Source of the DNA: Carnobacterium iners
Lineage (GTDB): Bacteria; Bacillota; Bacilli; Lactobacillales; Carnobacteriaceae
Assembly (NCBI RefSeq): GCF_900177385.1
Contig: NZ_FXBJ01000002.1
Coordinates: 124,001 to 188,000 of the forward strand
Length of the DNA stretch: 64,000 bases
Direction: 5' to 3'
Shown one piece after another: positions 1 through 64,000 of this stretch. A program made the position numbers and the translations under genes. Position 1 is the stretch's first letter. Every line of letters begins with the position of its first letter. Below the pieces are notes generated by a model, which ran no database searches, was not told where the DNA came from, and saw nothing but the letters and a program-made list of their open reading frames with translations.

Positions 1-533
1 AGTTTAGCAAGCTTAGCAATCTCTTCAAAACTTCTGGTAAGTACTTTCCCGTTCGTATCTAATCCACAGTCTGGTTTGGTAAGTGTTTCATGTAGCGGTC
101 CAACACCAAAGTAATCCAACAGAGAAGCATCTGCTGTTTTGATATACTCAAACAGTTCAGTAGTTCTAGCTGATAAACCGATGATTGAGTCTTCCCCCAA
201 GTATTCACGGCAAACTTTTACAGGGATATCCGATTGTCCGACATGAATCCCATCAACTTTTATTCCTTCTTTTCTTGCGGCCAATATGACATCTAGTCGG
301 TCATTTACCACAAGTGCAACATAATGGGACTTGCCAACTTCTGCAATTGCATCTGCAGCTTCACGAGTCAGCTGAATCAACTCGCGGGCAGATGCAACTT
401 TGGAACGAACCTGTACGAATGTAAAGCCAGCTTCAACTGCCTCTTTGATTATTATGCCAACAGATCGGCCTTTTGTATTCTCTGGGCCTATAACTAAATA
501 TGCTGAAATATCAACTCTTTTTCTAATGTCCAT
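1..533 (-). CDS. thiE: Thiamine-phosphate synthase, C-terminus cut off by window edge
   Basis: Joins HMP pyrophosphate and hydroxyethylthiazole phosphate into thiamine phosphate in the cytoplasm. Translating the minus strand from the ATG at 533, which has an AGGAGG site about 6 bases upstream, gives 177 codons with no stop. The reading starts MDIRKRVDISAYLVIGPEN and later shows GIHVGQSD and the LDYFGVGP segment typical of ThiE TIM barrels. The family is about 210 residues long, so only the C-terminal part is missing. It lies 74 bases downstream of thiM on the same strand, so the two probably form one salvage unit that originally also held the decayed cytX-like permease and its TPP riboswitch. 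Confidence 0.93.
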   Translation of the reverse strand, partial: MDIRKRVDISAYLVIGPENTKGRSVGIIIKEAVEAGFTFVQVRSKVASARELIQLTREAADAIAEVGKSHYVALVVNDRLDVILAARKEGIKVDGIHVGQSDIPVKVCREYLGEDSIIGLSARTTELFEYIKTADASLLDYFGVGPLHETLTKPDCGLDTNGKVLTRSFEEIAKLAK

Positions 534-607
534 TTTTTTCCTCCTACGTGTATTAGTAATATTATCACTTTTTAATTTTAGATTTGCAGTTATACCTAGC
601 ATGTGAA

Positions 608-1444
608 TTAGACTTCCGTAAGCTCAAATGGATTGTTGGCTATATCGTCTGCTGTTGCTTTATACAATTCATCAAGAAATTGAATCTGAAAACTTGCTGG
701 ACCATCTACTTTATCTCCGGCTCGCTTTCCAGCTATATTGTATACTGCAGTAGCAGTAAGAGCAGCAATAAAAGGCGAAGTAGCGGTTGCATAAATAGCA
801 ACAACACCACCCAAGGAGCAACCTGCTCCTGTAATTTTCTCCATAAAATGGGATCCTCCAGAAGAACGAGCTATGATGGAACCATCGGTTATTAAATCGG
901 TTTCGCCAGAGACCGCAACTGCACCACCTGTCCACTTAGCCAATGCCACAGCTGCATCCTTTGCGGCACTTACTGAGTCCGTAGAATCAACGCCACGAGT
1001 ATTAGATACTTTCTCTCCACCGTCCAATCCCCACTGCCCAGCCAAAGCAATAATTTCTGAAGCATTCCCCCTGATTATATTGGGTTTATACTCTTTGAAC
1101 TCTTGTAACAATTGGTTTCTAAGGCTACCAATTCCAATTGCAACTGGATCTAGAACCCAAGGTTTGCCCAGACTACGTATAACTTTTGCTGTTCGTAGTA
1201 AAGTTTCCTCATAAATCGGAAGAAAGGTACCAGTGTTTATATATGTGGCTCCAGCGGCTTTCGCTAAAAACTCCCCCTCATCAGGCAGATAGACCATAGC
1301 AGCAGATCCTCCGACGGCAAGTTGCGCATTTGCTACAAAATTAATAGTGACACTGTTAGTAATTGATCCTGCCATAGGGTTAGTCTGTTTGACAGTTTTA
1401 ACTGCTTGAATCATCTGATTTTTAATATCTTTCTTATTTATCAT
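608..1444 (-). CDS. thiM: Hydroxyethylthiazole kinase
   Basis: Phosphorylates the thiazole alcohol (4-methyl-5-hydroxyethylthiazole) for thiamine salvage. The 278-residue product has the normal family length. It shows the N-terminal substrate region NPMAGSITNSVTINFVAN, the DPVAIGIG segment near residue 95-105 and the C-terminal ATP/anion-hole motif GAGCSLGG with its catalytic Cys. An AAGGAAAGGAA ribosome site precedes the ATG at 1444. It is followed by thiE. Upstream on the same strand is a degraded cytX-like gene led by a TPP riboswitch, so thiM was probably once thiamine-controlled through read-through from that leader. No second riboswitch is visible directly before thiM. Confidence 0.95.
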   Translation of the reverse strand: MINKKDIKNQMIQAVKTVKQTNPMAGSITNSVTINFVANAQLAVGGSAAMVYLPDEGEFLAKAAGATYINTGTFLPIYEETLLRTAKVIRSLGKPWVLDPVAIGIGSLRNQLLQEFKEYKPNIIRGNASEIIALAGQWGLDGGEKVSNTRGVDSTDSVSAAKDAAVALAKWTGGAVAVSGETDLITDGSIIARSSGGSHFMEKITGAGCSLGGVVAIYATATSPFIAALTATAVYNIAGKRAGDKVDGPASFQIQFLDELYKATADDIANNPFELTEV

Positions 1445-1790
1445 TTCACATTATTCCTTTCCTTACTATTCTATGGATGTAGTTTGTATAGAATGCGATT
1501 CCTTGTGTTTTTTGTATATATTATTCATAACTCATGTCCCAAAATTTCATTCCGTATTCAAATTCTAGCATATAGTCTAGAAGCTTTTTAACTTCTACAC
1601 ATTCATCCCTTCTGGAGTAAATTGTCAGAAAAAGATTATACCTGGTGATATACTAAATGAAACTAAAGTAAATCCTCCAAATATTAATTTCAAGTTTATA
1701 TTGGTGCCAGTTATTGCTGTAAGTTCAATTGCCATTATTCCTTCAAAAAAATCTAAAGGTATCTGTAATGAAAAAAAGAGGATTCACATT
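1445..1790. other. Intergenic region without a supported gene
   Basis: AT-rich spacer between thiM and the cytX-like relic. A short plus-strand open frame runs from about 1579 to 1831, but it has no convincing ribosome site or recognisable family. Nothing here can be called. Confidence 0.5.
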
Positions 1791-1794
1791 AACC

Positions 1795-2925
1795 CAGTAT
1801 TTTATTTCTCCCAACAATTTTATTTACTATAATACATATAATAAAGATGATTATCATGACCGGTAAGGTATTACCAATCGGAGTATCTATTTTCATAAAT
1901 AGGCGATATAGTGTTAAACCTACTAACTATACGATAAGATTACTTCTGTCAAAATTTAATAAAGTACTATCCATCTTTAATATAAAATAGTGGGCAATCA
2001 GAATGGCAATCACCGGAGCAAAGATTGAGCCGATGAAATACAAAAAATTCTCGAACTAAGATACAGGAAACAACATTGCAAGCACTGTACCCATAACGCA
2101 CATAATAACAGCTGCTACCTTCTGATTTATTCTTTTTGATATACTGACTGAACTAACACCGGCTGAGTAAACATCAAGAAATGTCGTAGTAGCAGTGGAA
2201 AGAATGGTAACGATCAATCCGGTAATACTAAGTCTTGCTGAGAACATGGTTTTTACAATATCGTTCTATCCAGCAAATAATGCAGTATCCAGATTCAGGC
2301 CGATAACATATATCCAATAGCTCATAAAAAAATACGTGACCGAACTTGCCAGAGTAACCTTATGCTTCTTTTTCGCCATTCTAGTATAATCTGAAATTAA
2401 AGGTAGCCAAGATAGTGGCATAGCTACTGATAGTTCGACTGCTACACCAAAACTCAATCCACCTGCAGAAGTAGTGCTGAGATCACCACTGAACACTACA
2501 ATACTAATCAAAATTGGAAGAACAAAAAATCTGCTGATCGCAACAATATTTATCTTTCCAAGACTTCTAATTCCATTGAAAATCCAAATAATAATGAGAA
2601 CTCCAATAATAAGTGATCAAACCCAGGTACCACCAACACTTAATACCGCGTTTGCTGCGATTGCTCCTGATGCAATCATTACACCAGTCCAACCTACATG
2701 CTGCAATACATTAAGTGAAGAAAACAATATAGAGTCTTTTTCTGAAAATGAGATTTCCAAGGTTTTCATCGTAATTTCCCCAGACTTTGCACAAATAATC
2801 CCTGCCAAGTGAAGCAATAAAAAATTTTGTTAATATTTCCGCGATTGGTGCTACTGCTCCGGACTAAATAAGCGCATTAGAGAATACACTTGTTTTAATT
2901 TGTTCTATTTTAAAACCTCTCTTGC
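1795..2925 (-). pseudogene. cytX: Decayed CytX-like (NCS1) HMP/pyrimidine permease
   Basis: Three minus-strand open pieces (2617-2817, 2266-2511, 2056-2247) lie in one frame, separated by single in-frame stops. Together they read as an NCS1-family cytosine/thiamine-precursor permease: AGIICAKSGEITMKTLEISF, LNVLQHVGWTGVMIASGA, LSWLPLISDYTRMAKKKHK and TTTFLDVYSAGVSSVSISKR. The first transmembrane segments are in another frame near 2830-2905 (VAPIAEILTK), interrupted by a stop and an internal deletion. The C-terminal helices continue, with more stops, to about 1795. A TPP riboswitch directly upstream supports the assignment as the thiamine-precursor importer CytX. At least four inactivating lesions rule out sequencing error as the only cause. 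Confidence 0.85.
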
Positions 2926-2952
2926 TTTTTTTATTTGAACTGAAAAAAAACG

Positions 2953-2983
2953 AAAAAAAAGAGAAACACCTGAAGGCATTTCC
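2953..2983 (-). terminator. Riboswitch-controlled terminator before the cytX relic
   Basis: On the minus strand GAAATGCC, loop TTCA and GGTGTTTC form an 8-bp stem with two G-U pairs, followed by a run of T. It lies just downstream of the TPP aptamer and before the coding remnant, the usual place for the expression platform. Confidence 0.75.
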
Positions 2984-2997
2984 CGTAAAAGTCTAGC

Positions 2998-3084
2998 TTA
3001 TAACTTCCTACGTTGGCATTATCCAAATCAGGTTAAGGGTCGAAGTCGATAACTTCCTCTCAGTCTGCTCACAAACTCCCCTGT
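2998..3084 (-). ncRNA. TPP riboswitch aptamer (THI element)
   Basis: Read on the minus strand the region shows the conserved THI-box blocks in order: GGGAGT, CTGAGA (3058-3063), ACCCTTAACCTGAT (CCTGAT at 3027-3032), GGATAATGCC (3015-3024) and ACGTAGG. This fits a thiamine-pyrophosphate aptamer. It sits upstream of the broken cytX-like gene and the thiM-thiE genes. The aptamer core is far better preserved than the gene behind it. Confidence 0.93.
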
Positions 3085-3289
3085 TTAATTATGTAATTTT
3101 TTATATCATATCATTTATCAATTATTTGTCAAGTTTATAATTGGCTTGGATAGTGTCAACTTCTATTGTTGGGAAAATAAGTTGATACTATCGTAATCAC
3201 ATATTTTCTTTCTCACGCGCATTTCTTCTCTTATAATTGATATCACTAGTGTCGTATAAACATAGTTTGATTGACCCAATTTTTTATTT

Positions 3290-3480
3290 TTTTGAAAAAA
3301 GTCAAAAATATGGAAGAAAACCATTTATTAAAAACAGAATTTGTTTTACGCTTATCCATGAATTAGGTCCTTTTTATTGGTCTTGGATGAGTCATCTGAG
3401 TTCAGCATAAAGGACTTTTTTGTCTATTGCAATAATATGAACAAATTCTCGAACCGGATAATGTTTCATGCAACACTAGT
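3290..3480 (-). repeat. End fragment of the IS4-family element found at about 30.0-31.2 kb
   Basis: This stretch, including CCTTTTTATTGGTCTTGGAT and TTTTTTGTCTATTG, closely matches 31000-31170, the upstream end of the IS4-family element. On the minus strand it covers the leader and the first few transposase codons (FLING), and then the match stops. It is a solo IS end, presumably left by deletion. Confidence 0.7.
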
Positions 3481-3619
3481 AATTTCGTAACCAATAATAT
3501 TATAGATCAGCTTGTAATAGGAAGATACTTAAAATATGAATCGAGTAGGAGGAGCCTCGCGGCTCCGACCTCTCACACCACCGTACGTACCGTTCGGTAT
3601 ACGGCGGTTCCATTTTATA

Positions 3620-4903
3620 CTAAACATGTATTTTATCGTAATGCTCTACACAAGAGACTAAGCCAAATTGGGCAAGTCTCTTGTTTGTGATAGTCGTTGT
3701 TAAAATCCAAGAATAGGCAATACGTACGACACCCTTACTAGTGTGACTATTTTTATAGGCACTGTATTTGTCCATCCCTAATTTTATTAAGTTCTTTCGC
3801 CGATTCTTAGCTGTTTTCCATTTATGCCAAATACACATTCTGTGACGGACTCTCAAATGAGAGTCAATTTTCTTTAAAATGCTTTTCATTGAACCTATTT
3901 TATAGTCGTTTATCCACCCTCGAATCACTTGCTTCAGTCGTTCCACTTGATATTTCGTATCAATACTCCAATTCTTACGTGTAAGTACTTTAAGTTTATA
4001 TCGAAAGTTTTCTACTGAGATTTTATGTGGTTTCGCTTGATAGGTTTTCTTATTAAAATCTCGGTAAAAACCAAATCCTAAAAATTTCATTTCTGGATTA
4101 TTTGGCTTCGTAATCTTAGATTTTGTACTATTGACAATCAATCCTAATTTTTCTTCGATAAATTTTGTAACGGAACGCATCACTCTTCTCGCTGACATTC
4201 CACTCTTAACCATAATGATACAATCATCAGCGCAACGAACGAAACGGAGGTTTCGTTTTTCCAGTTCCTTATCAAGTTCATTAAGCATGATATTGCTCAA
4301 TAGCGGTGAAAGGTTCCCTCCTTGCAGAGTTCCAATGCTAGTATCTTGAATAATCCCATTAACTTGTACTCCACTGACAAGAAATTTACGAATCAGCGAA
4401 ATTACATCTCTATCGGAGATTATTCTAGAGACTAAATTCATCAATCGGTCATGTTGCACCGTATCAAAGAAACGTTTAAGAACGATATCAACAATCCAGT
4501 CATATCCTTCATTGAAGTACACTAACGCCTGATTAATCGCCATTTCAGCTTGCCGGTTTGGTCGAAAACCGTAACTATAGTTACTAATACCTTTATCGAA
4601 TAAGGGAGTCAATACTTGTGCAATGGCTTGTTGAATCGTACGGTCTTTAACTGTCGGGATTCCTAGTAAACGAACACCACCATTTGGTTTAGAAATCTCC
4701 ACTCGAAGGACGGGTGAGGTTTGGTAGTTTCTTTGACGAATCTGAGCCATAACTTCTTCTTTGTTTCGAAGAAAATATATTCCTAGCTCATCAATTGTCA
4801 TGCCGTCCACACCTGCGACACCTTTATTTCGTCTTACTTGTTCGAATGCTACAGTCAAATCCTCTTTATCTAAGATACGCTCAAGGATTTTTCTTTCATA
4901 CAT
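3620..4903 (-). CDS. ltrA: Group II intron reverse transcriptase/maturase, active site mutated
   Basis: A 427-residue intron-encoded protein with reverse transcriptase blocks (residues about 50-300) followed by a maturase X-domain region; no endonuclease domain is evident, as is usual for class C introns. The frame is open throughout, but catalytic positions differ from the sister copy at 7844-9127. The motif A aspartate of DIDLERFFD is Val here (DIVLKRFFD), the YADD box reads CADD, and the PQGG motif reads LQGG. I therefore expect an inactive polymerase. The start at 4903 begins MYERKILERI, preceded by a GGAAAGGAAAT sequence. Confidence 0.88.
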   Translation of the reverse strand: MYERKILERILDKEDLTVAFEQVRRNKGVAGVDGMTIDELGIYFLRNKEEVMAQIRQRNYQTSPVLRVEISKPNGGVRLLGIPTVKDRTIQQAIAQVLTPLFDKGISNYSYGFRPNRQAEMAINQALVYFNEGYDWIVDIVLKRFFDTVQHDRLMNLVSRIISDRDVISLIRKFLVSGVQVNGIIQDTSIGTLQGGNLSPLLSNIMLNELDKELEKRNLRFVRCADDCIIMVKSGMSARRVMRSVTKFIEEKLGLIVNSTKSKITKPNNPEMKFLGFGFYRDFNKKTYQAKPHKISVENFRYKLKVLTRKNWSIDTKYQVERLKQVIRGWINDYKIGSMKSILKKIDSHLRVRHRMCIWHKWKTAKNRRKNLIKLGMDKYSAYKNSHTSKGVVRIAYSWILTTTITNKRLAQFGLVSCVEHYDKIHV

Positions 4904-5296
4904 GTTTGTTATTTCCTTTCCTTCTCGTGAAGTCGGTATCCACTTTCTCGTCTTTTGACCAGCGGTTGATTTCCATAACGATAAAACGGTTCAGCTCTTC
5001 GCTCTGTCTAACTTTCACTAGCTGTACTAGCTGACTTCTCCTGTCTCAGGCTTGTATCACTACAAGTTTTTGAAATAAGAATAGGAGACCTCCCTAGTTA
5101 AGGTGCGAACTCTTTCTCTCCAACTATCTGCCATATTTACATCACACGATTGATCCATTAGCTATTGGACTTCAGCTTCTTTTGCAACCTTATCCTCATG
5201 CACTGCCTCCTATATGATTTCTGTTCGTCAGACCAGAGATTTGCCTCGAGCTTCCTTCAGATTCCACCTCACGGTGGACACCCTTGCTTTTAGCTA

Positions 5297-5304
5297 TATG
5301 CTTA
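5297..5304. repeat. IS66 target-site duplication, left copy
   Basis: TATGCTTA directly borders the IS66 end at 5305 and is repeated at 7697-7704. Intron copy 2 has a single uninterrupted TATGCTTA in the same context, which proves the empty site. Confidence 0.9.
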
Positions 5305-5378
5305 GTAAGCGCAAAACGAAACGGTATCTAGCTATGACAAATAACCCTTGCTATAATGTTTTTATATTATAGTGAGGG

Positions 5379-6971
5379 TTATTTACAATTTTCTTGAACT
5401 TCTACACTCCATGGCAATAGCGCTTGAAGTAATTCAGGGTATTCTTTAAATGGTGTATCAGGCAATTCTTCAAATAAATAGTTCAGATATTTAGTTGGAT
5501 TTAACCCATTTAATTTTGCCGTTTGGATTAAACTATAGACAACACCACTTGCTGTTGCACCCTTGGTGCTGGTAGAAAAATTCCAAGCTTTACGACCAAC
5601 TACGAATGGACGAATGCTGCGCTCTGCTAGATTATTCGAGAGTTGACATTCCCCATCTTCAAGGTAGTTCATTAAGTAAATCTTTTGATTTTTTGCATAC
5701 TGCAATGCTTTTCCAAGAATAGAATTTTTTAATGCATTTGTATGCTCTACCCAATTCCAAAACTGATTTAAGAGTGGTATTGCTTTTTCTTTCCGTAGGC
5801 TGAGCCTTTCCTCTGGAGAAAGATAAGCAATAGATCGTTCAATCTCAAAAAGTTCATCACAGAAGTTTTTTCCAACCTCAGACTGAGAGTTAGTTTTTGT
5901 ACTATTTTTTGGAATGCCATCATTAAATTTTCTCCGTAGGTGAGCCCAACACCCGACACGTGTTACATCCGTGACTTTATTATAACCTTCGTATCCATCA
6001 CAATGCATAAAACCATGATATCCTTCTAAAAACTTACGCGCATTTTCTCCAGCTCGAGTAGGTTTATATTGGTAAAGCGCCATTTGCTCAGAGGCATCTT
6101 TACTACTTTGATAAAGCCACATATAGGACTTTGAGGTAGCCGGTTTATTTGGCTCTTTTAAAACCTGCATCGTCGTTTCATCTACATGAATAACTCGTGA
6201 TTGCAGTAACTGCTTATGTAATAAGTCATATATAGGCTTTAACCATAGGTTAGAAGCTGTGATAACCCAATTTGCCATAGTGGCACGACTCAGTACGATT
6301 CCATAATTTTCCCATTCTTTTTCTTGACGATAAAAGGGGATACTCAATTCAAATTTTTGATGCATTAACCAGGCTACTGAACTTGCAGAAGCTAAACTTC
6401 TAGGGATAACCGGTGCAGGTGTTGGAGCTTTTACAATAGCATCTGCACCATCTTTCTTACAAGTTGGACACTCATAAGCATAACGCATAATTTTTCTCAC
6501 CTTCAGGTGAGCAGGAATAAATTCAACTTCTTGTCGAACTTCTTCTTTTCCAATAATGTTTAATTCTGTATTGCACCATTCACAATGGCATTCTTCTTCA
6601 TGTAATAGACAATTAACATTAACGACTGGAAGTTCTTTTATCATTTTTTCTTTTTGTCCAATTGTCCGTCTTTTTACTTTAAAGTCTTCTAAGTGATTGA
6701 TTTCAGGTGCTTTTTTATCTTGGTCGATTTCTGCCTCATTAAATAGGTTTAAATCTTCGTCCGTAAATAAGCTCAGTTGGTTTTCAACAGGTGGGATCAT
6801 TTTAGACTTCTCACTAGAACGACCAAATAATTTTTGAGTAAGTAGCTGCACTTGTTCGGTTAATAATGCCAACTGTTCGGTTAACTGTTTATTTTGTTCA
6901 TTTGCTAACTCTAGTTTTTTGATCAAGATTTGTTCTAATTCAGTCATTTTCCACACCTGCCTTTCCTTCAA
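5379..6971 (-). CDS. tnpC: IS66 family transposase TnpC
   Basis: The 530-residue DDE transposase of IS66. It begins with a coiled-coil leucine-zipper-like region (residues about 8-50, LEQILIKKLELANEQNKQL). A zinc-binding segment follows with paired Cys (CHCEWC, CPTC; about 130-175), then the catalytic core, with the DDE aspartate in RVIHVDETTMQVL and LSNNLAERSIRPFVVGRKAW near the C-terminus carrying the Glu. Length and domain order are normal. It is the largest and last gene of the element. Confidence 0.95.
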   Translation of the reverse strand: MKERQVWKMTELEQILIKKLELANEQNKQLTEQLALLTEQVQLLTQKLFGRSSEKSKMIPPVENQLSLFTDEDLNLFNEAEIDQDKKAPEINHLEDFKVKRRTIGQKEKMIKELPVVNVNCLLHEEECHCEWCNTELNIIGKEEVRQEVEFIPAHLKVRKIMRYAYECPTCKKDGADAIVKAPTPAPVIPRSLASASSVAWLMHQKFELSIPFYRQEKEWENYGIVLSRATMANWVITASNLWLKPIYDLLHKQLLQSRVIHVDETTMQVLKEPNKPATSKSYMWLYQSSKDASEQMALYQYKPTRAGENARKFLEGYHGFMHCDGYEGYNKVTDVTRVGCWAHLRRKFNDGIPKNSTKTNSQSEVGKNFCDELFEIERSIAYLSPEERLSLRKEKAIPLLNQFWNWVEHTNALKNSILGKALQYAKNQKIYLMNYLEDGECQLSNNLAERSIRPFVVGRKAWNFSTSTKGATASGVVYSLIQTAKLNGLNPTKYLNYLFEELPDTPFKEYPELLQALLPWSVEVQENCK

Positions 6972-7054
6972 TTTGATACTCTTATTATACCAGAAAAAGC
7001 ATGCAAAAAACAGATAAAATCGTTGTCAAATCAACGATTTTATCTGTTTTTAAG

Positions 7055-7411
7055 TTAATTAAAATACCCAGGTCTCACTTTCTTTATCGCTTTTGGTTGA
7101 TCTATTTTCAAACCTTCTAAAAGCCATCTCAGTTCTTGTTGTGTAATCTTTCGGACTTCTTCTATAGTTCGGGGCCATTGGATTACACCATTTTCAAGAC
7201 GCTTGTAAAGCATTATAAAGCCATCGCCTTCCCAGTAAAGAGCTTTATATTTATTTCGACTTCCACCACAAAATAAAAATAGTCCATTTCCAAAAACGTC
7301 CATACTATAGTGGTCTTGTATAATGGACGCGAGTCCATCAATCGATTTACGCATGTCTGTTTTTCCACAAACAATATAAATTTGTTTGACTTTAGAAAAA
7401 TCGATTAGCAT
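7055..7411 (-). CDS. tnpB: IS66 accessory protein TnpB
   Basis: A 118-residue IS66 Orf2-type protein. The motifs YIVCGKTDMRKSIDGLA, FLFCGGSRNKYKALYW and DGFIMLYKRLENG are diagnostic of this family. TnpB is needed for transposition of IS66 elements, though its biochemical role is unclear. It starts one base after the end of tnpA and precedes tnpC. Confidence 0.95.
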   Translation of the reverse strand: MLIDFSKVKQIYIVCGKTDMRKSIDGLASIIQDHYSMDVFGNGLFLFCGGSRNKYKALYWEGDGFIMLYKRLENGVIQWPRTIEEVRKITQQELRWLLEGLKIDQPKAIKKVRPGYFN

Positions 7412-7412
7412 A

Positions 7413-7616
7413 TCATTCTAGCTCCTTTAAAAGGGTATAAAGAATGTATTTATCGATTCCATTGTAAATATAAATATCCCGATTGCTCGTGACATCCCTA
7501 ATTTTACAGGCTAGTTTGAGATTCTGCGGATTTTTTTTATCAGATTCCTTAGCACTTAAATCCATTTGGTGCAATGAAATAGCTACGATATCTTGTTTTT
7601 TATTTATCATTATCAT
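7413..7616 (-). CDS. tnpA: IS66 accessory protein TnpA (short Firmicutes form)
   Basis: A 67-residue protein at the position of IS66 tnpA, directly before tnpB, with one base between the two frames. The sequence DIYIYNGIDKYILYTLLKEL resembles the short TnpA forms of Gram-positive IS66 elements. The call rests mainly on position and size. Confidence 0.7.
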   Translation of the reverse strand: MIMINKKQDIVAISLHQMDLSAKESDKKNPQNLKLACKIRDVTSNRDIYIYNGIDKYILYTLLKELE

Positions 7617-7696
7617 TCCTCCAACTTGTTTGCTATAGAACCAAGTATAGAGTGAAATTAAAGTCTGTTAAAGATATCCGTTCATTTTGCGCTTAC

Positions 7697-7704
7697 TATG
7701 CTTA
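7697..7704. repeat. IS66 target-site duplication, right copy
   Basis: TATGCTTA, the direct repeat partner of 5297-5304. Confidence 0.9.
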
Positions 7705-7763
7705 CCGCTAATCGGTCGCACTCAGGACTTTCACCTGTTAGAGTTTGCCCATGCTGGGCGAAC

Positions 7764-9621
7764 ATCGAGTAGGAGGAGCCTAACGGCTCCGACCTCTCAC
7801 ACCACCGTACGTACCGTTCGGTATACGGCGGTTCCATTTTATACTAAACATGTATTTTATTGTAATGCTCTACACAAGAGACTAAGCCAAATTGGACAAG
7901 TCTCTTATTTGTGATAGTCGTTGTTAAAATCCAAGAATAGGCAATACGTACGATACCCTTACTAGTGTGACTATTTTTATAGGCACTGTATTTGTCCATC
8001 CCTAATTTTATTAAATTCTTTCGCCAATTCTTAGCTGTTTTTCATTTATGCCAAATACACATTCTGAGACGGACTCTCAAATGAGAGTCAATTTTCTTTA
8101 AAATGCTTTTCATTGAACCTATTTTATAGTCGTTTATCCACCCTCGAATCACTTGATTCAGTCGTTCCACTTGATATTTTGTATCAATACTCTAATTCTT
8201 ACGTGTAAGTACTTTAAGTTTATATCGAAAGTTTTCTACTGAGATTTTATGTGGTTTCGCTTGATAGGTTTTCTTATTAAAATCTCGGTAAAAATCAAAT
8301 CCTAAAAATTTCATTTCTGGATTATTTGGCTTCGTAATCTTAGATTTTGTACTATTGACAATCAATCCTAATTTTTCTTCGATAAATTTTGTAACGGAAC
8401 GCATCACTCTTCTCGCTGACATTTCACTCTTAACCATAATGATACAATCATCAGCGTAACGAACGAAACGGAGGTTTCGTTTTTCCAGTTCCTTATCAAG
8501 TTCATTAAGCATGATATTGCTCAATAGCGGTGAAAGGTTCCCTCCTTGCGGAGTTCCAATGCTAGTATCTTGAATAATCCCATTAACTTGTACTCCACTG
8601 ACAAGAAATTTACGAATCAGCGAAATTACATCTCCATCGGAGATTGTTCTAGAGACTAAATTCATCAATCGGTCATGTTGCACCGTATCAAAGAAACGTT
8701 CAAGATCGATATCAACAATCCAGTCATATCCTTCATTGAAGTACATTAACGCCTGATTAATCGCCATTTCAGCTTGCCGGTTTGGTCGAAAACCGTAACT
8801 ATAGTTACTAAAACCTTTATCGAATAAGGGAGTCAATACTTGTGCAATGGTTTGTTGAATCATACGGTCTTTAACTGTCGGGATTCCTAGTAAACGAACA
8901 CCACCATTTGTTTTAGGAATCTCCACTCGAAGAACGGGTGAGGTTTGGTAGTTTCTTTGACGAATCTAAGCCATAACTTCTTCTTTGTTTCGAAGAAAAT
9001 ATATTCCTAGCTCATCAATTGTCATGCCATCCACACCTGCGATACCTTTATTTCGTCTTACTTGTTCGAATGCTACAGTCAAATTCTCTTTATCTAAGAT
9101 ACGCTCAAGGATTTTCCTTTCATACATGTTTGTTATTTCCTTTCCTTCTCGTGAAGTCGGTATCCACTTTCTCGTCTTTTGACCAGCGGTCTATTTCCTC
9201 TTCCAATATTGATTTCCATAACGATAAAACGGTTCAGCCCTTCGCTCTGTCTAACTTTCACTAGCTGTCTTCACTACTACGGCTTCTGCTGACTTCTCCT
9301 GTCTCAGGCTTGTATCACTACAAGTTTTTGAAATAAGAACAGAAGACCTCCCCAGTTAAGGTACGAACTCTTTCTCTCCATCTATCTGCCATATCTACAT
9401 CACACGATTGATACATTAGCTATTGGACTTCAGCTTCTTTTGCAACCTTATCCTCGTGCACTGCCTCCTATATGATTTCTGTTCGTCAGACCAGAGATTT
9501 GCCTCGAGCTTCCTTCAGATTCCACCTCACGGTGGACACCCTTGCTTTTAGCTATATGCTTACCGCTAATCGGTCGCACTCAGGACTTTCACCTGTTAGA
9601 GTTTGCCCATGCTGGGCGAAC
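7764..9621 (-). mobile_element. Group II intron copy 2, complete at both ends
   Basis: An 1858-base intron on the minus strand. It starts GTTCGCCCAGCATGGGC at 9621 and ends with domains V and VI and the terminal AT at 7764. Its 5' exon is a terminator hairpin with a T-run (9622-9650), the classic target of class C group II introns. Its 3' neighbour is intron copy 1. It differs from copy 1 by two short extra segments (19 and 15 bases) near 9190-9285 and by scattered substitutions. Its maturase gene is broken by stops. Confidence 0.88.
7844..9127 (-). pseudogene. ltrA: Group II intron reverse transcriptase, three nonsense mutations
   Basis: Aligned with copy 1 codon by codon, this frame has a stop near 8967 (Gln codon to TAG, before IRQRNYQTSP), a stop near 8191 (Trp to TAG after LTRKN) and a Trp to TGA near 8042. 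The remaining text retains an intact catalytic core: DIDLERFFD, PQGGNLSP and YADD. The damage is the mirror image of copy 1, where the frame is open but the active site is mutated. The open part is 8192-8926. Neither copy is likely to give a working full-length protein. Confidence 0.88.
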
Positions 9622-9650
9622 AAAAAGACACTTCTATAATTAGAAGTGTC
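9622..9650 (-). terminator. Terminator of the permease cluster and intron target
   Basis: Minus strand: GACACTTCTA, short loop, TAGAAGTGTC, then TTTTT. It ends the catabolic cluster transcribed from the right. The T-run is directly abutted by group II intron copy 2. Confidence 0.88.
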
Positions 9651-9730
9651 TCAGATATTAGTGAAAGTGTCCTATTTTCATTTATAAATATTCTTTTTAT
9701 TTCTATATTTAATCCTGTTCATTCTTATTA

Positions 9731-11274
9731 TTATTTCAAACTTTTCACAGTATTTTTCTCATCATCTGAATGGCGATAGAAATGGAAGAATAGTAATCCG
9801 GCTGCCATAGACAAGTATCCGATAGCTGTACTCATACCTGTACCAAAACCGATTTGACCCGCATGAATAAATCCAAAGAAGGAAAGTACGGCGGCTACCA
9901 AACTATAAATAGCTGCTTTGTTGTATTGTTTTTCAATTAAGAAGATAACAATACTGATCAACATCATAGAAACCAATATATCTGATGATCCAAGAACTCT
10001 CCAGCCTTCATAATAAACACCATTATTTTGTAATACATCTAAGCCAACTTCTCCCGCACTCGTGCCTGCAGCTGTTAAAGCATTATTAACTTGTAGAATA
10101 ACGAAACTAGCAATAAAAGGCATTAAACCTAATATCATTGCAGGTATGTGTTTTGGATCGGCGGTCTTAAAGGCTTGCGTTCCAATAGACATCGCAATAT
10201 AAATTAAGATTGGCAATAAAGCTACTAAAGGAATAATCGACAACATTAGTGGAAGTAGTCCAACAAAAGCTATCAAAATAATACTGATACCCGTTAAGAT
10301 AGAATAACCAACACGTGCGCCGGTAGCTTTCCAACCTGGATGTCCGATATAAATAATAGTTGGGTAAGGACTACCTAACATTGCTCCAAAAAGTGTTAAT
10401 AGAGCTGGAACCAATAAAGATAAAGTAGTAGGATACTCATCTCCATCAGCAGTAGCACTTTCAACGTTATCTAAACTTTCTAAAAAGTCATAAATAGCTA
10501 GTGGAATAGCGGCTGCTAAGAAAGGAGACAAGTAAGAAAAGCCATCCATTAAGTGATTTAAAGCAAATGAAGGAGTAGAAAGTGAGAAACCACTAACAGC
10601 TGCTTGAACATTCGCAACGTCCATGTAGCCTGTTACCCAAGCTAAGGTCATTCCAATTACGATTGCTAACAGACCCGCAGGAATGTTTCCAGGCAATCTT
10701 TTATGAGCAATCCAACCGGCTAAAACAATAACTAGTGTCAATAAACCAATATAAGGAGTAGAATAGACTTCACCCATTGGGTTCATCGCAATATACGTTA
10801 ACGCAATTCCTGCTAACGAGCCTAATAAAGCACTACGAGGAATATATTTTTGAATATATGGACCAACAAATGCCCAATTGTCATAACCAGACCTTGAACT
10901 ACGTTCCAAGCTAAAGCTGTTGACCAAGCCAGTACCCAATCACCTGTTTGTGCATGTACAGGTAAAATAATCCCGAATGCGACAATAAAGTAATGAGGAA
11001 CACTAAGTCCATAAGGTAAAGCTGTTAAATCTGAGCGATTTTCTTTTAACGACTTACGACGTGCTTGTATTCCAAAAATGATGCTTCCAATTCCAATTGA
11101 CAATGCTGCAGCTGGAACAATATTTCCATAAATAATACTTGATGGCATATTGATAGCTGCTAATAATCCGATTGCTGCTAACAAGTTTGTTAGAACATTA
11201 CTAAATAAACCAAAGAATCCATTTGCGTCCCCTTTAACAAACCAGGGAGTACCTGTTGATTTTTCTTTCATCAT
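9731..11274 (-). pseudogene. NCS2-family nucleobase permease, single-base frameshift
   Basis: Two overlapping frames (11274 down to 10822, and about 10900 down to 9731) together make a normal NCS2 permease of about 510 residues. The first gives GDANGFFGLFSNVLTNLLAA and ALPYGLSVPHYFIVAFG. The second gives YIPRSALLGSLAGIALTY and YPTIIYIGHPGWKATGARVG. The join lies where ATTGGGCATTTGTT needs one more G (plus-strand CCC at 10873-10875) to continue into AFVGPYIQKYIP, so one base was lost in a homopolymer. The paralogue at 11949-13472 aligns along the whole length. It could be a true mutation, a phase-variable tract or a sequencing error. A GGAGGAG ribosome site precedes 11274. Likely substrate: purine- or pyrimidine-like ring (family inference). 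Confidence 0.85.
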
Positions 11275-11293
11275 TATTCTCCTCCATTTCGTA

Positions 11294-11959
11294 TTAGTTT
11301 ATAGCCTCTAAAAGGTTTTTTGATTCCGTTGTCCAACCAAATATACCGCCTTGTTGGTTGATCATTCGGATGGAATCTTCGTGATCTTTTTTATCGAATG
11401 CTGCACAGCAATCTTCTAACATTAAGCACTCATAACCTCTATCGTTTGCTTCACGTATTGTTGATTGGACACACACGTGAGTTGTTACACCTGCAAGAAG
11501 TAAACTTTTAATATTTTTATTTTTTAAAATCGTTTCTAAATCTGTTTGATAGAAAGCGCCTTTACCTGGCTTATCAAGAATAACTTCGCCTTCTATTGGT
11601 TGCAATTCGTCAACGATATCATGACCATACTCGCCACGGACTAGAATCCGTCCCATTGGACCTTCTTCGCCAATTCCTCCGCCACGTTTGGCTTTGCTTG
11701 CTGGTAAATCTGTTAAATCTGGTCGGTGACCTTCTCTTGTATGAATCACAAGCATCCCTTTTTCTCTCGCTTTATCTAAAACTCGCTTAACGTTAGGAAT
11801 GATTGAGCTCGTTGTTGAAACATCGTTTCCTAATTGTTCGCCAAAACCGCCTGGATATAGAAAATCACGTTGCATATCAATAATAATAAGTGCTGTTGTT
11901 TCCAAATCTAATTCAAATCCATAAGGTTTAGCTTGTATTGTAAATTCTTTAGTCATCAT
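11294..11959 (-). CDS. Isochorismatase-fold cysteine amidohydrolase A
   Basis: A 221-residue member of the family that includes biuret hydrolase, ureidoacrylate amidohydrolase (RutB) and N-carbamoylsarcosine amidase. The Asp-Lys-Cys triad is visible: Asp in LIIDMQRDFLYPGGFG, Lys in ILDKPGKGAFYQTDL and Cys in GVTTHVCVQSTIREANDRGY. The last motif resembles the biuret/ureidoacrylate branch. It would cleave a terminal amide or urea to release ammonia. Its start (ATGATG, GGAGGA upstream) overlaps the end of the permease gene at 11949 by 11 bases, so the two are translationally coupled and probably share a substrate or product. The exact substrate cannot be read from sequence. Confidence 0.85.
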   Translation of the reverse strand: MMTKEFTIQAKPYGFELDLETTALIIIDMQRDFLYPGGFGEQLGNDVSTTSSIIPNVKRVLDKAREKGMLVIHTREGHRPDLTDLPASKAKRGGGIGEEGPMGRILVRGEYGHDIVDELQPIEGEVILDKPGKGAFYQTDLETILKNKNIKSLLLAGVTTHVCVQSTIREANDRGYECLMLEDCCAAFDKKDHEDSIRMINQQGGIFGWTTESKNLLEAIN

Positions 11960-13472
11960 TTATTCCTCCATTATTTTTTTTATAAAACATTACCAAAATG
12001 ATAGCAACTATCAAGTAACTAATAGCTGTTTCTAAACCAACGCCAATTCCAACAGTTTCATAATGAATTAATCCAAAGAAAGAGAAAAATGATCCAAGGA
12101 TTGCTGTTAGAGCGGCATAATGAAACTTTTGATCGATTATGAAAGTCAAGATGCTGGCCCAAAGCATACTAATAATAATAGCCCCGGAACTTAAAGCAAC
12201 TAACCCTCCATAAGGCAGACCAGCTTTTTCTATTGCTTCATAACTAACAGTCAATGCATCGGTACCTGCTGCAGTTAGTGCATTTCCAATAATATTTTTC
12301 CCCCAGTCTGCTAACCAAGGAATTAAGGCCAAGATAACTGCTGGAGCATACTTAAGATCCACTTCTTGAAAGGCTTGTGCTCCTATCATTAAACCAATAT
12401 AAATTAAGATGGGCAACACTGCTGCAAGTGGAATAATACTTAATAATAATGAAATAAGTCCCAGCCAAGTAATCGCTAAGACTGCTACTCCGGTAGCAAG
12501 CGTATAGCCAATTCTTGCTCCTGCTTCTTTCCAGCCAGGATGGCCGATAAAAACGGCTGTAGGAAAAGGACTTCCAAACAAACTGGCTAAAATACTTGTA
12601 GATCCATCTGCAATCATAGTTGTTGTCGTACTGTATGAATCGCCTGCTACTTCAGCACTTTCTACATTATCAATTGTCTCAAGCATATTATAAATTCCAA
12701 GTGGAATAGCTGAAACAATAAAAGGAAGTGCACTAGAAAACCCGCTTACAATTCGATTGATTGAAAAAGATGGAATAGAGAATTCGATACTATTGGCAGA
12801 AGCAATTAATGCATCCAAGTCCATAACGCCAGTAGCCCATCCAATAACTGTACCTATAATAATAGCAACTAAACCAACAGGAAGATGAAAAGGAAACTTA
12901 ACTTTTCCAAACCATCCTAATAAAATAATGATTAATGAAATCAAACCGATATAGGGTAAATCAAATGTTTGCATTGCAGGTGCCATAGCAATAAAAGTAA
13001 TAGAAGCACCAGCTAAAGATCCCAGCATTGCTGAGCGAGGCAGTAATTTTCTAATCTTTGCTCCAAAAATAGAGCCAGATAATTCAATAATTCCTTCTAC
13101 AAATCCCCAAGCTAAACTAGCATACCAAGCCAAGTAAGGATCGCCTGTTGCACGATAGACCGGTCCCATAATCAAAAAGATGATTAAAAACATATGTGGG
13201 ACACTAGTTCCTGAAGGCAAAGCCGTTACGGTATTTCTTTTTTCTTTTTTTACCAATTGAAAAGCTAAAAAGCTATAGATTACACTACTTGCAAAAATAG
13301 ATAGACCGACTGCTGGTAAAATTGAGCCAAAAGTTATTGTAGCAGGTATTCCCGTACTGATTAGCAATCCTGCCATTACGAGTAGATTCGTCAGATTGTT
13401 AGTAAATAATCCAAAAAATCCATCGATATCTGTTTTTTGCCAAAACTTAACCTGACCATTGAATGACTCCAT
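11949..13472 (-). CDS. NCS2-family nucleobase permease
   Basis: A 507-residue membrane protein with about 12-14 hydrophobic segments and NCS2 features: DGFFGLFTNNLTNLLVMAGL at the start, TALPSGTSVPHMFL, LPRSAMLGSLAGASITF and FPTAVFIGHPGWKEAGARIG. It is homologous along its full length to the frameshifted gene at 9731-11274, probably by local duplication. It presumably imports a purine- or pyrimidine-like ring with protons or sodium. It is coupled by overlap to the amidohydrolase at 11294. It lies in the catabolic run, but a 204-base spacer with a long hairpin separates it from the upstream gene. Confidence 0.88.
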   Translation of the reverse strand: MESFNGQVKFWQKTDIDGFFGLFTNNLTNLLVMAGLLISTGIPATITFGSILPAVGLSIFASSVIYSFLAFQLVKKEKRNTVTALPSGTSVPHMFLIIFLIMGPVYRATGDPYLAWYASLAWGFVEGIIELSGSIFGAKIRKLLPRSAMLGSLAGASITFIAMAPAMQTFDLPYIGLISLIIILLGWFGKVKFPFHLPVGLVAIIIGTVIGWATGVMDLDALIASANSIEFSIPSFSINRIVSGFSSALPFIVSAIPLGIYNMLETIDNVESAEVAGDSYSTTTTMIADGSTSILASLFGSPFPTAVFIGHPGWKEAGARIGYTLATGVAVLAITWLGLISLLLSIIPLAAVLPILIYIGLMIGAQAFQEVDLKYAPAVILALIPWLADWGKNIIGNALTAAGTDALTVSYEAIEKAGLPYGGLVALSSGAIIISMLWASILTFIIDQKFHYAALTAILGSFFSFFGLIHYETVGIGVGLETAISYLIVAIILVMFYKKNNGGINDD

Positions 13473-13561
13473 AACTCTTACTCCTTCGAATTAGCTTGCA
13501 CTATAATTCATTTTTTAATTAAGTGTTTATTCAGTTTCACTTTAATTAGCTTTATTTTTAT

Positions 13562-13623
13562 ATTCGAATGCTCCATAGGGACCTAAAGAGATCAATTTCC
13601 AGAGTCCTATTGAGCATTCGAAT
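13562..13623. other. Long intergenic hairpin
   Basis: ATTCGAATGCTC (13562-13573) pairs perfectly with GAGCATTCGAAT (13612-13623). ATAGGGAC and GTCCTAT extend the stem inward with one bulge. No T-run follows on either strand, so it is not a standard terminator. It could be an mRNA processing or stability element between two permease/hydrolase modules. Function unknown. Confidence 0.6.
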
Positions 13624-13676
13624 CACAACGGTAATTCATTCCTCATTCATTTTTATTTCTCAACTTTTATCTTAAC

Positions 13677-14498
13677 TTAAAGAGCTTCTTTGAAAGCTTT
13701 AATAAATTTTTCTGAGTCAGAAACATTACCAAAGACGCCACCTTGCATCTTGATTGATTTTATCGCTGATTCGCAGTTTCCTTGATCTGTTGCGCCCGTA
13801 GCATCTTTCAACAGAATACAGCCATAGCCATAATCATTAGCTTCTCTCATAATTGTGTGCACACATACATCTGCAGTAATTCCTGTTAGAACTAAATGAG
13901 TAATTCCTAAGTTTTTTAAAATTAAATGAATATTACTGCTTGCGAAGGCACCTTTTCCTGCCTTATCAATAATGATTTCTCCTTCAAGAGGGTACAACTC
14001 ATCGATAATATCCCAGTTTTTTTCTCCACGGATAAGCAAACGTCCTAGGCCTTTTTCTGGCCTATCGCCGATTCCAATTCCTTTTCCAATAATCTTAGAT
14101 CTCAACACTTTTAAATAAGGAGCATCAGATAAGTCTGGAGAATGTCCTTCTCTTGTATGGATAATTTGAATATCTGATCCTCTTATTGCATCTAGCACAT
14201 TTTTGATTGGTTTAATTGCACTAGCCGTTAAAGATAGATCATATCCCATCACATCAACGTATCCGTTCTCACCACAAAAATCTGTTTGCATATCAACAGA
14301 TATAAAAGCCGTTCTGCCAGAATCAAGTTCCACATAAGCTGTCTCACCAAAGTCCGGTGCATCTTCAACTTCTAATGTAATGATTTTCCCTTTTATCTCA
14401 CCGTATTGCCACGTAGGATAAGGAATAATTTTTTCTTCTTGGAATAGTTTATAATCTTTTTCGAGTTGCATTTCTACTTTACTCATTTTTTTATCCAT
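13677..14498 (-). CDS. Isochorismatase-fold cysteine amidohydrolase B
   Basis: A second biuret-hydrolase/RutB-like enzyme, 273 residues from the ATG at 14498, which has an AAGGAGG site; an upstream in-frame ATG at 14528 lacks one. Triad residues: Asp in FISVDMQTDFCGENGY, Lys in IIIDKAGKGAFASSN and Cys in GITADVCVHTIMREANDYGY. It is about 50 residues longer than paralogue A at the N-terminus (CWQYGEIKGK-like beta region, PTWQYGEIKG). It lies directly downstream of the permease at 14531, repeating the permease-hydrolase pairing. It probably hydrolyses an open-chain amide or ureide made by the ring-opening enzyme of this cluster (inference). Confidence 0.85.
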   Translation of the reverse strand: MDKKMSKVEMQLEKDYKLFQEEKIIPYPTWQYGEIKGKIITLEVEDAPDFGETAYVELDSGRTAFISVDMQTDFCGENGYVDVMGYDLSLTASAIKPIKNVLDAIRGSDIQIIHTREGHSPDLSDAPYLKVLRSKIIGKGIGIGDRPEKGLGRLLIRGEKNWDIIDELYPLEGEIIIDKAGKGAFASSNIHLILKNLGITHLVLTGITADVCVHTIMREANDYGYGCILLKDATGATDQGNCESAIKSIKMQGGVFGNVSDSEKFIKAFKEAL

Positions 14499-14530
14499 CT
14501 TTTTTTCCTCCTTCACCATTTTAGTCAAAA

Positions 14531-15847
14531 CTAGTTAACTAGTTTTTTTCTTTCTCTAAAAATAATTTGTTCCAGTAAAATTACAAGGATAATAACTAGA
14601 ATAACAGGGTTACTCATAATAGTACCGACAATTCGTGGGAAACCTTTAAAGAATTCAGTTGATAACCTAGAAGTTCCAAGAGCAAAGAAGATTGAAAATC
14701 CAACAATAAAAATCTCTCTCGTTTCAAATTTTACTGATTTCTTAGAAGAATCTATGCCTATTCCAATTAATGTAGAAGCAACTCCTAACAGAACAGCTCC
14801 TGCAACTGGCTCAGGTATAGCTGCCATTAAACCAGCAATTTTACCAAAAAAACTTAAAAATACGACGATAACACTTGAAATAATAATAAAATAGCGTGAG
14901 GCTACTTTCGTTAGTAAAAGAAAGCCTAAGTTTTCACCATACGGCGCATATCCTGGTACACCCAAGATACCTGCTAAGGAACCTTCTATTAAACCAAAAA
15001 CAGTAAATAATTTCTTTTTTCTCTTAGGAGAAACCGTTAAATCTAATAAACCTACATAACCTTGGACATTTCCATAGACATTAATGGCTGAAAAAAAGTG
15101 TACGATTATCATAGTGATAATTAAATCAAGTGGTGGCATAGTCATTCCAAATGGAAATAACTTTGGAATAAGAATAGTTGGCATCGTTTCGACTAGCTCC
15201 CAATTGAATGTACCTTGAACCATAAAAATAATATAGCCCAAGACAATAACAATTAGTACTGGGATAGTGGCAAGGATTCCTTTACCTTTTATAGAAAGAA
15301 AACCACAAACTAGGGCTAAAAAAATCCCTACATAATAAGCCCAACCTACTCCATAGACCGCTAACAGCTCCATTCCTGAAAAACTAGTAGCCAATCCTAC
15401 CATTAAAATCATCGAACCTTGAGTAAGAGGTGTCCACACTTTTCCAATCGTATTCAAAATACCGGTCACTCCAAGTAGAGCTACAACTATCCCTGCTATA
15501 ATGAAAGCATTGAAAGACGCTAATGCATAGGCCTCTCCACCTACTTCATAAGCTGCTACTATAGCTAAAGAGGGGATAATGTTAGGTCCGGAAATCATAG
15601 AGAGTTTGTGTCCAGCTATGGTCTGAATTAATGTAGATAAACCAATCATTAATACAATTCTTCCCATATACTCCGCCAGAACGGCATCATCTAAATTCAG
15701 TCCTTTTCCTACAATAGCATAACCCCATATCACTGGATAAACCATAATCATGATCCACTGAAGTGAATAAAGAATACCATCTTTCCAGTTCTTTGGTTTG
15801 TCTTCTGGCCCATAAATAAGATGCAACGACTCAGGTTGTTTTTTCAT
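14531..15847 (-). CDS. NCS2-type xanthine/uracil permease
   Basis: A 438-residue polytopic protein from the ATG at 15847, chosen because AGAAGGGG lies just upstream; an in-frame ATG at 15898 has no site. NCS2 signatures include GHKLSMISGPNIIPSLA, LLGVTGILNTIGKVWTPL, GVPGYAPYGENLGFL and AAIPEPVAGAVLLG. It belongs to a different branch from the two permeases at 9731-13472 and is closer to the PbuX/UraA type. It sits between the carbamate kinase gene and amidohydrolase B, so it likely imports the cluster's substrate. Confidence 0.87.
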   Translation of the reverse strand: MKKQPESLHLIYGPEDKPKNWKDGILYSLQWIMIMVYPVIWGYAIVGKGLNLDDAVLAEYMGRIVLMIGLSTLIQTIAGHKLSMISGPNIIPSLAIVAAYEVGGEAYALASFNAFIIAGIVVALLGVTGILNTIGKVWTPLTQGSMILMVGLATSFSGMELLAVYGVGWAYYVGIFLALVCGFLSIKGKGILATIPVLIVIVLGYIIFMVQGTFNWELVETMPTILIPKLFPFGMTMPPLDLIITMIIVHFFSAINVYGNVQGYVGLLDLTVSPKRKKKLFTVFGLIEGSLAGILGVPGYAPYGENLGFLLLTKVASRYFIIISSVIVVFLSFFGKIAGLMAAIPEPVAGAVLLGVASTLIGIGIDSSKKSVKFETREIFIVGFSIFFALGTSRLSTEFFKGFPRIVGTIMSNPVILVIILVILLEQIIFRERKKLVN

Positions 15848-15902
15848 AATTTCCCCTTCTTTAGTTGTCATATTAGTCTTGGCGTTTATAAATAACACTA
15901 TT

Positions 15903-16847
15903 TTAATCTTCTATTTTTGAGTAGATAATCGTACCATCTAGTCCTAGAATAGCCTCTTTTGTTTTATCCATTGAGGTAATAATTGCTTTTCTCCCCCGTT
16001 TAGATTTAACAAAATAAATAGCCGCTTGGATTTTCGGTGACATGCTACCCTCTAAAAATTGGCCTTCATTCAGCCAGTTTTCTGCTTCATTAATGGTCAT
16101 TTCATCTAAATTTTCTTGATTTGGTTTATTAAAGTTTATCGATACTTTATCTACTGCTGTTAGAATAAATAGATAATCAGCATCCATCTCTTGCGCCAAG
16201 TATTGACTTGCTAGGTCTTTATCAATGACACCCTCCACACTTACTAGTCGATCTCCAGATTCAAAAACAGGGATACCTCCCCCGCCTACTGCAATAACAA
16301 CCATTCCAGCTTTTGCTAATACATTGATACTCTCTTGTTCTACGATTTTAATAGGAATTGGAGAAGGGACTACCTTGCGGTACCCTCTTCCCGAATCCTC
16401 AATATATTTATCCCCCGTTTGTTTCATCCAATTTTTTGCTTCTTTTTTTGTATAGAATAAACCTATTGGCTTAGTTGGAAATTCAAATTCTTTATCTTGT
16501 TTATCGATTAATGTTTGCGTAACAATAACGACAACGGACTTATCTATTTTTCTCTTTTTAAACTCTTCTCTCAGAGCATTTTGTAAGTGGTTACCAATGT
16601 AGCCTTGACTCATTGCTCCACAATCTGAAAGAGACATTAAAGGAATCTTCTTTTTTTGTTTTGCTCCTAGGGAAAAGGCTAATTGCATCATACCTACTTG
16701 CGGAGCATTGCCATGAGAGACAACAACATCGTGTCCTTGCTCAACTAAATCAACAATAGAACGACTTGCTTTTTTTGCTAGTTGCCGTTGTTCGATGGGC
16801 GTATCTCCAAAAATATGACCTCCTAGTGCAACGACAATTCTACTCAT
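15903..16847 (-). CDS. Carbamate kinase, catabolic
   Basis: Transfers phosphate from carbamoyl phosphate to ADP, giving ATP plus carbamate, which falls apart to ammonia and CO2. The 314-residue product has normal length and family motifs: VVSHGNAPQVGMM, VVIAVGGGGIPVF, VIDKDLASQYLAQEMDADY and GSMSPKIQAA. The N-terminal motif reads ALGGHIFG rather than the usual ALGGNAL, an unusual Asn-to-His change. The start overlaps the stop of the DUF1116 gene (ATGA). No arcA or arcB is nearby. The partner carbamoyltransferase is probably the FdrA/YlbE/YlbF-type set encoded just upstream, as with ybcF in the E. coli allantoin region. Confidence 0.93.
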   Translation of the reverse strand: MSRIVVALGGHIFGDTPIEQRQLAKKASRSIVDLVEQGHDVVVSHGNAPQVGMMQLAFSLGAKQKKKIPLMSLSDCGAMSQGYIGNHLQNALREEFKKRKIDKSVVVIVTQTLIDKQDKEFEFPTKPIGLFYTKKEAKNWMKQTGDKYIEDSGRGYRKVVPSPIPIKIVEQESINVLAKAGMVVIAVGGGGIPVFESGDRLVSVEGVIDKDLASQYLAQEMDADYLFILTAVDKVSINFNKPNQENLDEMTINEAENWLNEGQFLEGSMSPKIQAAIYFVKSKRGRKAIITSMDKTKEAILGLDGTIIYSKIED

Positions 16848-18277
16848 GCGGTTGTTTCCGCTTTATACTTTTCAACAAAGGCCATTAAAGCATCTTCAAA
16901 ACATTCTTTTGGTGGATGTACAATACCTGCGCCAATTTGGCCAATTCCAGCTACTTTATGAGCCATACCTGTATTGATGATTGGTAAGACTCCTGTGTCG
17001 ATGACTTTTCGTAAGTCAATTCCTAATGCTGAACCTCTAAAGTTCAATGGAGGAAGAGAGTAGTTGCTATTTTCTCCAACAGTGATTGTATACATTTGCT
17101 CACTATTTCGAATAGCATCATCTACGTCACCACCAACGAATTGGACGATTGCTGGTGAAGCTCCCATTGCAAATCCACCGATTCCCATTGTTTCTGTGAT
17201 ACAGCTATCCCCTAAATCTGGTGCTGCATCTTCTGCGCTAAAACCAGGGAAGAAGAGACCTTCAACAAAATTTGCTGGAGCTGTGAACCACTCGTCTTTT
17301 CCTAAACCACTAATTCTAATACCAAACTCGACACCATTTCTTGCCATCGTTGTTACGACAGTAGAATGAGCTACACCATGACTTGCATCTAAAGCTGCTT
17401 TAGATGCTGGCATGGACAAGTTTAAGAAATAATGTTCATTGCCTTTTATAAAGTTTAAAACTTCTTTTATTTCATTTTTTTCTAAATCTGTTTGTAAGAA
17501 ATAGCCGGAAATTTCACGATAAAATAAACTAGTAGATGCTTTATTTCTGTTGTGACACTCATCTCCCATATGCAAAGCTTGAGCTGTAATTGATTTAATA
17601 TCGATACCTTCTTCAGTAAGGCTCAATGCTTTTTTAAGTGCTGGCGCATAAACTTCTTGCAACCATTTTAAACGTTCAATAACTTCTGATGAGTAAGCAC
17701 CAAAACGAAGAACTTTTCCAAGACCTTCATTTACTGTACAATAAGTTCTATTTCCGTGAACAACGTTTTCAATAACATGTACCGGCATAGAAGGTGAAAC
17801 AATTCCCGCCATTGGTCCAACAGTAGAATGTTCATTACAAGGGGCAAATTCTATCTCGCCAGCTTCGATAAGCTTAACAGCTTCCTCTTCATTGTGTGCT
17901 AATTCTTCAAAAATCAAAGCGCCAATGATTGCTCCTTTTACCGGACCAGCCATTCTTTCCCAAGTTATCGGAGGGCCTGAATGCAAGATTAATCTAGCAT
18001 GCATTCCTGGTATAACGTCTAAAGCTTGTCCAATATCAATTAAATAAGGATGGGCGTCCTTCATGCGCTTTATTACTTCCTTGTTTGCTTCTTCAATCTT
18101 ATCGTTATCCGCAATCAAGTCTAACGCATTTAAAAGTTTGATATTTCCTCCAGCAGGTGGCTGCCAATTGACTTGTACAGATTCTGTTTGTTGGATTTCC
18201 ATCTCTTTGTTAAATTTAACTGTGCCAATATTGATTACTTTCAAATCTTGATTAAATAAATTATTCATTTTACTCAA
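16844..18277 (-). CDS. DUF1116 protein (YlbE/AllG-like carbamoyltransferase subunit)
   Basis: A 477-residue YlbE-family protein. In E. coli ylbE belongs with fdrA and ylbF to the gene set linked to oxamate carbamoyltransferase, the phosphate-dependent splitting of oxalurate (established family knowledge, stated from memory). Family-like segments are HSGPPITWERMAGPVKGAI, APCNEHSTVGPMAGIVSPSM and IGGFAMGASPAIVQFVGG. The start is taken as TTG at 18277 because GGGAGA lies 5-6 bases upstream; the ATG at 18268 would be too far away. It overlaps the carbamate kinase start by four bases and follows the FdrA-like gene after 16 bases. Confidence 0.88.
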   Translation of the reverse strand: MSKMNNLFNQDLKVINIGTVKFNKEMEIQQTESVQVNWQPPAGGNIKLLNALDLIADNDKIEEANKEVIKRMKDAHPYLIDIGQALDVIPGMHARLILHSGPPITWERMAGPVKGAIIGALIFEELAHNEEEAVKLIEAGEIEFAPCNEHSTVGPMAGIVSPSMPVHVIENVVHGNRTYCTVNEGLGKVLRFGAYSSEVIERLKWLQEVYAPALKKALSLTEEGIDIKSITAQALHMGDECHNRNKASTSLFYREISGYFLQTDLEKNEIKEVLNFIKGNEHYFLNLSMPASKAALDASHGVAHSTVVTTMARNGVEFGIRISGLGKDEWFTAPANFVEGLFFPGFSAEDAAPDLGDSCITETMGIGGFAMGASPAIVQFVGGDVDDAIRNSEQMYTITVGENSNYSLPPLNFRGSALGIDLRKVIDTGVLPIINTGMAHKVAGIGQIGAGIVHPPKECFEDALMAFVEKYKAETTA

Positions 18278-18293
18278 ACTAATCTCCCTACTT

Positions 18294-19835
18294 TCAAATT
18301 AATTTTATTGCTAGTTCGGCAGCTTGTTCGTTGCTATCTGCAATGCATATATTTAACTCTTCTAATTTTCTAGCTTGTTCTGAATAATCTTGTTTGTCAG
18401 TACGTGTTCCACAAATATAAGCAATAATTGGTAAGTGACGTCCATTTTCTTTTGCAATCTTTTGAGCTTCTTCTAATGCTTCAAACGTTACCCCTACAGG
18501 ATCTTCGTGAGAACCGTATCCTAATTCAAAATCAAGTAGTAAAACGGCTGTTGCTGGATCTTTTGCTTCTTCGATAATACGCTCATTTCTCAAAGAAGGT
18601 TCAATCATTGGATGCGGTTTACCTTGTGTAAATTCGTCATCACCTAAATCGACTAGTGTGTTTCCTTGACTAGCGTGTACATCTACAAGTTTTTCATTTG
18701 CTCTTTTTGCAACATTACTTTTAATTTCATCTACATGAGGTCTAATAACCGTTAAGGCTTCTGAAGTAAGTGTGCCTCCACAAAATAGGCCACGAATGTA
18801 TTTTTGAGAAGCCGTTAGTTCTTCTTTTTGATTCTTAATCCATTCATTTTGTTTGTCGCTTATTTCATTAGACAAGTCTTTATCAGAACTACCTAGTGCT
18901 TTTACAGCAAGTACAGCGCCTTGTCTTAGTGTTCCTGCGAATGTTGCACCAACTTTTTCTACTTCTTTTGCGTCTCCATCTAAGAAACAAACAACGACAG
19001 GTTTTTTCATTGCTTTAATTTGTTCCATAATTTTATCTTGCACGCTTGCTGCAGGTGGCTTAGAAATTAGAACGATTACTTTTGTATTGCCATCGTTTTC
19101 AAGCGCTTTCATACCTTCTAGCATCATAATTCCACCGATAGGCTCTTGTAAGTCTCTTCCACCAACACCAATAGCTTGTGAAATACCTTCTCCTAATCGG
19201 TCAATTTGGACACTTACTTCTTGTAACCCAGTTCCTGAAGCTCCTACTAAACCGATATTTCCCTGTCTAACTTTATTTGCAAAACACAATCCAACATTAT
19301 TAATAATGGCTGTTCCACAGTCGGGTCCCATTACGAAAAGACCTTTTTCTTTGCCTAATTCTTTTAATTCTTTTTCTTCTTCTATTGTTACATTATCACT
19401 GAATATCATGACATTCAGGTCTTTATTTAACGCTTTACGTGCTTCTCGAGCAGCGTAGTTTCCTGGTACAGAAATGATAGCTAGGTTAGCCTCTGGCAAT
19501 AAGTTTAATGCTTCTTCTGTATTTTCTGTTGACGTTTCACCGTTCTTTTTCTTACCGCCTTTTTTCGCATTGAGCTCTTCTTCTATTTTGCCAAACACGT
19601 CTTCCATATTTTCTTCAGTGTCTGCTTCGATAGCAAGAATTAGGTCATTTTCTGACGCACTACTTGCTTCCTCTGTTAATAAGCCAATATTTTCTAACAA
19701 TTCTTTATTCATTTGAGTTGCCATTGAGACGACTGCCTGTTTTACACCATCTAATTTACTGATACTTGCTGATAAAGACATTAATGTAACCGAATCATGA
19801 TAAGCATTTTTTTCTATCATTACTTTTGAAACCAT
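18294..19835 (-). CDS. fdrA: FdrA-family protein (AllF-like carbamoyltransferase subunit)
   Basis: A 513-residue protein of the acyl-CoA-synthetase-like FdrA family, with a Rossmann-type CoA-binding/ligase region around residues 115-330 (VMGPDCGTAIINNVGLCFAN, NIGLVGASGTGLQEVSVQID, AIGVGGRDLQEPIGGI). A C-terminal ligase-like domain follows (DFELGYGSHEDPVGVTFEAL). A charged linker (about 85-100, KKGGKKKNGE) separates the N-terminal domain. E. coli FdrA, about 555 residues, works with YlbE and YlbF in the last step of anaerobic allantoin use. GGAGG precedes the ATG. It lies four bases after the DUF2877 gene, forming a tight DUF2877-fdrA-DUF1116-carbamate kinase unit. Confidence 0.9.
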   Translation of the reverse strand: MVSKVMIEKNAYHDSVTLMSLSASISKLDGVKQAVVSMATQMNKELLENIGLLTEEASSASENDLILAIEADTEENMEDVFGKIEEELNAKKGGKKKNGETSTENTEEALNLLPEANLAIISVPGNYAAREARKALNKDLNVMIFSDNVTIEEEKELKELGKEKGLFVMGPDCGTAIINNVGLCFANKVRQGNIGLVGASGTGLQEVSVQIDRLGEGISQAIGVGGRDLQEPIGGIMMLEGMKALENDGNTKVIVLISKPPAASVQDKIMEQIKAMKKPVVVCFLDGDAKEVEKVGATFAGTLRQGAVLAVKALGSSDKDLSNEISDKQNEWIKNQKEELTASQKYIRGLFCGGTLTSEALTVIRPHVDEIKSNVAKRANEKLVDVHASQGNTLVDLGDDEFTQGKPHPMIEPSLRNERIIEEAKDPATAVLLLDFELGYGSHEDPVGVTFEALEEAQKIAKENGRHLPIIAYICGTRTDKQDYSEQARKLEELNICIADSNEQAAELAIKLI

Positions 19836-19839
19836 TTTT

Positions 19840-20775
19840 TTACCTCCTATATGAATTATTCATTTGGTCGTAAGCGAAAATTACTCCTACAAGCATATCT
19901 GTCCCAGATGTAGCGCCAATCTTTAAAAATGGCTGGAGGTACCTAGTTATGTCCTCTTCTTGATAATGTCTAAGCAAATCATTAAGTGCTTGATTTACAT
20001 AACCATTGACACCATTTTCAAGCATAAATGCACTAATCGATGTTGATCTTTTTTTTACATGTTCTATCCAGTTATTTCCTTCAAAGCTCTCAATTAAAGG
20101 GCTCTCAAAAAGATGCCAAACAGCTAAGCAACCTAGTAAGAAATCATCACCTGATGGTGTCAAACCTACTCCTAAACCGACTAATTTGTAGCTTTGCTTT
20201 ACTACCGCGTTAAAGTCTTTAGCTGCTAGTTCTTCTGACATTTTCCTTATTGCTTGTAGGAAAAATGCAACGTAACTATTTTTAACCGAGCTATTGGCTA
20301 ATTCCTTGTTAGAATAAATCTCCCAAGCTGAAACTAACCCACTATCGCTCCCCTGCTCTTTGATAAATTTGTAGATAGTTTTTGAAAAACTATCCGATGA
20401 AAGTCGTTCGCTCAGATTTTTTTTACTTATTTTCACAAGACTATACGTTGCTTTAGTATAATCCCATTCTACTTGCTTAATTTTTATCGTATTTTTTTGT
20501 GATAACCTCACTGGATCACCAGGAGCTACCTTACTTTTCATAGCATTGAACAGCTGCTTATCTGCTGTTTTCATCATCCCTGGTGAAGAAATAACTTCTT
20601 CTAAAGCTAATGTAAGTAGACTACTTTGATCAGTAGCTAGTATATTGATCACTTTATTAAAAACACTATGAACCGTTCCAACTAAAGAATTCACTTCCTT
20701 ATTTTCCAGCCCATCTACTACTTGTTGATCAATAATTGTTATCGTTCCTATCTCTTGTTCAGACACTTTTTTCAC
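19840..20775 (-). CDS. DUF2877 protein (YlbF/AllH-like carbamoyltransferase subunit)
   Basis: A 311-residue DUF2877 protein; the signature GLGVGLTPSGDDFLLGCLAV is near residue 205. It corresponds to E. coli YlbF, the third partner of FdrA and YlbE. The likely start is GTG at 20775 (reading MKKVSEQEIG), with only a weak purine-rich upstream site. It is first in the unit DUF2877-fdrA-DUF1116-carbamate kinase, which has 4- and 16-base gaps and one overlap. Role inferred from family and context: part of an enzyme that moves a carbamoyl group from an acyl-urea to phosphate. Confidence 0.85.
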   Translation of the reverse strand: MKKVSEQEIGTITIIDQQVVDGLENKEVNSLVGTVHSVFNKVINILATDQSSLLTLALEEVISSPGMMKTADKQLFNAMKSKVAPGDPVRLSQKNTIKIKQVEWDYTKATYSLVKISKKNLSERLSSDSFSKTIYKFIKEQGSDSGLVSAWEIYSNKELANSSVKNSYVAFFLQAIRKMSEELAAKDFNAVVKQSYKLVGLGVGLTPSGDDFLLGCLAVWHLFESPLIESFEGNNWIEHVKKRSTSISAFMLENGVNGYVNQALNDLLRHYQEEDITRYLQPFLKIGATSGTDMLVGVIFAYDQMNNSYRR

Positions 20776-20924
20776 CTTTGCTTTTTAGAAAATTTTCTTT
20801 TTCATTAATAAATATGTCCTTCTTTATTTTAGTCGGAACAACTAATTGCATACAAGAAGAGCTTACTCATCTAGTTTTGGCCGTTTAATTACTGTTTTGT
20901 CACATTAACTATTCTTATAAGTCA

Positions 20925-22034
20925 TTATGCTTTAGCAATAACTGCTACTGGGCCACCACCATCTGGACCTTGGTGCTCTGCTCCGCCTGAAACGTAGACC
21001 ATTGGATCTTTAGTCAAAGTAGAAATAACAGCATTCACAACTGCACGAGCATGTCTTGTGTGGTTTATATCTGAATCTTCTAACATAACCGTACGTCTAT
21101 CACGACATTTCCCTGTAGAAGAAGCTTCTGCTTTAGCTAATACGTTTACGATTTTATCTAATTCTTTGTCCGAAGGATACTCTTCAAATACTAATCCAGC
21201 TGCCCTCATTGCCTCTTTAACAGCCTCAATATCGATAGCATCTTTCATTACGGCGGAACCACTTAATAAATCACTAGCTGAGTTTGTAGAGTTTCCAATA
21301 AGAATAATTTCATCGTTTAATAATTCTACACCAGCAGATGTTGAAGCTACTCCTGAATACAGACTGTAGTCATGACAAATCATTTCGTCATTTAATTGAT
21401 CTTCTGTAACTTCTCCTAAAGCAAGTGCTACTCCTAATGCTGAAGCTCCTCTAGAGTAGCCCATTGATTTATAGGTATCATTAATCGCAACTTCTTTGCC
21501 ACGTTTTTCTGCTTCTTCCATTCTTTCTGCTGTCAATAATGGACATTTGATTTGAACAAAATGAACATCTTCGGGGCTATCGATATGAGCATCTTTCATA
21601 GCTTGTGTAACACATCTAGCTACTTCTTTTACTTGCTCCATTCTTCCAATTTCCTCAGGTTTGAAGTCTCTCGTGAAAGCAATTCCTGCTGCTAATCTCT
21701 TTTCGCCTGTTGAGTTCGTTTCTCCTTCAACTTCTTTTTTAACAAAAACAGTTAAATGAGGAGACATAACGCCTTCTGTTCCTCCAGACATGATAAGAGC
21801 AACTTTTTTTTGAACTTCTTCTGGCGAACTATTCAATACACCTGCTAAATAGTAAGAAATCGCCATGTTTGAGAATCCGCGTGTGTAATCATTTACACAA
21901 CCGTTCCCTTCAGTTTTGCCTAAAATAGCTATGATTTCTTCTGCTTTGATTGTTTTATCGTCAACCAGTTTCTTTAATCCTGAAACGTCATCTGGTGAGT
22001 CTGTTGCTATACGAAATACTTCTACTTTTTGCAT
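20925..22034 (-). CDS. Ring-opening amidohydrolase (cyanurate hydrolase/barbiturase family)
   Basis: A 369-residue AtzD/TrzD-type enzyme built of three similar domains, each with a Ser-Lys active pair. Visible family motifs are [13 protein letters not shown] (about residue 87), [19 protein letters not shown] (about 190), [13 protein letters not shown] (about 240) and [20 protein letters not shown] at the C-terminus. Members hydrolyse cyanuric acid to carboxybiuret or barbiturate to ureidomalonate; sequence alone does not tell which. AGGAGG precedes the ATG. It lies upstream of the carbamoyltransferase unit and downstream of a permease. It is the gene that most clearly points to catabolism of a ring imide rather than allantoin. 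Confidence 0.9.
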
Positions 22035-22175
22035 AATTTAATTCCTCCTAATTAGTTTAAGATATCTTTTTTTAGTTTACTTTAGCTTAAATAATCCATC
22101 AATTTGATTGGTTCATTTAATCGTTCAAATTAAATTGCTTTCATTCGAAGCCTCCTTTCAATTGGGTTAATTTTT

Positions 22176-23429
22176 TTAGATGACTATAAAGGCTACTATC
22201 ATAATGATTAATAGCATACCAACAACAAACTTAGTATTGCTCTTAACGATATCTAAAACCGTCATGTCAAACCCTTCTGCTAATGCTGCTACGTTAATTT
22301 GAACTGGGCTAATTTGCGTACCTAATCCAGTTGCTATTGCAACAAATCCCATTGCTTCAGATGACAACCCAAGGGTACTTAATGTTGGCAATATTAAGGC
22401 TAGAACACCTGCCGCAAATGCTCCTGATGGGATAGCAATTAAAAAGGCCAGAATCATTGTAACCGGCAACAAGATTATTTCAGGAACTGTTTTAGCAATT
22501 GATGCAATCTGTTCGAAGGTTCCTAATTCCGCAATCATATTGATAAAGGCTAAGAATATTCCTACTGCAAACAGAGTGGTTAAAATAAATTTAGAGCCAT
22601 CAACTAACGCTTCACTCATTTCATTCAAATTCAACGGTGTGCATATAACCGTAAGTATGGCCGTTATAATAACGATGGTCGCTGGGGTAAACACCTTGGT
22701 ACCGATTAAACCATTTAGATAACTACCTACTACAACCATTGCAAGTAAAGCAATGAAAGGAAAAGCTCGGCCTAACAAACTGATGTTGCTTTGCTCTTTT
22801 TCACCTTCTACTTCTTCTTCTTTCTTCATAACTAAGCTGCCTCTTTTGTGAACACCATAAATGGCCAAAGCTACAGCTACGAGGTAAAATCCAATCGTGT
22901 AAGGCAACATTGCTGCAGCGTGATCCACTACGTCTCTTCCTGAACTCGTTGCAACCAGAACTGTCTCCGTTGAAGAAGGAGCAGTAGTAAAACCAACAGC
23001 CGATATAATTGCCATGGCTGCTATTACTTCTGGAATAGCTCCTACGGCTACAGCCATTAAGGGAGCTGTTACCATTGTATTACCCGCTGCTGTTCCAGCT
23101 GCGTAAGTCGCAAATCCTTGAATCAATACAATAATTCCGGCTAAAATAGCTATTCTTCCTCTTAAAACTCTTTTAGCTAAATCAACTAGTGCTTTTATAC
23201 TTCCTGCTCTAGATACCATTACAGCTGTTGCTGCATAGATGATAGGAACAGTAATTCCAAGCATATTAGAAATACCACCTATAAATTGTTCGGTGATACT
23301 ATCAAATCCAAAACCACCAATAATAATGGCTAATATTCCACCTGCAAATCCAGCCACCAGCATGTGTTGGTTACTAAATAATAAAATCAATACGACAACT
23401 ACGGGTATTAAATTAATAAATAATTCCAT
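22176..23429 (-). CDS. Ion-transporter-superfamily permease, substrate unknown
   Basis: A 417-residue polytopic membrane protein with about 11 hydrophobic segments. The start at 23429 has a perfect AAGGAGG site; an in-frame start at 23459 does not. The two repeated helical-hairpin-like regions (TYAAGTAAGNTMVTAPLMAV and PSGAFAAGVLALILPTLS) and the fold resemble GntP/CitMHS/DcuC-like carboxylate transporters. I cannot name a closer family. It lies between the PucR regulator and the ring-opening enzyme. It may import an anionic substrate or export or exchange the carboxylate product (inference). Confidence 0.72.
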   Translation of the reverse strand: MELFINLIPVVVVLILLFSNQHMLVAGFAGGILAIIIGGFGFDSITEQFIGGISNMLGITVPIIYAATAVMVSRAGSIKALVDLAKRVLRGRIAILAGIIVLIQGFATYAAGTAAGNTMVTAPLMAVAVGAIPEVIAAMAIISAVGFTTAPSSTETVLVATSSGRDVVDHAAAMLPYTIGFYLVAVALAIYGVHKRGSLVMKKEEEVEGEKEQSNISLLGRAFPFIALLAMVVVGSYLNGLIGTKVFTPATIVIITAILTVICTPLNLNEMSEALVDGSKFILTTLFAVGIFLAFINMIAELGTFEQIASIAKTVPEIILLPVTMILAFLIAIPSGAFAAGVLALILPTLSTLGLSSEAMGFVAIATGLGTQISPVQINVAALAEGFDMTVLDIVKSNTKFVVGMLLIIMIVAFIVI

Positions 23430-23881
23430 GTTTTTTCCTCCTTGTGTTTTAAGCTTCAAAAAAATATAACCATTTATTAGATACTATAAAATCAGTTCCT
23501 ACTAGTTTGATAATGGCTCTCTCTTATTTAGTTTATTGAAACACTATAATGGCTTTTCTATTTTTAAAATGATACTACATATTACATTTAGTGAAATAAT
23601 TATCAATCTACTCATAACTCTTTCTTTTATCTATCTTCTAGCTCAATAAGATCGCCCTGTGATACTGTAAATCTTAAGGATATAACCTTTTTCGTTTTTA
23701 TAAGAAAAAAATTCTACAAATCTATTTTTATTCTTTTTTAATCTATTTATCCTTCCTGTGGTAATTCAAACATTGACATTATCCTTCATAGTTCATTTAG
23801 AAAAGATTTTTTTGTATCGCTTTCTCCTATGCATTTATTGTAACAAAGATTGGAAGGGTTTTCATCGTAGTAAAACCCTAA
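23430..23881. other. Long leader/intergenic region with no gene seen
   Basis: About 450 bases between the permease and the PucR terminator. AT-rich, no open frame of note. It probably holds the promoter and PucR control sites for the permease and ring-opening operon, but I could not fix a motif. Confidence 0.45.
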
Positions 23882-23916
23882 AAAAAAACACTCTGATTGT
23901 CATATAGTGACAATCA
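23882..23916 (-). terminator. Terminator after pucR-like gene
   Basis: TGATTGTCA (23894-23902) and TGACAATCA (23908-23916) form a stem. On the minus strand it is followed within a few bases by a run of nine T (23882-23890). Confidence 0.75.
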
Positions 23917-23967
23917 AAATGCTAATCGTTCTATTTAGTTATAATTTAACTTCTTCATTCTTGAAGT

Positions 23968-25587
23968 CTATTCTCTTCTATCTATTTCTGTCCACATATT
24001 GATGTGGTGAGCAAGGACAATTTCGGCTATTTCTAACCCGTCATCTATATTTATTCCTAGTTCTTTCAATCGGTTTATTCGATAGCGTAGCGTATTATAA
24101 TGAATGAACAACTTTTTAGCTGCTTCTTTATGATTAAATTGTGTTTCTATTAATGCCATAAGAGTTTTTAATAAGTCCATGTTCACCTTTTGATCGTATG
24201 CTAAAATATCTCCTAGTTTACGTTCAACATATTTATCTAAAACTTTTGTATCTTGCACTTCTTTAATGACGCTAAATAACTCGTTATCGTCGTAATGGCT
24301 TACAAAACAAGCCTGCTTTAATTTACGACCGATAAACCAACTATCTTTGGCTTCTTTATAAGTTGCTGGGAATGAAAGAGAATTTAATACGGGATTAGAT
24401 ATTCCTATCCCTATAGGATAATCGTCTCCTAATTTTCTGATCAGCGAGTTTCCAATTGCTTTCATTTTTTCTTTACTGTTGTTAATAAAAGCAACGTTGA
24501 CAAATAAAACCAAAGAACCGTCTATATAAGTTACTTTTATTTTTTTATTCGTTGTAATTAATTCTCTTTTTAATATATTCTCAATTATTTGACTGTGGAG
24601 TATTTTTTCATAGTCTCGCATTTTAGTTAGTTCATTTTTATTAAATAATTTTAATACAAAAATAACTTCTGGAAATTCCATTTCCCAACCATATATTTTT
24701 GCTTTTTCAATAGTAACTAATTGACTATAATTCGTTCCTTGCAAAATATCTCTGATAAAAGAATCTTGAAAGTTTCTTTCTTTTTCTGCTACAGCATGAT
24801 TTTTATAAAAAACGGAAGCTAATAATAGAGAAGCCTCTTCAACCGCTACTAGTAGATTTCGATTTTTTTTATCTCCATCCAAAAGAATCAAATAAGCGAA
24901 TTTATTAGCTTGCGCTTCTATTGAATAGTTTATAAAATCTTCACTAGTATAAACTTTGTCTTCGTGTTTGACCACTAGTGAATCTATTCCTACTTTTTTA
25001 TCAAGTAAATGAATTGTTAATTTTGTTTTATCAATACTTCTTGATTGAGATATTAAGTTTGTATCAACATCTAATAAAATCACTGGATGATCTACTAAGT
25101 CTGAAAAGCTGTCAATCATAGCATTGACATTTTCTCCTTTTAGAAACATGTTCATCAGTTGATTGTGGACTTCTCTTTGAAATTGTAAAGCTGATATGTG
25201 TTGATCTAAAGAAAATTTAATTATCTCCGAAGCTAAATCTGATAAGTTCTCATCACTGTGAATTTCAATAATAGGAAAATTTAACTCATTCGCTTGTTTT
25301 AACATACTTTCTGGGATTGTTTCAATGTACCTGCCGGTTTTTATACAAATTCCAGCTGCTGATGCTGCCGAACTTTTAGGTATAATACTCTTCATTGCTT
25401 CAGCATTATTAATGATTGGATAAAGCGTTGTAATAATCAAACTATTTTCTTCTAAAAATTCTCCAATATCCGGTACTTCCATCAAGGTTGCTTTCTTTAC
25501 GATATTTATTAATCCGTTTTCACCTGCAACTACTTTGGCTCCTGAAAAGCCTTTTAACTTCAAGATATCTTTTACTATTGTAGCCAT
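23968..25587 (-). CDS. PucR-family transcriptional regulator
   Basis: A 539-residue regulator with an N-terminal PucR (purine-catabolism sensor) domain, residues about 1-125 (VKDILKLKGFSGAKVVAGEN; MEVPDIGEFLEENSLIITTL). A GGDEF-like CdaR middle region follows, and a C-terminal helix-turn-helix near 490-530 (HKEAAKKLFIHYNTLRYRIN). The family controls purine, amino-acid and ureide catabolic genes in response to nitrogen compounds. AAGGAGA precedes the ATG. It sits between the cytosine-deaminase-like gene and the permease/ring-opening genes, all on the same strand, and is the natural candidate regulator of the cluster. Confidence 0.92.
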   Translation of the reverse strand: MATIVKDILKLKGFSGAKVVAGENGLINIVKKATLMEVPDIGEFLEENSLIITTLYPIINNAEAMKSIIPKSSAASAAGICIKTGRYIETIPESMLKQANELNFPIIEIHSDENLSDLASEIIKFSLDQHISALQFQREVHNQLMNMFLKGENVNAMIDSFSDLVDHPVILLDVDTNLISQSRSIDKTKLTIHLLDKKVGIDSLVVKHEDKVYTSEDFINYSIEAQANKFAYLILLDGDKKNRNLLVAVEEASLLLASVFYKNHAVAEKERNFQDSFIRDILQGTNYSQLVTIEKAKIYGWEMEFPEVIFVLKLFNKNELTKMRDYEKILHSQIIENILKRELITTNKKIKVTYIDGSLVLFVNVAFINNSKEKMKAIGNSLIRKLGDDYPIGIGISNPVLNSLSFPATYKEAKDSWFIGRKLKQACFVSHYDDNELFSVIKEVQDTKVLDKYVERKLGDILAYDQKVNMDLLKTLMALIETQFNHKEAAKKLFIHYNTLRYRINRLKELGINIDDGLEIAEIVLAHHINMWTEIDRRE

Positions 25588-25987
25588 GGTAATCTCCTTT
25601 GCTTATACTACCCATAGATTAATTGTTTAGTTATTATCTCAACTATAACATTAACTTATTTTACATAACAATTACTAAGCTCACCGAAAATCTGACTCTA
25701 TCTAAATAAGATAAGTTCAGCTGGAATAAAAATAATTTTTCTTCTATTTATTATTATAGTTTAGCCTTTTTCTTTTAATTTTATTGCTTCTTGCTATTTC
25801 AATAGGAATTGAGATATATAATATTTAAATCCCAATTATTTCACTAAAAATACTCAAAATGATTGTCGATTTAGTTTTTCCAAGTACCTTTTAGAATAAA
25901 AATATAGATATATGAAAAAGACTAAATTTTTTTATTGATTAGAAAAAAATACAGTCAACAGTTGTTTTACCTGCCTTAGTCGTTCGC
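25588..25987. other. Intergenic region with no gene seen
   Basis: A 400-base very AT-rich spacer between the amidohydrolase and pucR-like genes. It probably carries the pucR promoter. No convincing operator, terminator or RNA was identified. Confidence 0.45.
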
Positions 25988-27196
25988 TCATTTATTTCGA
26001 ATAGTAAAGTTCTCATTTAAAAAATCTCCATAAATAGATACTTGTTTAACAATAGCACTTGCTTTAGTGTAGGAATCTAAAACAATAAAATTAGCTTTTT
26101 CTCCTATTTTAATAGCGTAATCAAACTTTAAATTTTCCCCTGGGATTACCGTTGTCATATCAAATAATGTTGCTAATTCTTTTTCTCCACCCATATGACA
26201 GGCATGTGCTGCTATTAAAGCTTCTTCCAGCATATTGCCATTTCCAAATGGATTAAAAGGATCTTGAATATTATCTGAACCTATCATCACTGGTATGTCT
26301 CTACCATGAAGATAGCGAACAGGCGTTACACCTCTAGGAGCATTTGTTTCACTTCCTCTTCCTTGTAAATAGAGATTGGTTGAAGGAAGAGAAATAACGT
26401 TAATTTTTGCTTCTGCTATTCTACTAGCAATCTTTTCCAACTCTCCTACTTTTTGAGCGGCTAAGCTACATAAATGACAAGCTGTTACGCGTCCTTCATA
26501 CTTATTTGCTATCGTCGTTTCTGCTAAATCTAAAATAGTTAACGAATTTGGATCATCTGTTTCATCGATATGCATATCGATGTCTACATCGTACTTCAAA
26601 GCTAAAGCTGTTAGGTCTTTTATATGCTTTGCGGGATTTTTCTCTATTGCTGGAATTCCTCCTACAAGATCTGCTCCTCTTTTTAAGGCATTTTCCATGA
26701 AAAGAAGATTTTCTGGGTTTTCATTAATTCCTTCTTGAGGAAAGGCAACAATCTGGATTTCAAGGCTATCTTTGTACTCTTCTTTCAATTCCAGCAATGC
26801 ATCAATCGAACTTAATTTAATATCGCTATCCACATCGATGTGAGTCCTGATAAATCGTGTACCGTTTTTTAATGATAATTGTATAACCTTTTCCGCTCTT
26901 TCTTTTACCTCTTCTTTTGTCATTTTCTTTTTATAAGATTGCATAATTTTGATTGCTTCAGTTAATGTTCCACTTTTGTTTATAACTGCTTCGTTAATTA
27001 AGGCTTTATCTAAATGCATGTGACTATCTACGAAACCTGGAATAGTCAACCTCAGATTTAAATCAATGACTGAATAATCTCCATCCAATGAACTAGATTG
27101 ATCTGTTATTTTTTCAACTCTCTTATTTTTAATATAAATATTCTTCACTTTATCTTCAAATGGAAAATAGGCATTTTGTAGGATATATTGTTTCAT
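25988..27196 (-). CDS. Cytosine-deaminase-like amidohydrolase
   Basis: A 402-residue metal-dependent amidohydrolase of the CodA/AtzC branch. Predicted metal ligands are visible: His59 and His61 in DSHMHLDKA, His in DIDMHIDETDD, His in VTACHLCSLA and Asp in MIGSDNIQDPFNPFGNGNML. The HIDETDD and DPFNPFGNGNML signatures match cytosine deaminase, which deaminates aminopyrimidines. AtzC-type relatives act on amino-triazines such as ammelide. In this cluster it probably removes an exocyclic amine to make the ring imide that the enzyme at 20925 opens (inference). GAGGAGAG precedes the ATG at 27196. It is the most upstream gene of the catabolic run. Confidence 0.88.
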   Translation of the reverse strand: MKQYILQNAYFPFEDKVKNIYIKNKRVEKITDQSSSLDGDYSVIDLNLRLTIPGFVDSHMHLDKALINEAVINKSGTLTEAIKIMQSYKKKMTKEEVKERAEKVIQLSLKNGTRFIRTHIDVDSDIKLSSIDALLELKEEYKDSLEIQIVAFPQEGINENPENLLFMENALKRGADLVGGIPAIEKNPAKHIKDLTALALKYDVDIDMHIDETDDPNSLTILDLAETTIANKYEGRVTACHLCSLAAQKVGELEKIASRIAEAKINVISLPSTNLYLQGRGSETNAPRGVTPVRYLHGRDIPVMIGSDNIQDPFNPFGNGNMLEEALIAAHACHMGGEKELATLFDMTTVIPGENLKFDYAIKIGEKANFIVLDSYTKASAIVKQVSIYGDFLNENFTIRNK

Positions 27197-27411
27197 TTTC
27201 TCATCTCTCCTCTAAAAAAATCTCTTAATAAGCCTTTTAAACAGTTGGTTCTTTTCTAGCCGTACTACCCGTTTAATAAAATCGATAACCCCACTATTAT
27301 TAAGCGCTTTCAAAATTTAGGTCTAACTGGAACTAAATGACTGACTAACCTTTCAAATTCCATTGTACCATAGTATTATATTTGTTCTATTTTTCTCTCT
27401 TACTATATATA

Positions 27412-27446
27412 AAAAAAGCTTTATCCTAGAATAGGACAAAGCTTTT
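27412..27446. terminator. Bidirectional terminator
   Basis: AAAAAGCTTT-A-TCCTA, loop GAA, TAGGA-C-AAAGCTTTTT: a nearly perfect stem with A and T tails. It ends the minus-strand MBL/DUF3006 operon at 27456. Confidence 0.85.
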
Positions 27447-27455
27447 TATAATGCG

Positions 27456-27674
27456 TTATTCTTCTTCAAATAATTCTTTCATTAACTCTTCTATTTCAAC
27501 TCTCAACCTATCTGTACCTACTCTATCGATGGTGATAGTATCTCCATCAAAAATCAATAAATCTCCAACTTTACTGTTATTAGGTAGTTTACTTTTAGGA
27601 ATATCTCGCATGTGTTCACCAAATTCAATGACTGCTAGCTCACCTTCAAAACGATCAATGATTCCTTGTTCCAT
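27456..27674 (-). CDS. DUF3006 small protein
   Basis: A 72-residue acidic DUF3006 protein (GIIDRFEGELAVIEFGEHMR, IPKSKLPNNSKVGDLL). The fold is a small beta barrel; the biochemical role is unknown. Its start is immediately next to the stop of the ComEC-like MBL hydrolase gene. The same pairing is common in Firmicutes, suggesting the two proteins work together. Confidence 0.85.
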   Translation of the reverse strand: MEQGIIDRFEGELAVIEFGEHMRDIPKSKLPNNSKVGDLLIFDGDTITIDRVGTDRLRVEIEELMKELFEEE

Positions 27675-28532
27675 TTACCTCACCATCCTTGGGGTGATTT
27701 TTATACCATTTGAGCTAAATACAATATTGCCAGACTTATCTGTTCTGTGAACATTTGACCTAACTTTCTTCAATCGATTCAATACATCAGATGTCGGATG
27801 CCCGTAGCCATTTTTACCTACGGACAAAACAGAATAAGTAGGAACTGTTTTTTCTAAAAATTTTGCAGAAGTAGAATACTTAGATCCGTGATGTCCTACT
27901 TTTAGCACATCAACTTTAGAAATCAATTTTTTAGCTAGTAAATCACTTTCAGCTGCGTTTTCAGCATCTCCCATAAATAAAAATGATTTTTTATTGTGTT
28001 TAAGGTGCAATACTCCACTCCAGTTATTCAAATCTGATTTACCATACACTCTAACAGGTCCAAGAAATTTTAGCGTAATATCTTTAGCTTGCGTGGGTAT
28101 TTCTACTCCTAATTTAGCGACTGTAATTTTCATGTTTTTACTTTTGACTGCTAAAAGAAAATCTTTATAGGCTGAAGTAGTATGACTAATATTAGGAGCA
28201 TACACTTTATTAACTTTCACAGTCTTTATTACATAAGCTAGTCCTCCGACATGGTCCGCATCTGGGTGTGTAGAGACAACAGCACTAAGCGTTGTTACTT
28301 TATTCTTTTTCAAATAACTAACAATTTGAGGACCTTTTCCTTTCCCACCACCATCAATTAAGATATTTTCATTAGGTGTCTGAACTAAAACGGCATCCCC
28401 TTGTCCGACATTTAGAAAGTGAACATTAACATAACTAGCAGCCGTAACCTCTTTTATTCCAGTAAAAAATAATGCAAACAAAAGAATAAGACTAACTATT
28501 CTTATCTTTTTCATACGTACTCCTCCAGTCAA
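27675..28532 (-). CDS. Secreted ComEC/Rec2-like MBL-fold hydrolase
   Basis: A 285-residue metallo-beta-lactamase-fold protein, similar to the C-terminal nuclease-like domain of ComEC. It has an N-terminal signal or anchor segment (residues about 6-28; the likely start is the Met at residue 6 or 7). Metal motifs are HFLNVGQGDAVLVQTP, STHPDADHVGGL, LFMGDAENAAE and LKVGHHGSKYS. It probably acts outside the membrane as a phosphodiesterase or nuclease, but the substrate is unknown. It is cotranscribed with the DUF3006 gene. Confidence 0.9.
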   Translation of the reverse strand: MTGGVRMKKIRIVSLILLFALFFTGIKEVTAASYVNVHFLNVGQGDAVLVQTPNENILIDGGGKGKGPQIVSYLKKNKVTTLSAVVSTHPDADHVGGLAYVIKTVKVNKVYAPNISHTTSAYKDFLLAVKSKNMKITVAKLGVEIPTQAKDITLKFLGPVRVYGKSDLNNWSGVLHLKHNKKSFLFMGDAENAAESDLLAKKLISKVDVLKVGHHGSKYSTSAKFLEKTVPTYSVLSVGKNGYGHPTSDVLNRLKKVRSNVHRTDKSGNIVFSSNGIKITPRMVR

Positions 28533-28630
28533 ATTAATGTATTCTTATTTAAAAGTATACGTTATTTTTTTAACAGAGTATATACGCAGTTTAATTGATA
28601 ATGATTTAAAAAAAATAATTTTATTGCTAC

Positions 28631-28664
28631 AAAAAAGAGATAAAGCATCTACTGCTTTATCTCT
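28631..28664 (-). terminator. Terminator of the DUF697 gene
   Basis: GAGATAAAGC and GCTTTATCTC pair around a 7-base loop. On the minus strand they are followed by TTTTTT. Confidence 0.85.
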
Positions 28665-28691
28665 CCTATAATTTACTCTTTGATATTTTTT

Positions 28692-29414
28692 TTATTTTAC
28701 TGACTTACTAGAATTTTCAAGCAGCTTAATTAACGAGCGATACTGTCCTTTAAACGAGGTAACTTGTTCAAAAATATCTTCCCCATCATTTAACATTTTT
28801 ACCGTTACCCAACCTAAAGATTCTGTTACTGTACTAGCAACAGTCGCGTTAATTGCAGCGCCCGCAACAGTACCAACCGTCGGAATAAACTTTAGTATAT
28901 TTCCAACTGCACTTCTACCTAAACCAACAATTATTAATTCCTTGGATAAGCTTTTACCCAAACTCTCAGACCATGACTGGCCAAATATCTTATGCAAACG
29001 AGCCATCATTGTTAATTGAACCGGTACTAGTAAGAAAGCATCTGAAAAAGGAATGGGTGAAAAACCAATAATCACTGCCGTTAAAGAAGCAGCATGAACC
29101 GTTTTATGGCATTTTTTACGTGTCTCATCATCAACACCTTCTAAAAATGTCTCAAAAATAGCATCAAACTGATTTTTGCTCTTATTAAGTTTTTTTTCAG
29201 CTTGCTCTTTTGATTTATCATAAGTATTGAGTACGATAGCTGATGTTTTTGATGGCAATTTTTTTAGTACATGTGAAAAGAAGGATTCAAATTCTTTTTC
29301 ACTTTGCTTCAATTCACTATCTAAATTTTCTGTTTTAACTTGATCCGCTACTTCTACTTCTTTTAAATCTTCTATCTTATCAGTCATAGATTTTTTTCCG
29401 AACAACTTTTTCAT
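28692..29414 (-). CDS. DUF697 (YcjF-like) membrane-associated protein
   Basis: A 240-residue protein with a charged, probably coiled N-terminal half (residues 1-100, Lys/Glu-rich). A C-terminal DUF697 region with two hydrophobic hairpins follows (AASLTAVIIGFSPIPFSDAF; FIPTVGTVAGAAINATVAST). Related proteins are linked to envelope stress or to GTPases, but no P-loop is present here, so this is not itself a GTPase. It is monocistronic with its own terminator. Function unknown. Confidence 0.8.
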   Translation of the reverse strand: MKKLFGKKSMTDKIEDLKEVEVADQVKTENLDSELKQSEKEFESFFSHVLKKLPSKTSAIVLNTYDKSKEQAEKKLNKSKNQFDAIFETFLEGVDDETRKKCHKTVHAASLTAVIIGFSPIPFSDAFLLVPVQLTMMARLHKIFGQSWSESLGKSLSKELIIVGLGRSAVGNILKFIPTVGTVAGAAINATVASTVTESLGWVTVKMLNDGEDIFEQVTSFKGQYRSLIKLLENSSKSVK

Positions 29415-29629
29415 ATTAACTCCACCTTTATTGTTTAGTATAGAGCCTCTAACCTTTGCGAATAAATTGGTACTTATTCTTCACATAACTCACATAATTG
29501 AAATGTTGAAATATTTAAAATAATAGTATCTTCTATTCTTCTGTTTAATCATCTTTTGTACTTAGCCTTAAAGACAGCCTTTACAAAAAACACTATCCTA
29601 GGTAATTATTATCTACTTAAAATAACCTG

Positions 29630-29818
29630 TCATTGACTGTAAAAAGCATCGGTTAGCCCTTCGTAATGTAGCGACTTTAAGTCATCTTGTTTAAATATAC
29701 AATCATTTATTACTATTGGCAAATCCGAATCACTTTCATTTAATAAACGGAAAACTTTCATTATTTTTAATTTAGACATAGAAAATTCAATGTCTGATTG
29801 CTCATGGTACTTCACCAC
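29630..29818 (-). CDS. Small hypothetical protein
   Basis: A 62-codon frame starting MVKYHEQSDIEFSMSKL, with a weak upstream GTGGTGAAG sequence. No family is recognised. It lies in a decayed region next to a dead insertion sequence and may be a remnant or not a gene at all. Confidence 0.3.
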   Translation of the reverse strand: MVKYHEQSDIEFSMSKLKIMKVFRLLNESDSDLPIVINDCIFKQDDLKSLHYEGLTDAFYSQ

Positions 29819-30029
29819 TACTGGTCATAAGTAATCTTGAGTAACTTCGTTGTATTCTGAAAAAAGACAAAAAAAGGAGTACTTACGTAAAAGACAACTA
29901 TTTCCAGAAAAATTTACTTGTTTAACTGATTCCATTACCGATTGACACTCTTTCTTTAAAAATCTAAGTCGGTATCAAAAAGTTAAACCATTCTTCTGTC
30001 GGTTAAAATAATAGATAACAAAAAAATCG

Positions 30030-31170
30030 TTTGATTTGAAAAATTGACCGTTTACTTTTTGTTTTTAACTTGATTAAATAATTTAATAGACTGGTAATCA
30101 TAGCTAAAACCAATTGATTAACAAATGCTTATTCACTTCTCAAAATTTTTTTTAATCATCACATGTTGTTTAATAGGCTTGAAGAACAGCTTTATTTGCC
30201 AATGTACTTTTTACATTTCTGCAATGCCAGTAGATATTCAGTCAAAGCGATTAGTAATAACTCGGAGAGTTCGCCCCTTTTTATCTTGAACGGTTACTAA
30301 ACGAAATCTTGCCGTTAGATGGTTCTGAGCACCTAATGTGACCATTTTGTCGCTGATAGCGAAATCCCTGTTAGAGGGTACTAATGGTTCTAAAATATGA
30401 ACTTTTGTATTCTTTTTGATTCTTTTCACAATGAAGTAGCCCTACTAGTGCATCTTATCTAACCGTTCAAAATCAAGGTAACCGCGATCAAACACATAAG
30501 TCGCTTCAGGTTGATTAACCACTACTTTCAACTGATTTATATCGTGTTCGACCATGTTAGTCAGTGTAAATTCCTCTGGGTAAAGATGGTCATTATCCAT
30601 AAAGCAGAGTTTCAAGTTAAGCTTAACTGGTGACTTTGTTTTACGAAAATTAGCCCACTGATAAAAATTTTGATTAAGTGAAAACGTCGAAGAATCAATT
30701 AGATAGAGACTATTTCGTTTCATTACTGGTCTTTTATTCTTAGCCTGACTAATAGCTAAAAGAAGCTCTGAATCTATTTTTGAGAGAGTTCCGGAGAGCA
30801 GGGAATAACAGATACTAGTCATGCCCATTTCTTTTTGACGTTCTTTCGAAACAAAGGTCGCTTCCACTTCTCTGAGACTTTCTTTTTCGTCGTTGATTCC
30901 ATAAAGAAAAAATTGAAGAGCTCGAGAGAAACTAAGTTTATTATGGTATTTATCAAAGCCAATTTTTTGAATAGGCCTTGGTAAATGATCTAACTTAATG
31001 AAAAAAACATTTATTAAAAACAAAATTTATTTTGTACTTATTCATGAATTTAGTCCTTTTTATTGGTCTTGGATGAGTTATCTAAGTTCAGTATAAAGGA
31101 CTTTTTTGTCTATTGAAATAATATAAACAAATTTATACAATATATAATTTTTCATGCAACACTAATGATT
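30030..31170 (-). mobile_element. Inactive IS4-family insertion sequence
   Basis: Contains a broken IS4-type transposase gene and an upstream end (31000-31170) that recurs as a fragment at 3290-3480. The ends are approximate because I could not find clear terminal repeats or a target duplication. Confidence 0.7.
30050..31023 (-). pseudogene. IS4-family transposase, disrupted
   Basis: The N-terminal 192 codons (31023-30445) contain the DDE aspartates in LYLIDSSTFSL and YVFDRGYLDFERLD. A stop follows, then a further open piece (30429-30238, IKKNTKVHILEPL to RVITNRFD), another stop and a frameshift. The C-terminal signature survives in a third frame near 30120-30215 as WQIKLFFKPIKQHVMIKK. There the expected catalytic Glu (WQIE) has become Lys. 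Several stops make it clearly inactive. Confidence 0.85.
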
Positions 31171-31310
31171 ATCCATATAAATTTAGCTCCTTTTTCACTG
31201 CAGTTGTCAACTAATAGTATACCCTATTCCTAGATTTTTTTATCCTTTTTTAGTGTAACCTTTCCTTTGAGCTTTTTCTTCTTTTCTACAAATTCATCTA
31301 ATATTTTATA

Positions 31311-31350
31311 AAAAAAGCTCAAAAATCAGTAAACTGATTTTTGAGCTTTT
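31311..31350. terminator. Bidirectional terminator next to dus relic
   Basis: AAAGCTCAAAAATCAGT and ACTGATTTTTGAGCTTT form a 17-bp stem with A and T tails. It sits where the terminator of the ancestral dus copy would be. Confidence 0.8.
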
Positions 31351-31668
31351 AATTAGTTTAAGACTGCCTCATTTTCCATAAGATACTCAGTTTCAAACTC
31401 ATCCAATAATAGTTGAACTTCAGCTGTTGTCTAGTTTTCAATAATTGGACACGTAGTACACTAGCTCCTTTAAATTTAAAGGAGCCGATGAAGTTGTTTA
31501 AAGATATACGTATCTATTTTTGAAAATTGATCAAATAAATCTAAATAAGTTCTGAATAAATCTAGCAATCCTTTTGGTCCATGCTCTCTTAGCTCTTTTT
31601 CAAAAAAAATGAATTATAGAAAATTCCACCTCCTATCATCACGTCATTAATCCATAATTTTCAGCTTT
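31351..31668 (-). pseudogene. dus: Decayed fragment of a dus gene (C-terminal third)
   Basis: Base-by-base similarity to the 3' part of the intact dus gene at 49346-49680. For example GTTCTGAATAAATCTAGCAA and TTTGGTCCATGCTCTCTT occur in both. It has many substitutions, small gaps and stops, and the match ends at about 31668. It lies left of the PTS/lyase cassette; another dus fragment lies right of it. Confidence 0.85.
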
Positions 31669-31831
31669 AAATAAATTTTAAGCGGTAGAAAAAGACCAAC
31701 TATGTAGGAGCATAAATATAGACGAATGTTCGTTTCTGTTAAATAGTATATCTACAATCCGTAATTTTTTGAGTTTAATTTCACTAAAAAAAGTCTATTA
31801 TTCCAAGTCTTTCAACTGTATATTTAAATAA

Positions 31832-32590
31832 TCATTTTCTGTTAGAATTTATTATCTGTTCTTTAATAGTCCCTACTACTAAATCAACTAATAGAAAGAA
31901 ACCTATACGTGAAATTGAATCATCATGTTTTGTATCGATATCATCCGCATATGAGTATAGTTTCAGATTTGCATATGATGATAATACATTAGATTGGAAA
32001 GAAGTTAAACTGATAATTTTCGCTTTTTTCATGTGAACTTTTCGAGCAGTGTCAATGATTTTTTTTGTATTTCCCGATAAAGAAATTAATATTATAACAT
32101 CATCTTCTGTAACTAAATTAGTGAAAGATTCCGATAAATTATAATCCTTGATAAAAAAACAGTGAATACCCATAGAAAATAACAAATGTTCCATATAGTG
32201 TCCGACAGCTTTACTAGTTCCTCTAGCCATAATAAAAATGTTTCGCGCTTGCAAAACTTCTTGTGCACATCGGGTTAAATTGTTATCTGACACTAAAGAA
32301 AAAGTTTTTTCTATACTTTGCTTTCTGTTTTCACGAATTGATTGTTTTTCATTTTTAGGAGCAGAAGCTTTTTCTCTTAATTGATGATTTATATAGTATT
32401 TCAATTCTTTAAAACCACTAAATTCTAATTTTTGAGAAAGATTAACAATGATTGTTTTAGAAACAAAAGCTAAATCGGCTAGTTGATTAATTGTAAGATA
32501 GGGGATTTCTTCAATATGACTAATAATATAAGTAAGTGCTTTTTTTTCACTCTCAGTTAAGTCATCGTAGTTATCTATAAACTTTAGCAT
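31832..32590 (-). CDS. RpiR/MurR-family regulator (HTH + SIS)
   Basis: A 252-residue regulator. An N-terminal HTH_6 domain covers about residues 1-75 (LTINQLADLAFVSKTIIVNL). A C-terminal SIS phosphosugar-binding domain follows (IFIMARGTSKAVGHYMEHLL; DVIILISLSGNTKKIIDTAR). The family senses sugar phosphates or related metabolites. It is the last gene of the minus-strand PTS-lyase-malic enzyme-fumarase run, 78 bases after fumC, and is probably its local regulator. An inverted repeat upstream of the PTS gene is a candidate operator. Confidence 0.9.
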   Translation of the reverse strand: MLKFIDNYDDLTESEKKALTYIISHIEEIPYLTINQLADLAFVSKTIIVNLSQKLEFSGFKELKYYINHQLREKASAPKNEKQSIRENRKQSIEKTFSLVSDNNLTRCAQEVLQARNIFIMARGTSKAVGHYMEHLLFSMGIHCFFIKDYNLSESFTNLVTEDDVIILISLSGNTKKIIDTARKVHMKKAKIISLTSFQSNVLSSYANLKLYSYADDIDTKHDDSISRIGFFLLVDLVVGTIKEQIINSNRK

Positions 32591-32668
32591 CTTAAAACAT
32601 CCTTTTTTTAGATAAGGCTATTATATCATATCTGCCTATCCCAAATCCTACTAATTTTAACTAAAAAA

Positions 32669-34027
32669 TTAAATCATCGATTTTGGATTCAACCAATTAT
32701 CTAATTCTTCAATAGTAGCATAACCTAATGATAATGCCGACTCTCTTAAGGATTGATTTTCTGACAGTGCTTTCTTAGCAATCTCTGCAGCTTTCTCATA
32801 GCCAATATATGGAGTAAAAGCAGTTACTAACATTAAAGATTCACTTACATATTCTGTCATTTTTTCTTCATTGACACTAATCCCTTTCAAACACTTCTCC
32901 CTGAATGACTGCATTCCATCAGTTAATAGTGTTACCGTCTGAAGAAAATTATAGATTAGTACAGGTTTATAAACGTTTAACTCAAAGTTTCCCTGGCTTG
33001 CAGCTATTTGAATAGTTGTATCGTTCCCCATTACTTGGGTAGTTATCATCGTCAATGCTTCTGCTTGCGTTGGATTTATTTTCCCTGGCATTATTGAACT
33101 TCCAGGCTCATTACTGGGTAAAGTCAGCTCCGCCAATCCGTTACGTGGACCACTCGCTAACCAACGAATATCATTGGCAATCTTCATTAAATCACTAGCT
33201 AAGGCACGCAAAGCTCCATGAACAAAAGATATTGGCTGGTGACTGGTTAAAGCAAAAAATTTGTTCGATTCACTAATAAAAGGAATCCCTAATGACTTCT
33301 CTAATTCTTGACATATTTTTATTCCAAAATTATCTGGAGCATTAAGCCCAGTTCCTACTGCTGTACCTCCTATTGCTAGTTTCAGTAGTGAATCACTACT
33401 GAGCTGGATAGCACTTCGACTATTTTCAATCATACCTTTCCATCCGCTCACTTCTTGTCCAAATGTTACTGGAGTAGCATCTTGCATATGGGTTCGGCCT
33501 ATTTTGATAACATTCGCATACTGTCTCTCCATATCGGTCAATTGTTTCAACCACTTTTCAATTTCCGGAATAAGCCGAGTTTTTACTTGACTTATAGCAG
33601 CAATGTGCATAGCCGTTGGAAATACATCATTGGAACTCTGAGAGAGATTCACATGATCATTGGGGTGGATGTCATTATCAGATGAAGCTAAATGAGCGAT
33701 TACTTCATTCACATTCATATTTGTTTGCGTGCCACTACCCGTCTGCCATAAACATAAAGGAAAATGCTTTGCGTAACCATTTAAATCATTTAATAACAAA
33801 GAACAAGCATCCTGTATCCTGACTGATCGTTCGATAGAAAGTTTTTTTTCATTTTCATTAACTACTGCACATATTTTTTTCACTTGAATCAAAGCTTCAA
33901 TCAATGATAAGGGCATTTTTTCAGTTCCTATATGAAAATTTTCCAAGCTGCGTTGTGTTTGTGCTCCCCAAAAAACTTCTTTCGGAACATTAATTTCTCC
34001 CATTGAATCTTTTTCTATTCTATTCAT
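32669..34027 (-). CDS. fumC: Class II fumarate hydratase
   Basis: Converts fumarate to malate. The 452-residue product has the class II fumarase length and motifs: [57 protein letters not shown] and the catalytic loop [16 protein letters not shown]. Aspartate ammonia-lyase is a close relative, but the [12 protein letters not shown] and NPTQ signatures favour fumarase. Its ATG overlaps the malic enzyme stop by one base. It would turn fumarate released by the lyase at 35295 into malate for the malic enzyme. No other TCA gene is nearby, so this is a dedicated catabolic copy. Confidence 0.92.
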
Positions 34028-35220
34028 TAAATTTGATTCACCCCAGTTTCTTTTGCAGCCTGTGCTACATATTGAGCAACCTTTTCTACTACTGCTTTAT
34101 TTAAGGCATCCGGAATAATATATTCCTCAGACAACTCTTCGTCCTGAACCATATCTGCAATCGCATAAGCGGCTGCTATTTTCATTTCATGATTGATGGT
34201 TGAAGCTCTCACAGAAAGAGCTCCTTTAAATATCCCAGGAAAAACCAATACATTATTGATTTGATTAGGAGAATCAGAACGACCTGTACCCATAATCCTG
34301 ACACCAGCCTTTTTCGCATCTTCATACATAATTTCCGGAACTGGATTTGCCATTGCAAACACAATTGGATCATTCGCCATGGACTCAATCATTTCTTTGC
34401 TAACTATCCTACCAATTGAAACACCGATAAAAACATCCGCATCTTTTAATGCTTCACTTAGATAACCTTGGATACCTCTTGGATTAGTTTTTTCCATCAA
34501 GTTTTTTTTATGTGGATCTAATGGAATAATCCTATTGTCTGCCAAAATACCGTTTTCATCACAAACTATAATATCTTTTACACCCATTTGCATCAGCAAA
34601 TAAATGATAGCTGTACCAGCAGCACCAGGACCATTTAAAACTACTCTTAAATCACCAATTTTTTTACCAATCAAACGTAAGCTATTTAAAATCCCAGCAG
34701 TCACCACTATGGCAGTCCCGTGCTGATCATCGTGGAAAACTGGTATAGGTAATAAATCATCTAATCTTTTTTCAATTTCAAAACAGCGTGGTGAAGAAAT
34801 ATCTTCTAAATTAATACCGCCAAAAGTAGGAGAAATATTTTTTATAGTTTGAATAATTTTTTGTGAATCTTTTGTGTCCAAACACACAGGAAAAGCATTT
34901 ATTCCAGCAAACTCTTTAAAAAGAATTGCCTTTCCCTCCATTACTGGCATAGAAGCTTCTGGACCAATATCCCCCAAACCCAAAACGGCTGTTCCATCAG
35001 TTATAACCGCGACTAAATTTCCTTTAGAGGTATAGCGATAAACGTCTGAAGGATTTTCAGCAATTTTTCTACAAGGTTCGGCAACTCCTGGAGTATACGC
35101 TAAACCCAAATTTTTTCTAGTATCAATGGATACCTTACTTTCAACCGATATTTTTCCTTTTTTTGCCTCATGTAAAGCTAAACTTTCTTCATTATTATCC
35201 ATTTGTTTCTCACCTTTCAT
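34027..35220 (-). CDS. NAD(P)-dependent malic enzyme
   Basis: Decarboxylates malate to pyruvate with reduction of NAD(P). The 397-residue product is of the short bacterial type: [37 protein letters not shown] (metal-binding DDQHGT) and the nucleotide fold [19 protein letters not shown]. The true start may be the Met at residue 7 (MDNNEES), with GGTGAGAAA upstream. It is coupled by overlap to fumC. With the lyase and fumarase it forms a complete route from a fumarate-releasing substrate to pyruvate. Confidence 0.93.
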
Positions 35221-35294
35221 TCTTTTCTTATCTTAGTAAATAGAAAGAGACCTCTTTTTTATTACTACAGAGGACTCTTCTAACATTTTATTGT

Positions 35295-36683
35295 TTAATT
35301 TTGTATTACTTTGCTATGGTAGTAGTTTTCAATTTCTTTAGATATCTCCTTCGCACGTTTAGCCTCTTTTTCTGCAATTTCAATAGATAAGCCAATATAG
35401 TTACTTGGATTAATCATATTACGTACTTCTTCTTCCGTAAATTCTTTAGTAATCAAATCATTAGCCATCAGATTTGTATAGAAATCTTCACCTTCATTTG
35501 CTGTCTTCATAGCAATTTCATACATCAAGGAGTGGGACTGATCTTTGCCCAGCTTCGTTGCTAATTCCATCATCACGTTCTCAGTATTGTCTAGACCTTT
35601 ATTTCTCCATACATTGTGCAGCATGCGTTCACGATGTGGCACCATAGTTCGTGTTAATTCCTCAGTTCGAAGCAGGACTTCAGTTGCTAGCTCCATTGCT
35701 TCTTCTAATATACCATCGAATAGCATATAACTACTGCTATCTCCTTCATAAGGTCGCACGGATGAATACATTCCAATGCCCGGTAAAGAATATAATTTTT
35801 GCGAATTTGCAACAATCCCTTTTGCAAGTTTTGGATTAATTTTATGTGGCATTGTACTACTTCCTACTGTACCCTTACTGAAACCTTCAGAAATTTCAGC
35901 AATTTCTTCTAATGTTGTACTATAAACTTCTTCACCAATTTTATGACAAATATTAGCCATTAAAGCTAAATTCATCATATACTCGATTTTATGTGTACTA
36001 ATATTTCGTGAAGCAACTTCCATCGGATACATTCCAGTCAATTCAGCAACTCGTTTCTGAACAGATGGACCTACTTCTGGCATCGAACTAAAAGTACCTA
36101 CTGCGCCACCCATCATAATTTTAAAAATACGTTTTTCTACTTCTTGCATTCTTTCGTAACATTCGATAAATTCGCTAATCCATACAGAAACTTTATAACC
36201 ATACGTAATCGGAGTTGCATGACGACCATGAGTGCGACCTGCCATAACAGCATCTTTATTATCCTCGGCTAGTTTACTTAGATTTCCCAGGATCTCACCA
36301 ATTAATTGCATGTACTTATGATGAACCTGTTTCACCATATACAATTGTGAACTTTGCTGAATATTTTGGGTAGTGATTCCATAGTGGACATATTTGCCAC
36401 TTTCTTCCGGACAGGCTTTAACTAAAACTTTCAAAAACGGTACAAATCCATGACCAATCTTCCGGTAAATCCGATCCATTTCTTTGAAGTCGATATTTTC
36501 TATTTTAGCTGCCTCTTTAATATCTTTAGCTGCTTCTTTGGGAATAAACCCAGCTTCAGCTTGTGCTTCGGCTAAAGCTGATTCAAATAATAACCAAGTT
36601 TTATATTTCTCTTCATCAGAAAATAAATGTTTAATCCCTCTATCATCCATTGTCTTACTTTTGGAATCATATAATGCTCTCAT
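35295..36683 (-). CDS. Fumarase/aspartase-superfamily lyase, adenylosuccinate-lyase-like
   Basis: A 462-residue lyase with the superfamily blocks YVHYGITTQNIQQSS (about residue 90), GRTHGRHATPITYGYKVSV (about 150) and the mobile catalytic loop GSSTMPHKINPKLAKGI (about 275). It resembles PurB, 3-carboxymuconate cycloisomerase and related C-N lyases. Enzymes of this type split an aspartate- or succinate-linked compound and release fumarate. The neighbours (PTS permease upstream; malic enzyme and fumarase downstream) suggest a catabolic enzyme acting on an imported succinyl- or aspartyl-conjugated compound, not the purine pathway enzyme. Substrate unknown. It begins 38 bases after the PTS gene. 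Confidence 0.85.
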   Translation of the reverse strand: MRALYDSKSKTMDDRGIKHLFSDEEKYKTWLLFESALAEAQAEAGFIPKEAAKDIKEAAKIENIDFKEMDRIYRKIGHGFVPFLKVLVKACPEESGKYVHYGITTQNIQQSSQLYMVKQVHHKYMQLIGEILGNLSKLAEDNKDAVMAGRTHGRHATPITYGYKVSVWISEFIECYERMQEVEKRIFKIMMGGAVGTFSSMPEVGPSVQKRVAELTGMYPMEVASRNISTHKIEYMMNLALMANICHKIGEEVYSTTLEEIAEISEGFSKGTVGSSTMPHKINPKLAKGIVANSQKLYSLPGIGMYSSVRPYEGDSSSYMLFDGILEEAMELATEVLLRTEELTRTMVPHRERMLHNVWRNKGLDNTENVMMELATKLGKDQSHSLMYEIAMKTANEGEDFYTNLMANDLITKEFTEEEVRNMINPSNYIGLSIEIAEKEAKRAKEISKEIENYYHSKVIQN

Positions 36684-36720
36684 TTTCTTATTCCTCCTAA
36701 AAACATATTTCTAATCAGTA

Positions 36721-38277
36721 CTATACCAATGCAAGATCTACTGCATTTCGGACAAACTCCACTTGAGGACCATATACGATATGAATATGCTTATCAGCTG
36801 GGAAAAAGAATCCCGTACAGCCTGATTTTTCCAAAAGATTTTTATCAACTACACTCACGTCTTTAATATCAATCCTCAAACGTGTAATACAATTCTCTAC
36901 ATTTTCAATGTTACTTCTTCCGCCTAAAGCTTCTATGACTATATCTGCAATCTCATCGTATCTTTTTTCTCTAATCAAGGTATTATCCAAATTTTGAGAT
37001 TCCTCTCGTCCAGGTGTCTTAATATCATACTTCAAAATTGCCCACTTGAATATGAAATACGTAACAGTACCCAGACCTGTTCCAATTAAAACTAAGAAAA
37101 TCCAGTTGGTTTTTTCATATAATAATCCAAAAATAGCAAAGTCAAAAATAGTTCCACGTATATACCCAATACCGACATTGGCTAAGGACAATAACACCGC
37201 GCCTAAACCTACAATACCCGCATAAAGCACAAACAATAACGGTGCAATAAATACAAAGGTAAATTCTAGTGGTTCCGTAACATTTCCTAACATGGCAGTT
37301 AATACCATGGTGATTAACATCGATTTAACTACTACCTTATTTTCTTTTCGAGTAGTCTTGTACATTGCCAAAGCAATTGCTGGAAATAAGAATAACGTTA
37401 CTAACATTTGTTGTTGAGCCATAAAACGAGTTAAATCCGGCATCATAGACCAGTATTGACTATTAGGTCCTTGATTGAATAATACTTCATTCATAGCAGG
37501 CACAACACCTACAAAAGTTTCACCATCAATTACATAAGATCCACCCGCTTCAGTGAAACGGAACAGTGCATTCCATACATGGTGTAAACCAAACGGTATA
37601 AACAAACGTTCTCCTGCTGCAGTAAAGAAAGGTCCCATCGTGCTTAGGAATACAAATGATAATTTCATTAATCCTCCAACAAATACTTCCCAAACGAATG
37701 GCAATAAAGCTCCAATAGAAACCATTATACCAATCGTAATAATTGACACGGATTTCTTTCCAGAGAAGAAAGCAAAGGCTGTAGGCAGTTCCAAATTATA
37801 AAACTTATCAGTTGCCCATGCTCCAATTAATCCTGTAATAATTCCGCCTGCCGCACTAATATTCATTGTTTGAATACCTAAAACGTTAATTTGTCCAACC
37901 TGAGTCATAATTTCGGGATCCGCCATTTTTCCAGTTAACGTTAACCAAACATTCATCGTTATAATTAATGTTAGGTAACCTGTAACTGCAGCAAAAACAG
38001 ATATTCCTTTATCTTTTTTACTCATCCCGTAAGCAACACCCATCGCAAATAACAAAGGAATATTATCAAAGATAACACTAGCAATGGTACGCATACTAAT
38101 TAAAAGTGCATTAATATTTTCGTTTCCCAAAAAAGCAAATCGCTCAATCATATACGGTTGCACAAATGCTCCACTAATTCCTAAAATCATACCAACCGGT
38201 GCTAATACACCAATTGGCAATAATAGTGTTCGTCCAAATTTTTGAACTGAATCACTAAATTTTTTCTTTTTAGCCAT
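36721..38277 (-). CDS. PTS permease EIIC-EIIB, glucose/maltose (MalX-like) family
   Basis: A 518-residue fusion. An EIIC membrane domain covers residues about 10-410, with FIPFGLHHVWNALFRFTEAG and NVTEPLEFTFVFIAPLLFVL. A C-terminal EIIB domain follows, with the phosphorylated Cys in ENCITRLRIDIKD (about residue 465). No EIIA domain or gene is present, so it must borrow one. It imports and phosphorylates a sugar or sugar conjugate. It is first in the operon EIICB - lyase - malic enzyme - fumC - rpiR. The GLHH and TEP motifs argue for a glucose-superfamily substrate, but the identity is open. Confidence 0.9.
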   Translation of the reverse strand: MAKKKKFSDSVQKFGRTLLLPIGVLAPVGMILGISGAFVQPYMIERFAFLGNENINALLISMRTIASVIFDNIPLLFAMGVAYGMSKKDKGISVFAAVTGYLTLIITMNVWLTLTGKMADPEIMTQVGQINVLGIQTMNISAAGGIITGLIGAWATDKFYNLELPTAFAFFSGKKSVSIITIGIMVSIGALLPFVWEVFVGGLMKLSFVFLSTMGPFFTAAGERLFIPFGLHHVWNALFRFTEAGGSYVIDGETFVGVVPAMNEVLFNQGPNSQYWSMMPDLTRFMAQQQMLVTLFLFPAIALAMYKTTRKENKVVVKSMLITMVLTAMLGNVTEPLEFTFVFIAPLLFVLYAGIVGLGAVLLSLANVGIGYIRGTIFDFAIFGLLYEKTNWIFLVLIGTGLGTVTYFIFKWAILKYDIKTPGREESQNLDNTLIREKRYDEIADIVIEALGGRSNIENVENCITRLRIDIKDVSVVDKNLLEKSGCTGFFFPADKHIHIVYGPQVEFVRNAVDLALV

Positions 38278-38361
38278 TTAAACCACTCCTTTTCTTTAAG
38301 ACAAACACAGCTTATCACTGTTACTTAAAATATAAAAGCGCCTTCATTTTATATTTTATGG

Positions 38362-38386
38362 CATAGGTCACATCTTATGACCTATG
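38362..38386. promoter_or_regulatory. Candidate operator upstream of the PTS operon
   Basis: CATAGGTCA, 7 bases, TGACCTATG: a perfect 9-bp inverted repeat. It lies 85 bases upstream of the EIICB start, next to a minus-strand TATAAAAT-like -10. RpiR-type regulators bind such palindromes; binding by the local RpiR protein is inference. Confidence 0.55.
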
Positions 38387-38604
38387 TCCTACAGGAAATA
38401 GATTTTTCTACTTAATTTGATTGATTCATACTTTTATCAGAATATTAAATAATTTATACTTATGCTACTCATACAACTCTCTTCTTTAAAAAGGAGTAAA
38501 TAGATTGCTCTAAGTTGGGTAGTAAAATCCGAAGAGAAAAGAACAGCATTAATTTCTTCAAGCTAAGTATTAATCTATGACTCTTTTTACTTTTTAATTT
38601 GTCA

Positions 38605-38770
38605 TGACATACTTAGTTTCAAAATTCTTTTGTTTTTGGAATCAACTCCCAGTGAGCATTTATCTTAATCATCTCTGTATTCGTACACAAACGAATACGT
38701 TAGATAAAGATATGTTCATCTACACTAATAACTCCTAGTCTGATTAGTATTAGGTACTGTGTTGGTTACT
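38605..38770 (-). pseudogene. dus: Second decayed dus fragment
   Basis: Matches the middle of the intact dus gene (49758-50025): GGAATCAACTCCCAGTG, TTCATCTACACTA and ATTAGGTACTG each have near-identical counterparts. A short match to the very 3' end of dus (ATACTTAGTTTCAAA) precedes it, indicating an internal deletion. It has the same orientation as the fragment at 31351. Confidence 0.75.
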
Positions 38771-38964
38771 ATGAATCCTACCTATCTTTATCCTATATTA
38801 AGAACAAATTACTTTAAACTATCATTTCTATTAAAAGACACTGATTTTCTTTACCTAACGCGATCTATTGATTTTCGCACAGAGTTTACCTAACCTTGTT
38901 AGGTTTTTAAATATTAATTATTATCAAAACACTTCAGTTGACAATTTTAAATATCGTGTTAAAG

Positions 38965-40643
38965 CCTGAATAATTCATACCTTTAATTTTTTGTTGTTTT
39001 TAATCAATTAACACACTTTTTTCAAATTTTTTTCAAATTAACGTTTAATAGTTTTACTTTTTGGTACTTAATTCATTTATTTATTGGTTTCTCATTAAGA
39101 AAGTACGAATTTTGGGCATAGTTGGTCCTTGGTTTTGATTGGTTTTTTTAAAAAAAATTAAGGAGTTTTTAAATATAATGCCGAATCCTTTGGATTCGAT
39201 TAAAGACGGCATAAAACTCCGCTTGATAAACATGCGAACTAGAAATTTTTAGATACATTTCTCTCGCAGTACTCACTAGTTTGCCAGCTACTTTGAATAA
39301 GCGAAGACGAATCGTATTAATTTGAAGTCCTTTATAATTTTTATCAAAACAAGTTGTACGCAAAAAATTGATTAGGTTGTATGCAAGGACACTTATCATC
39401 ATACGTGCATGATTTTCAATAAATTTAGGGCTATCTGTCTTATCAAAATAGAAACCATTTTTTGCTTCTTTAATGTAGTTTTCCATAGCACCACGCTTTT
39501 TATACGTCTTAAAAACTTGTTTTGATGAAATATTTTCTGAAAAATTTGTGACAATAAACGTATGCTTGAAAAGTAATTCACCCATTTCTCGAATGGATTG
39601 AATGCATACTCTACGCGGTTTAGACCAAGACGCTGCTTGATAGGAAACGGAATAATAGTATTCTTCTTTTTCATTCCAAGGATAATTATCGTCGTAATAC
39701 ACAAACTCTTCTGCTAATCGGTATAAATTATTATTATGTTTTAGGCGAATGACAAAGTTTGACCCATATTCTTCGCATAACTCATAAATATCAGGTGTTG
39801 CAAATCCACTATCTCCACGCACTAAAATATCTGTCGTAGGGACTGCTCGATTGTAATGATCTAATAACGGTTCAAGAAACCCTTTAACTCCTTTAGACGT
39901 GTATTGATTTCCTGAACGAAGTTTAGCTTTTAAAAAATCGCCCGTTAATCCATCGAATGCGACTAATGGATGATAACCGTTTGTTCGATAGTGGGCATTA
40001 TAATCTGTTTGTTCCTGAATACCGAAGGTATCAGAGTGTGTAGAATCCAAATCAATAATCATATTCATATCATTGCGAACAAATCTCGCTTGGTCAATTA
40101 ATGTTTGATTAAAGGTTTGTAAATCATTAATCGTTTGGTCTGTAATGCGATCAAGAAACCGAGAGATAGTCGGTTGAGAAGCCAAACACTCTTCTTGTAA
40201 TAGAGTTTGTAATACTGGATCATATTGTAAGATAGTCGCAGACGAATCAGCTTTATAGCCAGCAATTAGTTGAAGAATTAGTTGTTTTAAAATTTTATGG
40301 TTAGTGTGTTTCCAATAGCGACGATTTTCATTATATGAAATGAGTTTTTTTGACAATTCTTCAAAATGAAAAGTATCCATTAATTCATCAACTAAAATTA
40401 ATCCTGAATCACTCGATAAACGACCACCTGTATGAGAGACATATAAATGGTTATTGAATTTCATTGCTTTTTCTTGTAAAGTAATCATTGAGAGAACCCC
40501 TTTCTATTGGTTGGTTGTGATGATATAACCATAGCAGAAAGGGGTTCTTTTTTCATCACCTAATGGGTGATAAAGCAAATTAGTTTAAACGCTGTAAAAT
40601 CAACATCGATTAGTATTTTTAGAAAAGCTATGAATTATTCAGG
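38965..40643 (-). mobile_element. IS1380-family insertion sequence, complete
   Basis: A 1679-bp element with terminal repeats CCTGAATAATTCATA (38965-38979 and, inverted, 40629-40643) and the 5-bp target duplication TAAAG (38960-38964 and 40644-40648). It encodes one intact transposase on the minus strand. It has landed about 70 bases upstream of the trp T-box leader. Confidence 0.9.
39169..40488 (-). CDS. IS1380-family transposase
   Basis: A 439-residue transposase with a full-length open frame. The DDE residues are recognisable in MNMIIDLDSTHSDTFG, DILVRGDSGFATPDIYELCE and the Glu near RGAMENYIKEAKNGFYFDKT. Domain order and length fit IS1380. AGGGG stands upstream of the ATG. It is probably active, since the element also has clean ends and a target duplication. 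Confidence 0.93.
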   Translation of the reverse strand: MITLQEKAMKFNNHLYVSHTGGRLSSDSGLILVDELMDTFHFEELSKKLISYNENRRYWKHTNHKILKQLILQLIAGYKADSSATILQYDPVLQTLLQEECLASQPTISRFLDRITDQTINDLQTFNQTLIDQARFVRNDMNMIIDLDSTHSDTFGIQEQTDYNAHYRTNGYHPLVAFDGLTGDFLKAKLRSGNQYTSKGVKGFLEPLLDHYNRAVPTTDILVRGDSGFATPDIYELCEEYGSNFVIRLKHNNNLYRLAEEFVYYDDNYPWNEKEEYYYSVSYQAASWSKPRRVCIQSIREMGELLFKHTFIVTNFSENISSKQVFKTYKKRGAMENYIKEAKNGFYFDKTDSPKFIENHARMMISVLAYNLINFLRTTCFDKNYKGLQINTIRLRLFKVAGKLVSTAREMYLKISSSHVYQAEFYAVFNRIQRIRHYI

Positions 40644-40699
40644 TAAAGTTATGAATAATTAAATTATTAATATACAAACCAATGATACAGAGATAAAAA

Positions 40700-40948
40700 T
40701 AAGAAAAGAACTTACAGAGAGTTTGGTGTGGTGTGAACCAAGCAGTTACTGCTTATTAAATGGACCGTAGAGGGCGCAATGAAAGATTGTCTTTGTAATC
40801 GAGTATAATGTGACGTTATGACTTACGTTAGTAGTCAGGAATATGTTAGTATTTCGTAGAGATTATGGCTTTGCCATAAATTGGGGTGGTACCACGGGTT
40901 TATTTACTCGTCCTTAACAGTTTATTCTGTTAAGGGCGAGTTTTTTTG
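40700..40948 (+). ncRNA. T-box leader, tryptophan type
   Basis: The leader starts with a stem I region (GAGAGTTTGGTGTGGTGTGAA) and shows a TGG triplet followed by A at 40761-40763 as the likely specifier. The conserved T-box TGGGGTGGTACCACGG follows at about 40883-40899, then a terminator CTCGTCCTTAACAG / CTGTTAAGGGCGAG with a T-run (40908-40948). Uncharged tRNA-Trp would allow read-through into trpDCFBA and the linked PTS genes. The specifier assignment is from position and context. Confidence 0.92.
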
Positions 40949-40974
40949 TTTTTAAAAATGAAAGGAGATTCATA

Positions 40975-41988
40975 ATGATTAAGGAAGCCATTGTAAAGCT
41001 TACAAATAAAGAAAACTTATCTTATCAAATGGCAGAAGAAGTTATGGATGAAATAATGAAGGGATCTGTTACTGACCTTCAAATAGGAGCTTACCTCGTT
41101 GCTCTATCCATGAAAGGCGAAACCATTGTTGAAATCACTGCATCGGCAAAAGGGATGAGAAACCACGCCGTTAAATTATTACATGACTTAACTGTTTTAG
41201 AAATCGTAGGTACTGGTGGAGATAAATCGAATTCCTTTAACATATCAACGACATCAGCCATAGTTGTTGCCGCAGCTGGTGTTTTAGTTGCAAAACATGG
41301 AAACAGAGCCGCTTCCAGTAAAAGTGGCGCAGCAGATGTACTGGAAGCATTAGGTGTGGCTATTTCAATTCCAGTAGAAAAGAGTAAAAAAATATTAGAA
41401 GAAATTGGTTTATGTTTCCTATTTGCACAAACCTATCACTCAGCAATGAAGCATGTTGCACCAGTAAGAAAAGAACTTGCCATTCGTGCCATCTTCAACA
41501 TATTAGGGCCTTTATCGAATCCGGCAGGAGCCAGCATGCAGCTAATGGGTGTTTACGACGAAATGCTTGTTGAGCCACTTGCAGAAGTTCTTTTAAGACT
41601 TGGCGTTAAAAAAGCTATGGTCGTGTATGGAAAAGATGGTCTTGATGAAATTTCTATGAGTGCGTCAACAAAGGTCTGTGAAATAAGAGATGGTTGGTTC
41701 AAAACATACGATATAAATCCAGAAGAGTTGGGCTTTACTCTTCGTAAAAAAGAAGATTTAGTAGGTGGTACTCCCAAGGAAAATGCCGCTATTACACTTG
41801 GTATTTTAAATGGTGAAAAAGGTCCAAAAAGAGATACCGTTGTCTTAAATTCTGCTGCTGCTCTTTATCTTTCAAAAGATGATTTAACTTTGCAAGAAGC
41901 CATTCATGAAATAGAATATATCATCGACAGTGGCAAGGCTCTTAAAAAATTAAATGATTTCATTCGTCTTTCAAATGAGGTGTTGTAA
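40975..41988 (+). CDS. trpD: Anthranilate phosphoribosyltransferase
   Basis: Joins anthranilate and PRPP. The 337-residue protein has the PRPP/anthranilate motifs GTGGDKSNSFNISTTSA (about 78), KHGNRAASSKSGAADVLEAL (about 106) and ILGPLSNPAGASMQLMGVYD. AAAGGAG precedes the ATG, 27 bases after the T-box terminator. It is first in the operon. No trpE or trpG is present before it, so the pathway encoded here starts from anthranilate. The stop directly abuts the trpC start. Confidence 0.96.
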   Translation: MIKEAIVKLTNKENLSYQMAEEVMDEIMKGSVTDLQIGAYLVALSMKGETIVEITASAKGMRNHAVKLLHDLTVLEIVGTGGDKSNSFNISTTSAIVVAAAGVLVAKHGNRAASSKSGAADVLEALGVAISIPVEKSKKILEEIGLCFLFAQTYHSAMKHVAPVRKELAIRAIFNILGPLSNPAGASMQLMGVYDEMLVEPLAEVLLRLGVKKAMVVYGKDGLDEISMSASTKVCEIRDGWFKTYDINPEELGFTLRKKEDLVGGTPKENAAITLGILNGEKGPKRDTVVLNSAAALYLSKDDLTLQEAIHEIEYIIDSGKALKKLNDFIRLSNEVL

Positions 41989-42783
41989 ATGATTTTAGAA
42001 GAATTATCAACTTACGCAAAGGTACGCGTTGCTGCGGATAAAAAAGTGCTCTCTTTAAAAGACTTAAAGATAAAAGTAAATCATTTGCCTAAAGGCGATT
42101 TCCGCTTTGAAAACGCACTTAAAAGAAAGTCAATTGCCATTATCTGTGAAGTGAAAAAGGCCTCTCCTTCAAAAGGAATCATCTCTGAGGATTTTCCTTT
42201 TGTGCGCATTGCAAAAGAATTCGAACATTCTGGTGCTGACTGCCTCTCTGTTCTTACCGAGCCAAAATGGTTTCTGGGAAGTGACGAGATATTGAAAGAA
42301 ATAAGATCAGCTGTCACTCTACCCATTCTCAGAAAAGACTTTACAATTGATGACTATCAAATTTATCAGGCAAAATTGTTAGGAGCAGACGCTATTTTAT
42401 TAATTTGTTCCCTACTAGACACACCGGTTTTAAAACATTATCTTGCTATTTGTAATCAGCTCGGTCTATCCGCACTTGTTGAAGCTCATAATAAAGATGA
42501 AATAATTTCAGCCATAGCAGCTGGTGCTAGGATGATTGGAGTAAACAATAGAAATTTAAAAGATTTTACAGTTGATCTATCTAATTCTGTAAATCTTAGA
42601 AACACTATTCCAAAGGATATCTTATTTGTAGCAGAAAGCGGCATTCTAACGGTAAATGATGCGATTAATCTTATAAAGATAGGTGCAGATGCACTTTTAA
42701 TAGGAGAGGCTATGATGAAGTCTGAAGATAAAAAAGCCTTTATAGATGAAATTAAAAGAGAGGGTTCCATTTATGAAAATTAA
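41989..42783 (+). CDS. trpC: Indole-3-glycerol phosphate synthase
   Basis: A 264-residue TIM barrel catalysing closure of the indole ring. Family motifs: ICEVKKASPSKGIISEDF (about 55), LPILRKDFTIDDYQIYQAK (about 108), MIGVNNRNLKDFTVDL (about 182) and VAESGI. It begins immediately after trpD and its end overlaps the trpF start by 11 bases, so the genes are translationally coupled. Confidence 0.96.
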   Translation: MILEELSTYAKVRVAADKKVLSLKDLKIKVNHLPKGDFRFENALKRKSIAIICEVKKASPSKGIISEDFPFVRIAKEFEHSGADCLSVLTEPKWFLGSDEILKEIRSAVTLPILRKDFTIDDYQIYQAKLLGADAILLICSLLDTPVLKHYLAICNQLGLSALVEAHNKDEIISAIAAGARMIGVNNRNLKDFTVDLSNSVNLRNTIPKDILFVAESGILTVNDAINLIKIGADALLIGEAMMKSEDKKAFIDEIKREGSIYEN

Positions 42784-43381
42784 AATTTGTGGTTTATCTA
42801 GAGAAAAAGATATTGAATATGCAAATCTAGCTATGCCTGATTTTATTGGCTTTATCATCAATTTTCCAAAAAGTCATAGAAGCATTACTTTCGAACAAGC
42901 AAAGAATTTAAAAAGTAAATTAAACCCCAAAATCAAAGCAGTAGGCGTCTTTGTAAATTTACCCTATCAAGCTGTCGCTAAGATTTGTAAAGAAAATACA
43001 ATTGATATCGTTCAACTTCATGGAAAGGAAGATAATGGCTATATAGAAAATTTAAAAAGGCTTACGGATAAAAAAATCATTAAAGTTTTTATTGTCGATA
43101 AGGATTTTGATCCTATAAAAGCAGAAAATTCTCTCGCAGATTACATTTTATTTGATAGTGGGATGGGCAGTGGGAAAAGTTTCTCCATTGAACAGATAAG
43201 AAACATAAAGCGACCATTTTTTCTGGCAGGTGGTCTTTCTTCAGAAAATATCGAAGAAGCTACGGCTTTTATTCAACCTTTTAGTGTTGATCTATCGTCT
43301 GGTGTCGAAACGAATAAGACTAAAGATTTGAAAAAAATGATAGCTGCTGTAAAACAAACACATAGGAGGAAAATAGGATGA
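42773..43381 (+). CDS. trpF: Phosphoribosylanthranilate isomerase
   Basis: A 202-residue TIM barrel starting [17 protein letters not shown] at 42773; this ATG has a GAGAGGG site, while an upstream in-frame start at 42746 lies deep inside trpC. Motifs: [32 protein letters not shown] and [13 protein letters not shown]. It overlaps trpC by 11 bases and trpB by four. Confidence 0.95.
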
Positions 43382-44574
43382 CAGATACGGTAAAAAAAGG
43401 AAGATTTGGAATTCATGGAGGTCAATATATACCTGAAACACTTATGGGTACTCTTTCAGAATTAGAAACGGCTTATGACTATTATAAAAATAATGAGGAT
43501 TTTCAAAATGAACTGAGTGAATTACTAAATGAATATGCCGGCAGACCCTCTAGACTTTATTATGCCGAAAAAATGACGAAGGACTTAGGTGGTGCAAAAA
43601 TTTATCTTAAACGAGAAGATTTAAATCACACTGGTGCTCACAAAATTAATAATGTGCTTGGACAAGTTTTATTAGCGAAGAAAATGGGAAAAACTAGAGT
43701 CATAGCTGAAACAGGTGCTGGTCAACACGGCGTAGCAACTGCCACTGCCGCTGCGCTTTTCGGAATGGAATGCGAGATATTTATGGGCAAAGAAGACACA
43801 GAAAGACAGGCTCTTAACGTTTACAAAATGAAACTGCTAGGTGCATCTGTACATGAAGTTACCGCGGGTACAGCAACCTTAAAAGATGCCGTATCGGAAA
43901 CGATGCGTGAGTGGACAAAACGTATTGATGACACTCATTATGTTCTTGGTTCTGTTGTAGGTCCGCACCCTTTCCCTACTATGGTAACGAACTTTCAAGC
44001 TGTCATCTCAAAAGAAATAAAAGAACAAATTCTTGAAAAAGAAAGTAGACTTCCCGATGCTATTATCGCCTGTGTAGGAGGCGGTTCAAATGCAATCGGC
44101 GCTTTTTATAACTTTATCCAAGATGAAGACGTTCGTCTAATCGGATGTGAAGCTGCTGGTGAAGGAGTAGATACACAAAGAACTGCTGCAAGTATTACAA
44201 CCGGTAATGTCGGGATTTTCCATGGGATGAAGAGTTATTTCCGTCAAAATGAAGATGGTCAGATATCACCTGTCCACTCCATTTCAGCTGGTCTTGATTA
44301 TCCAGGTGTCGGTCCTCAGCATAGTCACTTACATGATATTGGCAGAGCAGAATATGTTCCAGTAACCGACGAAGAATCCGTCGTTGCTTTTGAATATCTT
44401 TCAAAAATGGAAGGAATCATTCCAGCAATCGAAAGTGCTCATGCCATCGCATATACCATGAAATTTGCGCCTACCCTATCAAAAGATAAAATAATTGTGA
44501 TAAATCTATCAGGACGTGGCGATAAAGATTGTGCTGCAATAGCTAGATATAGGGGGGAAGATGTTAATGAATAG
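43378..44574 (+). CDS. trpB: Tryptophan synthase beta chain
   Basis: A 398-residue PLP enzyme. The PLP lysine is in [17 protein letters not shown]. Other signatures are [32 protein letters not shown] and [16 protein letters not shown]. Length is normal for TrpB1. A GGAGGAAAATAGG stretch inside trpF supplies the ribosome site. It overlaps both trpF and trpA. Confidence 0.97.
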
Positions 44575-45343
44575 AACGAAGCAAGCTTTTGAAAATGGTA
44601 AAGCCTTTATTCCCTTCATAACCTGTGGGGATCCAAACTTAGAAATCACTGAGAAACTCGTCTATGCCATGGAAGAAGCGGGAGCAGATTTAATAGAATT
44701 AGGTATTCCTTTTTCTGACCCCACAGCAGAAGGTCCTGTAATACAAGCTTCTAGTTTAAGAGCTTTTAAAAACGATATGACTACTGATAAAATTTTTGAG
44801 ATGGTTAGAAAAGTCAGAAAGAACTCTCAAGTCCCTCTTGCATTTATGATCTATGCAAATGTCGTCTTTTCATATAATATCGAACGATTCATTAAAACTA
44901 TGAAAGAAATAGGCGTTGATGCCTTGATTGTTCCTGATGTGCCTTTTGAAGAAAAAGATGAATTTTTAATGGCTTGTACTAAATATGAAATAGACTTCAT
45001 TTCACTTATCGCCCCAACTTCCAAGGAAAGGGTTAATACAATCGCTAGCCAAGCAAAGGGATTCGTTTATTGTGTTTCTTCTTTAGGAGTAACGGGTACA
45101 AGAAATACTCTCTCTAATGATATTGGAGAAAGTATTGAAAGGATAAGAAAAAACAGTACCGTTCCTTGCGCTATTGGTTTTGGAATTTCAACTGTAGAAC
45201 AAGCAAAAAAAATGGCTACTTTATCAGATGGCGTTATCGTCGGTTCAGCCATTGTAGAAATATGTGGCGAGTACGGAGAAAAATGCGTCCCTCATGTAAA
45301 GGATTTTGTCTTTCAAATGAAAGAAGCTATTAGAACACTATGA
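44561..45343 (+). CDS. trpA: Tryptophan synthase alpha chain
   Basis: A 260-residue TIM barrel with [19 protein letters not shown], catalytic Glu and Asp in [31 protein letters not shown] and [11 protein letters not shown]. The start may be the second Met ([19 protein letters not shown] upstream). Its stop overlaps the start of the PTS EIIA gene in the sequence ATGA, so the trp genes and the PTS genes are one coupled unit. Confidence 0.96.
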
Positions 45344-45801
45344 CCCTATTATTAGATATATTGACACCAGAAATGATAGAAATCAATTATGAATGTAAAA
45401 CACGCGATGAAGCAGTATCTTCAGCAGGTCGTCTACTTGTCAAAAAAGGTTATGCCAAAGAAAGCTACATCAATGCGATGATTAAAAACATCGCAAATAA
45501 TGGCACCTATATCGTTATTGCGCCAGGCATTGCGATGCCTCACGCTAGACCTGAAGATGGAGTATTAGCTATTGGTTTGAGTATCGCCATCTTAAAAGAA
45601 CCAGTAGTATTTGGACATCCGAAAAATGATCCCGTAAAAATTGTGGTCGGATTATGTGCAGTGGATCATCAATCTCACTTAAAAGCCTTATCTGAACTAG
45701 TGGACATACTTGGTAACGAAGAAAAGGTGAAAAATATAAAGGATGCAAAATCATCCGAGGAAATTATAGCTATTGTAAAAGGAGGAGCTAAAAATGATTA
45801 A
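45340..45801 (+). CDS. PTS EIIA component, ascorbate/mannitol-fructose type
   Basis: A 153-residue EIIA of the PTS type 2 fold. The phosphorylated His68 lies in IAPGIAMPHARPEDG. It resembles UlaC/SgaA-type EIIA, which serve ascorbate-family permeases. The ATG overlaps the trpA stop (ATGA), an unusual coupling of a sugar-type permease to tryptophan synthesis. It overlaps the EIIB gene by 8 bases, with a GGAGG site inside its own end. It accepts phosphate from HPr and passes it to the EIIB. Confidence 0.92.
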   Translation: MTLLLDILTPEMIEINYECKTRDEAVSSAGRLLVKKGYAKESYINAMIKNIANNGTYIVIAPGIAMPHARPEDGVLAIGLSIAILKEPVVFGHPKNDPVKIVVGLCAVDHQSHLKALSELVDILGNEEKVKNIKDAKSSEEIIAIVKGGAKND

Positions 45802-46072
45802 AATTGTGACCGTTTGTGGAGCTGGAGTAGGAAGTAGCTTAATGATGCGCCTATTTTCGCAGCAAATTTTAGATGCTGAAGGAATTGAAGCCAATGTGGA
45901 AGCATCAGATATTAGTTCTGTGAATCCAGATAGTTATGATATTTTGATTACGACTTCTGATTTTGCAGATGCGCTACGTGATTCTTCAGCCCGTATTGTT
46001 CGAATTGATAATATGATGGATAAGCCTTACTTGAAAGGACAACTTTTAGAGACAATAAAAAACTTATCGTAA
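45794..46072 (+). CDS. PTS EIIB component, ascorbate (SgaB/UlaB) type
   Basis: A 92-residue EIIB. The phosphocysteine Cys8 is in IVTVCGAGVGSSLMM, the P-loop typical of the lactose/ascorbate EIIB group. It is encoded between EIIA and EIIC and overlaps EIIA by 8 bases. Confidence 0.92.
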   Translation: MIKIVTVCGAGVGSSLMMRLFSQQILDAEGIEANVEASDISSVNPDSYDILITTSDFADALRDSSARIVRIDNMMDKPYLKGQLLETIKNLS

Positions 46073-46085
46073 AAGGAGAAAAACT

Positions 46086-47363
46086 GTGGGACTATTTATG
46101 TACTTTATTACTACTATCTTAGGACAAGCTGTCTTTATTATTGGATTTGTAGTCCTAATAGGAATGATTGCTCAGAAAAAATTATGGTTTCAGATTCTTC
46201 CAAGTGTCATTAAAACGATGATTGGTTTTACAATGATCAATATAGGTGGGCAAACATTAGGTGTTGCCCTTCTCCCTTTACAACCAATGTTTTCTAAAAT
46301 CTTTAACATTCAGGCAGTACCTACTGATATCGGTGCTGCTCAAACAGAAAGTTTATCAGAGATAGGGCCTGAAATGGCTCTGATATTTGCTTTTGGTTTC
46401 CTCGTGAATCTACTTCTTGCACGCTTTACGAAATGGAAATACGTTCACCTTTCAGCACATGTTTCCTTCTTTTATGCTGGATTAATCGCGGCTTTACTAA
46501 AATTCAATACCTCACTTGAACTTATACCCTTAGTCTTAATTGGATCACTTTTACTAGGATTTTATATGACGATAAGCTGTGCCTATGTTGCACCGCTCAT
46601 GAAACACATCAAAGGTGGAGAAGGATTCACTCTTGCTCATTCCAGTTCAGTTGGACTTCTCATTTCTGCTGGTCTGGCAAAATTATTCGGAAACAAAGAA
46701 AATGATTTAGAGACGATGCATATACCAAAGCAATTTAATTTTTTAAGAGAAATGACTATTGCTCTTACTCTTGTTATGTCTCTCTTATTCTTATCTATTT
46801 CCCTTGTCGCAGGGGCTGGATGGGTCACTGAAAACATTAGCAATGGACAAGATGTTATTGTGTACTCTATCCTTCGCGGTGTTGAATTTGGTGTTTGGAT
46901 TACTGTTATTCTTACTGGCGTACGAATGATGCTTTCAGAGATTATTCCAGCGTTTCATGGAATTACTACTAAACTTATCCCGGATTCAATTCCTGGATTA
47001 GATATCCCGCTATTATTTCCTCATTACCCTACTTCCGTTATCGTTGGCTTTCTTTCTAGTCTCGTCGCTGGATTAATGGGCATGCTCGTTTTAGGCTTAT
47101 TTAATTATCCGATTGTTGTTTTCCCAGCTTTAATTCCAACATTCTTTACAGGCGCCATTACGGGTATTTTTGGTAATGCATTTGGTGGAAGAAGAGGCGC
47201 TCTGATTGGCTCTTTTGTAAATGGTTTAATCCTTATTTTTGGCCAAGCGTTTCTTTTACCAATGGTTGGAAGTTACGCCCCTATTATGCGTATCTTAAGT
47301 GAAACGGACTACGCGTTTTATGGACCACTTCTAGGTCTTCTGCTTAAAATGATAGGTGGATAA
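46086..47363 (+). CDS. PTS EIIC component, ascorbate (SgaT/UlaA) family
   Basis: A 425-residue membrane transporter of the ascorbate-galactitol superfamily, with about 11 hydrophobic segments. Typical segments are IGFTMINIGGQTLGVALLPL, GGEGFTLAHSSSVGLLISAG and GITTKLIPDSIPGLDIPLLF. The GTG at 46086, 8 bases after AAAGGAG, is the likely start; an ATG at 46098 is possible. It is the last gene of the T-box-controlled trp operon, ending before a strong terminator. Ascorbate itself would make no sense under tryptophan control. The real substrate may be a precursor that feeds anthranilate or tryptophan supply (inference). Confidence 0.92.
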   Translation: MGLFMYFITTILGQAVFIIGFVVLIGMIAQKKLWFQILPSVIKTMIGFTMINIGGQTLGVALLPLQPMFSKIFNIQAVPTDIGAAQTESLSEIGPEMALIFAFGFLVNLLLARFTKWKYVHLSAHVSFFYAGLIAALLKFNTSLELIPLVLIGSLLLGFYMTISCAYVAPLMKHIKGGEGFTLAHSSSVGLLISAGLAKLFGNKENDLETMHIPKQFNFLREMTIALTLVMSLLFLSISLVAGAGWVTENISNGQDVIVYSILRGVEFGVWITVILTGVRMMLSEIIPAFHGITTKLIPDSIPGLDIPLLFPHYPTSVIVGFLSSLVAGLMGMLVLGLFNYPIVVFPALIPTFFTGAITGIFGNAFGGRRGALIGSFVNGLILIFGQAFLLPMVGSYAPIMRILSETDYAFYGPLLGLLLKMIGG

Positions 47364-47407
47364 TAAAGGCTATATAGTTGAATTCTTCTATATTACTACT
47401 TTCAATC

Positions 47408-47440
47408 GTTCCCAAAACAGCTGTTTTGGGAACTTCTTTT
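47408..47440 (+). terminator. Terminator of the trp-PTS operon
   Basis: GTTCCCAAAACAG / CTGTTTTGGGAAC (47408-47433) is a perfect 13-bp inverted repeat without spacer, followed by TTCTTTT. No other promoter-like site was seen between it and 47684. Confidence 0.85.
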
Positions 47441-47684
47441 CGTACAAGATAAAATAGTCAAAAAATACTTTTATTATACTAGAAATACGCTCTTCTATCC
47501 TTATTTCAATTAAAAAATAGAAAGAATCACTACTGAAATAACAGTGTTTAACCATAAAATGACTTATCCTATTAGTTTAAAAATAGTGAATTGGAAAAAA
47601 AGAGCTCCTAACTATTCCGTTTGGAAACTAGATTTATTCAACTTTTTTGTTCGAATTTTATAATGAACTAGATTTAGGCTGTAC

Positions 47685-47713
47685 TTGACCATCTATGGAA
47701 CTTGTATTATACT
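47685..47713 (+). promoter_or_regulatory. Sigma-A promoter of the MATE gene
   Basis: TTGACC (47685-47690), a 17-base spacer and TATACT (47708-47713). Transcription should begin near 47720, giving a leader of about 120 bases. Confidence 0.8.
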
Positions 47714-47735
47714 ATTTTGAAACGTAAAAATATAA

Positions 47736-47825
47736 ACCTAAACTTCGCCACCGGGTGAAGTGTATAAGGTATTCTGCAGCATTCCATTAGGTCTTTGGAG
47801 GAATGTTATCAGAATACCTTTTTAT
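47736..47825 (+). ncRNA. Structured leader RNA with terminator before MATE gene
   Basis: Three elements. First, a hairpin ACTTCGCC, loop ACCG, GGTGAAGT (47742-47761). Second, a terminator stem AAGGTATTCTG (47766-47776) with CAGAATACCTT (47810-47820) plus T-run, enclosing an inner hairpin CATTCC/GGAATG. Third, ACCTAA (47736-47741), exactly complementary to TTAGGT (47787-47792) in the inner loop, so a pseudoknot is possible. The layout suggests a ligand- or translation-controlled attenuator. I do not recognise it as a named riboswitch class. Confidence 0.6.
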
Positions 47826-47842
47826 TTTGAAAGGAGAAAAAA

Positions 47843-49162
47843 ATGAAGCATTCAGTCCTTAAAAATTTTATTAAGTATACCAGTGTTAATATTCTAGGCA
47901 TGATTGGTCTTTCTCTATACATCTTAGCGGATACCTACTTTGTTTCTAAAGCTTTGGGCTCAATAGGCATAGCCTCTCTGAATCTTTCAATCTCTATTTA
48001 TAGTATCATACATGGTCTAGGTTTAATGATAGGGATTGGGGGGGCTACTAAATTCATTATATTAAAAGTACAAAAGAACGAGAACGCTACTCGTGTATTT
48101 TCCACCTCTTTAAAAATAGGACTTGCGATAGGGACACTATTAATCTTGATAGGTATTTTTGGCTCAAAGCGTTTAGCTATGAGTCTAGGAGCAGATAGTT
48201 TAACTCTACCATTAACGCAAACGTATCTGACTACAATTTTAATTTTCGCACCATTTTTTATAGTGAACAATATTTTATTAGCTTTTGTACGAAATGATAA
48301 TAATCCAAATTTATCAATGATTGCCATGCTAGTCGGTAGTTTTTCAAATATTATTTTAGACTATGTATTTATATTCCCGCTTAATATGGGAATATTTGGT
48401 GCTGCTTTTGCAACCGGGCTGGCCCCAATTATAAGTATTTTAGTTTTGATGGTTCATTTCGCGCATAAGAATCATACGATTAAGTTGATCAGAAATAAAT
48501 TTGAACTACATCTAGTTTACGATATTTTTAGTTTAGGACTGTCTTCATTTATTATTGAAGTCTCTTCAGCCGTTGCTTTGATTACTTTTAACATCGTTAT
48601 TTTACGACTAGAAGGAAATGATGGGGTAGCAGCCTATGCCATTGTAGCAAATTTAGCTTTGGTAGTCATTGCAATTTTCACTGGATTAGCTCAAGGAGCC
48701 CAACCGTTAATAAGCAACTATTTTGGGCTAAAAGAATTGGATAAGCTTAAAAAAACACGTAAATATGCATTGGTTACAGCTTTTGTAATCGCGTTTGTAA
48801 TCTACACTGTAACTATGGTATTTTCTGAAAGCTTCATCCAAATTTTTAATAGTGAAAACAATAGTCATGTTGCGCAAATGGCGGATATAGGGCTAAAATT
48901 TTATTTTCTTGGGTTTTTCTTTGCCGGTATAAACATTGTAACTACCATGGTCTTGAGTGCAACAGAAAACATTAGAGAAGCTCTATCCATCTCACTTTTA
49001 CGAGGATTGATCCTTATTGTTCCTATCGTTCTAGTCGCGAGTTATTTTTGGACTATGACAGGTGTGTGGTTTGCATTTGTACTAACAGAATTGATTGTAA
49101 CTGGGATAGTTATTTATTTAGATCGATTGAAAAATAAGTCAACCGTTAATCAAAAGAACTAA
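47843..49162 (+). CDS. MATE-family multidrug efflux transporter
   Basis: A 439-residue protein with 12 predicted transmembrane helices in two MatE repeats (about residues 15-175 and 235-400). MATE-like text includes YTSVNILGMIGLSLYILADT, LDYVFIFPLNMGIFGAAFAT and LAQGAQPLISNYFG. It exports cationic or aromatic compounds using a proton or sodium gradient; substrate unknown. AAAGGAG precedes the ATG. It has its own promoter and an attenuator-like leader. Confidence 0.93.
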   Translation: MKHSVLKNFIKYTSVNILGMIGLSLYILADTYFVSKALGSIGIASLNLSISIYSIIHGLGLMIGIGGATKFIILKVQKNENATRVFSTSLKIGLAIGTLLILIGIFGSKRLAMSLGADSLTLPLTQTYLTTILIFAPFFIVNNILLAFVRNDNNPNLSMIAMLVGSFSNIILDYVFIFPLNMGIFGAAFATGLAPIISILVLMVHFAHKNHTIKLIRNKFELHLVYDIFSLGLSSFIIEVSSAVALITFNIVILRLEGNDGVAAYAIVANLALVVIAIFTGLAQGAQPLISNYFGLKELDKLKKTRKYALVTAFVIAFVIYTVTMVFSESFIQIFNSENNSHVAQMADIGLKFYFLGFFFAGINIVTTMVLSATENIREALSISLLRGLILIVPIVLVASYFWTMTGVWFAFVLTELIVTGIVIYLDRLKNKSTVNQKN

Positions 49163-49301
49163 AAAATCAAAGAGATTTTAGTTCTTCTATAAGAAAAAAA
49201 TAAATTCACCAATTACATTATTTCAACTATTTTAAAAAAGTATGGATATAAATTTTTGTATCCTTTATAAATCACCTCAAATGTGGCTTATATTGTTATA
49301 C

Positions 49302-49342
49302 AAAAAAACCGAAGAAAATCAATATGATTTTCTTCGGTTTTT
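49302..49342. terminator. Bidirectional terminator between MATE and dus genes
   Basis: AAACCGAAGAAAATCA and TGATTTTCTTCGGTTT form a long stem with A and T tails and serve both converging genes. Confidence 0.88.
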
Positions 49343-49345
49343 TTA

Positions 49346-50335
49346 CTAATTTAATATTTTTTCGTTCTCCACAAGATACTTAGCTTCAAATTCGTCCAAC
49401 AGGGCATGAACTTCAGCTGTTGTTTGAGTTTCCATTAATTGAACTCTTAAAGCACTTGCTCCTTTAAATTCACGGATGTAGATTTTAAAAAAGCGTCGCA
49501 GTGGCTTAAAAATACGTGTATCCGTTTCTGAAAACTGATCAAACAGATCTAAGTGCGTTCTGAATAAATCTAGCAATTCCTTTGGTCCATGCTCTCTTGG
49601 TTCTTTTTCAAAAGCAAATGGATTATGAAAAATTCCTCGTCCAATCATCACGCCATCAATCCCGTAACTTTCAGCTAGTTCCATGCCTGTTTTATAATCA
49701 GGAATGTCGCCATTAATCGTTATCAACGTCTGCGGTGCAATCTCATCACGTAGTTTTTTTATTTCTGGAATCAATTCCCAGTGCGCATCTACCTTACTCA
49801 TCTCTCTTTTAGTGCGCAAGTGAATAGATAGATTAGCAATATCTTGTTTCAATAGATGAGTCAGCCAAGATTTGTATTCATCTACACTAGCCGCTCCTAA
49901 TCTAGTCTTAACACTTACTGGAAGACCGCCTGCTTTGGCTGCTTCAATCAATTCCGCTGCAACTTCTGTCCGAAGAATCAATCCTGATCCTCTGCCATGT
50001 TTGAAAACATTAGGTACTGGGCAACCCATATTCAAATCTAGTCCACGAAATCCTAGTTCTGCCATACCAATACTCATCTCTCTGAAGAACTCAGGTTTAT
50101 CTCCCCAGATATGAGCAACCATTGGCTGTTCGTCTTCTGTAAACGTTAAACGTCCACGGACACTTTCTTTACCTTCCGGGTGACAGTAACTTTCACTATT
50201 CGTAAACTCAGTAAAAAAAACATCGGGTTTTGCGGCTTTAGCAACGACATGGCGAAATACTACATCCGTCACATCTTCCATAGGTGCTAATACAAAAAAT
50301 GGTCGCGGCAATTCTTGCCAAAAATTATCTTTCAT
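49346..50335 (-). CDS. dus: tRNA-dihydrouridine synthase
   Basis: A 329-residue FMN enzyme that reduces uridine in the tRNA D-loop. N-terminal signature [19 protein letters not shown]; catalytic Cys in [19 protein letters not shown] (about 105); VSVKTRLG and [16 protein letters not shown]-phosphate-binding region [30 protein letters not shown] precedes the ATG. It is the intact counterpart of two decayed fragments at 31351-31668 and 38605-38770. Confidence 0.93.
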
Positions 50336-50361
50336 TTTAAAATCCTTTCACATGACAAATT

Positions 50362-50384
50362 AAAAAAGCAGAATAAAATCTGCT
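50362..50384 (-). terminator. Short terminator after the HIRAN gene
   Basis: Minus strand: AGCAGA, loop TTTTAT, TCTGCT, then TTTTT. Small stem but correctly placed downstream of the HIRAN/kinase operon. Confidence 0.6.
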
Positions 50385-50571
50385 TCTTATCTATTAATCT
50401 TTTGTTTTTATTTTAATTATCATAACAGAATAATGTAGTTTAATCTACAACTTTTTGGAAAGGTCAAGACCCTCTTGATTATGATTAGAAGCATATTTAC
50501 TTGTTAATGAAAGTTAGCATAGTTGTCTATATTTTTAGTACCTGTAATAAAATTATTAACTTCAATTTATT

Positions 50572-51300
50572 TCAGCAATTTAATAAAACTTTTTCATGAT
50601 AATCAGATAAAATCTTTTCATTCGCTAATCCTTTTATGAAAACTTTAACTTTATAATGAGATGGTGAATCTTCATTGAATTGGAATGTTAAATCATAATT
50701 CAATTTCTCCATTAAAATAGACTTAATAAAACTGGAATAAAAAGCGGGAACATATCCAATCTTATTTTTATTGTTTTTCAAAATATATACAGCATCTTGA
50801 TCAAATTCATTATTTTCTTCAACTTCAAGTACTAGCTGATCCGATTGGCTTAATTTTTCTTTCTCTCCATGATATCTCCAGCCTCTAACAAAGAAGTCTA
50901 ATTTAAACTGATGATTTGTATCATCAAATTGGATTGGCTGTACAAATTCATACAAATCTGAATTGACTGCACCTCCAGTAAGGCTTAACAAATCAAAGTC
51001 AGTACTGGTACCATTAATACCTAAATCACTTAAAACACTAACATAATCTTTTCTTTTCCTATCAGGTAGCCTTCTTGAAAAAGCGCTAAAAAGACTTTCA
51101 GAAAGATAAGTTTTATCAACATCTGGAAAGGTTGGGTGCAATCTATAGCCGTTTTCTAAAGCTTCTTCTAAACCTTTATTTATAGAATCAGTTTCATAGA
51201 AAAAAGAATATACTCCATCGGGATCTAAAGTCAAATTACCAATGTGAAACCAACTTCTAGTATTCACATCTTGCCATAAAAGGCACAGTTTATTTAACAT
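50572..51300 (-). CDS. HIRAN-domain protein with HipA N-terminal-like region
   Basis: A 242-residue protein. The N-terminal half (about 5-95) resembles the small N-terminal subdomain of HipA kinases: RSWFHIGNLTLDPDGVYSF, then LSESLFSAFSRRLPDRKR. Residues about 134-226 look like a HIRAN domain, with LDFFVRGWRYHGE, EENNEFDQDAVYIL and KIGYVPAFYSS. HIRAN domains bind DNA ends in eukaryotic HLTF-like proteins and occur in bacterial mobile or defence contexts. Its ATG overlaps the kinase gene end by 7 bases and uses a GAGAGGAG site inside that gene, so the two are tightly coupled. A split-HipA complex is my inference. Confidence 0.75.
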   Translation of the reverse strand: MLNKLCLLWQDVNTRSWFHIGNLTLDPDGVYSFFYETDSINKGLEEALENGYRLHPTFPDVDKTYLSESLFSAFSRRLPDRKRKDYVSVLSDLGINGTSTDFDLLSLTGGAVNSDLYEFVQPIQFDDTNHQFKLDFFVRGWRYHGEKEKLSQSDQLVLEVEENNEFDQDAVYILKNNKNKIGYVPAFYSSFIKSILMEKLNYDLTFQFNEDSPSHYKVKVFIKGLANEKILSDYHEKVLLNC

Positions 51301-52151
51301 AGTTTTTCTCCTCTCTCTAGCAAATTACTAATCGTTGAAATACGATAAATTATTAATTTGCTGACCAATTTTTTCCTTTCATTTGTCATTATATCTATTG
51401 GTATATCTTTGATACTCCTATATATTATATCATACGTACATTCTCTATACCTAGAAAAACACTTTCTGAAAAGCATTTCATTGTCTTTTATTAAAAATTT
51501 AAGTAATTCTTCAGATTTAGGTTTTCTCTTTCCATCTACAGTAAAAATTGATTTAGACTTATTTGTATATGCTTCAAAACGTTTCTTATCATTAAATAAA
51601 TCTTTAACAGAAGCATCATCATATCCATTAAACATAGAAGATCCACAATCATATATTGGAGCCATAATTTTATTGTTTATTCTAGCTTTGCTTTCTAAAA
51701 TTCCCCAATTTTCACAATGGCGATCTTGGTTAGCAATTAGATAATCAAATATACACATTGATACAAAATCATACTCTAAGCGAAAGCTTCGAACAATCTG
51801 TATAGCCGAATCTATTGTATAAGTCAGCAAGTTACCTATATCAAAATCTGGGCCAAAATAATCAACAGACTCTATATAATCAAAGTTACTGTACTTTTGT
51901 AAAAAAGATTTACTAATAATACCTTGACTATTATTATATATAGCAAATTCTGTTTTGGGCATATTAAGGTAAAAAACATTTGTACCTATTTTGTATGAAG
52001 CAACTTCTGCGTACATCTCCCCCACTATCTTTGGCTCTTTAAATAACCACTTGCTCTTATTTTCACATTTAGATTCAATTAACCATTTTTTCTCTCTTGT
52101 CCCTGTAGTCCAAGCTTCGTCTATCTCCCAATCAGAAACATCAATTATCAA
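51294..52151 (-). CDS. HipA-like Ser/Thr kinase domain protein
   Basis: A 285-residue protein matching the C-terminal kinase part of HipA/CtkA-like enzymes. Visible features: Lys38 in WLFKEPK (ATP binding), GEMYAEVASYKIG (45-57), catalytic loop DYLIANQDRHCENWGI (Asp143, Asn148) and metal-binding Asp168 in APIYDCGSSM. All catalytic residues are present, so it should be active. It lacks the HipA N-terminal domain, which seems to be carried by the downstream HIRAN protein. No HipB-type HTH antitoxin gene is adjacent. It may be a toxin-antitoxin or phage-defence module. Confidence 0.82.
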   Translation of the reverse strand: MIIDVSDWEIDEAWTTGTREKKWLIESKCENKSKWLFKEPKIVGEMYAEVASYKIGTNVFYLNMPKTEFAIYNNSQGIISKSFLQKYSNFDYIESVDYFGPDFDIGNLLTYTIDSAIQIVRSFRLEYDFVSMCIFDYLIANQDRHCENWGILESKARINNKIMAPIYDCGSSMFNGYDDASVKDLFNDKKRFEAYTNKSKSIFTVDGKRKPKSEELLKFLIKDNEMLFRKCFSRYRECTYDIIYRSIKDIPIDIMTNERKKLVSKLIIYRISTISNLLERGEKLC

Positions 52152-52175
52152 ATAAACCCCACCTCAAAAACAGTT

Positions 52176-52200
52176 TCTATGATACTAAATATATCATAGA
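52176..52200. promoter_or_regulatory. Palindrome in the promoter region of the kinase operon
   Basis: TCTATGATA, 7 bases, TATCATAGA: a perfect 9-bp inverted repeat 25 bases upstream of the kinase ATG. It could be an operator. No regulator is encoded next to it. Confidence 0.5.
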
Positions 52201-52440
52201 TAAAGACATAAATCATAATTCCCCATTAAATATATTTATACTATGCCAACATTTTTCTAGCTTGCATCAGTCTCTGGTAATAAAGCGTTTGGTCATATTT
52301 ACAATAGTAATCTCAACTTTTAAGAGACGTAGTAAATTTTTCTTCTTTCATTTAGTTTAACATATTGAAATTTACTCCCTGAAAAAGATCTTGCTAGTTA
52401 TAGAATTCTTTACTTTCTGAAAAAAATATAAAAAACGTAA

Positions 52441-52482
52441 AAAAGCTAAAAGTATTGACTAGTCAATACTTTTAGCTTTTTT
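52441..52482. terminator. Bidirectional terminator after sufB
   Basis: AAAGCTAAAAGTATTGACTA and its reverse complement form a 19-20-bp stem with A and T tails, directly after the sufB stop. Confidence 0.88.
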
Positions 52483-53878
52483 ACCCTACTGACCCTTCCA
52501 TTTCATATGCAATCAATCGATTCAATTCTACTGCATACTCCATTGGCAATTCTTTAGAAAATGGTTCAACAAAGCCCATGATGATCATTTCGGTAGCTCG
52601 TTCTTCGGTTAAGCCACGACTCATCAAGTAATACAATTGCTCTTCTGATATTTTAGATACTTTAGCTTCGTGTTCTAATGACACATTGCCGTTGTGGATT
52701 TCATTATAAGGAATCGTATCTGATTTAGACAAGTCATCCATGATAATCGTATCGCATTCGATATGCGAAATCGATCCACCTGAGTTTTTACCAAAGGTCA
52801 CTTGACCACGGTAGTTGACTTCGCCACCATCGTGCGCAATCGATTTTGAGACAATCGAACTAGAGGTGTTTGGTGCATTGTGAATCATCTTTGCACCAGT
52901 ATCTTGGTTTTGCCCAGCGCCTGCCATCGCAATCGACAACATTGTCCCACGTGCACCATTCCCATTCAGAAAAACACTCGGGTACTTCATCGTTGTTTTC
53001 GCACCTAGGTTGCCATCGATCCATTCCATCGTACCCCCTGCATCGACTGTTGCTCTTTTGGTTACCAAGTTATACACGTTATCAGACCAGTTTTGAATCG
53101 TCGTATAGCGACAATACGCGTCCTTTTTAACGACAATCTCAACTACGGCTGCGTGTAAACTGCTAGAAGAAAACGTCGGAGCCGTACAGCCCTCAACATA
53201 ATGAATACTGGCTCCTTCGTCGACAACGATTAACGTACGTTCGAATTGACCCATCGCTTCATCGTTGATTCTAAAATACATTTGTAATGGCACATCACAA
53301 CGAACGCCTTTTGGCACATAAATAAACGTTCCACCTGACCAAGTTGCTGAGTTTAAAGCCGCTAATTTGTTGTCTGTTGGTGGTACAACCGTCGCAAAGT
53401 GTTCTTTAAAGATGTCGGCATATTCTTTTAAGGCCGTATCGGTATCGATAAAAACAATGCCCATTTTTTCGAATTCTTCTTTCATGTTATGGTACACCAC
53501 TTCTGATTCGAATTGTGCACCCGCACCGGCTAAATACTTGCGTTCAGCTTCAGGAATCCCTAATCGTTCAAAGGTTTCTTTGATTTTTTCGGGTACATCT
53601 TCCCAATCACGTTCAGGTTTGTTGCTTGATTTTTTATAGTAGGTGATATTATCAAAATCAATACCGGATAAATCAGCGCCCCAAGTCGGCAGCTTTTGGC
53701 TTTGGTAGCGTTTGAAAGATTTTAATCGAAAATCAAGCATCCATTCTGGCTCTTCTTTACGAGCGGAGATGTCTCGAATAATCGCTTCTGAAATGCCCTT
53801 TCCGGTTGTATAAACCGACTCGATATCATCATGAAAACCATATTGGTACTCTTGTGTCTCTGGTACTTTACTCATCAC
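52481..53878 (-). CDS. sufB: Fe-S cluster assembly scaffold SufB
   Basis: A 465-residue SufB, the scaffold on which SufBCD builds iron-sulfur clusters. Family text: [53 protein letters not shown] and [21 protein letters not shown], with the conserved C-terminal Glu/His region. It is the last gene of sufCDSUB and starts 16 bases after sufU with an AAGGGGTG site. Confidence 0.96.
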
Positions 53879-53894
53879 TCAAACACCCCTTTCG

Positions 53895-56861
<2,967 letters not shown>

Positions 56862-56874
56862 ATTGATTCCCTCC

Positions 56875-57648
56875 TTAGTCTTCATCTAATTCAAACTCAA
56901 TACCCAATTCATCCCGAATGCCTTTATACCCTTCTGCTTCTAGACGTTTAGCTAGTTCTACTCCACCAGTTTTCACAATAATCCCATTCATCATCACGTG
57001 AACCACATCGGGCGTCACGTAATTTAATAAGCGCTGGTAATGGGTAATAATCAGTGCGCCAAATGACTCCCCGCGCATTGCGTTGATGCCTTTAGAAACC
57101 ACTTTTAAGGCATCAATATCTAATCCTGAATCGATTTCATCTAGAATCGCAAATGTTGGTTCAATCATCATCATCTGTAAAATTTCATTACGCTTTTTCT
57201 CGCCACCAGAAAAGCCTTCATTTAAATAACGTTCAGCCATTTCTTCAGCCATATCTAAGACGTCCATTTTTTCATCCATTTTACGGATAAATTGCATAAC
57301 CGGGATTTTATTGTCATCATCACGACGAGCATTAATCGCTGCTCTCATAAATTCTGCATTGGTGATACCGGCAATTTCACTTGGGTATTGCACCCCTAAA
57401 AATAAACCAGCTCTTGCCCGTTCATCAACGGCCATTTCTAAAACATTTTCGCCATCTAATAAAATTTCGCCTTTTGTTATCGTAAAACTAGGGTGTCCCA
57501 TAATTGCCGCGGCTAACGTTGATTTACCCGTTCCGTTTGGCCCCATGATTGCGTGAATTTCATTGGTTTTTATCGTTAAGTCAACGCCTTTTAGTATTTC
57601 TTTATCTTCAATAGAAACATGTAAATTTTTAACTTCTAAAATAGCCAT
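56875..57648 (-). CDS. sufC: Fe-S assembly ATPase SufC
   Basis: A 257-residue ABC-type ATPase that powers the SufBCD scaffold. Walker A IMGPNGTGKSTL, signature LNEGFSGGEKKRNEIL, Walker B FAILDEIDSGLD. The start is taken at 57648 (MAILEVKNLHVSIED) because AAAGGAG lies in position; the in-frame start at 57654 is less well spaced. It is first in the operon; the promoter should lie between 57660 and 57790. Confidence 0.96.
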   Translation of the reverse strand: MAILEVKNLHVSIEDKEILKGVDLTIKTNEIHAIMGPNGTGKSTLAAAIMGHPSFTITKGEILLDGENVLEMAVDERARAGLFLGVQYPSEIAGITNAEFMRAAINARRDDDNKIPVMQFIRKMDEKMDVLDMAEEMAERYLNEGFSGGEKKRNEILQMMMIEPTFAILDEIDSGLDIDALKVVSKGINAMRGESFGALIITHYQRLLNYVTPDVVHVMMNGIIVKTGGVELAKRLEAEGYKGIRDELGIEFELDED

Positions 57649-57868
57649 TATCAAAACTCCTTTATTCGCTTTATTTTATCTATCGTCTTTATCCCATTCT
57701 ACTCCATTTTATCTGAACTATCATCCATACACAATAAAGTTCCAAGCAAACACCTTACTTTTTCTAACAAAATAAGGTAAACTAACTAAATAACCGCCTA
57801 AACAGTGCGGATTTTTTCAAAACAGATACTCCAATTATTTCCTTGAAATGAGAAAGAAGGTTGAACAG

Positions 57869-58597
57869 ATGAACAAACCACTTATTGGTATTCCTGGAAA
57901 TATTTTACGTGGACTTAACGAAACCAATGGACTGCCGATTACGTACACGCCACAAGGTTTTGTAGAGAGTATTCAAGCTGCAAAAGGCGTTCCTTTTGTT
58001 TTTCCAATTAGCTCACCAGAAGATGCTTCTTATTATATTGACCAAATCGACGGCTTATTATTGGCTGGTGGACAAGATGTTTCGCCTTCATTATCAGGCG
58101 AAGAACCTCATTTAAAATTAGAAGCTACTGAACCTGCTCGTGATACATTTGAAATGGCTTTGATAAAAGAAACACTCGCTCAGCACAAACCAATCTTAGC
58201 TATCTGCCGTGGGATGCAATTATTGAATGTTATGTATGGAGGGACACTTTACCAAGATTTATCTGATTACAAAGAACTGAGCGTTCAACATATCCAACAA
58301 ACCTATTTTAATACAGGCTCTCACAGTGTGACGCTCAATCCAGAAAGTCAACTAGGTCAGATTTTCGGGTCAACTTATTTGGTTAATTCTTACCATCACC
58401 AAGCAATCAAAGAATTAGCAGACTCTTTTCAAGCCGTTGCTTGGAGCAAAGACAACTTAGTTGAAGGTTTTGAGTCAACAGATACAGAGCAAAGTATCGT
58501 GGCCGTCCAATGGCATCCTGAATTAATGTTAAAAGAAGATACTAAGATGCAGCGTATATTTACAGACTTTGTTAAAAAGGCGTCCGTTTCTTATTAA
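57869..58597 (+). CDS. Class I glutamine-amidotransferase-like hydrolase (PuuD type)
   Basis: A 242-residue peptidase C26-family protein, related to gamma-glutamyl-GABA hydrolase. Nucleophile Cys in LAICRGMQLLNVMYGG, LLLAGGQDVSPSL, then the His/Glu pair in VAVQWHPELM. The start at 57869 has AGAAGG upstream; an in-frame ATG at 57848 does not. It hydrolyses a gamma-glutamyl amide, but the substrate is uncertain because no putrescine genes are nearby. Confidence 0.88.
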   Translation: MNKPLIGIPGNILRGLNETNGLPITYTPQGFVESIQAAKGVPFVFPISSPEDASYYIDQIDGLLLAGGQDVSPSLSGEEPHLKLEATEPARDTFEMALIKETLAQHKPILAICRGMQLLNVMYGGTLYQDLSDYKELSVQHIQQTYFNTGSHSVTLNPESQLGQIFGSTYLVNSYHHQAIKELADSFQAVAWSKDNLVEGFESTDTEQSIVAVQWHPELMLKEDTKMQRIFTDFVKKASVSY

Positions 58598-58602
58598 AAT
58601 AA

Positions 58603-58697
58603 AAAATAGGCTAGTAAAACGATTTACTGTAGCGATTTCTTAAAAGTACATTTTAAGAGATTCATGCTACCGCTCGTTTACTAGCCTATTTTTTAAT
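58603..58697. terminator. Long bidirectional terminator
   Basis: AAAATAGGCTAGTAAA pairs with TTTACTAGCCTATTTT across a structured loop containing a second stem (TCTTAAAA/TTTTAAGA). It serves the converging PuuD-like and metQ genes. Confidence 0.8.
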
Positions 58698-58707
58698 GGA
58701 TTAACCT

Positions 58708-59535
58708 TTACTCTTTAACGGGTACAACTGCACCGTCCCATTCTTTGATAACGTAATCTTGCACTTCTTTTGATTTCAATACATCTACTAATTTTTTAAT
58801 AGCTGGATTTTTAGCATCTTCTGAACGAACTGCTACAATATTTGCATACGGAGAACTGGTGCTTTCCAATGCTACTGAATCTTTAATTGGGTTAATATCT
58901 TGATCAACGGCAAAGTTTGAGTTGATTGCTACTAAATCGCCTTCTTCTTGTTGATACAGCGTTGTCATCAAAGCTGGATCGTTTTCGTATTCAAACTTCA
59001 AGTTTTTTGTGTTTTTATCGATATCATCAAAGGTAGCCGTCGTTGGTTCAACACCCTCTTTTAATGTAACCAATCCTTCATCTGCTAAGATACTAATGAT
59101 ACGACCCCAGTCAGATTGAACATTGCTTGTTAAAACCGTTGCGCCTTCTTTTAAATCAGCTAGGTTCTCATATTTTTTAGAGTACAAACCAAGTGGCTCA
59201 ATGTGAATGGCACCAGCATCAACAAAATCAAAATCATTTTCAGCGACTGCGCTAGCAAAGAACGGGCGATGTTGGAAATAGTTGGCATCTAAGTCGCCTT
59301 CGTCTAAAGCAACGTTAGGCACAATGTAATCATTGTAAGTCGTGATATCTAAAGCTATGCCTTCTTTTTCTAAAAGGGGTTTAGCAAATTCTAGTATCTC
59401 TGCGTGAGGCACATTGCTAGCCCCAATTTTTATGACCGTTTCTTCACTTTCTTTTGCTGCATCATTCCCACATGCTGCTAGTGTTAAAGATAATCCTAAA
59501 GTTAAAATAGCTCCGTATACGATTGATTTTTTCAT
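58708..59535 (-). CDS. metQ: Methionine-binding lipoprotein MetQ
   Basis: A 275-residue substrate-binding lipoprotein of the methionine ABC importer. The start at 59535 follows AAAGGGGAGA. The signal peptide ends in the lipobox LTLAACGN. Family text: IKIGASNVPHAEILEFAKPL, DANYFQHRPFFASAV and GDLVAINSNFAVD. It is anchored outside the cell membrane. Last gene of metNIQ. Confidence 0.95.
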   Translation of the reverse strand: MKKSIVYGAILTLGLSLTLAACGNDAAKESEETVIKIGASNVPHAEILEFAKPLLEKEGIALDITTYNDYIVPNVALDEGDLDANYFQHRPFFASAVAENDFDFVDAGAIHIEPLGLYSKKYENLADLKEGATVLTSNVQSDWGRIISILADEGLVTLKEGVEPTTATFDDIDKNTKNLKFEYENDPALMTTLYQQEEGDLVAINSNFAVDQDINPIKDSVALESTSSPYANIVAVRSEDAKNPAIKKLVDVLKSKEVQDYVIKEWDGAVVPVKE

Positions 59536-59594
59536 AATCTTTCTCCCCTTTTTCATTTTTATTTTTTTATAAGTCCTAATCCCTATCGGTATAC

Positions 59595-60305
59595 TTATCG
59601 TTTATCGATTCGCTTAACAGCTCTATCGCCAATAAATTGAATGGTAAAAACGATGACTAAAATAATTAATGTTGCTGCTAACGTTACAGCTGGCTGATTT
59701 CTTTGGAAGCCGTCTAAGTAAGCTAGATTACCTAAGCCACCGGCACCAATGACTCCCGCCATCGCTGTATATCCAACTAATGAGATGGTTGTAACGGTCA
59801 AACCAGAAACAATAGATGGTAAACTTTCTGGAATGAGAACTTTGTAAATGATTTCCCATTTACTGGCTCCCATTGCTTCAGCCGCTTCAATCACGCCTTT
59901 ATCTATTTCGCGAAACCCTATTTCAACTAATCGAGCATAGAATGGTGCCGAAGAAATAATTAACGCCGGTAAAGCAGCAATCGGGCCTATAATGGATCCA
60001 ACTAATACTTTTGTGAAGGGCATGATCAAAACGATTAAAATAATAAACGGAATAGAACGAAAAACGTTTACCAAGAAAGCTACGATACTATAAAGCACTT
60101 TAGCATCTAGCGTTTCTTTACCGTTTGTTTCATATAATAGCAAACCAAGTAAGAGCCCTAATAAAAAGACAATGATAACTGAACCAATGGTCATTCCTAA
60201 CGTTTGTCCGGTCGCTTTTTGCATCTTATCCCACTGAATATCTGAAAAGTCGATATATTGGTCTAGTATATTAGCTCCTAGTTTAAGACTCGACAACATG
60301 TTCAA
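59595..60305 (-). CDS. metI: Methionine ABC transporter permease MetI
   Basis: A 236-residue membrane protein with five or so transmembrane helices and the EAA-type coupling loop EAAEAMGASKWEIIYKVLIP. Start at 60305 or at the second Met (60299). It overlaps metN by 23 bases. Confidence 0.94.
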   Translation of the reverse strand: MNMLSSLKLGANILDQYIDFSDIQWDKMQKATGQTLGMTIGSVIIVFLLGLLLGLLLYETNGKETLDAKVLYSIVAFLVNVFRSIPFIILIVLIMPFTKVLVGSIIGPIAALPALIISSAPFYARLVEIGFREIDKGVIEAAEAMGASKWEIIYKVLIPESLPSIVSGLTVTTISLVGYTAMAGVIGAGGLGNLAYLDGFQRNQPAVTLAATLIILVIVFTIQFIGDRAVKRIDKR

Positions 60306-61323
60306 TCACCTCAACTCCTACTTTCATTTGGTCAAGTTGTTCAATTGCTTGCGAAATACTTAAAGGATCGCCCGTTAACTGAACATATAAAGAACCAATC
60401 GAACCTTTTTTAGCTTGTTGGATATTTCCTTGGATAATATTTAATTCTACGTTGTATTCACGTACAATTCTTGAAATAACTGGCATTCTAACTTGTTCTT
60501 CTTCAAATACAAGATGAATCAATTTGCCTTCTGGGTACTCTACTAGCATTTCTTCTAACACATCATCTGTCTCACCGCTATCTGGATTAGCGTCTTGACG
60601 GATAAATCGTTTTGTAATATCTTGTTGAGGTTTTTTAAAGACTTCTAATACTTCGCCTGATTCGACTACTCTTCCATCATCCATCACAGCGACTTTGTTG
60701 CAAATTTTTCTAACAACATGCATTTCGTGAGTAATTAAGACAATTGTTAAATTTAAACGTTTGTTAATAGCTACTAATAAATCTAGCACTTCATCGGTTG
60801 TTTGAGGGTCTAGCGCGCTTGTTGCTTCATCGCAAAGCAATAAGGTTGGTTCGTTAGCTAAAGCTCTAGCAATTCCTACACGTTGTTTTTGACCACCTGA
60901 CAACTGAGACGGATAGGCTTGTTCTTTTCCTTCGAGTCCAACTAAACCTAATAATTCTTTGGCTTTAGCTTGTCGTTTAGCTTTGGGTATACCCGCAATT
61001 TCTAGCGGAAATAAAACATTTTCCATCACCGTTCTAGACCAGAGTAAGTTAAAGTGTTGAAAAATCATCCCAATTTTTTGGCGTTCTTTTCTTAAGTTTT
61101 TACCTTTTAATTCTGAAATGACATGACCATCAACGGTTACGGTTCCTTTTGTTGGAATTTCAAGTCCATTGAACATGCGAACCAAAGTACTTTTTCCTGC
61201 TCCAGAGTACCCAACAATGCCATAAATCTCACCGTCTTCAATCGATAAATCAACATGATTTACGGCTGTTAGAGTGCCTTCTTTTGTTTGGAATACTTTT
61301 TTTATATTCTTTAATTCGATCAT
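60283..61323 (-). CDS. metN: Methionine ABC transporter ATPase MetN
   Basis: A 346-residue ATPase. Walker A GYSGAGKSTLVRMFNGL, signature LSGGQKQRVGIARAL, Walker B LLLCDEATSALDPQT, plus the C-terminal NIL (methionine-sensing) domain from about residue 265. First gene of metNIQ behind a Met-type T-box. Confidence 0.96.
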   Translation of the reverse strand: MIELKNIKKVFQTKEGTLTAVNHVDLSIEDGEIYGIVGYSGAGKSTLVRMFNGLEIPTKGTVTVDGHVISELKGKNLRKERQKIGMIFQHFNLLWSRTVMENVLFPLEIAGIPKAKRQAKAKELLGLVGLEGKEQAYPSQLSGGQKQRVGIARALANEPTLLLCDEATSALDPQTTDEVLDLLVAINKRLNLTIVLITHEMHVVRKICNKVAVMDDGRVVESGEVLEVFKKPQQDITKRFIRQDANPDSGETDDVLEEMLVEYPEGKLIHLVFEEEQVRMPVISRIVREYNVELNIIQGNIQQAKKGSIGSLYVQLTGDPLSISQAIEQLDQMKVGVEVIEHVVES

Positions 61324-61354
61324 TTATGATACCCCTCTCTAACTTATTAGGTAA

Positions 61355-61640
61355 ATAAAAAAAACTCTCGCCCCTATATTAAGTCACCTACTTAATATAA
61401 GGACGAAAGTCATTGCTTTCGTGTTACCACCTTAATTCGTTAATTTATCACTAAATTAACCTCATCCAGTACTTAAGCTCATTGCAGCTAGTTATACTGT
61501 GGCACGTTATCGGGTGCTACCGGGATAAGCTTATGCAGATGCATTCACTCACTCTTAGCTCAAAGACCATCTTCGGTTCTACTCCCACTACCTCTTTTCA
61601 GCAAACGAGGCTCTCTAAAAATGTTTGTATGGAACGTACT
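61355..61640 (-). ncRNA. T-box leader, methionine type
   Basis: On the minus strand the T-box core AAGGTGGTAACACGAAAGC occupies about 61417-61435. It is followed by a terminator stem (CTTTCGTCCTTATATTAAGT with its partner, 61365-61410) and a T-run (61355-61364). ATG followed by G at 61568-61570 (minus strand) lies in the stem I region and is the likely Met specifier. It regulates metNIQ by uncharged tRNA-Met. Confidence 0.88.
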
Positions 61641-61644
61641 CTTC

Positions 61645-61674
61645 TTATCATCGCTTTTGTTATGATATTGTCAA
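61645..61674 (-). promoter_or_regulatory. Promoter of the metNIQ T-box transcript
   Basis: Minus strand TTGACA (61669-61674), 18-base spacer, TGATAA (61645-61650), directly upstream of the T-box leader. Confidence 0.65.
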
Positions 61675-61714
61675 TATTCTAACAGATGGTTTTTGTGCTG
61701 TCAACAATAATCGA

Positions 61715-62074
61715 TTAATCGATTGTATCTGATAACGTATTAAAAACTGTTTCGTCTACGTCCGTTAATTCGACAATCCAATTGAATTCTTTATCCACAC
61801 TATTTAATTTCTCGGGTTCATCTGCTAATGCTTTATGGTAAGAAACAACCTTTCCCGCAAGTGGAGACGTCAACTCAGTCACAGCTTTAGCACCTTCTAA
61901 ATCAATTAAGGTCTCGTTTTGTTCTACTCTAGTCACATGAGAAAGGACCTCAATAAACATCACTTCACCTAGATCATCTTGCCCTTTTTCAGACAATCCA
62001 ATCCGATAATTATTACCTGTTTTCAAAATCCATAACCCGTTTTCACTATACTTCATTTCTTGTACTTCCACCAT
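61715..62074 (-). CDS. GcvH-like lipoyl-domain protein
   Basis: A 119-residue protein with the glycine-cleavage H-protein fold: WILKTGNNYRIGLSEKGQDD and the lipoyl region DLEGAKAVTELTSPLAGKVV with a Lys at the expected position. The start at 62074 (MVEVQEMKYS) has AAAGGAG; the upstream in-frame ATG at 62101 would overlap the Spx-like gene. No gcvT or gcvP is near. It may serve lipoate relay rather than glycine breakdown (inference). Confidence 0.8.
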   Translation of the reverse strand: MVEVQEMKYSENGLWILKTGNNYRIGLSEKGQDDLGEVMFIEVLSHVTRVEQNETLIDLEGAKAVTELTSPLAGKVVSYHKALADEPEKLNSVDKEFNWIVELTDVDETVFNTLSDTID

Positions 62075-62088
62075 GCTATTTTTCTCCT

Positions 62089-62445
62089 TTACTTTAGCCA
62101 TTCTTTTTCGAAGTCTTCTTCGTTAAAGCCAAGCGTAATCTTACTACCGTCAGTTATTAATGGGCGTTTGATAAGCATACCGTCTGTTGATAATATTTCG
62201 GCTGCTGCTTCTATTGTCATATCTGATAAGTGGTCTTTTAAATTTAATTCACGGTACCGATTGCCTTTTCCGTTAAAAAAGCGACTAACGGGTAAATCAG
62301 ATGCCGTCATCCACGCTATTAATTGTTCTTTTGAAGGAGGTTGTGCAATCATATCAATTGTCTGAAACTCAATTGCATTATTTTTTAACCATTTTCTACC
62401 TTTACGACAAGTTGAACACAATTTGTGTTCATAGAAATTTAACAT
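62089..62445 (-). CDS. Spx/ArsC-family protein
   Basis: A 118-residue thioredoxin-fold protein with a CxxC redox pair in KLCSTCRKGRKWL (Cys10, Cys13) and the cis-Pro region KRPLITDGSKITLGF. It is close to the YffB/ArsC-like branch. Spx-type regulators bind RNA polymerase under thiol stress, but arsenate-reductase-like enzymes share this layout. It lies 14 bases upstream of the GcvH-like gene. Confidence 0.82.
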   Translation of the reverse strand: MLNFYEHKLCSTCRKGRKWLKNNAIEFQTIDMIAQPPSKEQLIAWMTASDLPVSRFFNGKGNRYRELNLKDHLSDMTIEAAAEILSTDGMLIKRPLITDGSKITLGFNEEDFEKEWLK

Positions 62446-62491
62446 CGTTAGTTGCTCCTCTACTTTTTCATTTCATTCTTTATTCTTCAAC

Positions 62492-63664
62492 TTAAAATTC
62501 ACTTTCATCTTCTGAGAACATATAGCTACGGTAATGATACCTCATTGACATTACTAAACCAACACCCATCATGTTTCCTAATAAAGCTGTCCCACCTTGC
62601 GAAATAAAGGGAAGTGGAATACCCGTTAAAGGCAACATCCCGATACCCATCCCGATATTTTCTAACACATGAAATAAAATCATCATAATCACACCTGTAG
62701 AAATATACGTATAAAACTCATTTTTTGTATCAAAACAAATACGGACCATTTGGTAAATCAATAAAAAATAAATAAAAATTAACGCTGTACTACCAATAAA
62801 GCCAAAATTTTCACCAATTGTCGAAAAAATCATATCAGATTCTCGCACAGGCACATATACTTCTGATACGCCAAATCCTTTACCAAAAACTTTACCTGAA
62901 CCAATTGCTTTCATACTTTGAATCAACTGATAAGATGCATCGGCAGAATCTTGGTACGGATTAAGCCAAGAATCAATTCGAGCAAATTGATACGGTTTAA
63001 AACCAAAATTCAATAAAATCTCACGATTATTAGCAACGATAAACAATAGCCCTCCACCGGCGCCGGCTGTTGCAGCAAAAATGGGCAAGATAATTTTCCA
63101 AGTTATACCAGACATTAAAATAATCCCACCGATAATAGCCATAAAAACTAATGTTGTTCCTAAATCATTTTGCATTAGAATTAAGCCTAGTGGAATAATA
63201 GAAGTAAGTAATATTTTGCCTATCAATAGAAAATCTGCTTGTACAAAATGCTTCTCGTATTCACTATTGTGTTGCGTTACGACGCGTGCCAGCATTAAAA
63301 TAAAAGCAATTTTCATGATTTCTGAAGGCTGAAAGGTTATCGGTCCAAATTTGAACCAACTTTTTGCTCCGGTAAAAGCTTCTGTCTGTCGATCATAAAA
63401 GAATAAGACTAAAACCAAGAGCAACAATCCTACTCCATAAGCAATCGGTGCTAGTTTCCATAGTTGCTCAGAATCAAACTGCATAGTAATAATAATCGCA
63501 ATCGTTCCAATAATGTACCAAAGGACCTGCATAATCGTCGTTCGTATTCCTTTGCCTTCGATTAAGTAGGTAGTAGAAAAGAGAGTGGCTATACTGATAA
63601 TGGATAATAATAGAATAGATAAAATGATACCGTAATCTATTTTTGATTCTTTCGTCTCATTCAT
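62492..63664 (-). CDS. rodA: RodA/FtsW-family peptidoglycan polymerase
   Basis: A 390-residue SEDS protein with about 10 transmembrane helices. Signatures: GAKSWFKFGPITFQPSEIMK (with the catalytic-type Asp/Glu region further on), LIQSMKAIGSGKVFGKGFG, ESDMIFSTIGENFGFIGSTA and PLTGIPLPFISQGGTALLGN. It polymerises glycan strands for wall elongation. RodA rather than FtsW is favoured by length and the lack of division genes nearby. Confidence 0.9.
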   Translation of the reverse strand: MNETKESKIDYGIILSILLLSIISIATLFSTTYLIEGKGIRTTIMQVLWYIIGTIAIIITMQFDSEQLWKLAPIAYGVGLLLLVLVLFFYDRQTEAFTGAKSWFKFGPITFQPSEIMKIAFILMLARVVTQHNSEYEKHFVQADFLLIGKILLTSIIPLGLILMQNDLGTTLVFMAIIGGIILMSGITWKIILPIFAATAGAGGGLLFIVANNREILLNFGFKPYQFARIDSWLNPYQDSADASYQLIQSMKAIGSGKVFGKGFGVSEVYVPVRESDMIFSTIGENFGFIGSTALIFIYFLLIYQMVRICFDTKNEFYTYISTGVIMMILFHVLENIGMGIGMLPLTGIPLPFISQGGTALLGNMMGVGLVMSMRYHYRSYMFSEDESEF

Positions 63665-63749
63665 ACGTCAAAAATTCTCCTTGTCTGTTCATTCAACTAG
63701 TTAATCAATCTTTTTAGTTACTCATTCATTATATAAGAAATCAGCCACA

Positions 63750-63785
63750 AAAAAAAGGGGAGCAGGATAAACTCCAACTCCATTT
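63750..63785 (-). terminator. Probable terminator
   Basis: Minus strand GGAG...CTCC imperfect stem (GGAGTTGGAG side against TCCTGCTCC) followed by a run of eight T. It lies just after the stop of the partial gene at 63807. Confidence 0.6.
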
Positions 63786-63806
63786 TTTAAAATCATTGAC
63801 TCTTTA

Positions 63807-64000
63807 TCACAGTTCTATCTTCTCTTCATCTTTTTCTTGTTGTTGAACTATTTTGACCTTTACTAATTTTCCACGTTGTTTATTTGCTGAGTTCATCAGG
63901 CTATCTTCTTTTGTTTTCCCTTCTTCTTCGTCTTCTTTTTCTTTTTTGTATTCAGCGACTGTTTGGTCATTTTTATATTGGAAATAAATGACATTGATCA
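63807..64000 (-). CDS. C-terminal end of an unidentified protein, cut by window edge
   Basis: An open minus-strand frame enters from beyond 64000 and stops with TGA at 63807-63809, giving 63 residues: INVIYFQYKNDQTVAEYKKE followed by a very acidic/basic stretch (KEKEDEEEGKTKEDSL) and a tail KVKIVQQQEKDEEKIEL. The low-complexity charged tail gives no family. A terminator follows. Confidence 0.6.
   Translation of the reverse strand, partial: INVIYFQYKNDQTVAEYKKEKEDEEEGKTKEDSLMNSANKQRGKLVKVKIVQQQEKDEEKIEL

Follow-up and report, generated by a model that had tools for sequence, protein, structure and literature searches.

A predicted operon of Carnobacterium iners that appears to couple cyanuric acid ring opening to carbamoyl phosphate and ATP formation

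A run of minus-strand genes in a 64,000-nucleotide stretch of the Carnobacterium iners genome (contig NZ_FXBJ01000002.1; hereafter the window) raises the question of which nitrogen ring is opened there, and whether the product is passed on to carbamoyl phosphate and ATP. Cyanuric acid, which is made in bulk to stabilise chlorine and also arises from triazine herbicides, is degraded by described pathways that, in the available text of PMC7948467, end by allophanate hydrolysis with no energy conserved. What appears to be new here is the predicted coupling of cyanuric acid opening to an AllFGH-type enzyme, so far known just from allantoin breakdown, a combination of genes that recurs in unrelated bacteria and on plasmids.

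Gene content and the ring-opening enzyme

An open reading frame list and profile searches bore out the single-strand gene set of the preliminary description, each gene it named being a minus-strand open frame of the matching family (Table 1). The cluster continues to 9731, beyond the limit of 11294 given there. Its mention of NCS2 permeases holds for one gene, the only permease to match the NCS2 Pfam model; perm2 and the ion-transporter-type protein matched no Pfam model at E 0.001. For the latter, Foldseek searches with an AF2 model (pLDDT 67), which places it no closer than a broad superfamily, returned MleN (9a59) as best match followed by INDY, and we regard it as a candidate uptake transporter for ureides or cyanurate. 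The CodA/AtzC-like amidohydrolase scored under the NCBIfam cutoffs; its putative role is perhaps to form cyanurate by deaminating ammelide or a related base. The hairpin 3' of the last permease is proposed as the operon end, although terminator-like sites totalled 11 against 10.1 in shuffled sequence, which makes hairpins weak evidence, and a promoter scan gave no more sites than shuffles.

Table 1 Features of the cluster in window coordinates
Feature	Position	Strand	Evidence
CodA/AtzC-like amidohydrolase (Amidohydro_3), 402 aa	25988-27196	-	PDB cytosine deaminases 4r7w/1k6w, then AtzC 2qt3
PucR-type regulator, 539 aa	23968-25587	-	PF07905 + PF13556
Terminator-like hairpin (16 pairs, T tail) 3' of PucR	23887-23923	-	weak
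Membrane transporter, ion-transporter type (MleN/DASS/TRAP-like)	22176-23459	-	NCBIfam DcuC_1 42 bits, cutoff 100
Cyanuric acid hydrolase (predicted), AtzD family, 369 aa	20925-22034	-	Amido_AtzD_TrzD 513 bits; NF052395 548 bits
AllH subunit (old DUF2877), 311 aa	19840-20775	-	PF11392 80.5 bits
AllF subunit (FdrA), 513 aa	18294-19835	-	PRK06091 516 bits, cutoff 433; PDB 3dmy
AllG subunit (old DUF1116), 477 aa	16844-18277	-	PF06545 323 bits; PDB 3clq
Carbamate kinase, AllK/ArcC type	15903-16847	-	PRK12352 317 bits, cutoff 266
NCS2 nucleobase-type permease (Xan_ur_permease), 455 aa	14531-15898	-	PF00860 158 bits
Biuret-hydrolase-type isochorismatase-fold amidase	13677-14528	-	NF050097 289 bits, cutoff 370
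perm2, multi-pass permease, 507 aa	11949-13472	-	open frame, no Pfam match
TrtA-like isochorismatase-fold amidase, third type	11294-11959	-	PDB 6xix TrtA 258 bits, BiuH 6azo 250 bits
perm2 paralogue split over two frames	9731-11274	-	broken gene or sequencing slip
Terminator-like hairpin directly 3' of last permease	9625-9652	-	weak

The gene assigned to the AtzD/barbiturase family is present, and its product looks like a cyanuric acid hydrolase rather than a barbiturase. It scored well over the cutoff of 360 bits for the AtzD model NF052395, a cutoff that is not by itself proof of substrate because divergent Lys-type relatives pass it too (L034, 372 bits). The closest solved structure was the Moorella cyanuric acid hydrolase 6bum, which matched along its full length at 549 bits, and identity to the Moorella mulderi AtzD was 71%. 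Alignment recovered the equivalents of K40, S79, K156, R188, S226, E230, K285 and S333, so that, as in AtzD/TrzD, the three Ser-Lys dyads are complete and Arg stands at position 188, together the cyanuric signature. Passages of PMC4051656 report that barbiturase has Gln in place of Arg188 and that barbituric acid merely inhibits cyanuric acid hydrolases, and passages of PMC6557486 on the AtzD family likewise support the cyanuric type. Opening of cyanurate is strongly supported by this homology, and barbiturate, the ring proposed in the preliminary description, was rejected for the window on the active-site residues and the published inhibition.

Both isochorismatase-fold amidases were nearest to BiuH, TrtA and RutB, and they share the catalytic Asp, Lys and Cys and, position 160 of the TrtA-like one aside, the substrate residues of BiuH and TrtA given in the available text of PMC7948467. 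The BiuH-type enzyme retains Y, Y, D and V beside catalytic D, K and C; unlike BiuH itself, it carries an N-terminal extension of ~60 aa and falls under the equivalog cutoff. The TrtA-like enzyme also scored below that cutoff (290 bits against 370) and has F35, N41 and I205 as in triuret hydrolase, with His replacing Glu160. Homologues of perm2 flank TrtA-like genes at loci L090 and L097.

AllFGH, carbamate kinase and their recurrence beside AtzD

Profile matches placed AllF, AllG and AllH side by side, with the carbamate kinase overlapping AllG by 4 bases; the kinase passed the PRK12352 cutoff and stood just under that of TIGR00746 (334 against 358 bits). In an alignment of 19 AllF sequences with sucD, AllF had no histidine at the position phosphorylated in succinyl-CoA synthetase. 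The families match those of E. coli AllFGH-AllK, where three subunits and a kinase likewise share one operon and where, in the available passages of PMC11326118, AllFGH converts oxalurate to carbamoyl phosphate and oxamate, with kinetic constants given for the latter two; oxalurate, with oxamate in reverse, is the sole substrate that we found reported for the family. Unlike the E. coli operon, that of the window has no allantoin genes alongside, and its AllG is placed apart from E. coli AllG in a tree of 59 of 64 rows (near copies L007, L028 and L070, the short-contig L102 and the 265-aa L026 omitted). A second AllFGHK operon in the window genome has an AllG 59% identical to, and grouped with, that of E. 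coli.

In contrast to canonical AtzD settings, the window gene lies among AllFGH and carbamate kinase rather than with AtzEGHF or with BiuH plus AtzF, and the M. mulderi AtzD locus has the same neighbours. A genome search for linkage of AtzD, FdrA, DUF1116 and DUF2877, suggested in the preliminary description, found that it recurs: AllF/AllG were present at 15 of 18 other distinct AtzD-family loci (7/8 in one set and 9/11 in another, M. mulderi, fetched twice as L006 and L028, being counted once), where linked means AllG within 10 kb. Genes were labelled by their best BLAST match (1e-8; 1e-4 in one comparison) among the proteins of the window and of E. coli K-12, and a single representative gave each neighbour cluster its name. 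Across 398 genomes, AllG occurred in 11 of the 13 with an AtzD-family match and in 49 of the 385 others (Fisher p 2.4e-8, kinship ignored), and random places in seven of the genomes fell within 10 kb of AllG in ~0.6-2.4% of cases; the linkage is not chance. Of the AllG places without AtzD, 40 were taken with flanks. The AtzD loci used do not include the fragment in G444. Among 98 genomes of close relatives, AtzD was found in just one, the window's own. Genome G422, counted as unlinked, has a divergent AllG-like gene (27% identity) ~12 kb from AtzD, in a stretch with CodA-like and BiuH-like genes and no AllF label.

At the 15 distinct linked loci, a PucR-labelled gene was found at 12, a homologue of the ion-transporter-type protein at 11 and a carbamate kinase-labelled gene nearby at just 8; AllB/AllC-like neighbours were absent from 13 (present at L034 and L035). 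A BiuH-type gene occurred only at L005 and L032, and BiuH as an obligate partner was dropped since the other 13 lack it. One AtzD clade (support 99/97) pairs with several AllG lineages; AllG monophyly for the group was rejected (AU p 0.0002), the group having been drawn from the AtzD tree with the AllG tree already seen. The AllGs of Moorella-type loci group with AllGs beside TrtA-like enzymes.

Searches of the window genome returned no allophanate hydrolase (TIGR02713) over cutoff and no urease match; a divergent allophanate hydrolase could lie among weak amidase matches of 77-180 bits (cutoff 511). Thirteen of the 16 linked genomes, that of the window among them, had neither an allophanate hydrolase over cutoff nor a clear urease. 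AtzF exceeded the cutoff in two linked genomes, K. michiganensis and P. tepidiphilus, and was present in 2 of 3 unlinked AtzD genomes, in one of them next to AtzD with BiuH. The expected lack of allantoin genes held at the level of cutoffs: neither allantoinase nor AllD passed in the window genome or in any of 10 linked genomes. Below cutoff, allantoinase-family frames reached 312 bits (cutoff 358; 229 bits in the window genome), AllD-like frames in G309 and G463 scored ~235-252 bits (cutoff 496), and in the window genome an AllD-like gene lying outside the window is broken while another AllD-like frame, at 150 bits, is intact. A supply of oxalurate is therefore unlikely rather than excluded.

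A proposed route and competing readings

On these gene predictions, the operon probably encodes a fermentative route from cyanuric acid to ATP. Cyanurate, perhaps supplied by the CodA/AtzC-like enzyme, would be opened by the AtzD-family enzyme to 1-carboxybiuret and so to biuret and CO2 (the published half-life of 1-carboxybiuret for CO2 loss is ~20 min); more carboxybiuret may come from triuret through the TrtA-like enzyme. The BiuH-type enzyme would convert biuret to allophanate and NH3. AllF-AllG-AllH would then phosphorolyse an open-chain ureide, in the window most likely allophanate with Pi to carbamoyl phosphate and carbamate, and carbamate kinase would yield one ATP per ring. We infer these last two steps, and the exact substrate of the phosphorolysis, from family function and gene context. 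In the arginine deiminase pathway, carbamoyl phosphate and carbamate kinase likewise give fermentative ATP; the window differs in its proposed carbamoyl donor, a ring-opened ureide, and in a transcarbamylase of unrelated family. The coupling of a ring opener to FdrA/DUF1116/DUF2877 and carbamate kinase put forward earlier thus gains comparative support, without the barbiturate and ureidomalonate chemistry attached to it.

The substrate of AllFGH may be allophanate, biuret or carboxybiuret, and a single one cannot explain all loci because 13 of the 15 linked ones have no BiuH-type gene; a BiuH-free route must exist, and in such relatives AllFGH would act on biuret (giving urea) or carboxybiuret (giving allophanate). 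It is possible, if less likely, that it does so everywhere, the window included, with the BiuH-type enzyme on a side branch. The grouping of Moorella-type AllGs with those beside TrtA-like enzymes fits this, TrtA making carboxybiuret, as does atzF on 25 of 50 plasmid records carrying the cassette described below, where it would consume allophanate. In the window, Enterococcus aquimarinus and G260, however, the operon contains or adjoins a gene whose BiuH-type active site is complete and whose product would divert the substrate, and these genomes have no AtzF over cutoff or clear urease to use the products. The same plasmid count and the two linked genomes with atzF weaken the idea that AllFGH always replaces AtzF; AllFGH is not a simple AtzF substitute.

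That AllFGH is still oxalurate-specific, the operon stacking two separate nitrogen-scavenging routes (cyanurate/biuret hydrolysis and oxalurate phosphorolysis), seems improbable to us. It has on its side the one reported family substrate, the below-cutoff AllD-like and allantoinase-family frames, and the available text on ammonia oxidisers (PMC12625717), in which biuH adjoins allFGHK, as in the window, without upstream purine genes, AllFGH is read as oxalurate degradation, the neighbours are treated as two routes and no atzD is reported from the nitrifier genomes. Against it, allantoinase and AllD pass in none of the 10 linked genomes, the pairing spans several AllG lineages, the second AllFGHK operon of the window genome already has an AllG of the E. 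coli group, and without AllFGH 13 of 16 linked genomes would show no enzyme finishing biuret or allophanate. Our literature search joining cyanuric acid with carbamate kinase, or with carbamoyl phosphate and biuret, found only this paper.

A route from barbiturate through ureidomalonate to malonamate and carbamoyl phosphate, with an amidase freeing malonate, is very hard to credit in the window, since the family membership it shares with barbiturases (308 bits to 5hwe) is outweighed by the Arg and intact dyads, the Moorella match, biuret/triuret-type amidases and, in profile searches of the cluster, no malonate-handling family.

Phosphorolysis of allophanate or biuret would be a new enzyme activity; such an ending would conserve one ATP per ring, explain completion in bacteria without recognisable AtzF or urease, add to the single substrate known for this transcarbamylase family, and point to a reason why the cassette occurs on many conjugative plasmids.

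Clostridial sister operons and plasmid cassettes

The barbiturate chemistry would fit better in clostridial sister operons, which contain a molybdenum hydroxylase, a PF04199 cyclase, AllFGH and a decarboxylase. There the hydroxylase would oxidise uracil or thymine to barbiturate and the cyclase-family hydrolase open the ring; phosphorolysis and deamidation would follow, then malonyl- or methylmalonyl-CoA and a Na+-pump-type decarboxylase. Titles and abstract openings in the literature gave no anaerobic barbiturate/uracil/malonate route. We tentatively suggest, as a reading that may well prove too broad, that AllFGHK is a portable module, a ureide phosphorylase conserving energy, that now serves three or more rings: allantoin in E. 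coli, cyanurate or triuret in the window, Moorella and the plasmids, and barbiturate derived from uracil or thymine in the clostridial operons.

A seven-gene cassette was at least 80% complete on 47 plasmid records. Many of the plasmids are conjugative, and some sources are showers, a drain and clinical samples. A paper on biosolids plasmids names cyanuric acid amidohydrolase just in its reference list. A megablast search of complete E. coli genomes did not find the cassette, though a single E. coli plasmid in a separate plasmid collection carries it.

Gene cluster and ring-opening enzyme

The gene cluster claimed in the preliminary description stands, its family assignments having been checked against, and matching in, Pfam, NCBIfam and PDB. 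Thirteen minus-strand genes form two apparent units, a CodA-like gene with PucR and then a run in the order permease, AtzD, AllH (DUF2877), AllF (FdrA), AllG (DUF1116), carbamate kinase (AllK), NCS2, amidase, permease, amidase and permease, with overlaps or gaps of no more than about 200 bases. Terminator-like hairpins lie 3' of PucR and of the last permease, such sites being no commoner than in shuffled sequence.

Positions of the features discussed in the Carnobacterium iners genome (G000)
Feature	Position	Strand	Remark
Gene cluster	window 27196 down to 9731	minus	last gene split
AtzD	window 20925-22034	minus	369 aa
BiuH-type amidase	window 13677-14528	minus	
TrtA-type amidase	window 11294-11959	minus	
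Permease paralogue	window 9731-11274	minus	two frames
IS66-type transposase genes and reverse transcriptase frame	window 5379-8926		adjoins the operon's end
Second AllFGHK operon (L025)	G000:C2 1713000-1732999		with CodA-like and transporter genes; adjoins arginine deiminase cluster
Lone AllG piece (L026)	G000:C2 1395000-1414999		265 aa; 68% identity to E. coli YahG

Barbiturate, proposed earlier as the ring, is not supported for the window, where AtzD retains the equivalents of K40, S79, K156, R188, S226, E230, K285 and S333. Passages of PMC4051656 give glutamine at the R188 position in barbiturase and describe barbituric acid as an inhibitor, not a substrate, of cyanuric acid hydrolases. Against the cyanuric acid hydrolase equivalog, whose cutoff is 360, the window protein reached 548 bits; its nearest PDB match was the Moorella cyanuric acid hydrolase (549 bits, versus 308 for barbiturase), and it shares 71% identity with the AtzD of Moorella mulderi. 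Because of these scores, the likeness to Moorella, the kept residues and the published properties, cyanurate is most likely the ring expected for this enzyme.

The complete cyanuric signature occurred at 14 of 18 AtzD loci besides the window's, 12 of them linked, that is, with AllF/AllG within 10 kb. In the enzymes of three further linked loci (L034-L036), two dyads are gone and position 188 is Lys; they therefore probably open another ring; a Bacillus subgroup with Lys at this position is mentioned in PMC4051656. L034, the one scanned of the three, passes the cyanuric acid hydrolase cutoff despite the loss of two of its three Ser-Lys dyads. The genes of all three adjoin AllF and two tandem AllGs. 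At the unlinked locus L037, Gly replaces Glu230, and molybdenum hydroxylase genes adjoin this Gly230-type gene (L037/L114, genome G422).

Recurrence of the AtzD-AllFG linkage and probable acquisition of the operon

When the window protein was used to scan the species genome collection for close relatives, eight AtzD loci were returned, seven of them having both AllF and AllG no farther than 10 kb away. Across 398 genomes of the phylum, an AtzD-family match was found in 13, AllG in 60 and both in 11 (Fisher p 2.4e-8, kinship ignored), and 9 of 11 fetched full-length AtzD loci, the window's left out, carried AllF and/or AllG; at L032, AllF and AllH are at the locus and AllG is near the start of another contig. 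Linkage was thus recovered at 15 of 18 distinct loci (one duplicate removed), the unlinked ones being L009, L033 and L037. Genes near the linked loci included the window's transporter type (11/15), a carbamate kinase label (8/15) and a BiuH-type gene (2/15). The genome of L037 holds a divergent AllG-like gene (27% identity) about 12 kb from AtzD, without an AllF label; its neighbours are CodA-like and BiuH-like.

The AtzDs of the window, Enterococcus, Paenibacillus, a Klebsiella plasmid and the Moorella group formed one clade (8 rows, support 99/97). Their partner AllGs did not (AU p 0.0002, for a group defined on the AtzD tree when the AllG tree had already been inspected), and AllGs of the Moorella type clustered with the AllGs found at the TrtA-like loci L090 and L097. 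For the 16 AllGs labelled as AtzD without BiuH, six changes were needed on a 59-row tree, at least four of them forced by starred branches. Such repeated pairing speaks for functional coupling.

AtzD was present in only one of 98 related genomes searched, the window's own, and therefore the operon was probably acquired. The IS66-type genes and the reverse transcriptase frame beside it are consistent with acquisition.

An AtzD-family match occurred in 132 of 72,556 plasmid records. On 50 plasmid records (36 predicted conjugative) an 8.9-kb cassette, DcuC-like-AtzD-NCS2-AllH-AllF-AllG-AllK, matched, always at >95% identity and with at least 80% covered in 47; hosts were Citrobacter (18), Klebsiella (11), Enterobacter (8), Leclercia (5), Raoultella (4) and single others, and the E. 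coli genome collection gave no cassette match. Not all cassettes need be functional, since the first gene is missing in 1 of the 47 and annotations suggest broken frames in 2. L070 and L112 are example plasmid loci; in L112, IS26 flanks the cassette on both sides, and the record carries predicted arsenic and silver resistance genes.

Pathway ending

Scores for allophanate hydrolase, allantoinase and AllD all stayed under their cutoffs in the window's genome, and urease gave no match. Below the cutoffs lay two amidases (180 and 77 bits; allophanate hydrolase cutoff 511), an allantoinase-family frame (229 bits; cutoff 358) and, for AllD (cutoff 496), an intact frame of 150 bits and a broken gene that lies outside the window. 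Among 16 linked genomes, the window's included, allophanate hydrolase exceeded its cutoff in two (K. michiganensis and P. tepidiphilus), urease was clear in two (Huaxiibacter and K. michiganensis) and 13 had neither, partial urease-domain matches of 23-26 bits (Pfam cutoff 23) in G260, G306 and the Enterococcus genome being excluded. Of three unlinked AtzD genomes, two had allophanate hydrolase over cutoff and two, the Betaproteobacterium and G422, clear urease. One of the three, G316, combined AtzD, BiuH over cutoff and AtzF, with no AllG.

The E. coli AllFGH cleaves oxalurate to carbamoyl phosphate and oxamate (PMC11326118). AllF resembles succinyl-CoA synthetase alpha, and histidine at the sucD phosphorylated position was found in none of 19 AllF proteins (one alignment with sucD), consistent with release of carbamoyl phosphate to a separate kinase. 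By chemical reasoning, the bond split in oxalurate could also be split in allophanate, biuret and carboxybiuret, because all contain its carbamoyl-NH-carbonyl unit.

Contrary to replacement of the hydrolytic ending, 25 of the 50 cassette plasmid records carry an allophanate hydrolase gene, about 5 kb from the cassette in pHS08204 and much farther in others. This fits either AllFGH making allophanate from carboxybiuret there or independent acquisition. The core idea, that ring opening is coupled to carbamoyl phosphate and ATP formation, is well supported by comparative genomics. We came across no account of an AtzD-AllFGH coupling in the literature searched, which leaves out most subscription papers; the sole match on the combined topics, PMC12625717, describes in passages on nitrifiers biuH adjoining allFGHK with no atzD, and interprets AllFGH there as oxalurate degradation.

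Amidases and sister operons

Neither window amidase reached the BiuH equivalog cutoff. Judged by residue roles given in parts of PMC7948467, the BiuH-type protein has all positions examined, and the TrtA-type protein departs from the TrtA-type positions only in having His for Glu160, a feature it shares with two other AllFGH loci (L090 and L097). According to the same source, triuret and cyanurate each yield carboxybiuret; this loses CO2 (half-life about 20 minutes) to become biuret, and allophanate is the product of BiuH. At L090 and L097, the His160-type TrtA-like amidase lies between two perm2-like permeases, with AllFG(H)K and without AtzD, which hints at an operon of triuret type that shares this ending.

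The barbiturate route fits gene content elsewhere. Another 40 AllG loci were fetched in the phylum (AllG label in 39). Of these, 23 contained a PF04199 cyclase, 18 of them with molybdenum-hydroxylase subunits too; a methylmalonyl-CoA-decarboxylase-like subunit, OAD-beta or class III CoA-transferase accompanied 8 of the 23, versus 2 of the 17 without cyclase. Representatives of these genes score below the NCBIfam cutoffs of named enzymes. From gene content, the cyclase loci read as pyrimidine oxidation to barbiturate, ring opening, phosphorolysis, deamidation and malonate/methylmalonate decarboxylation. The clostridial AllFGHK operons with PF04199 cyclase (L074, L082, L087, L088, L094, L095 and related), which carry molybdenum hydroxylase, CN_hydrolase, CoA-transferase and Na+-pump-type decarboxylase genes in varying combinations, are candidates for oxidative uracil/thymine fermentation via barbiturate.
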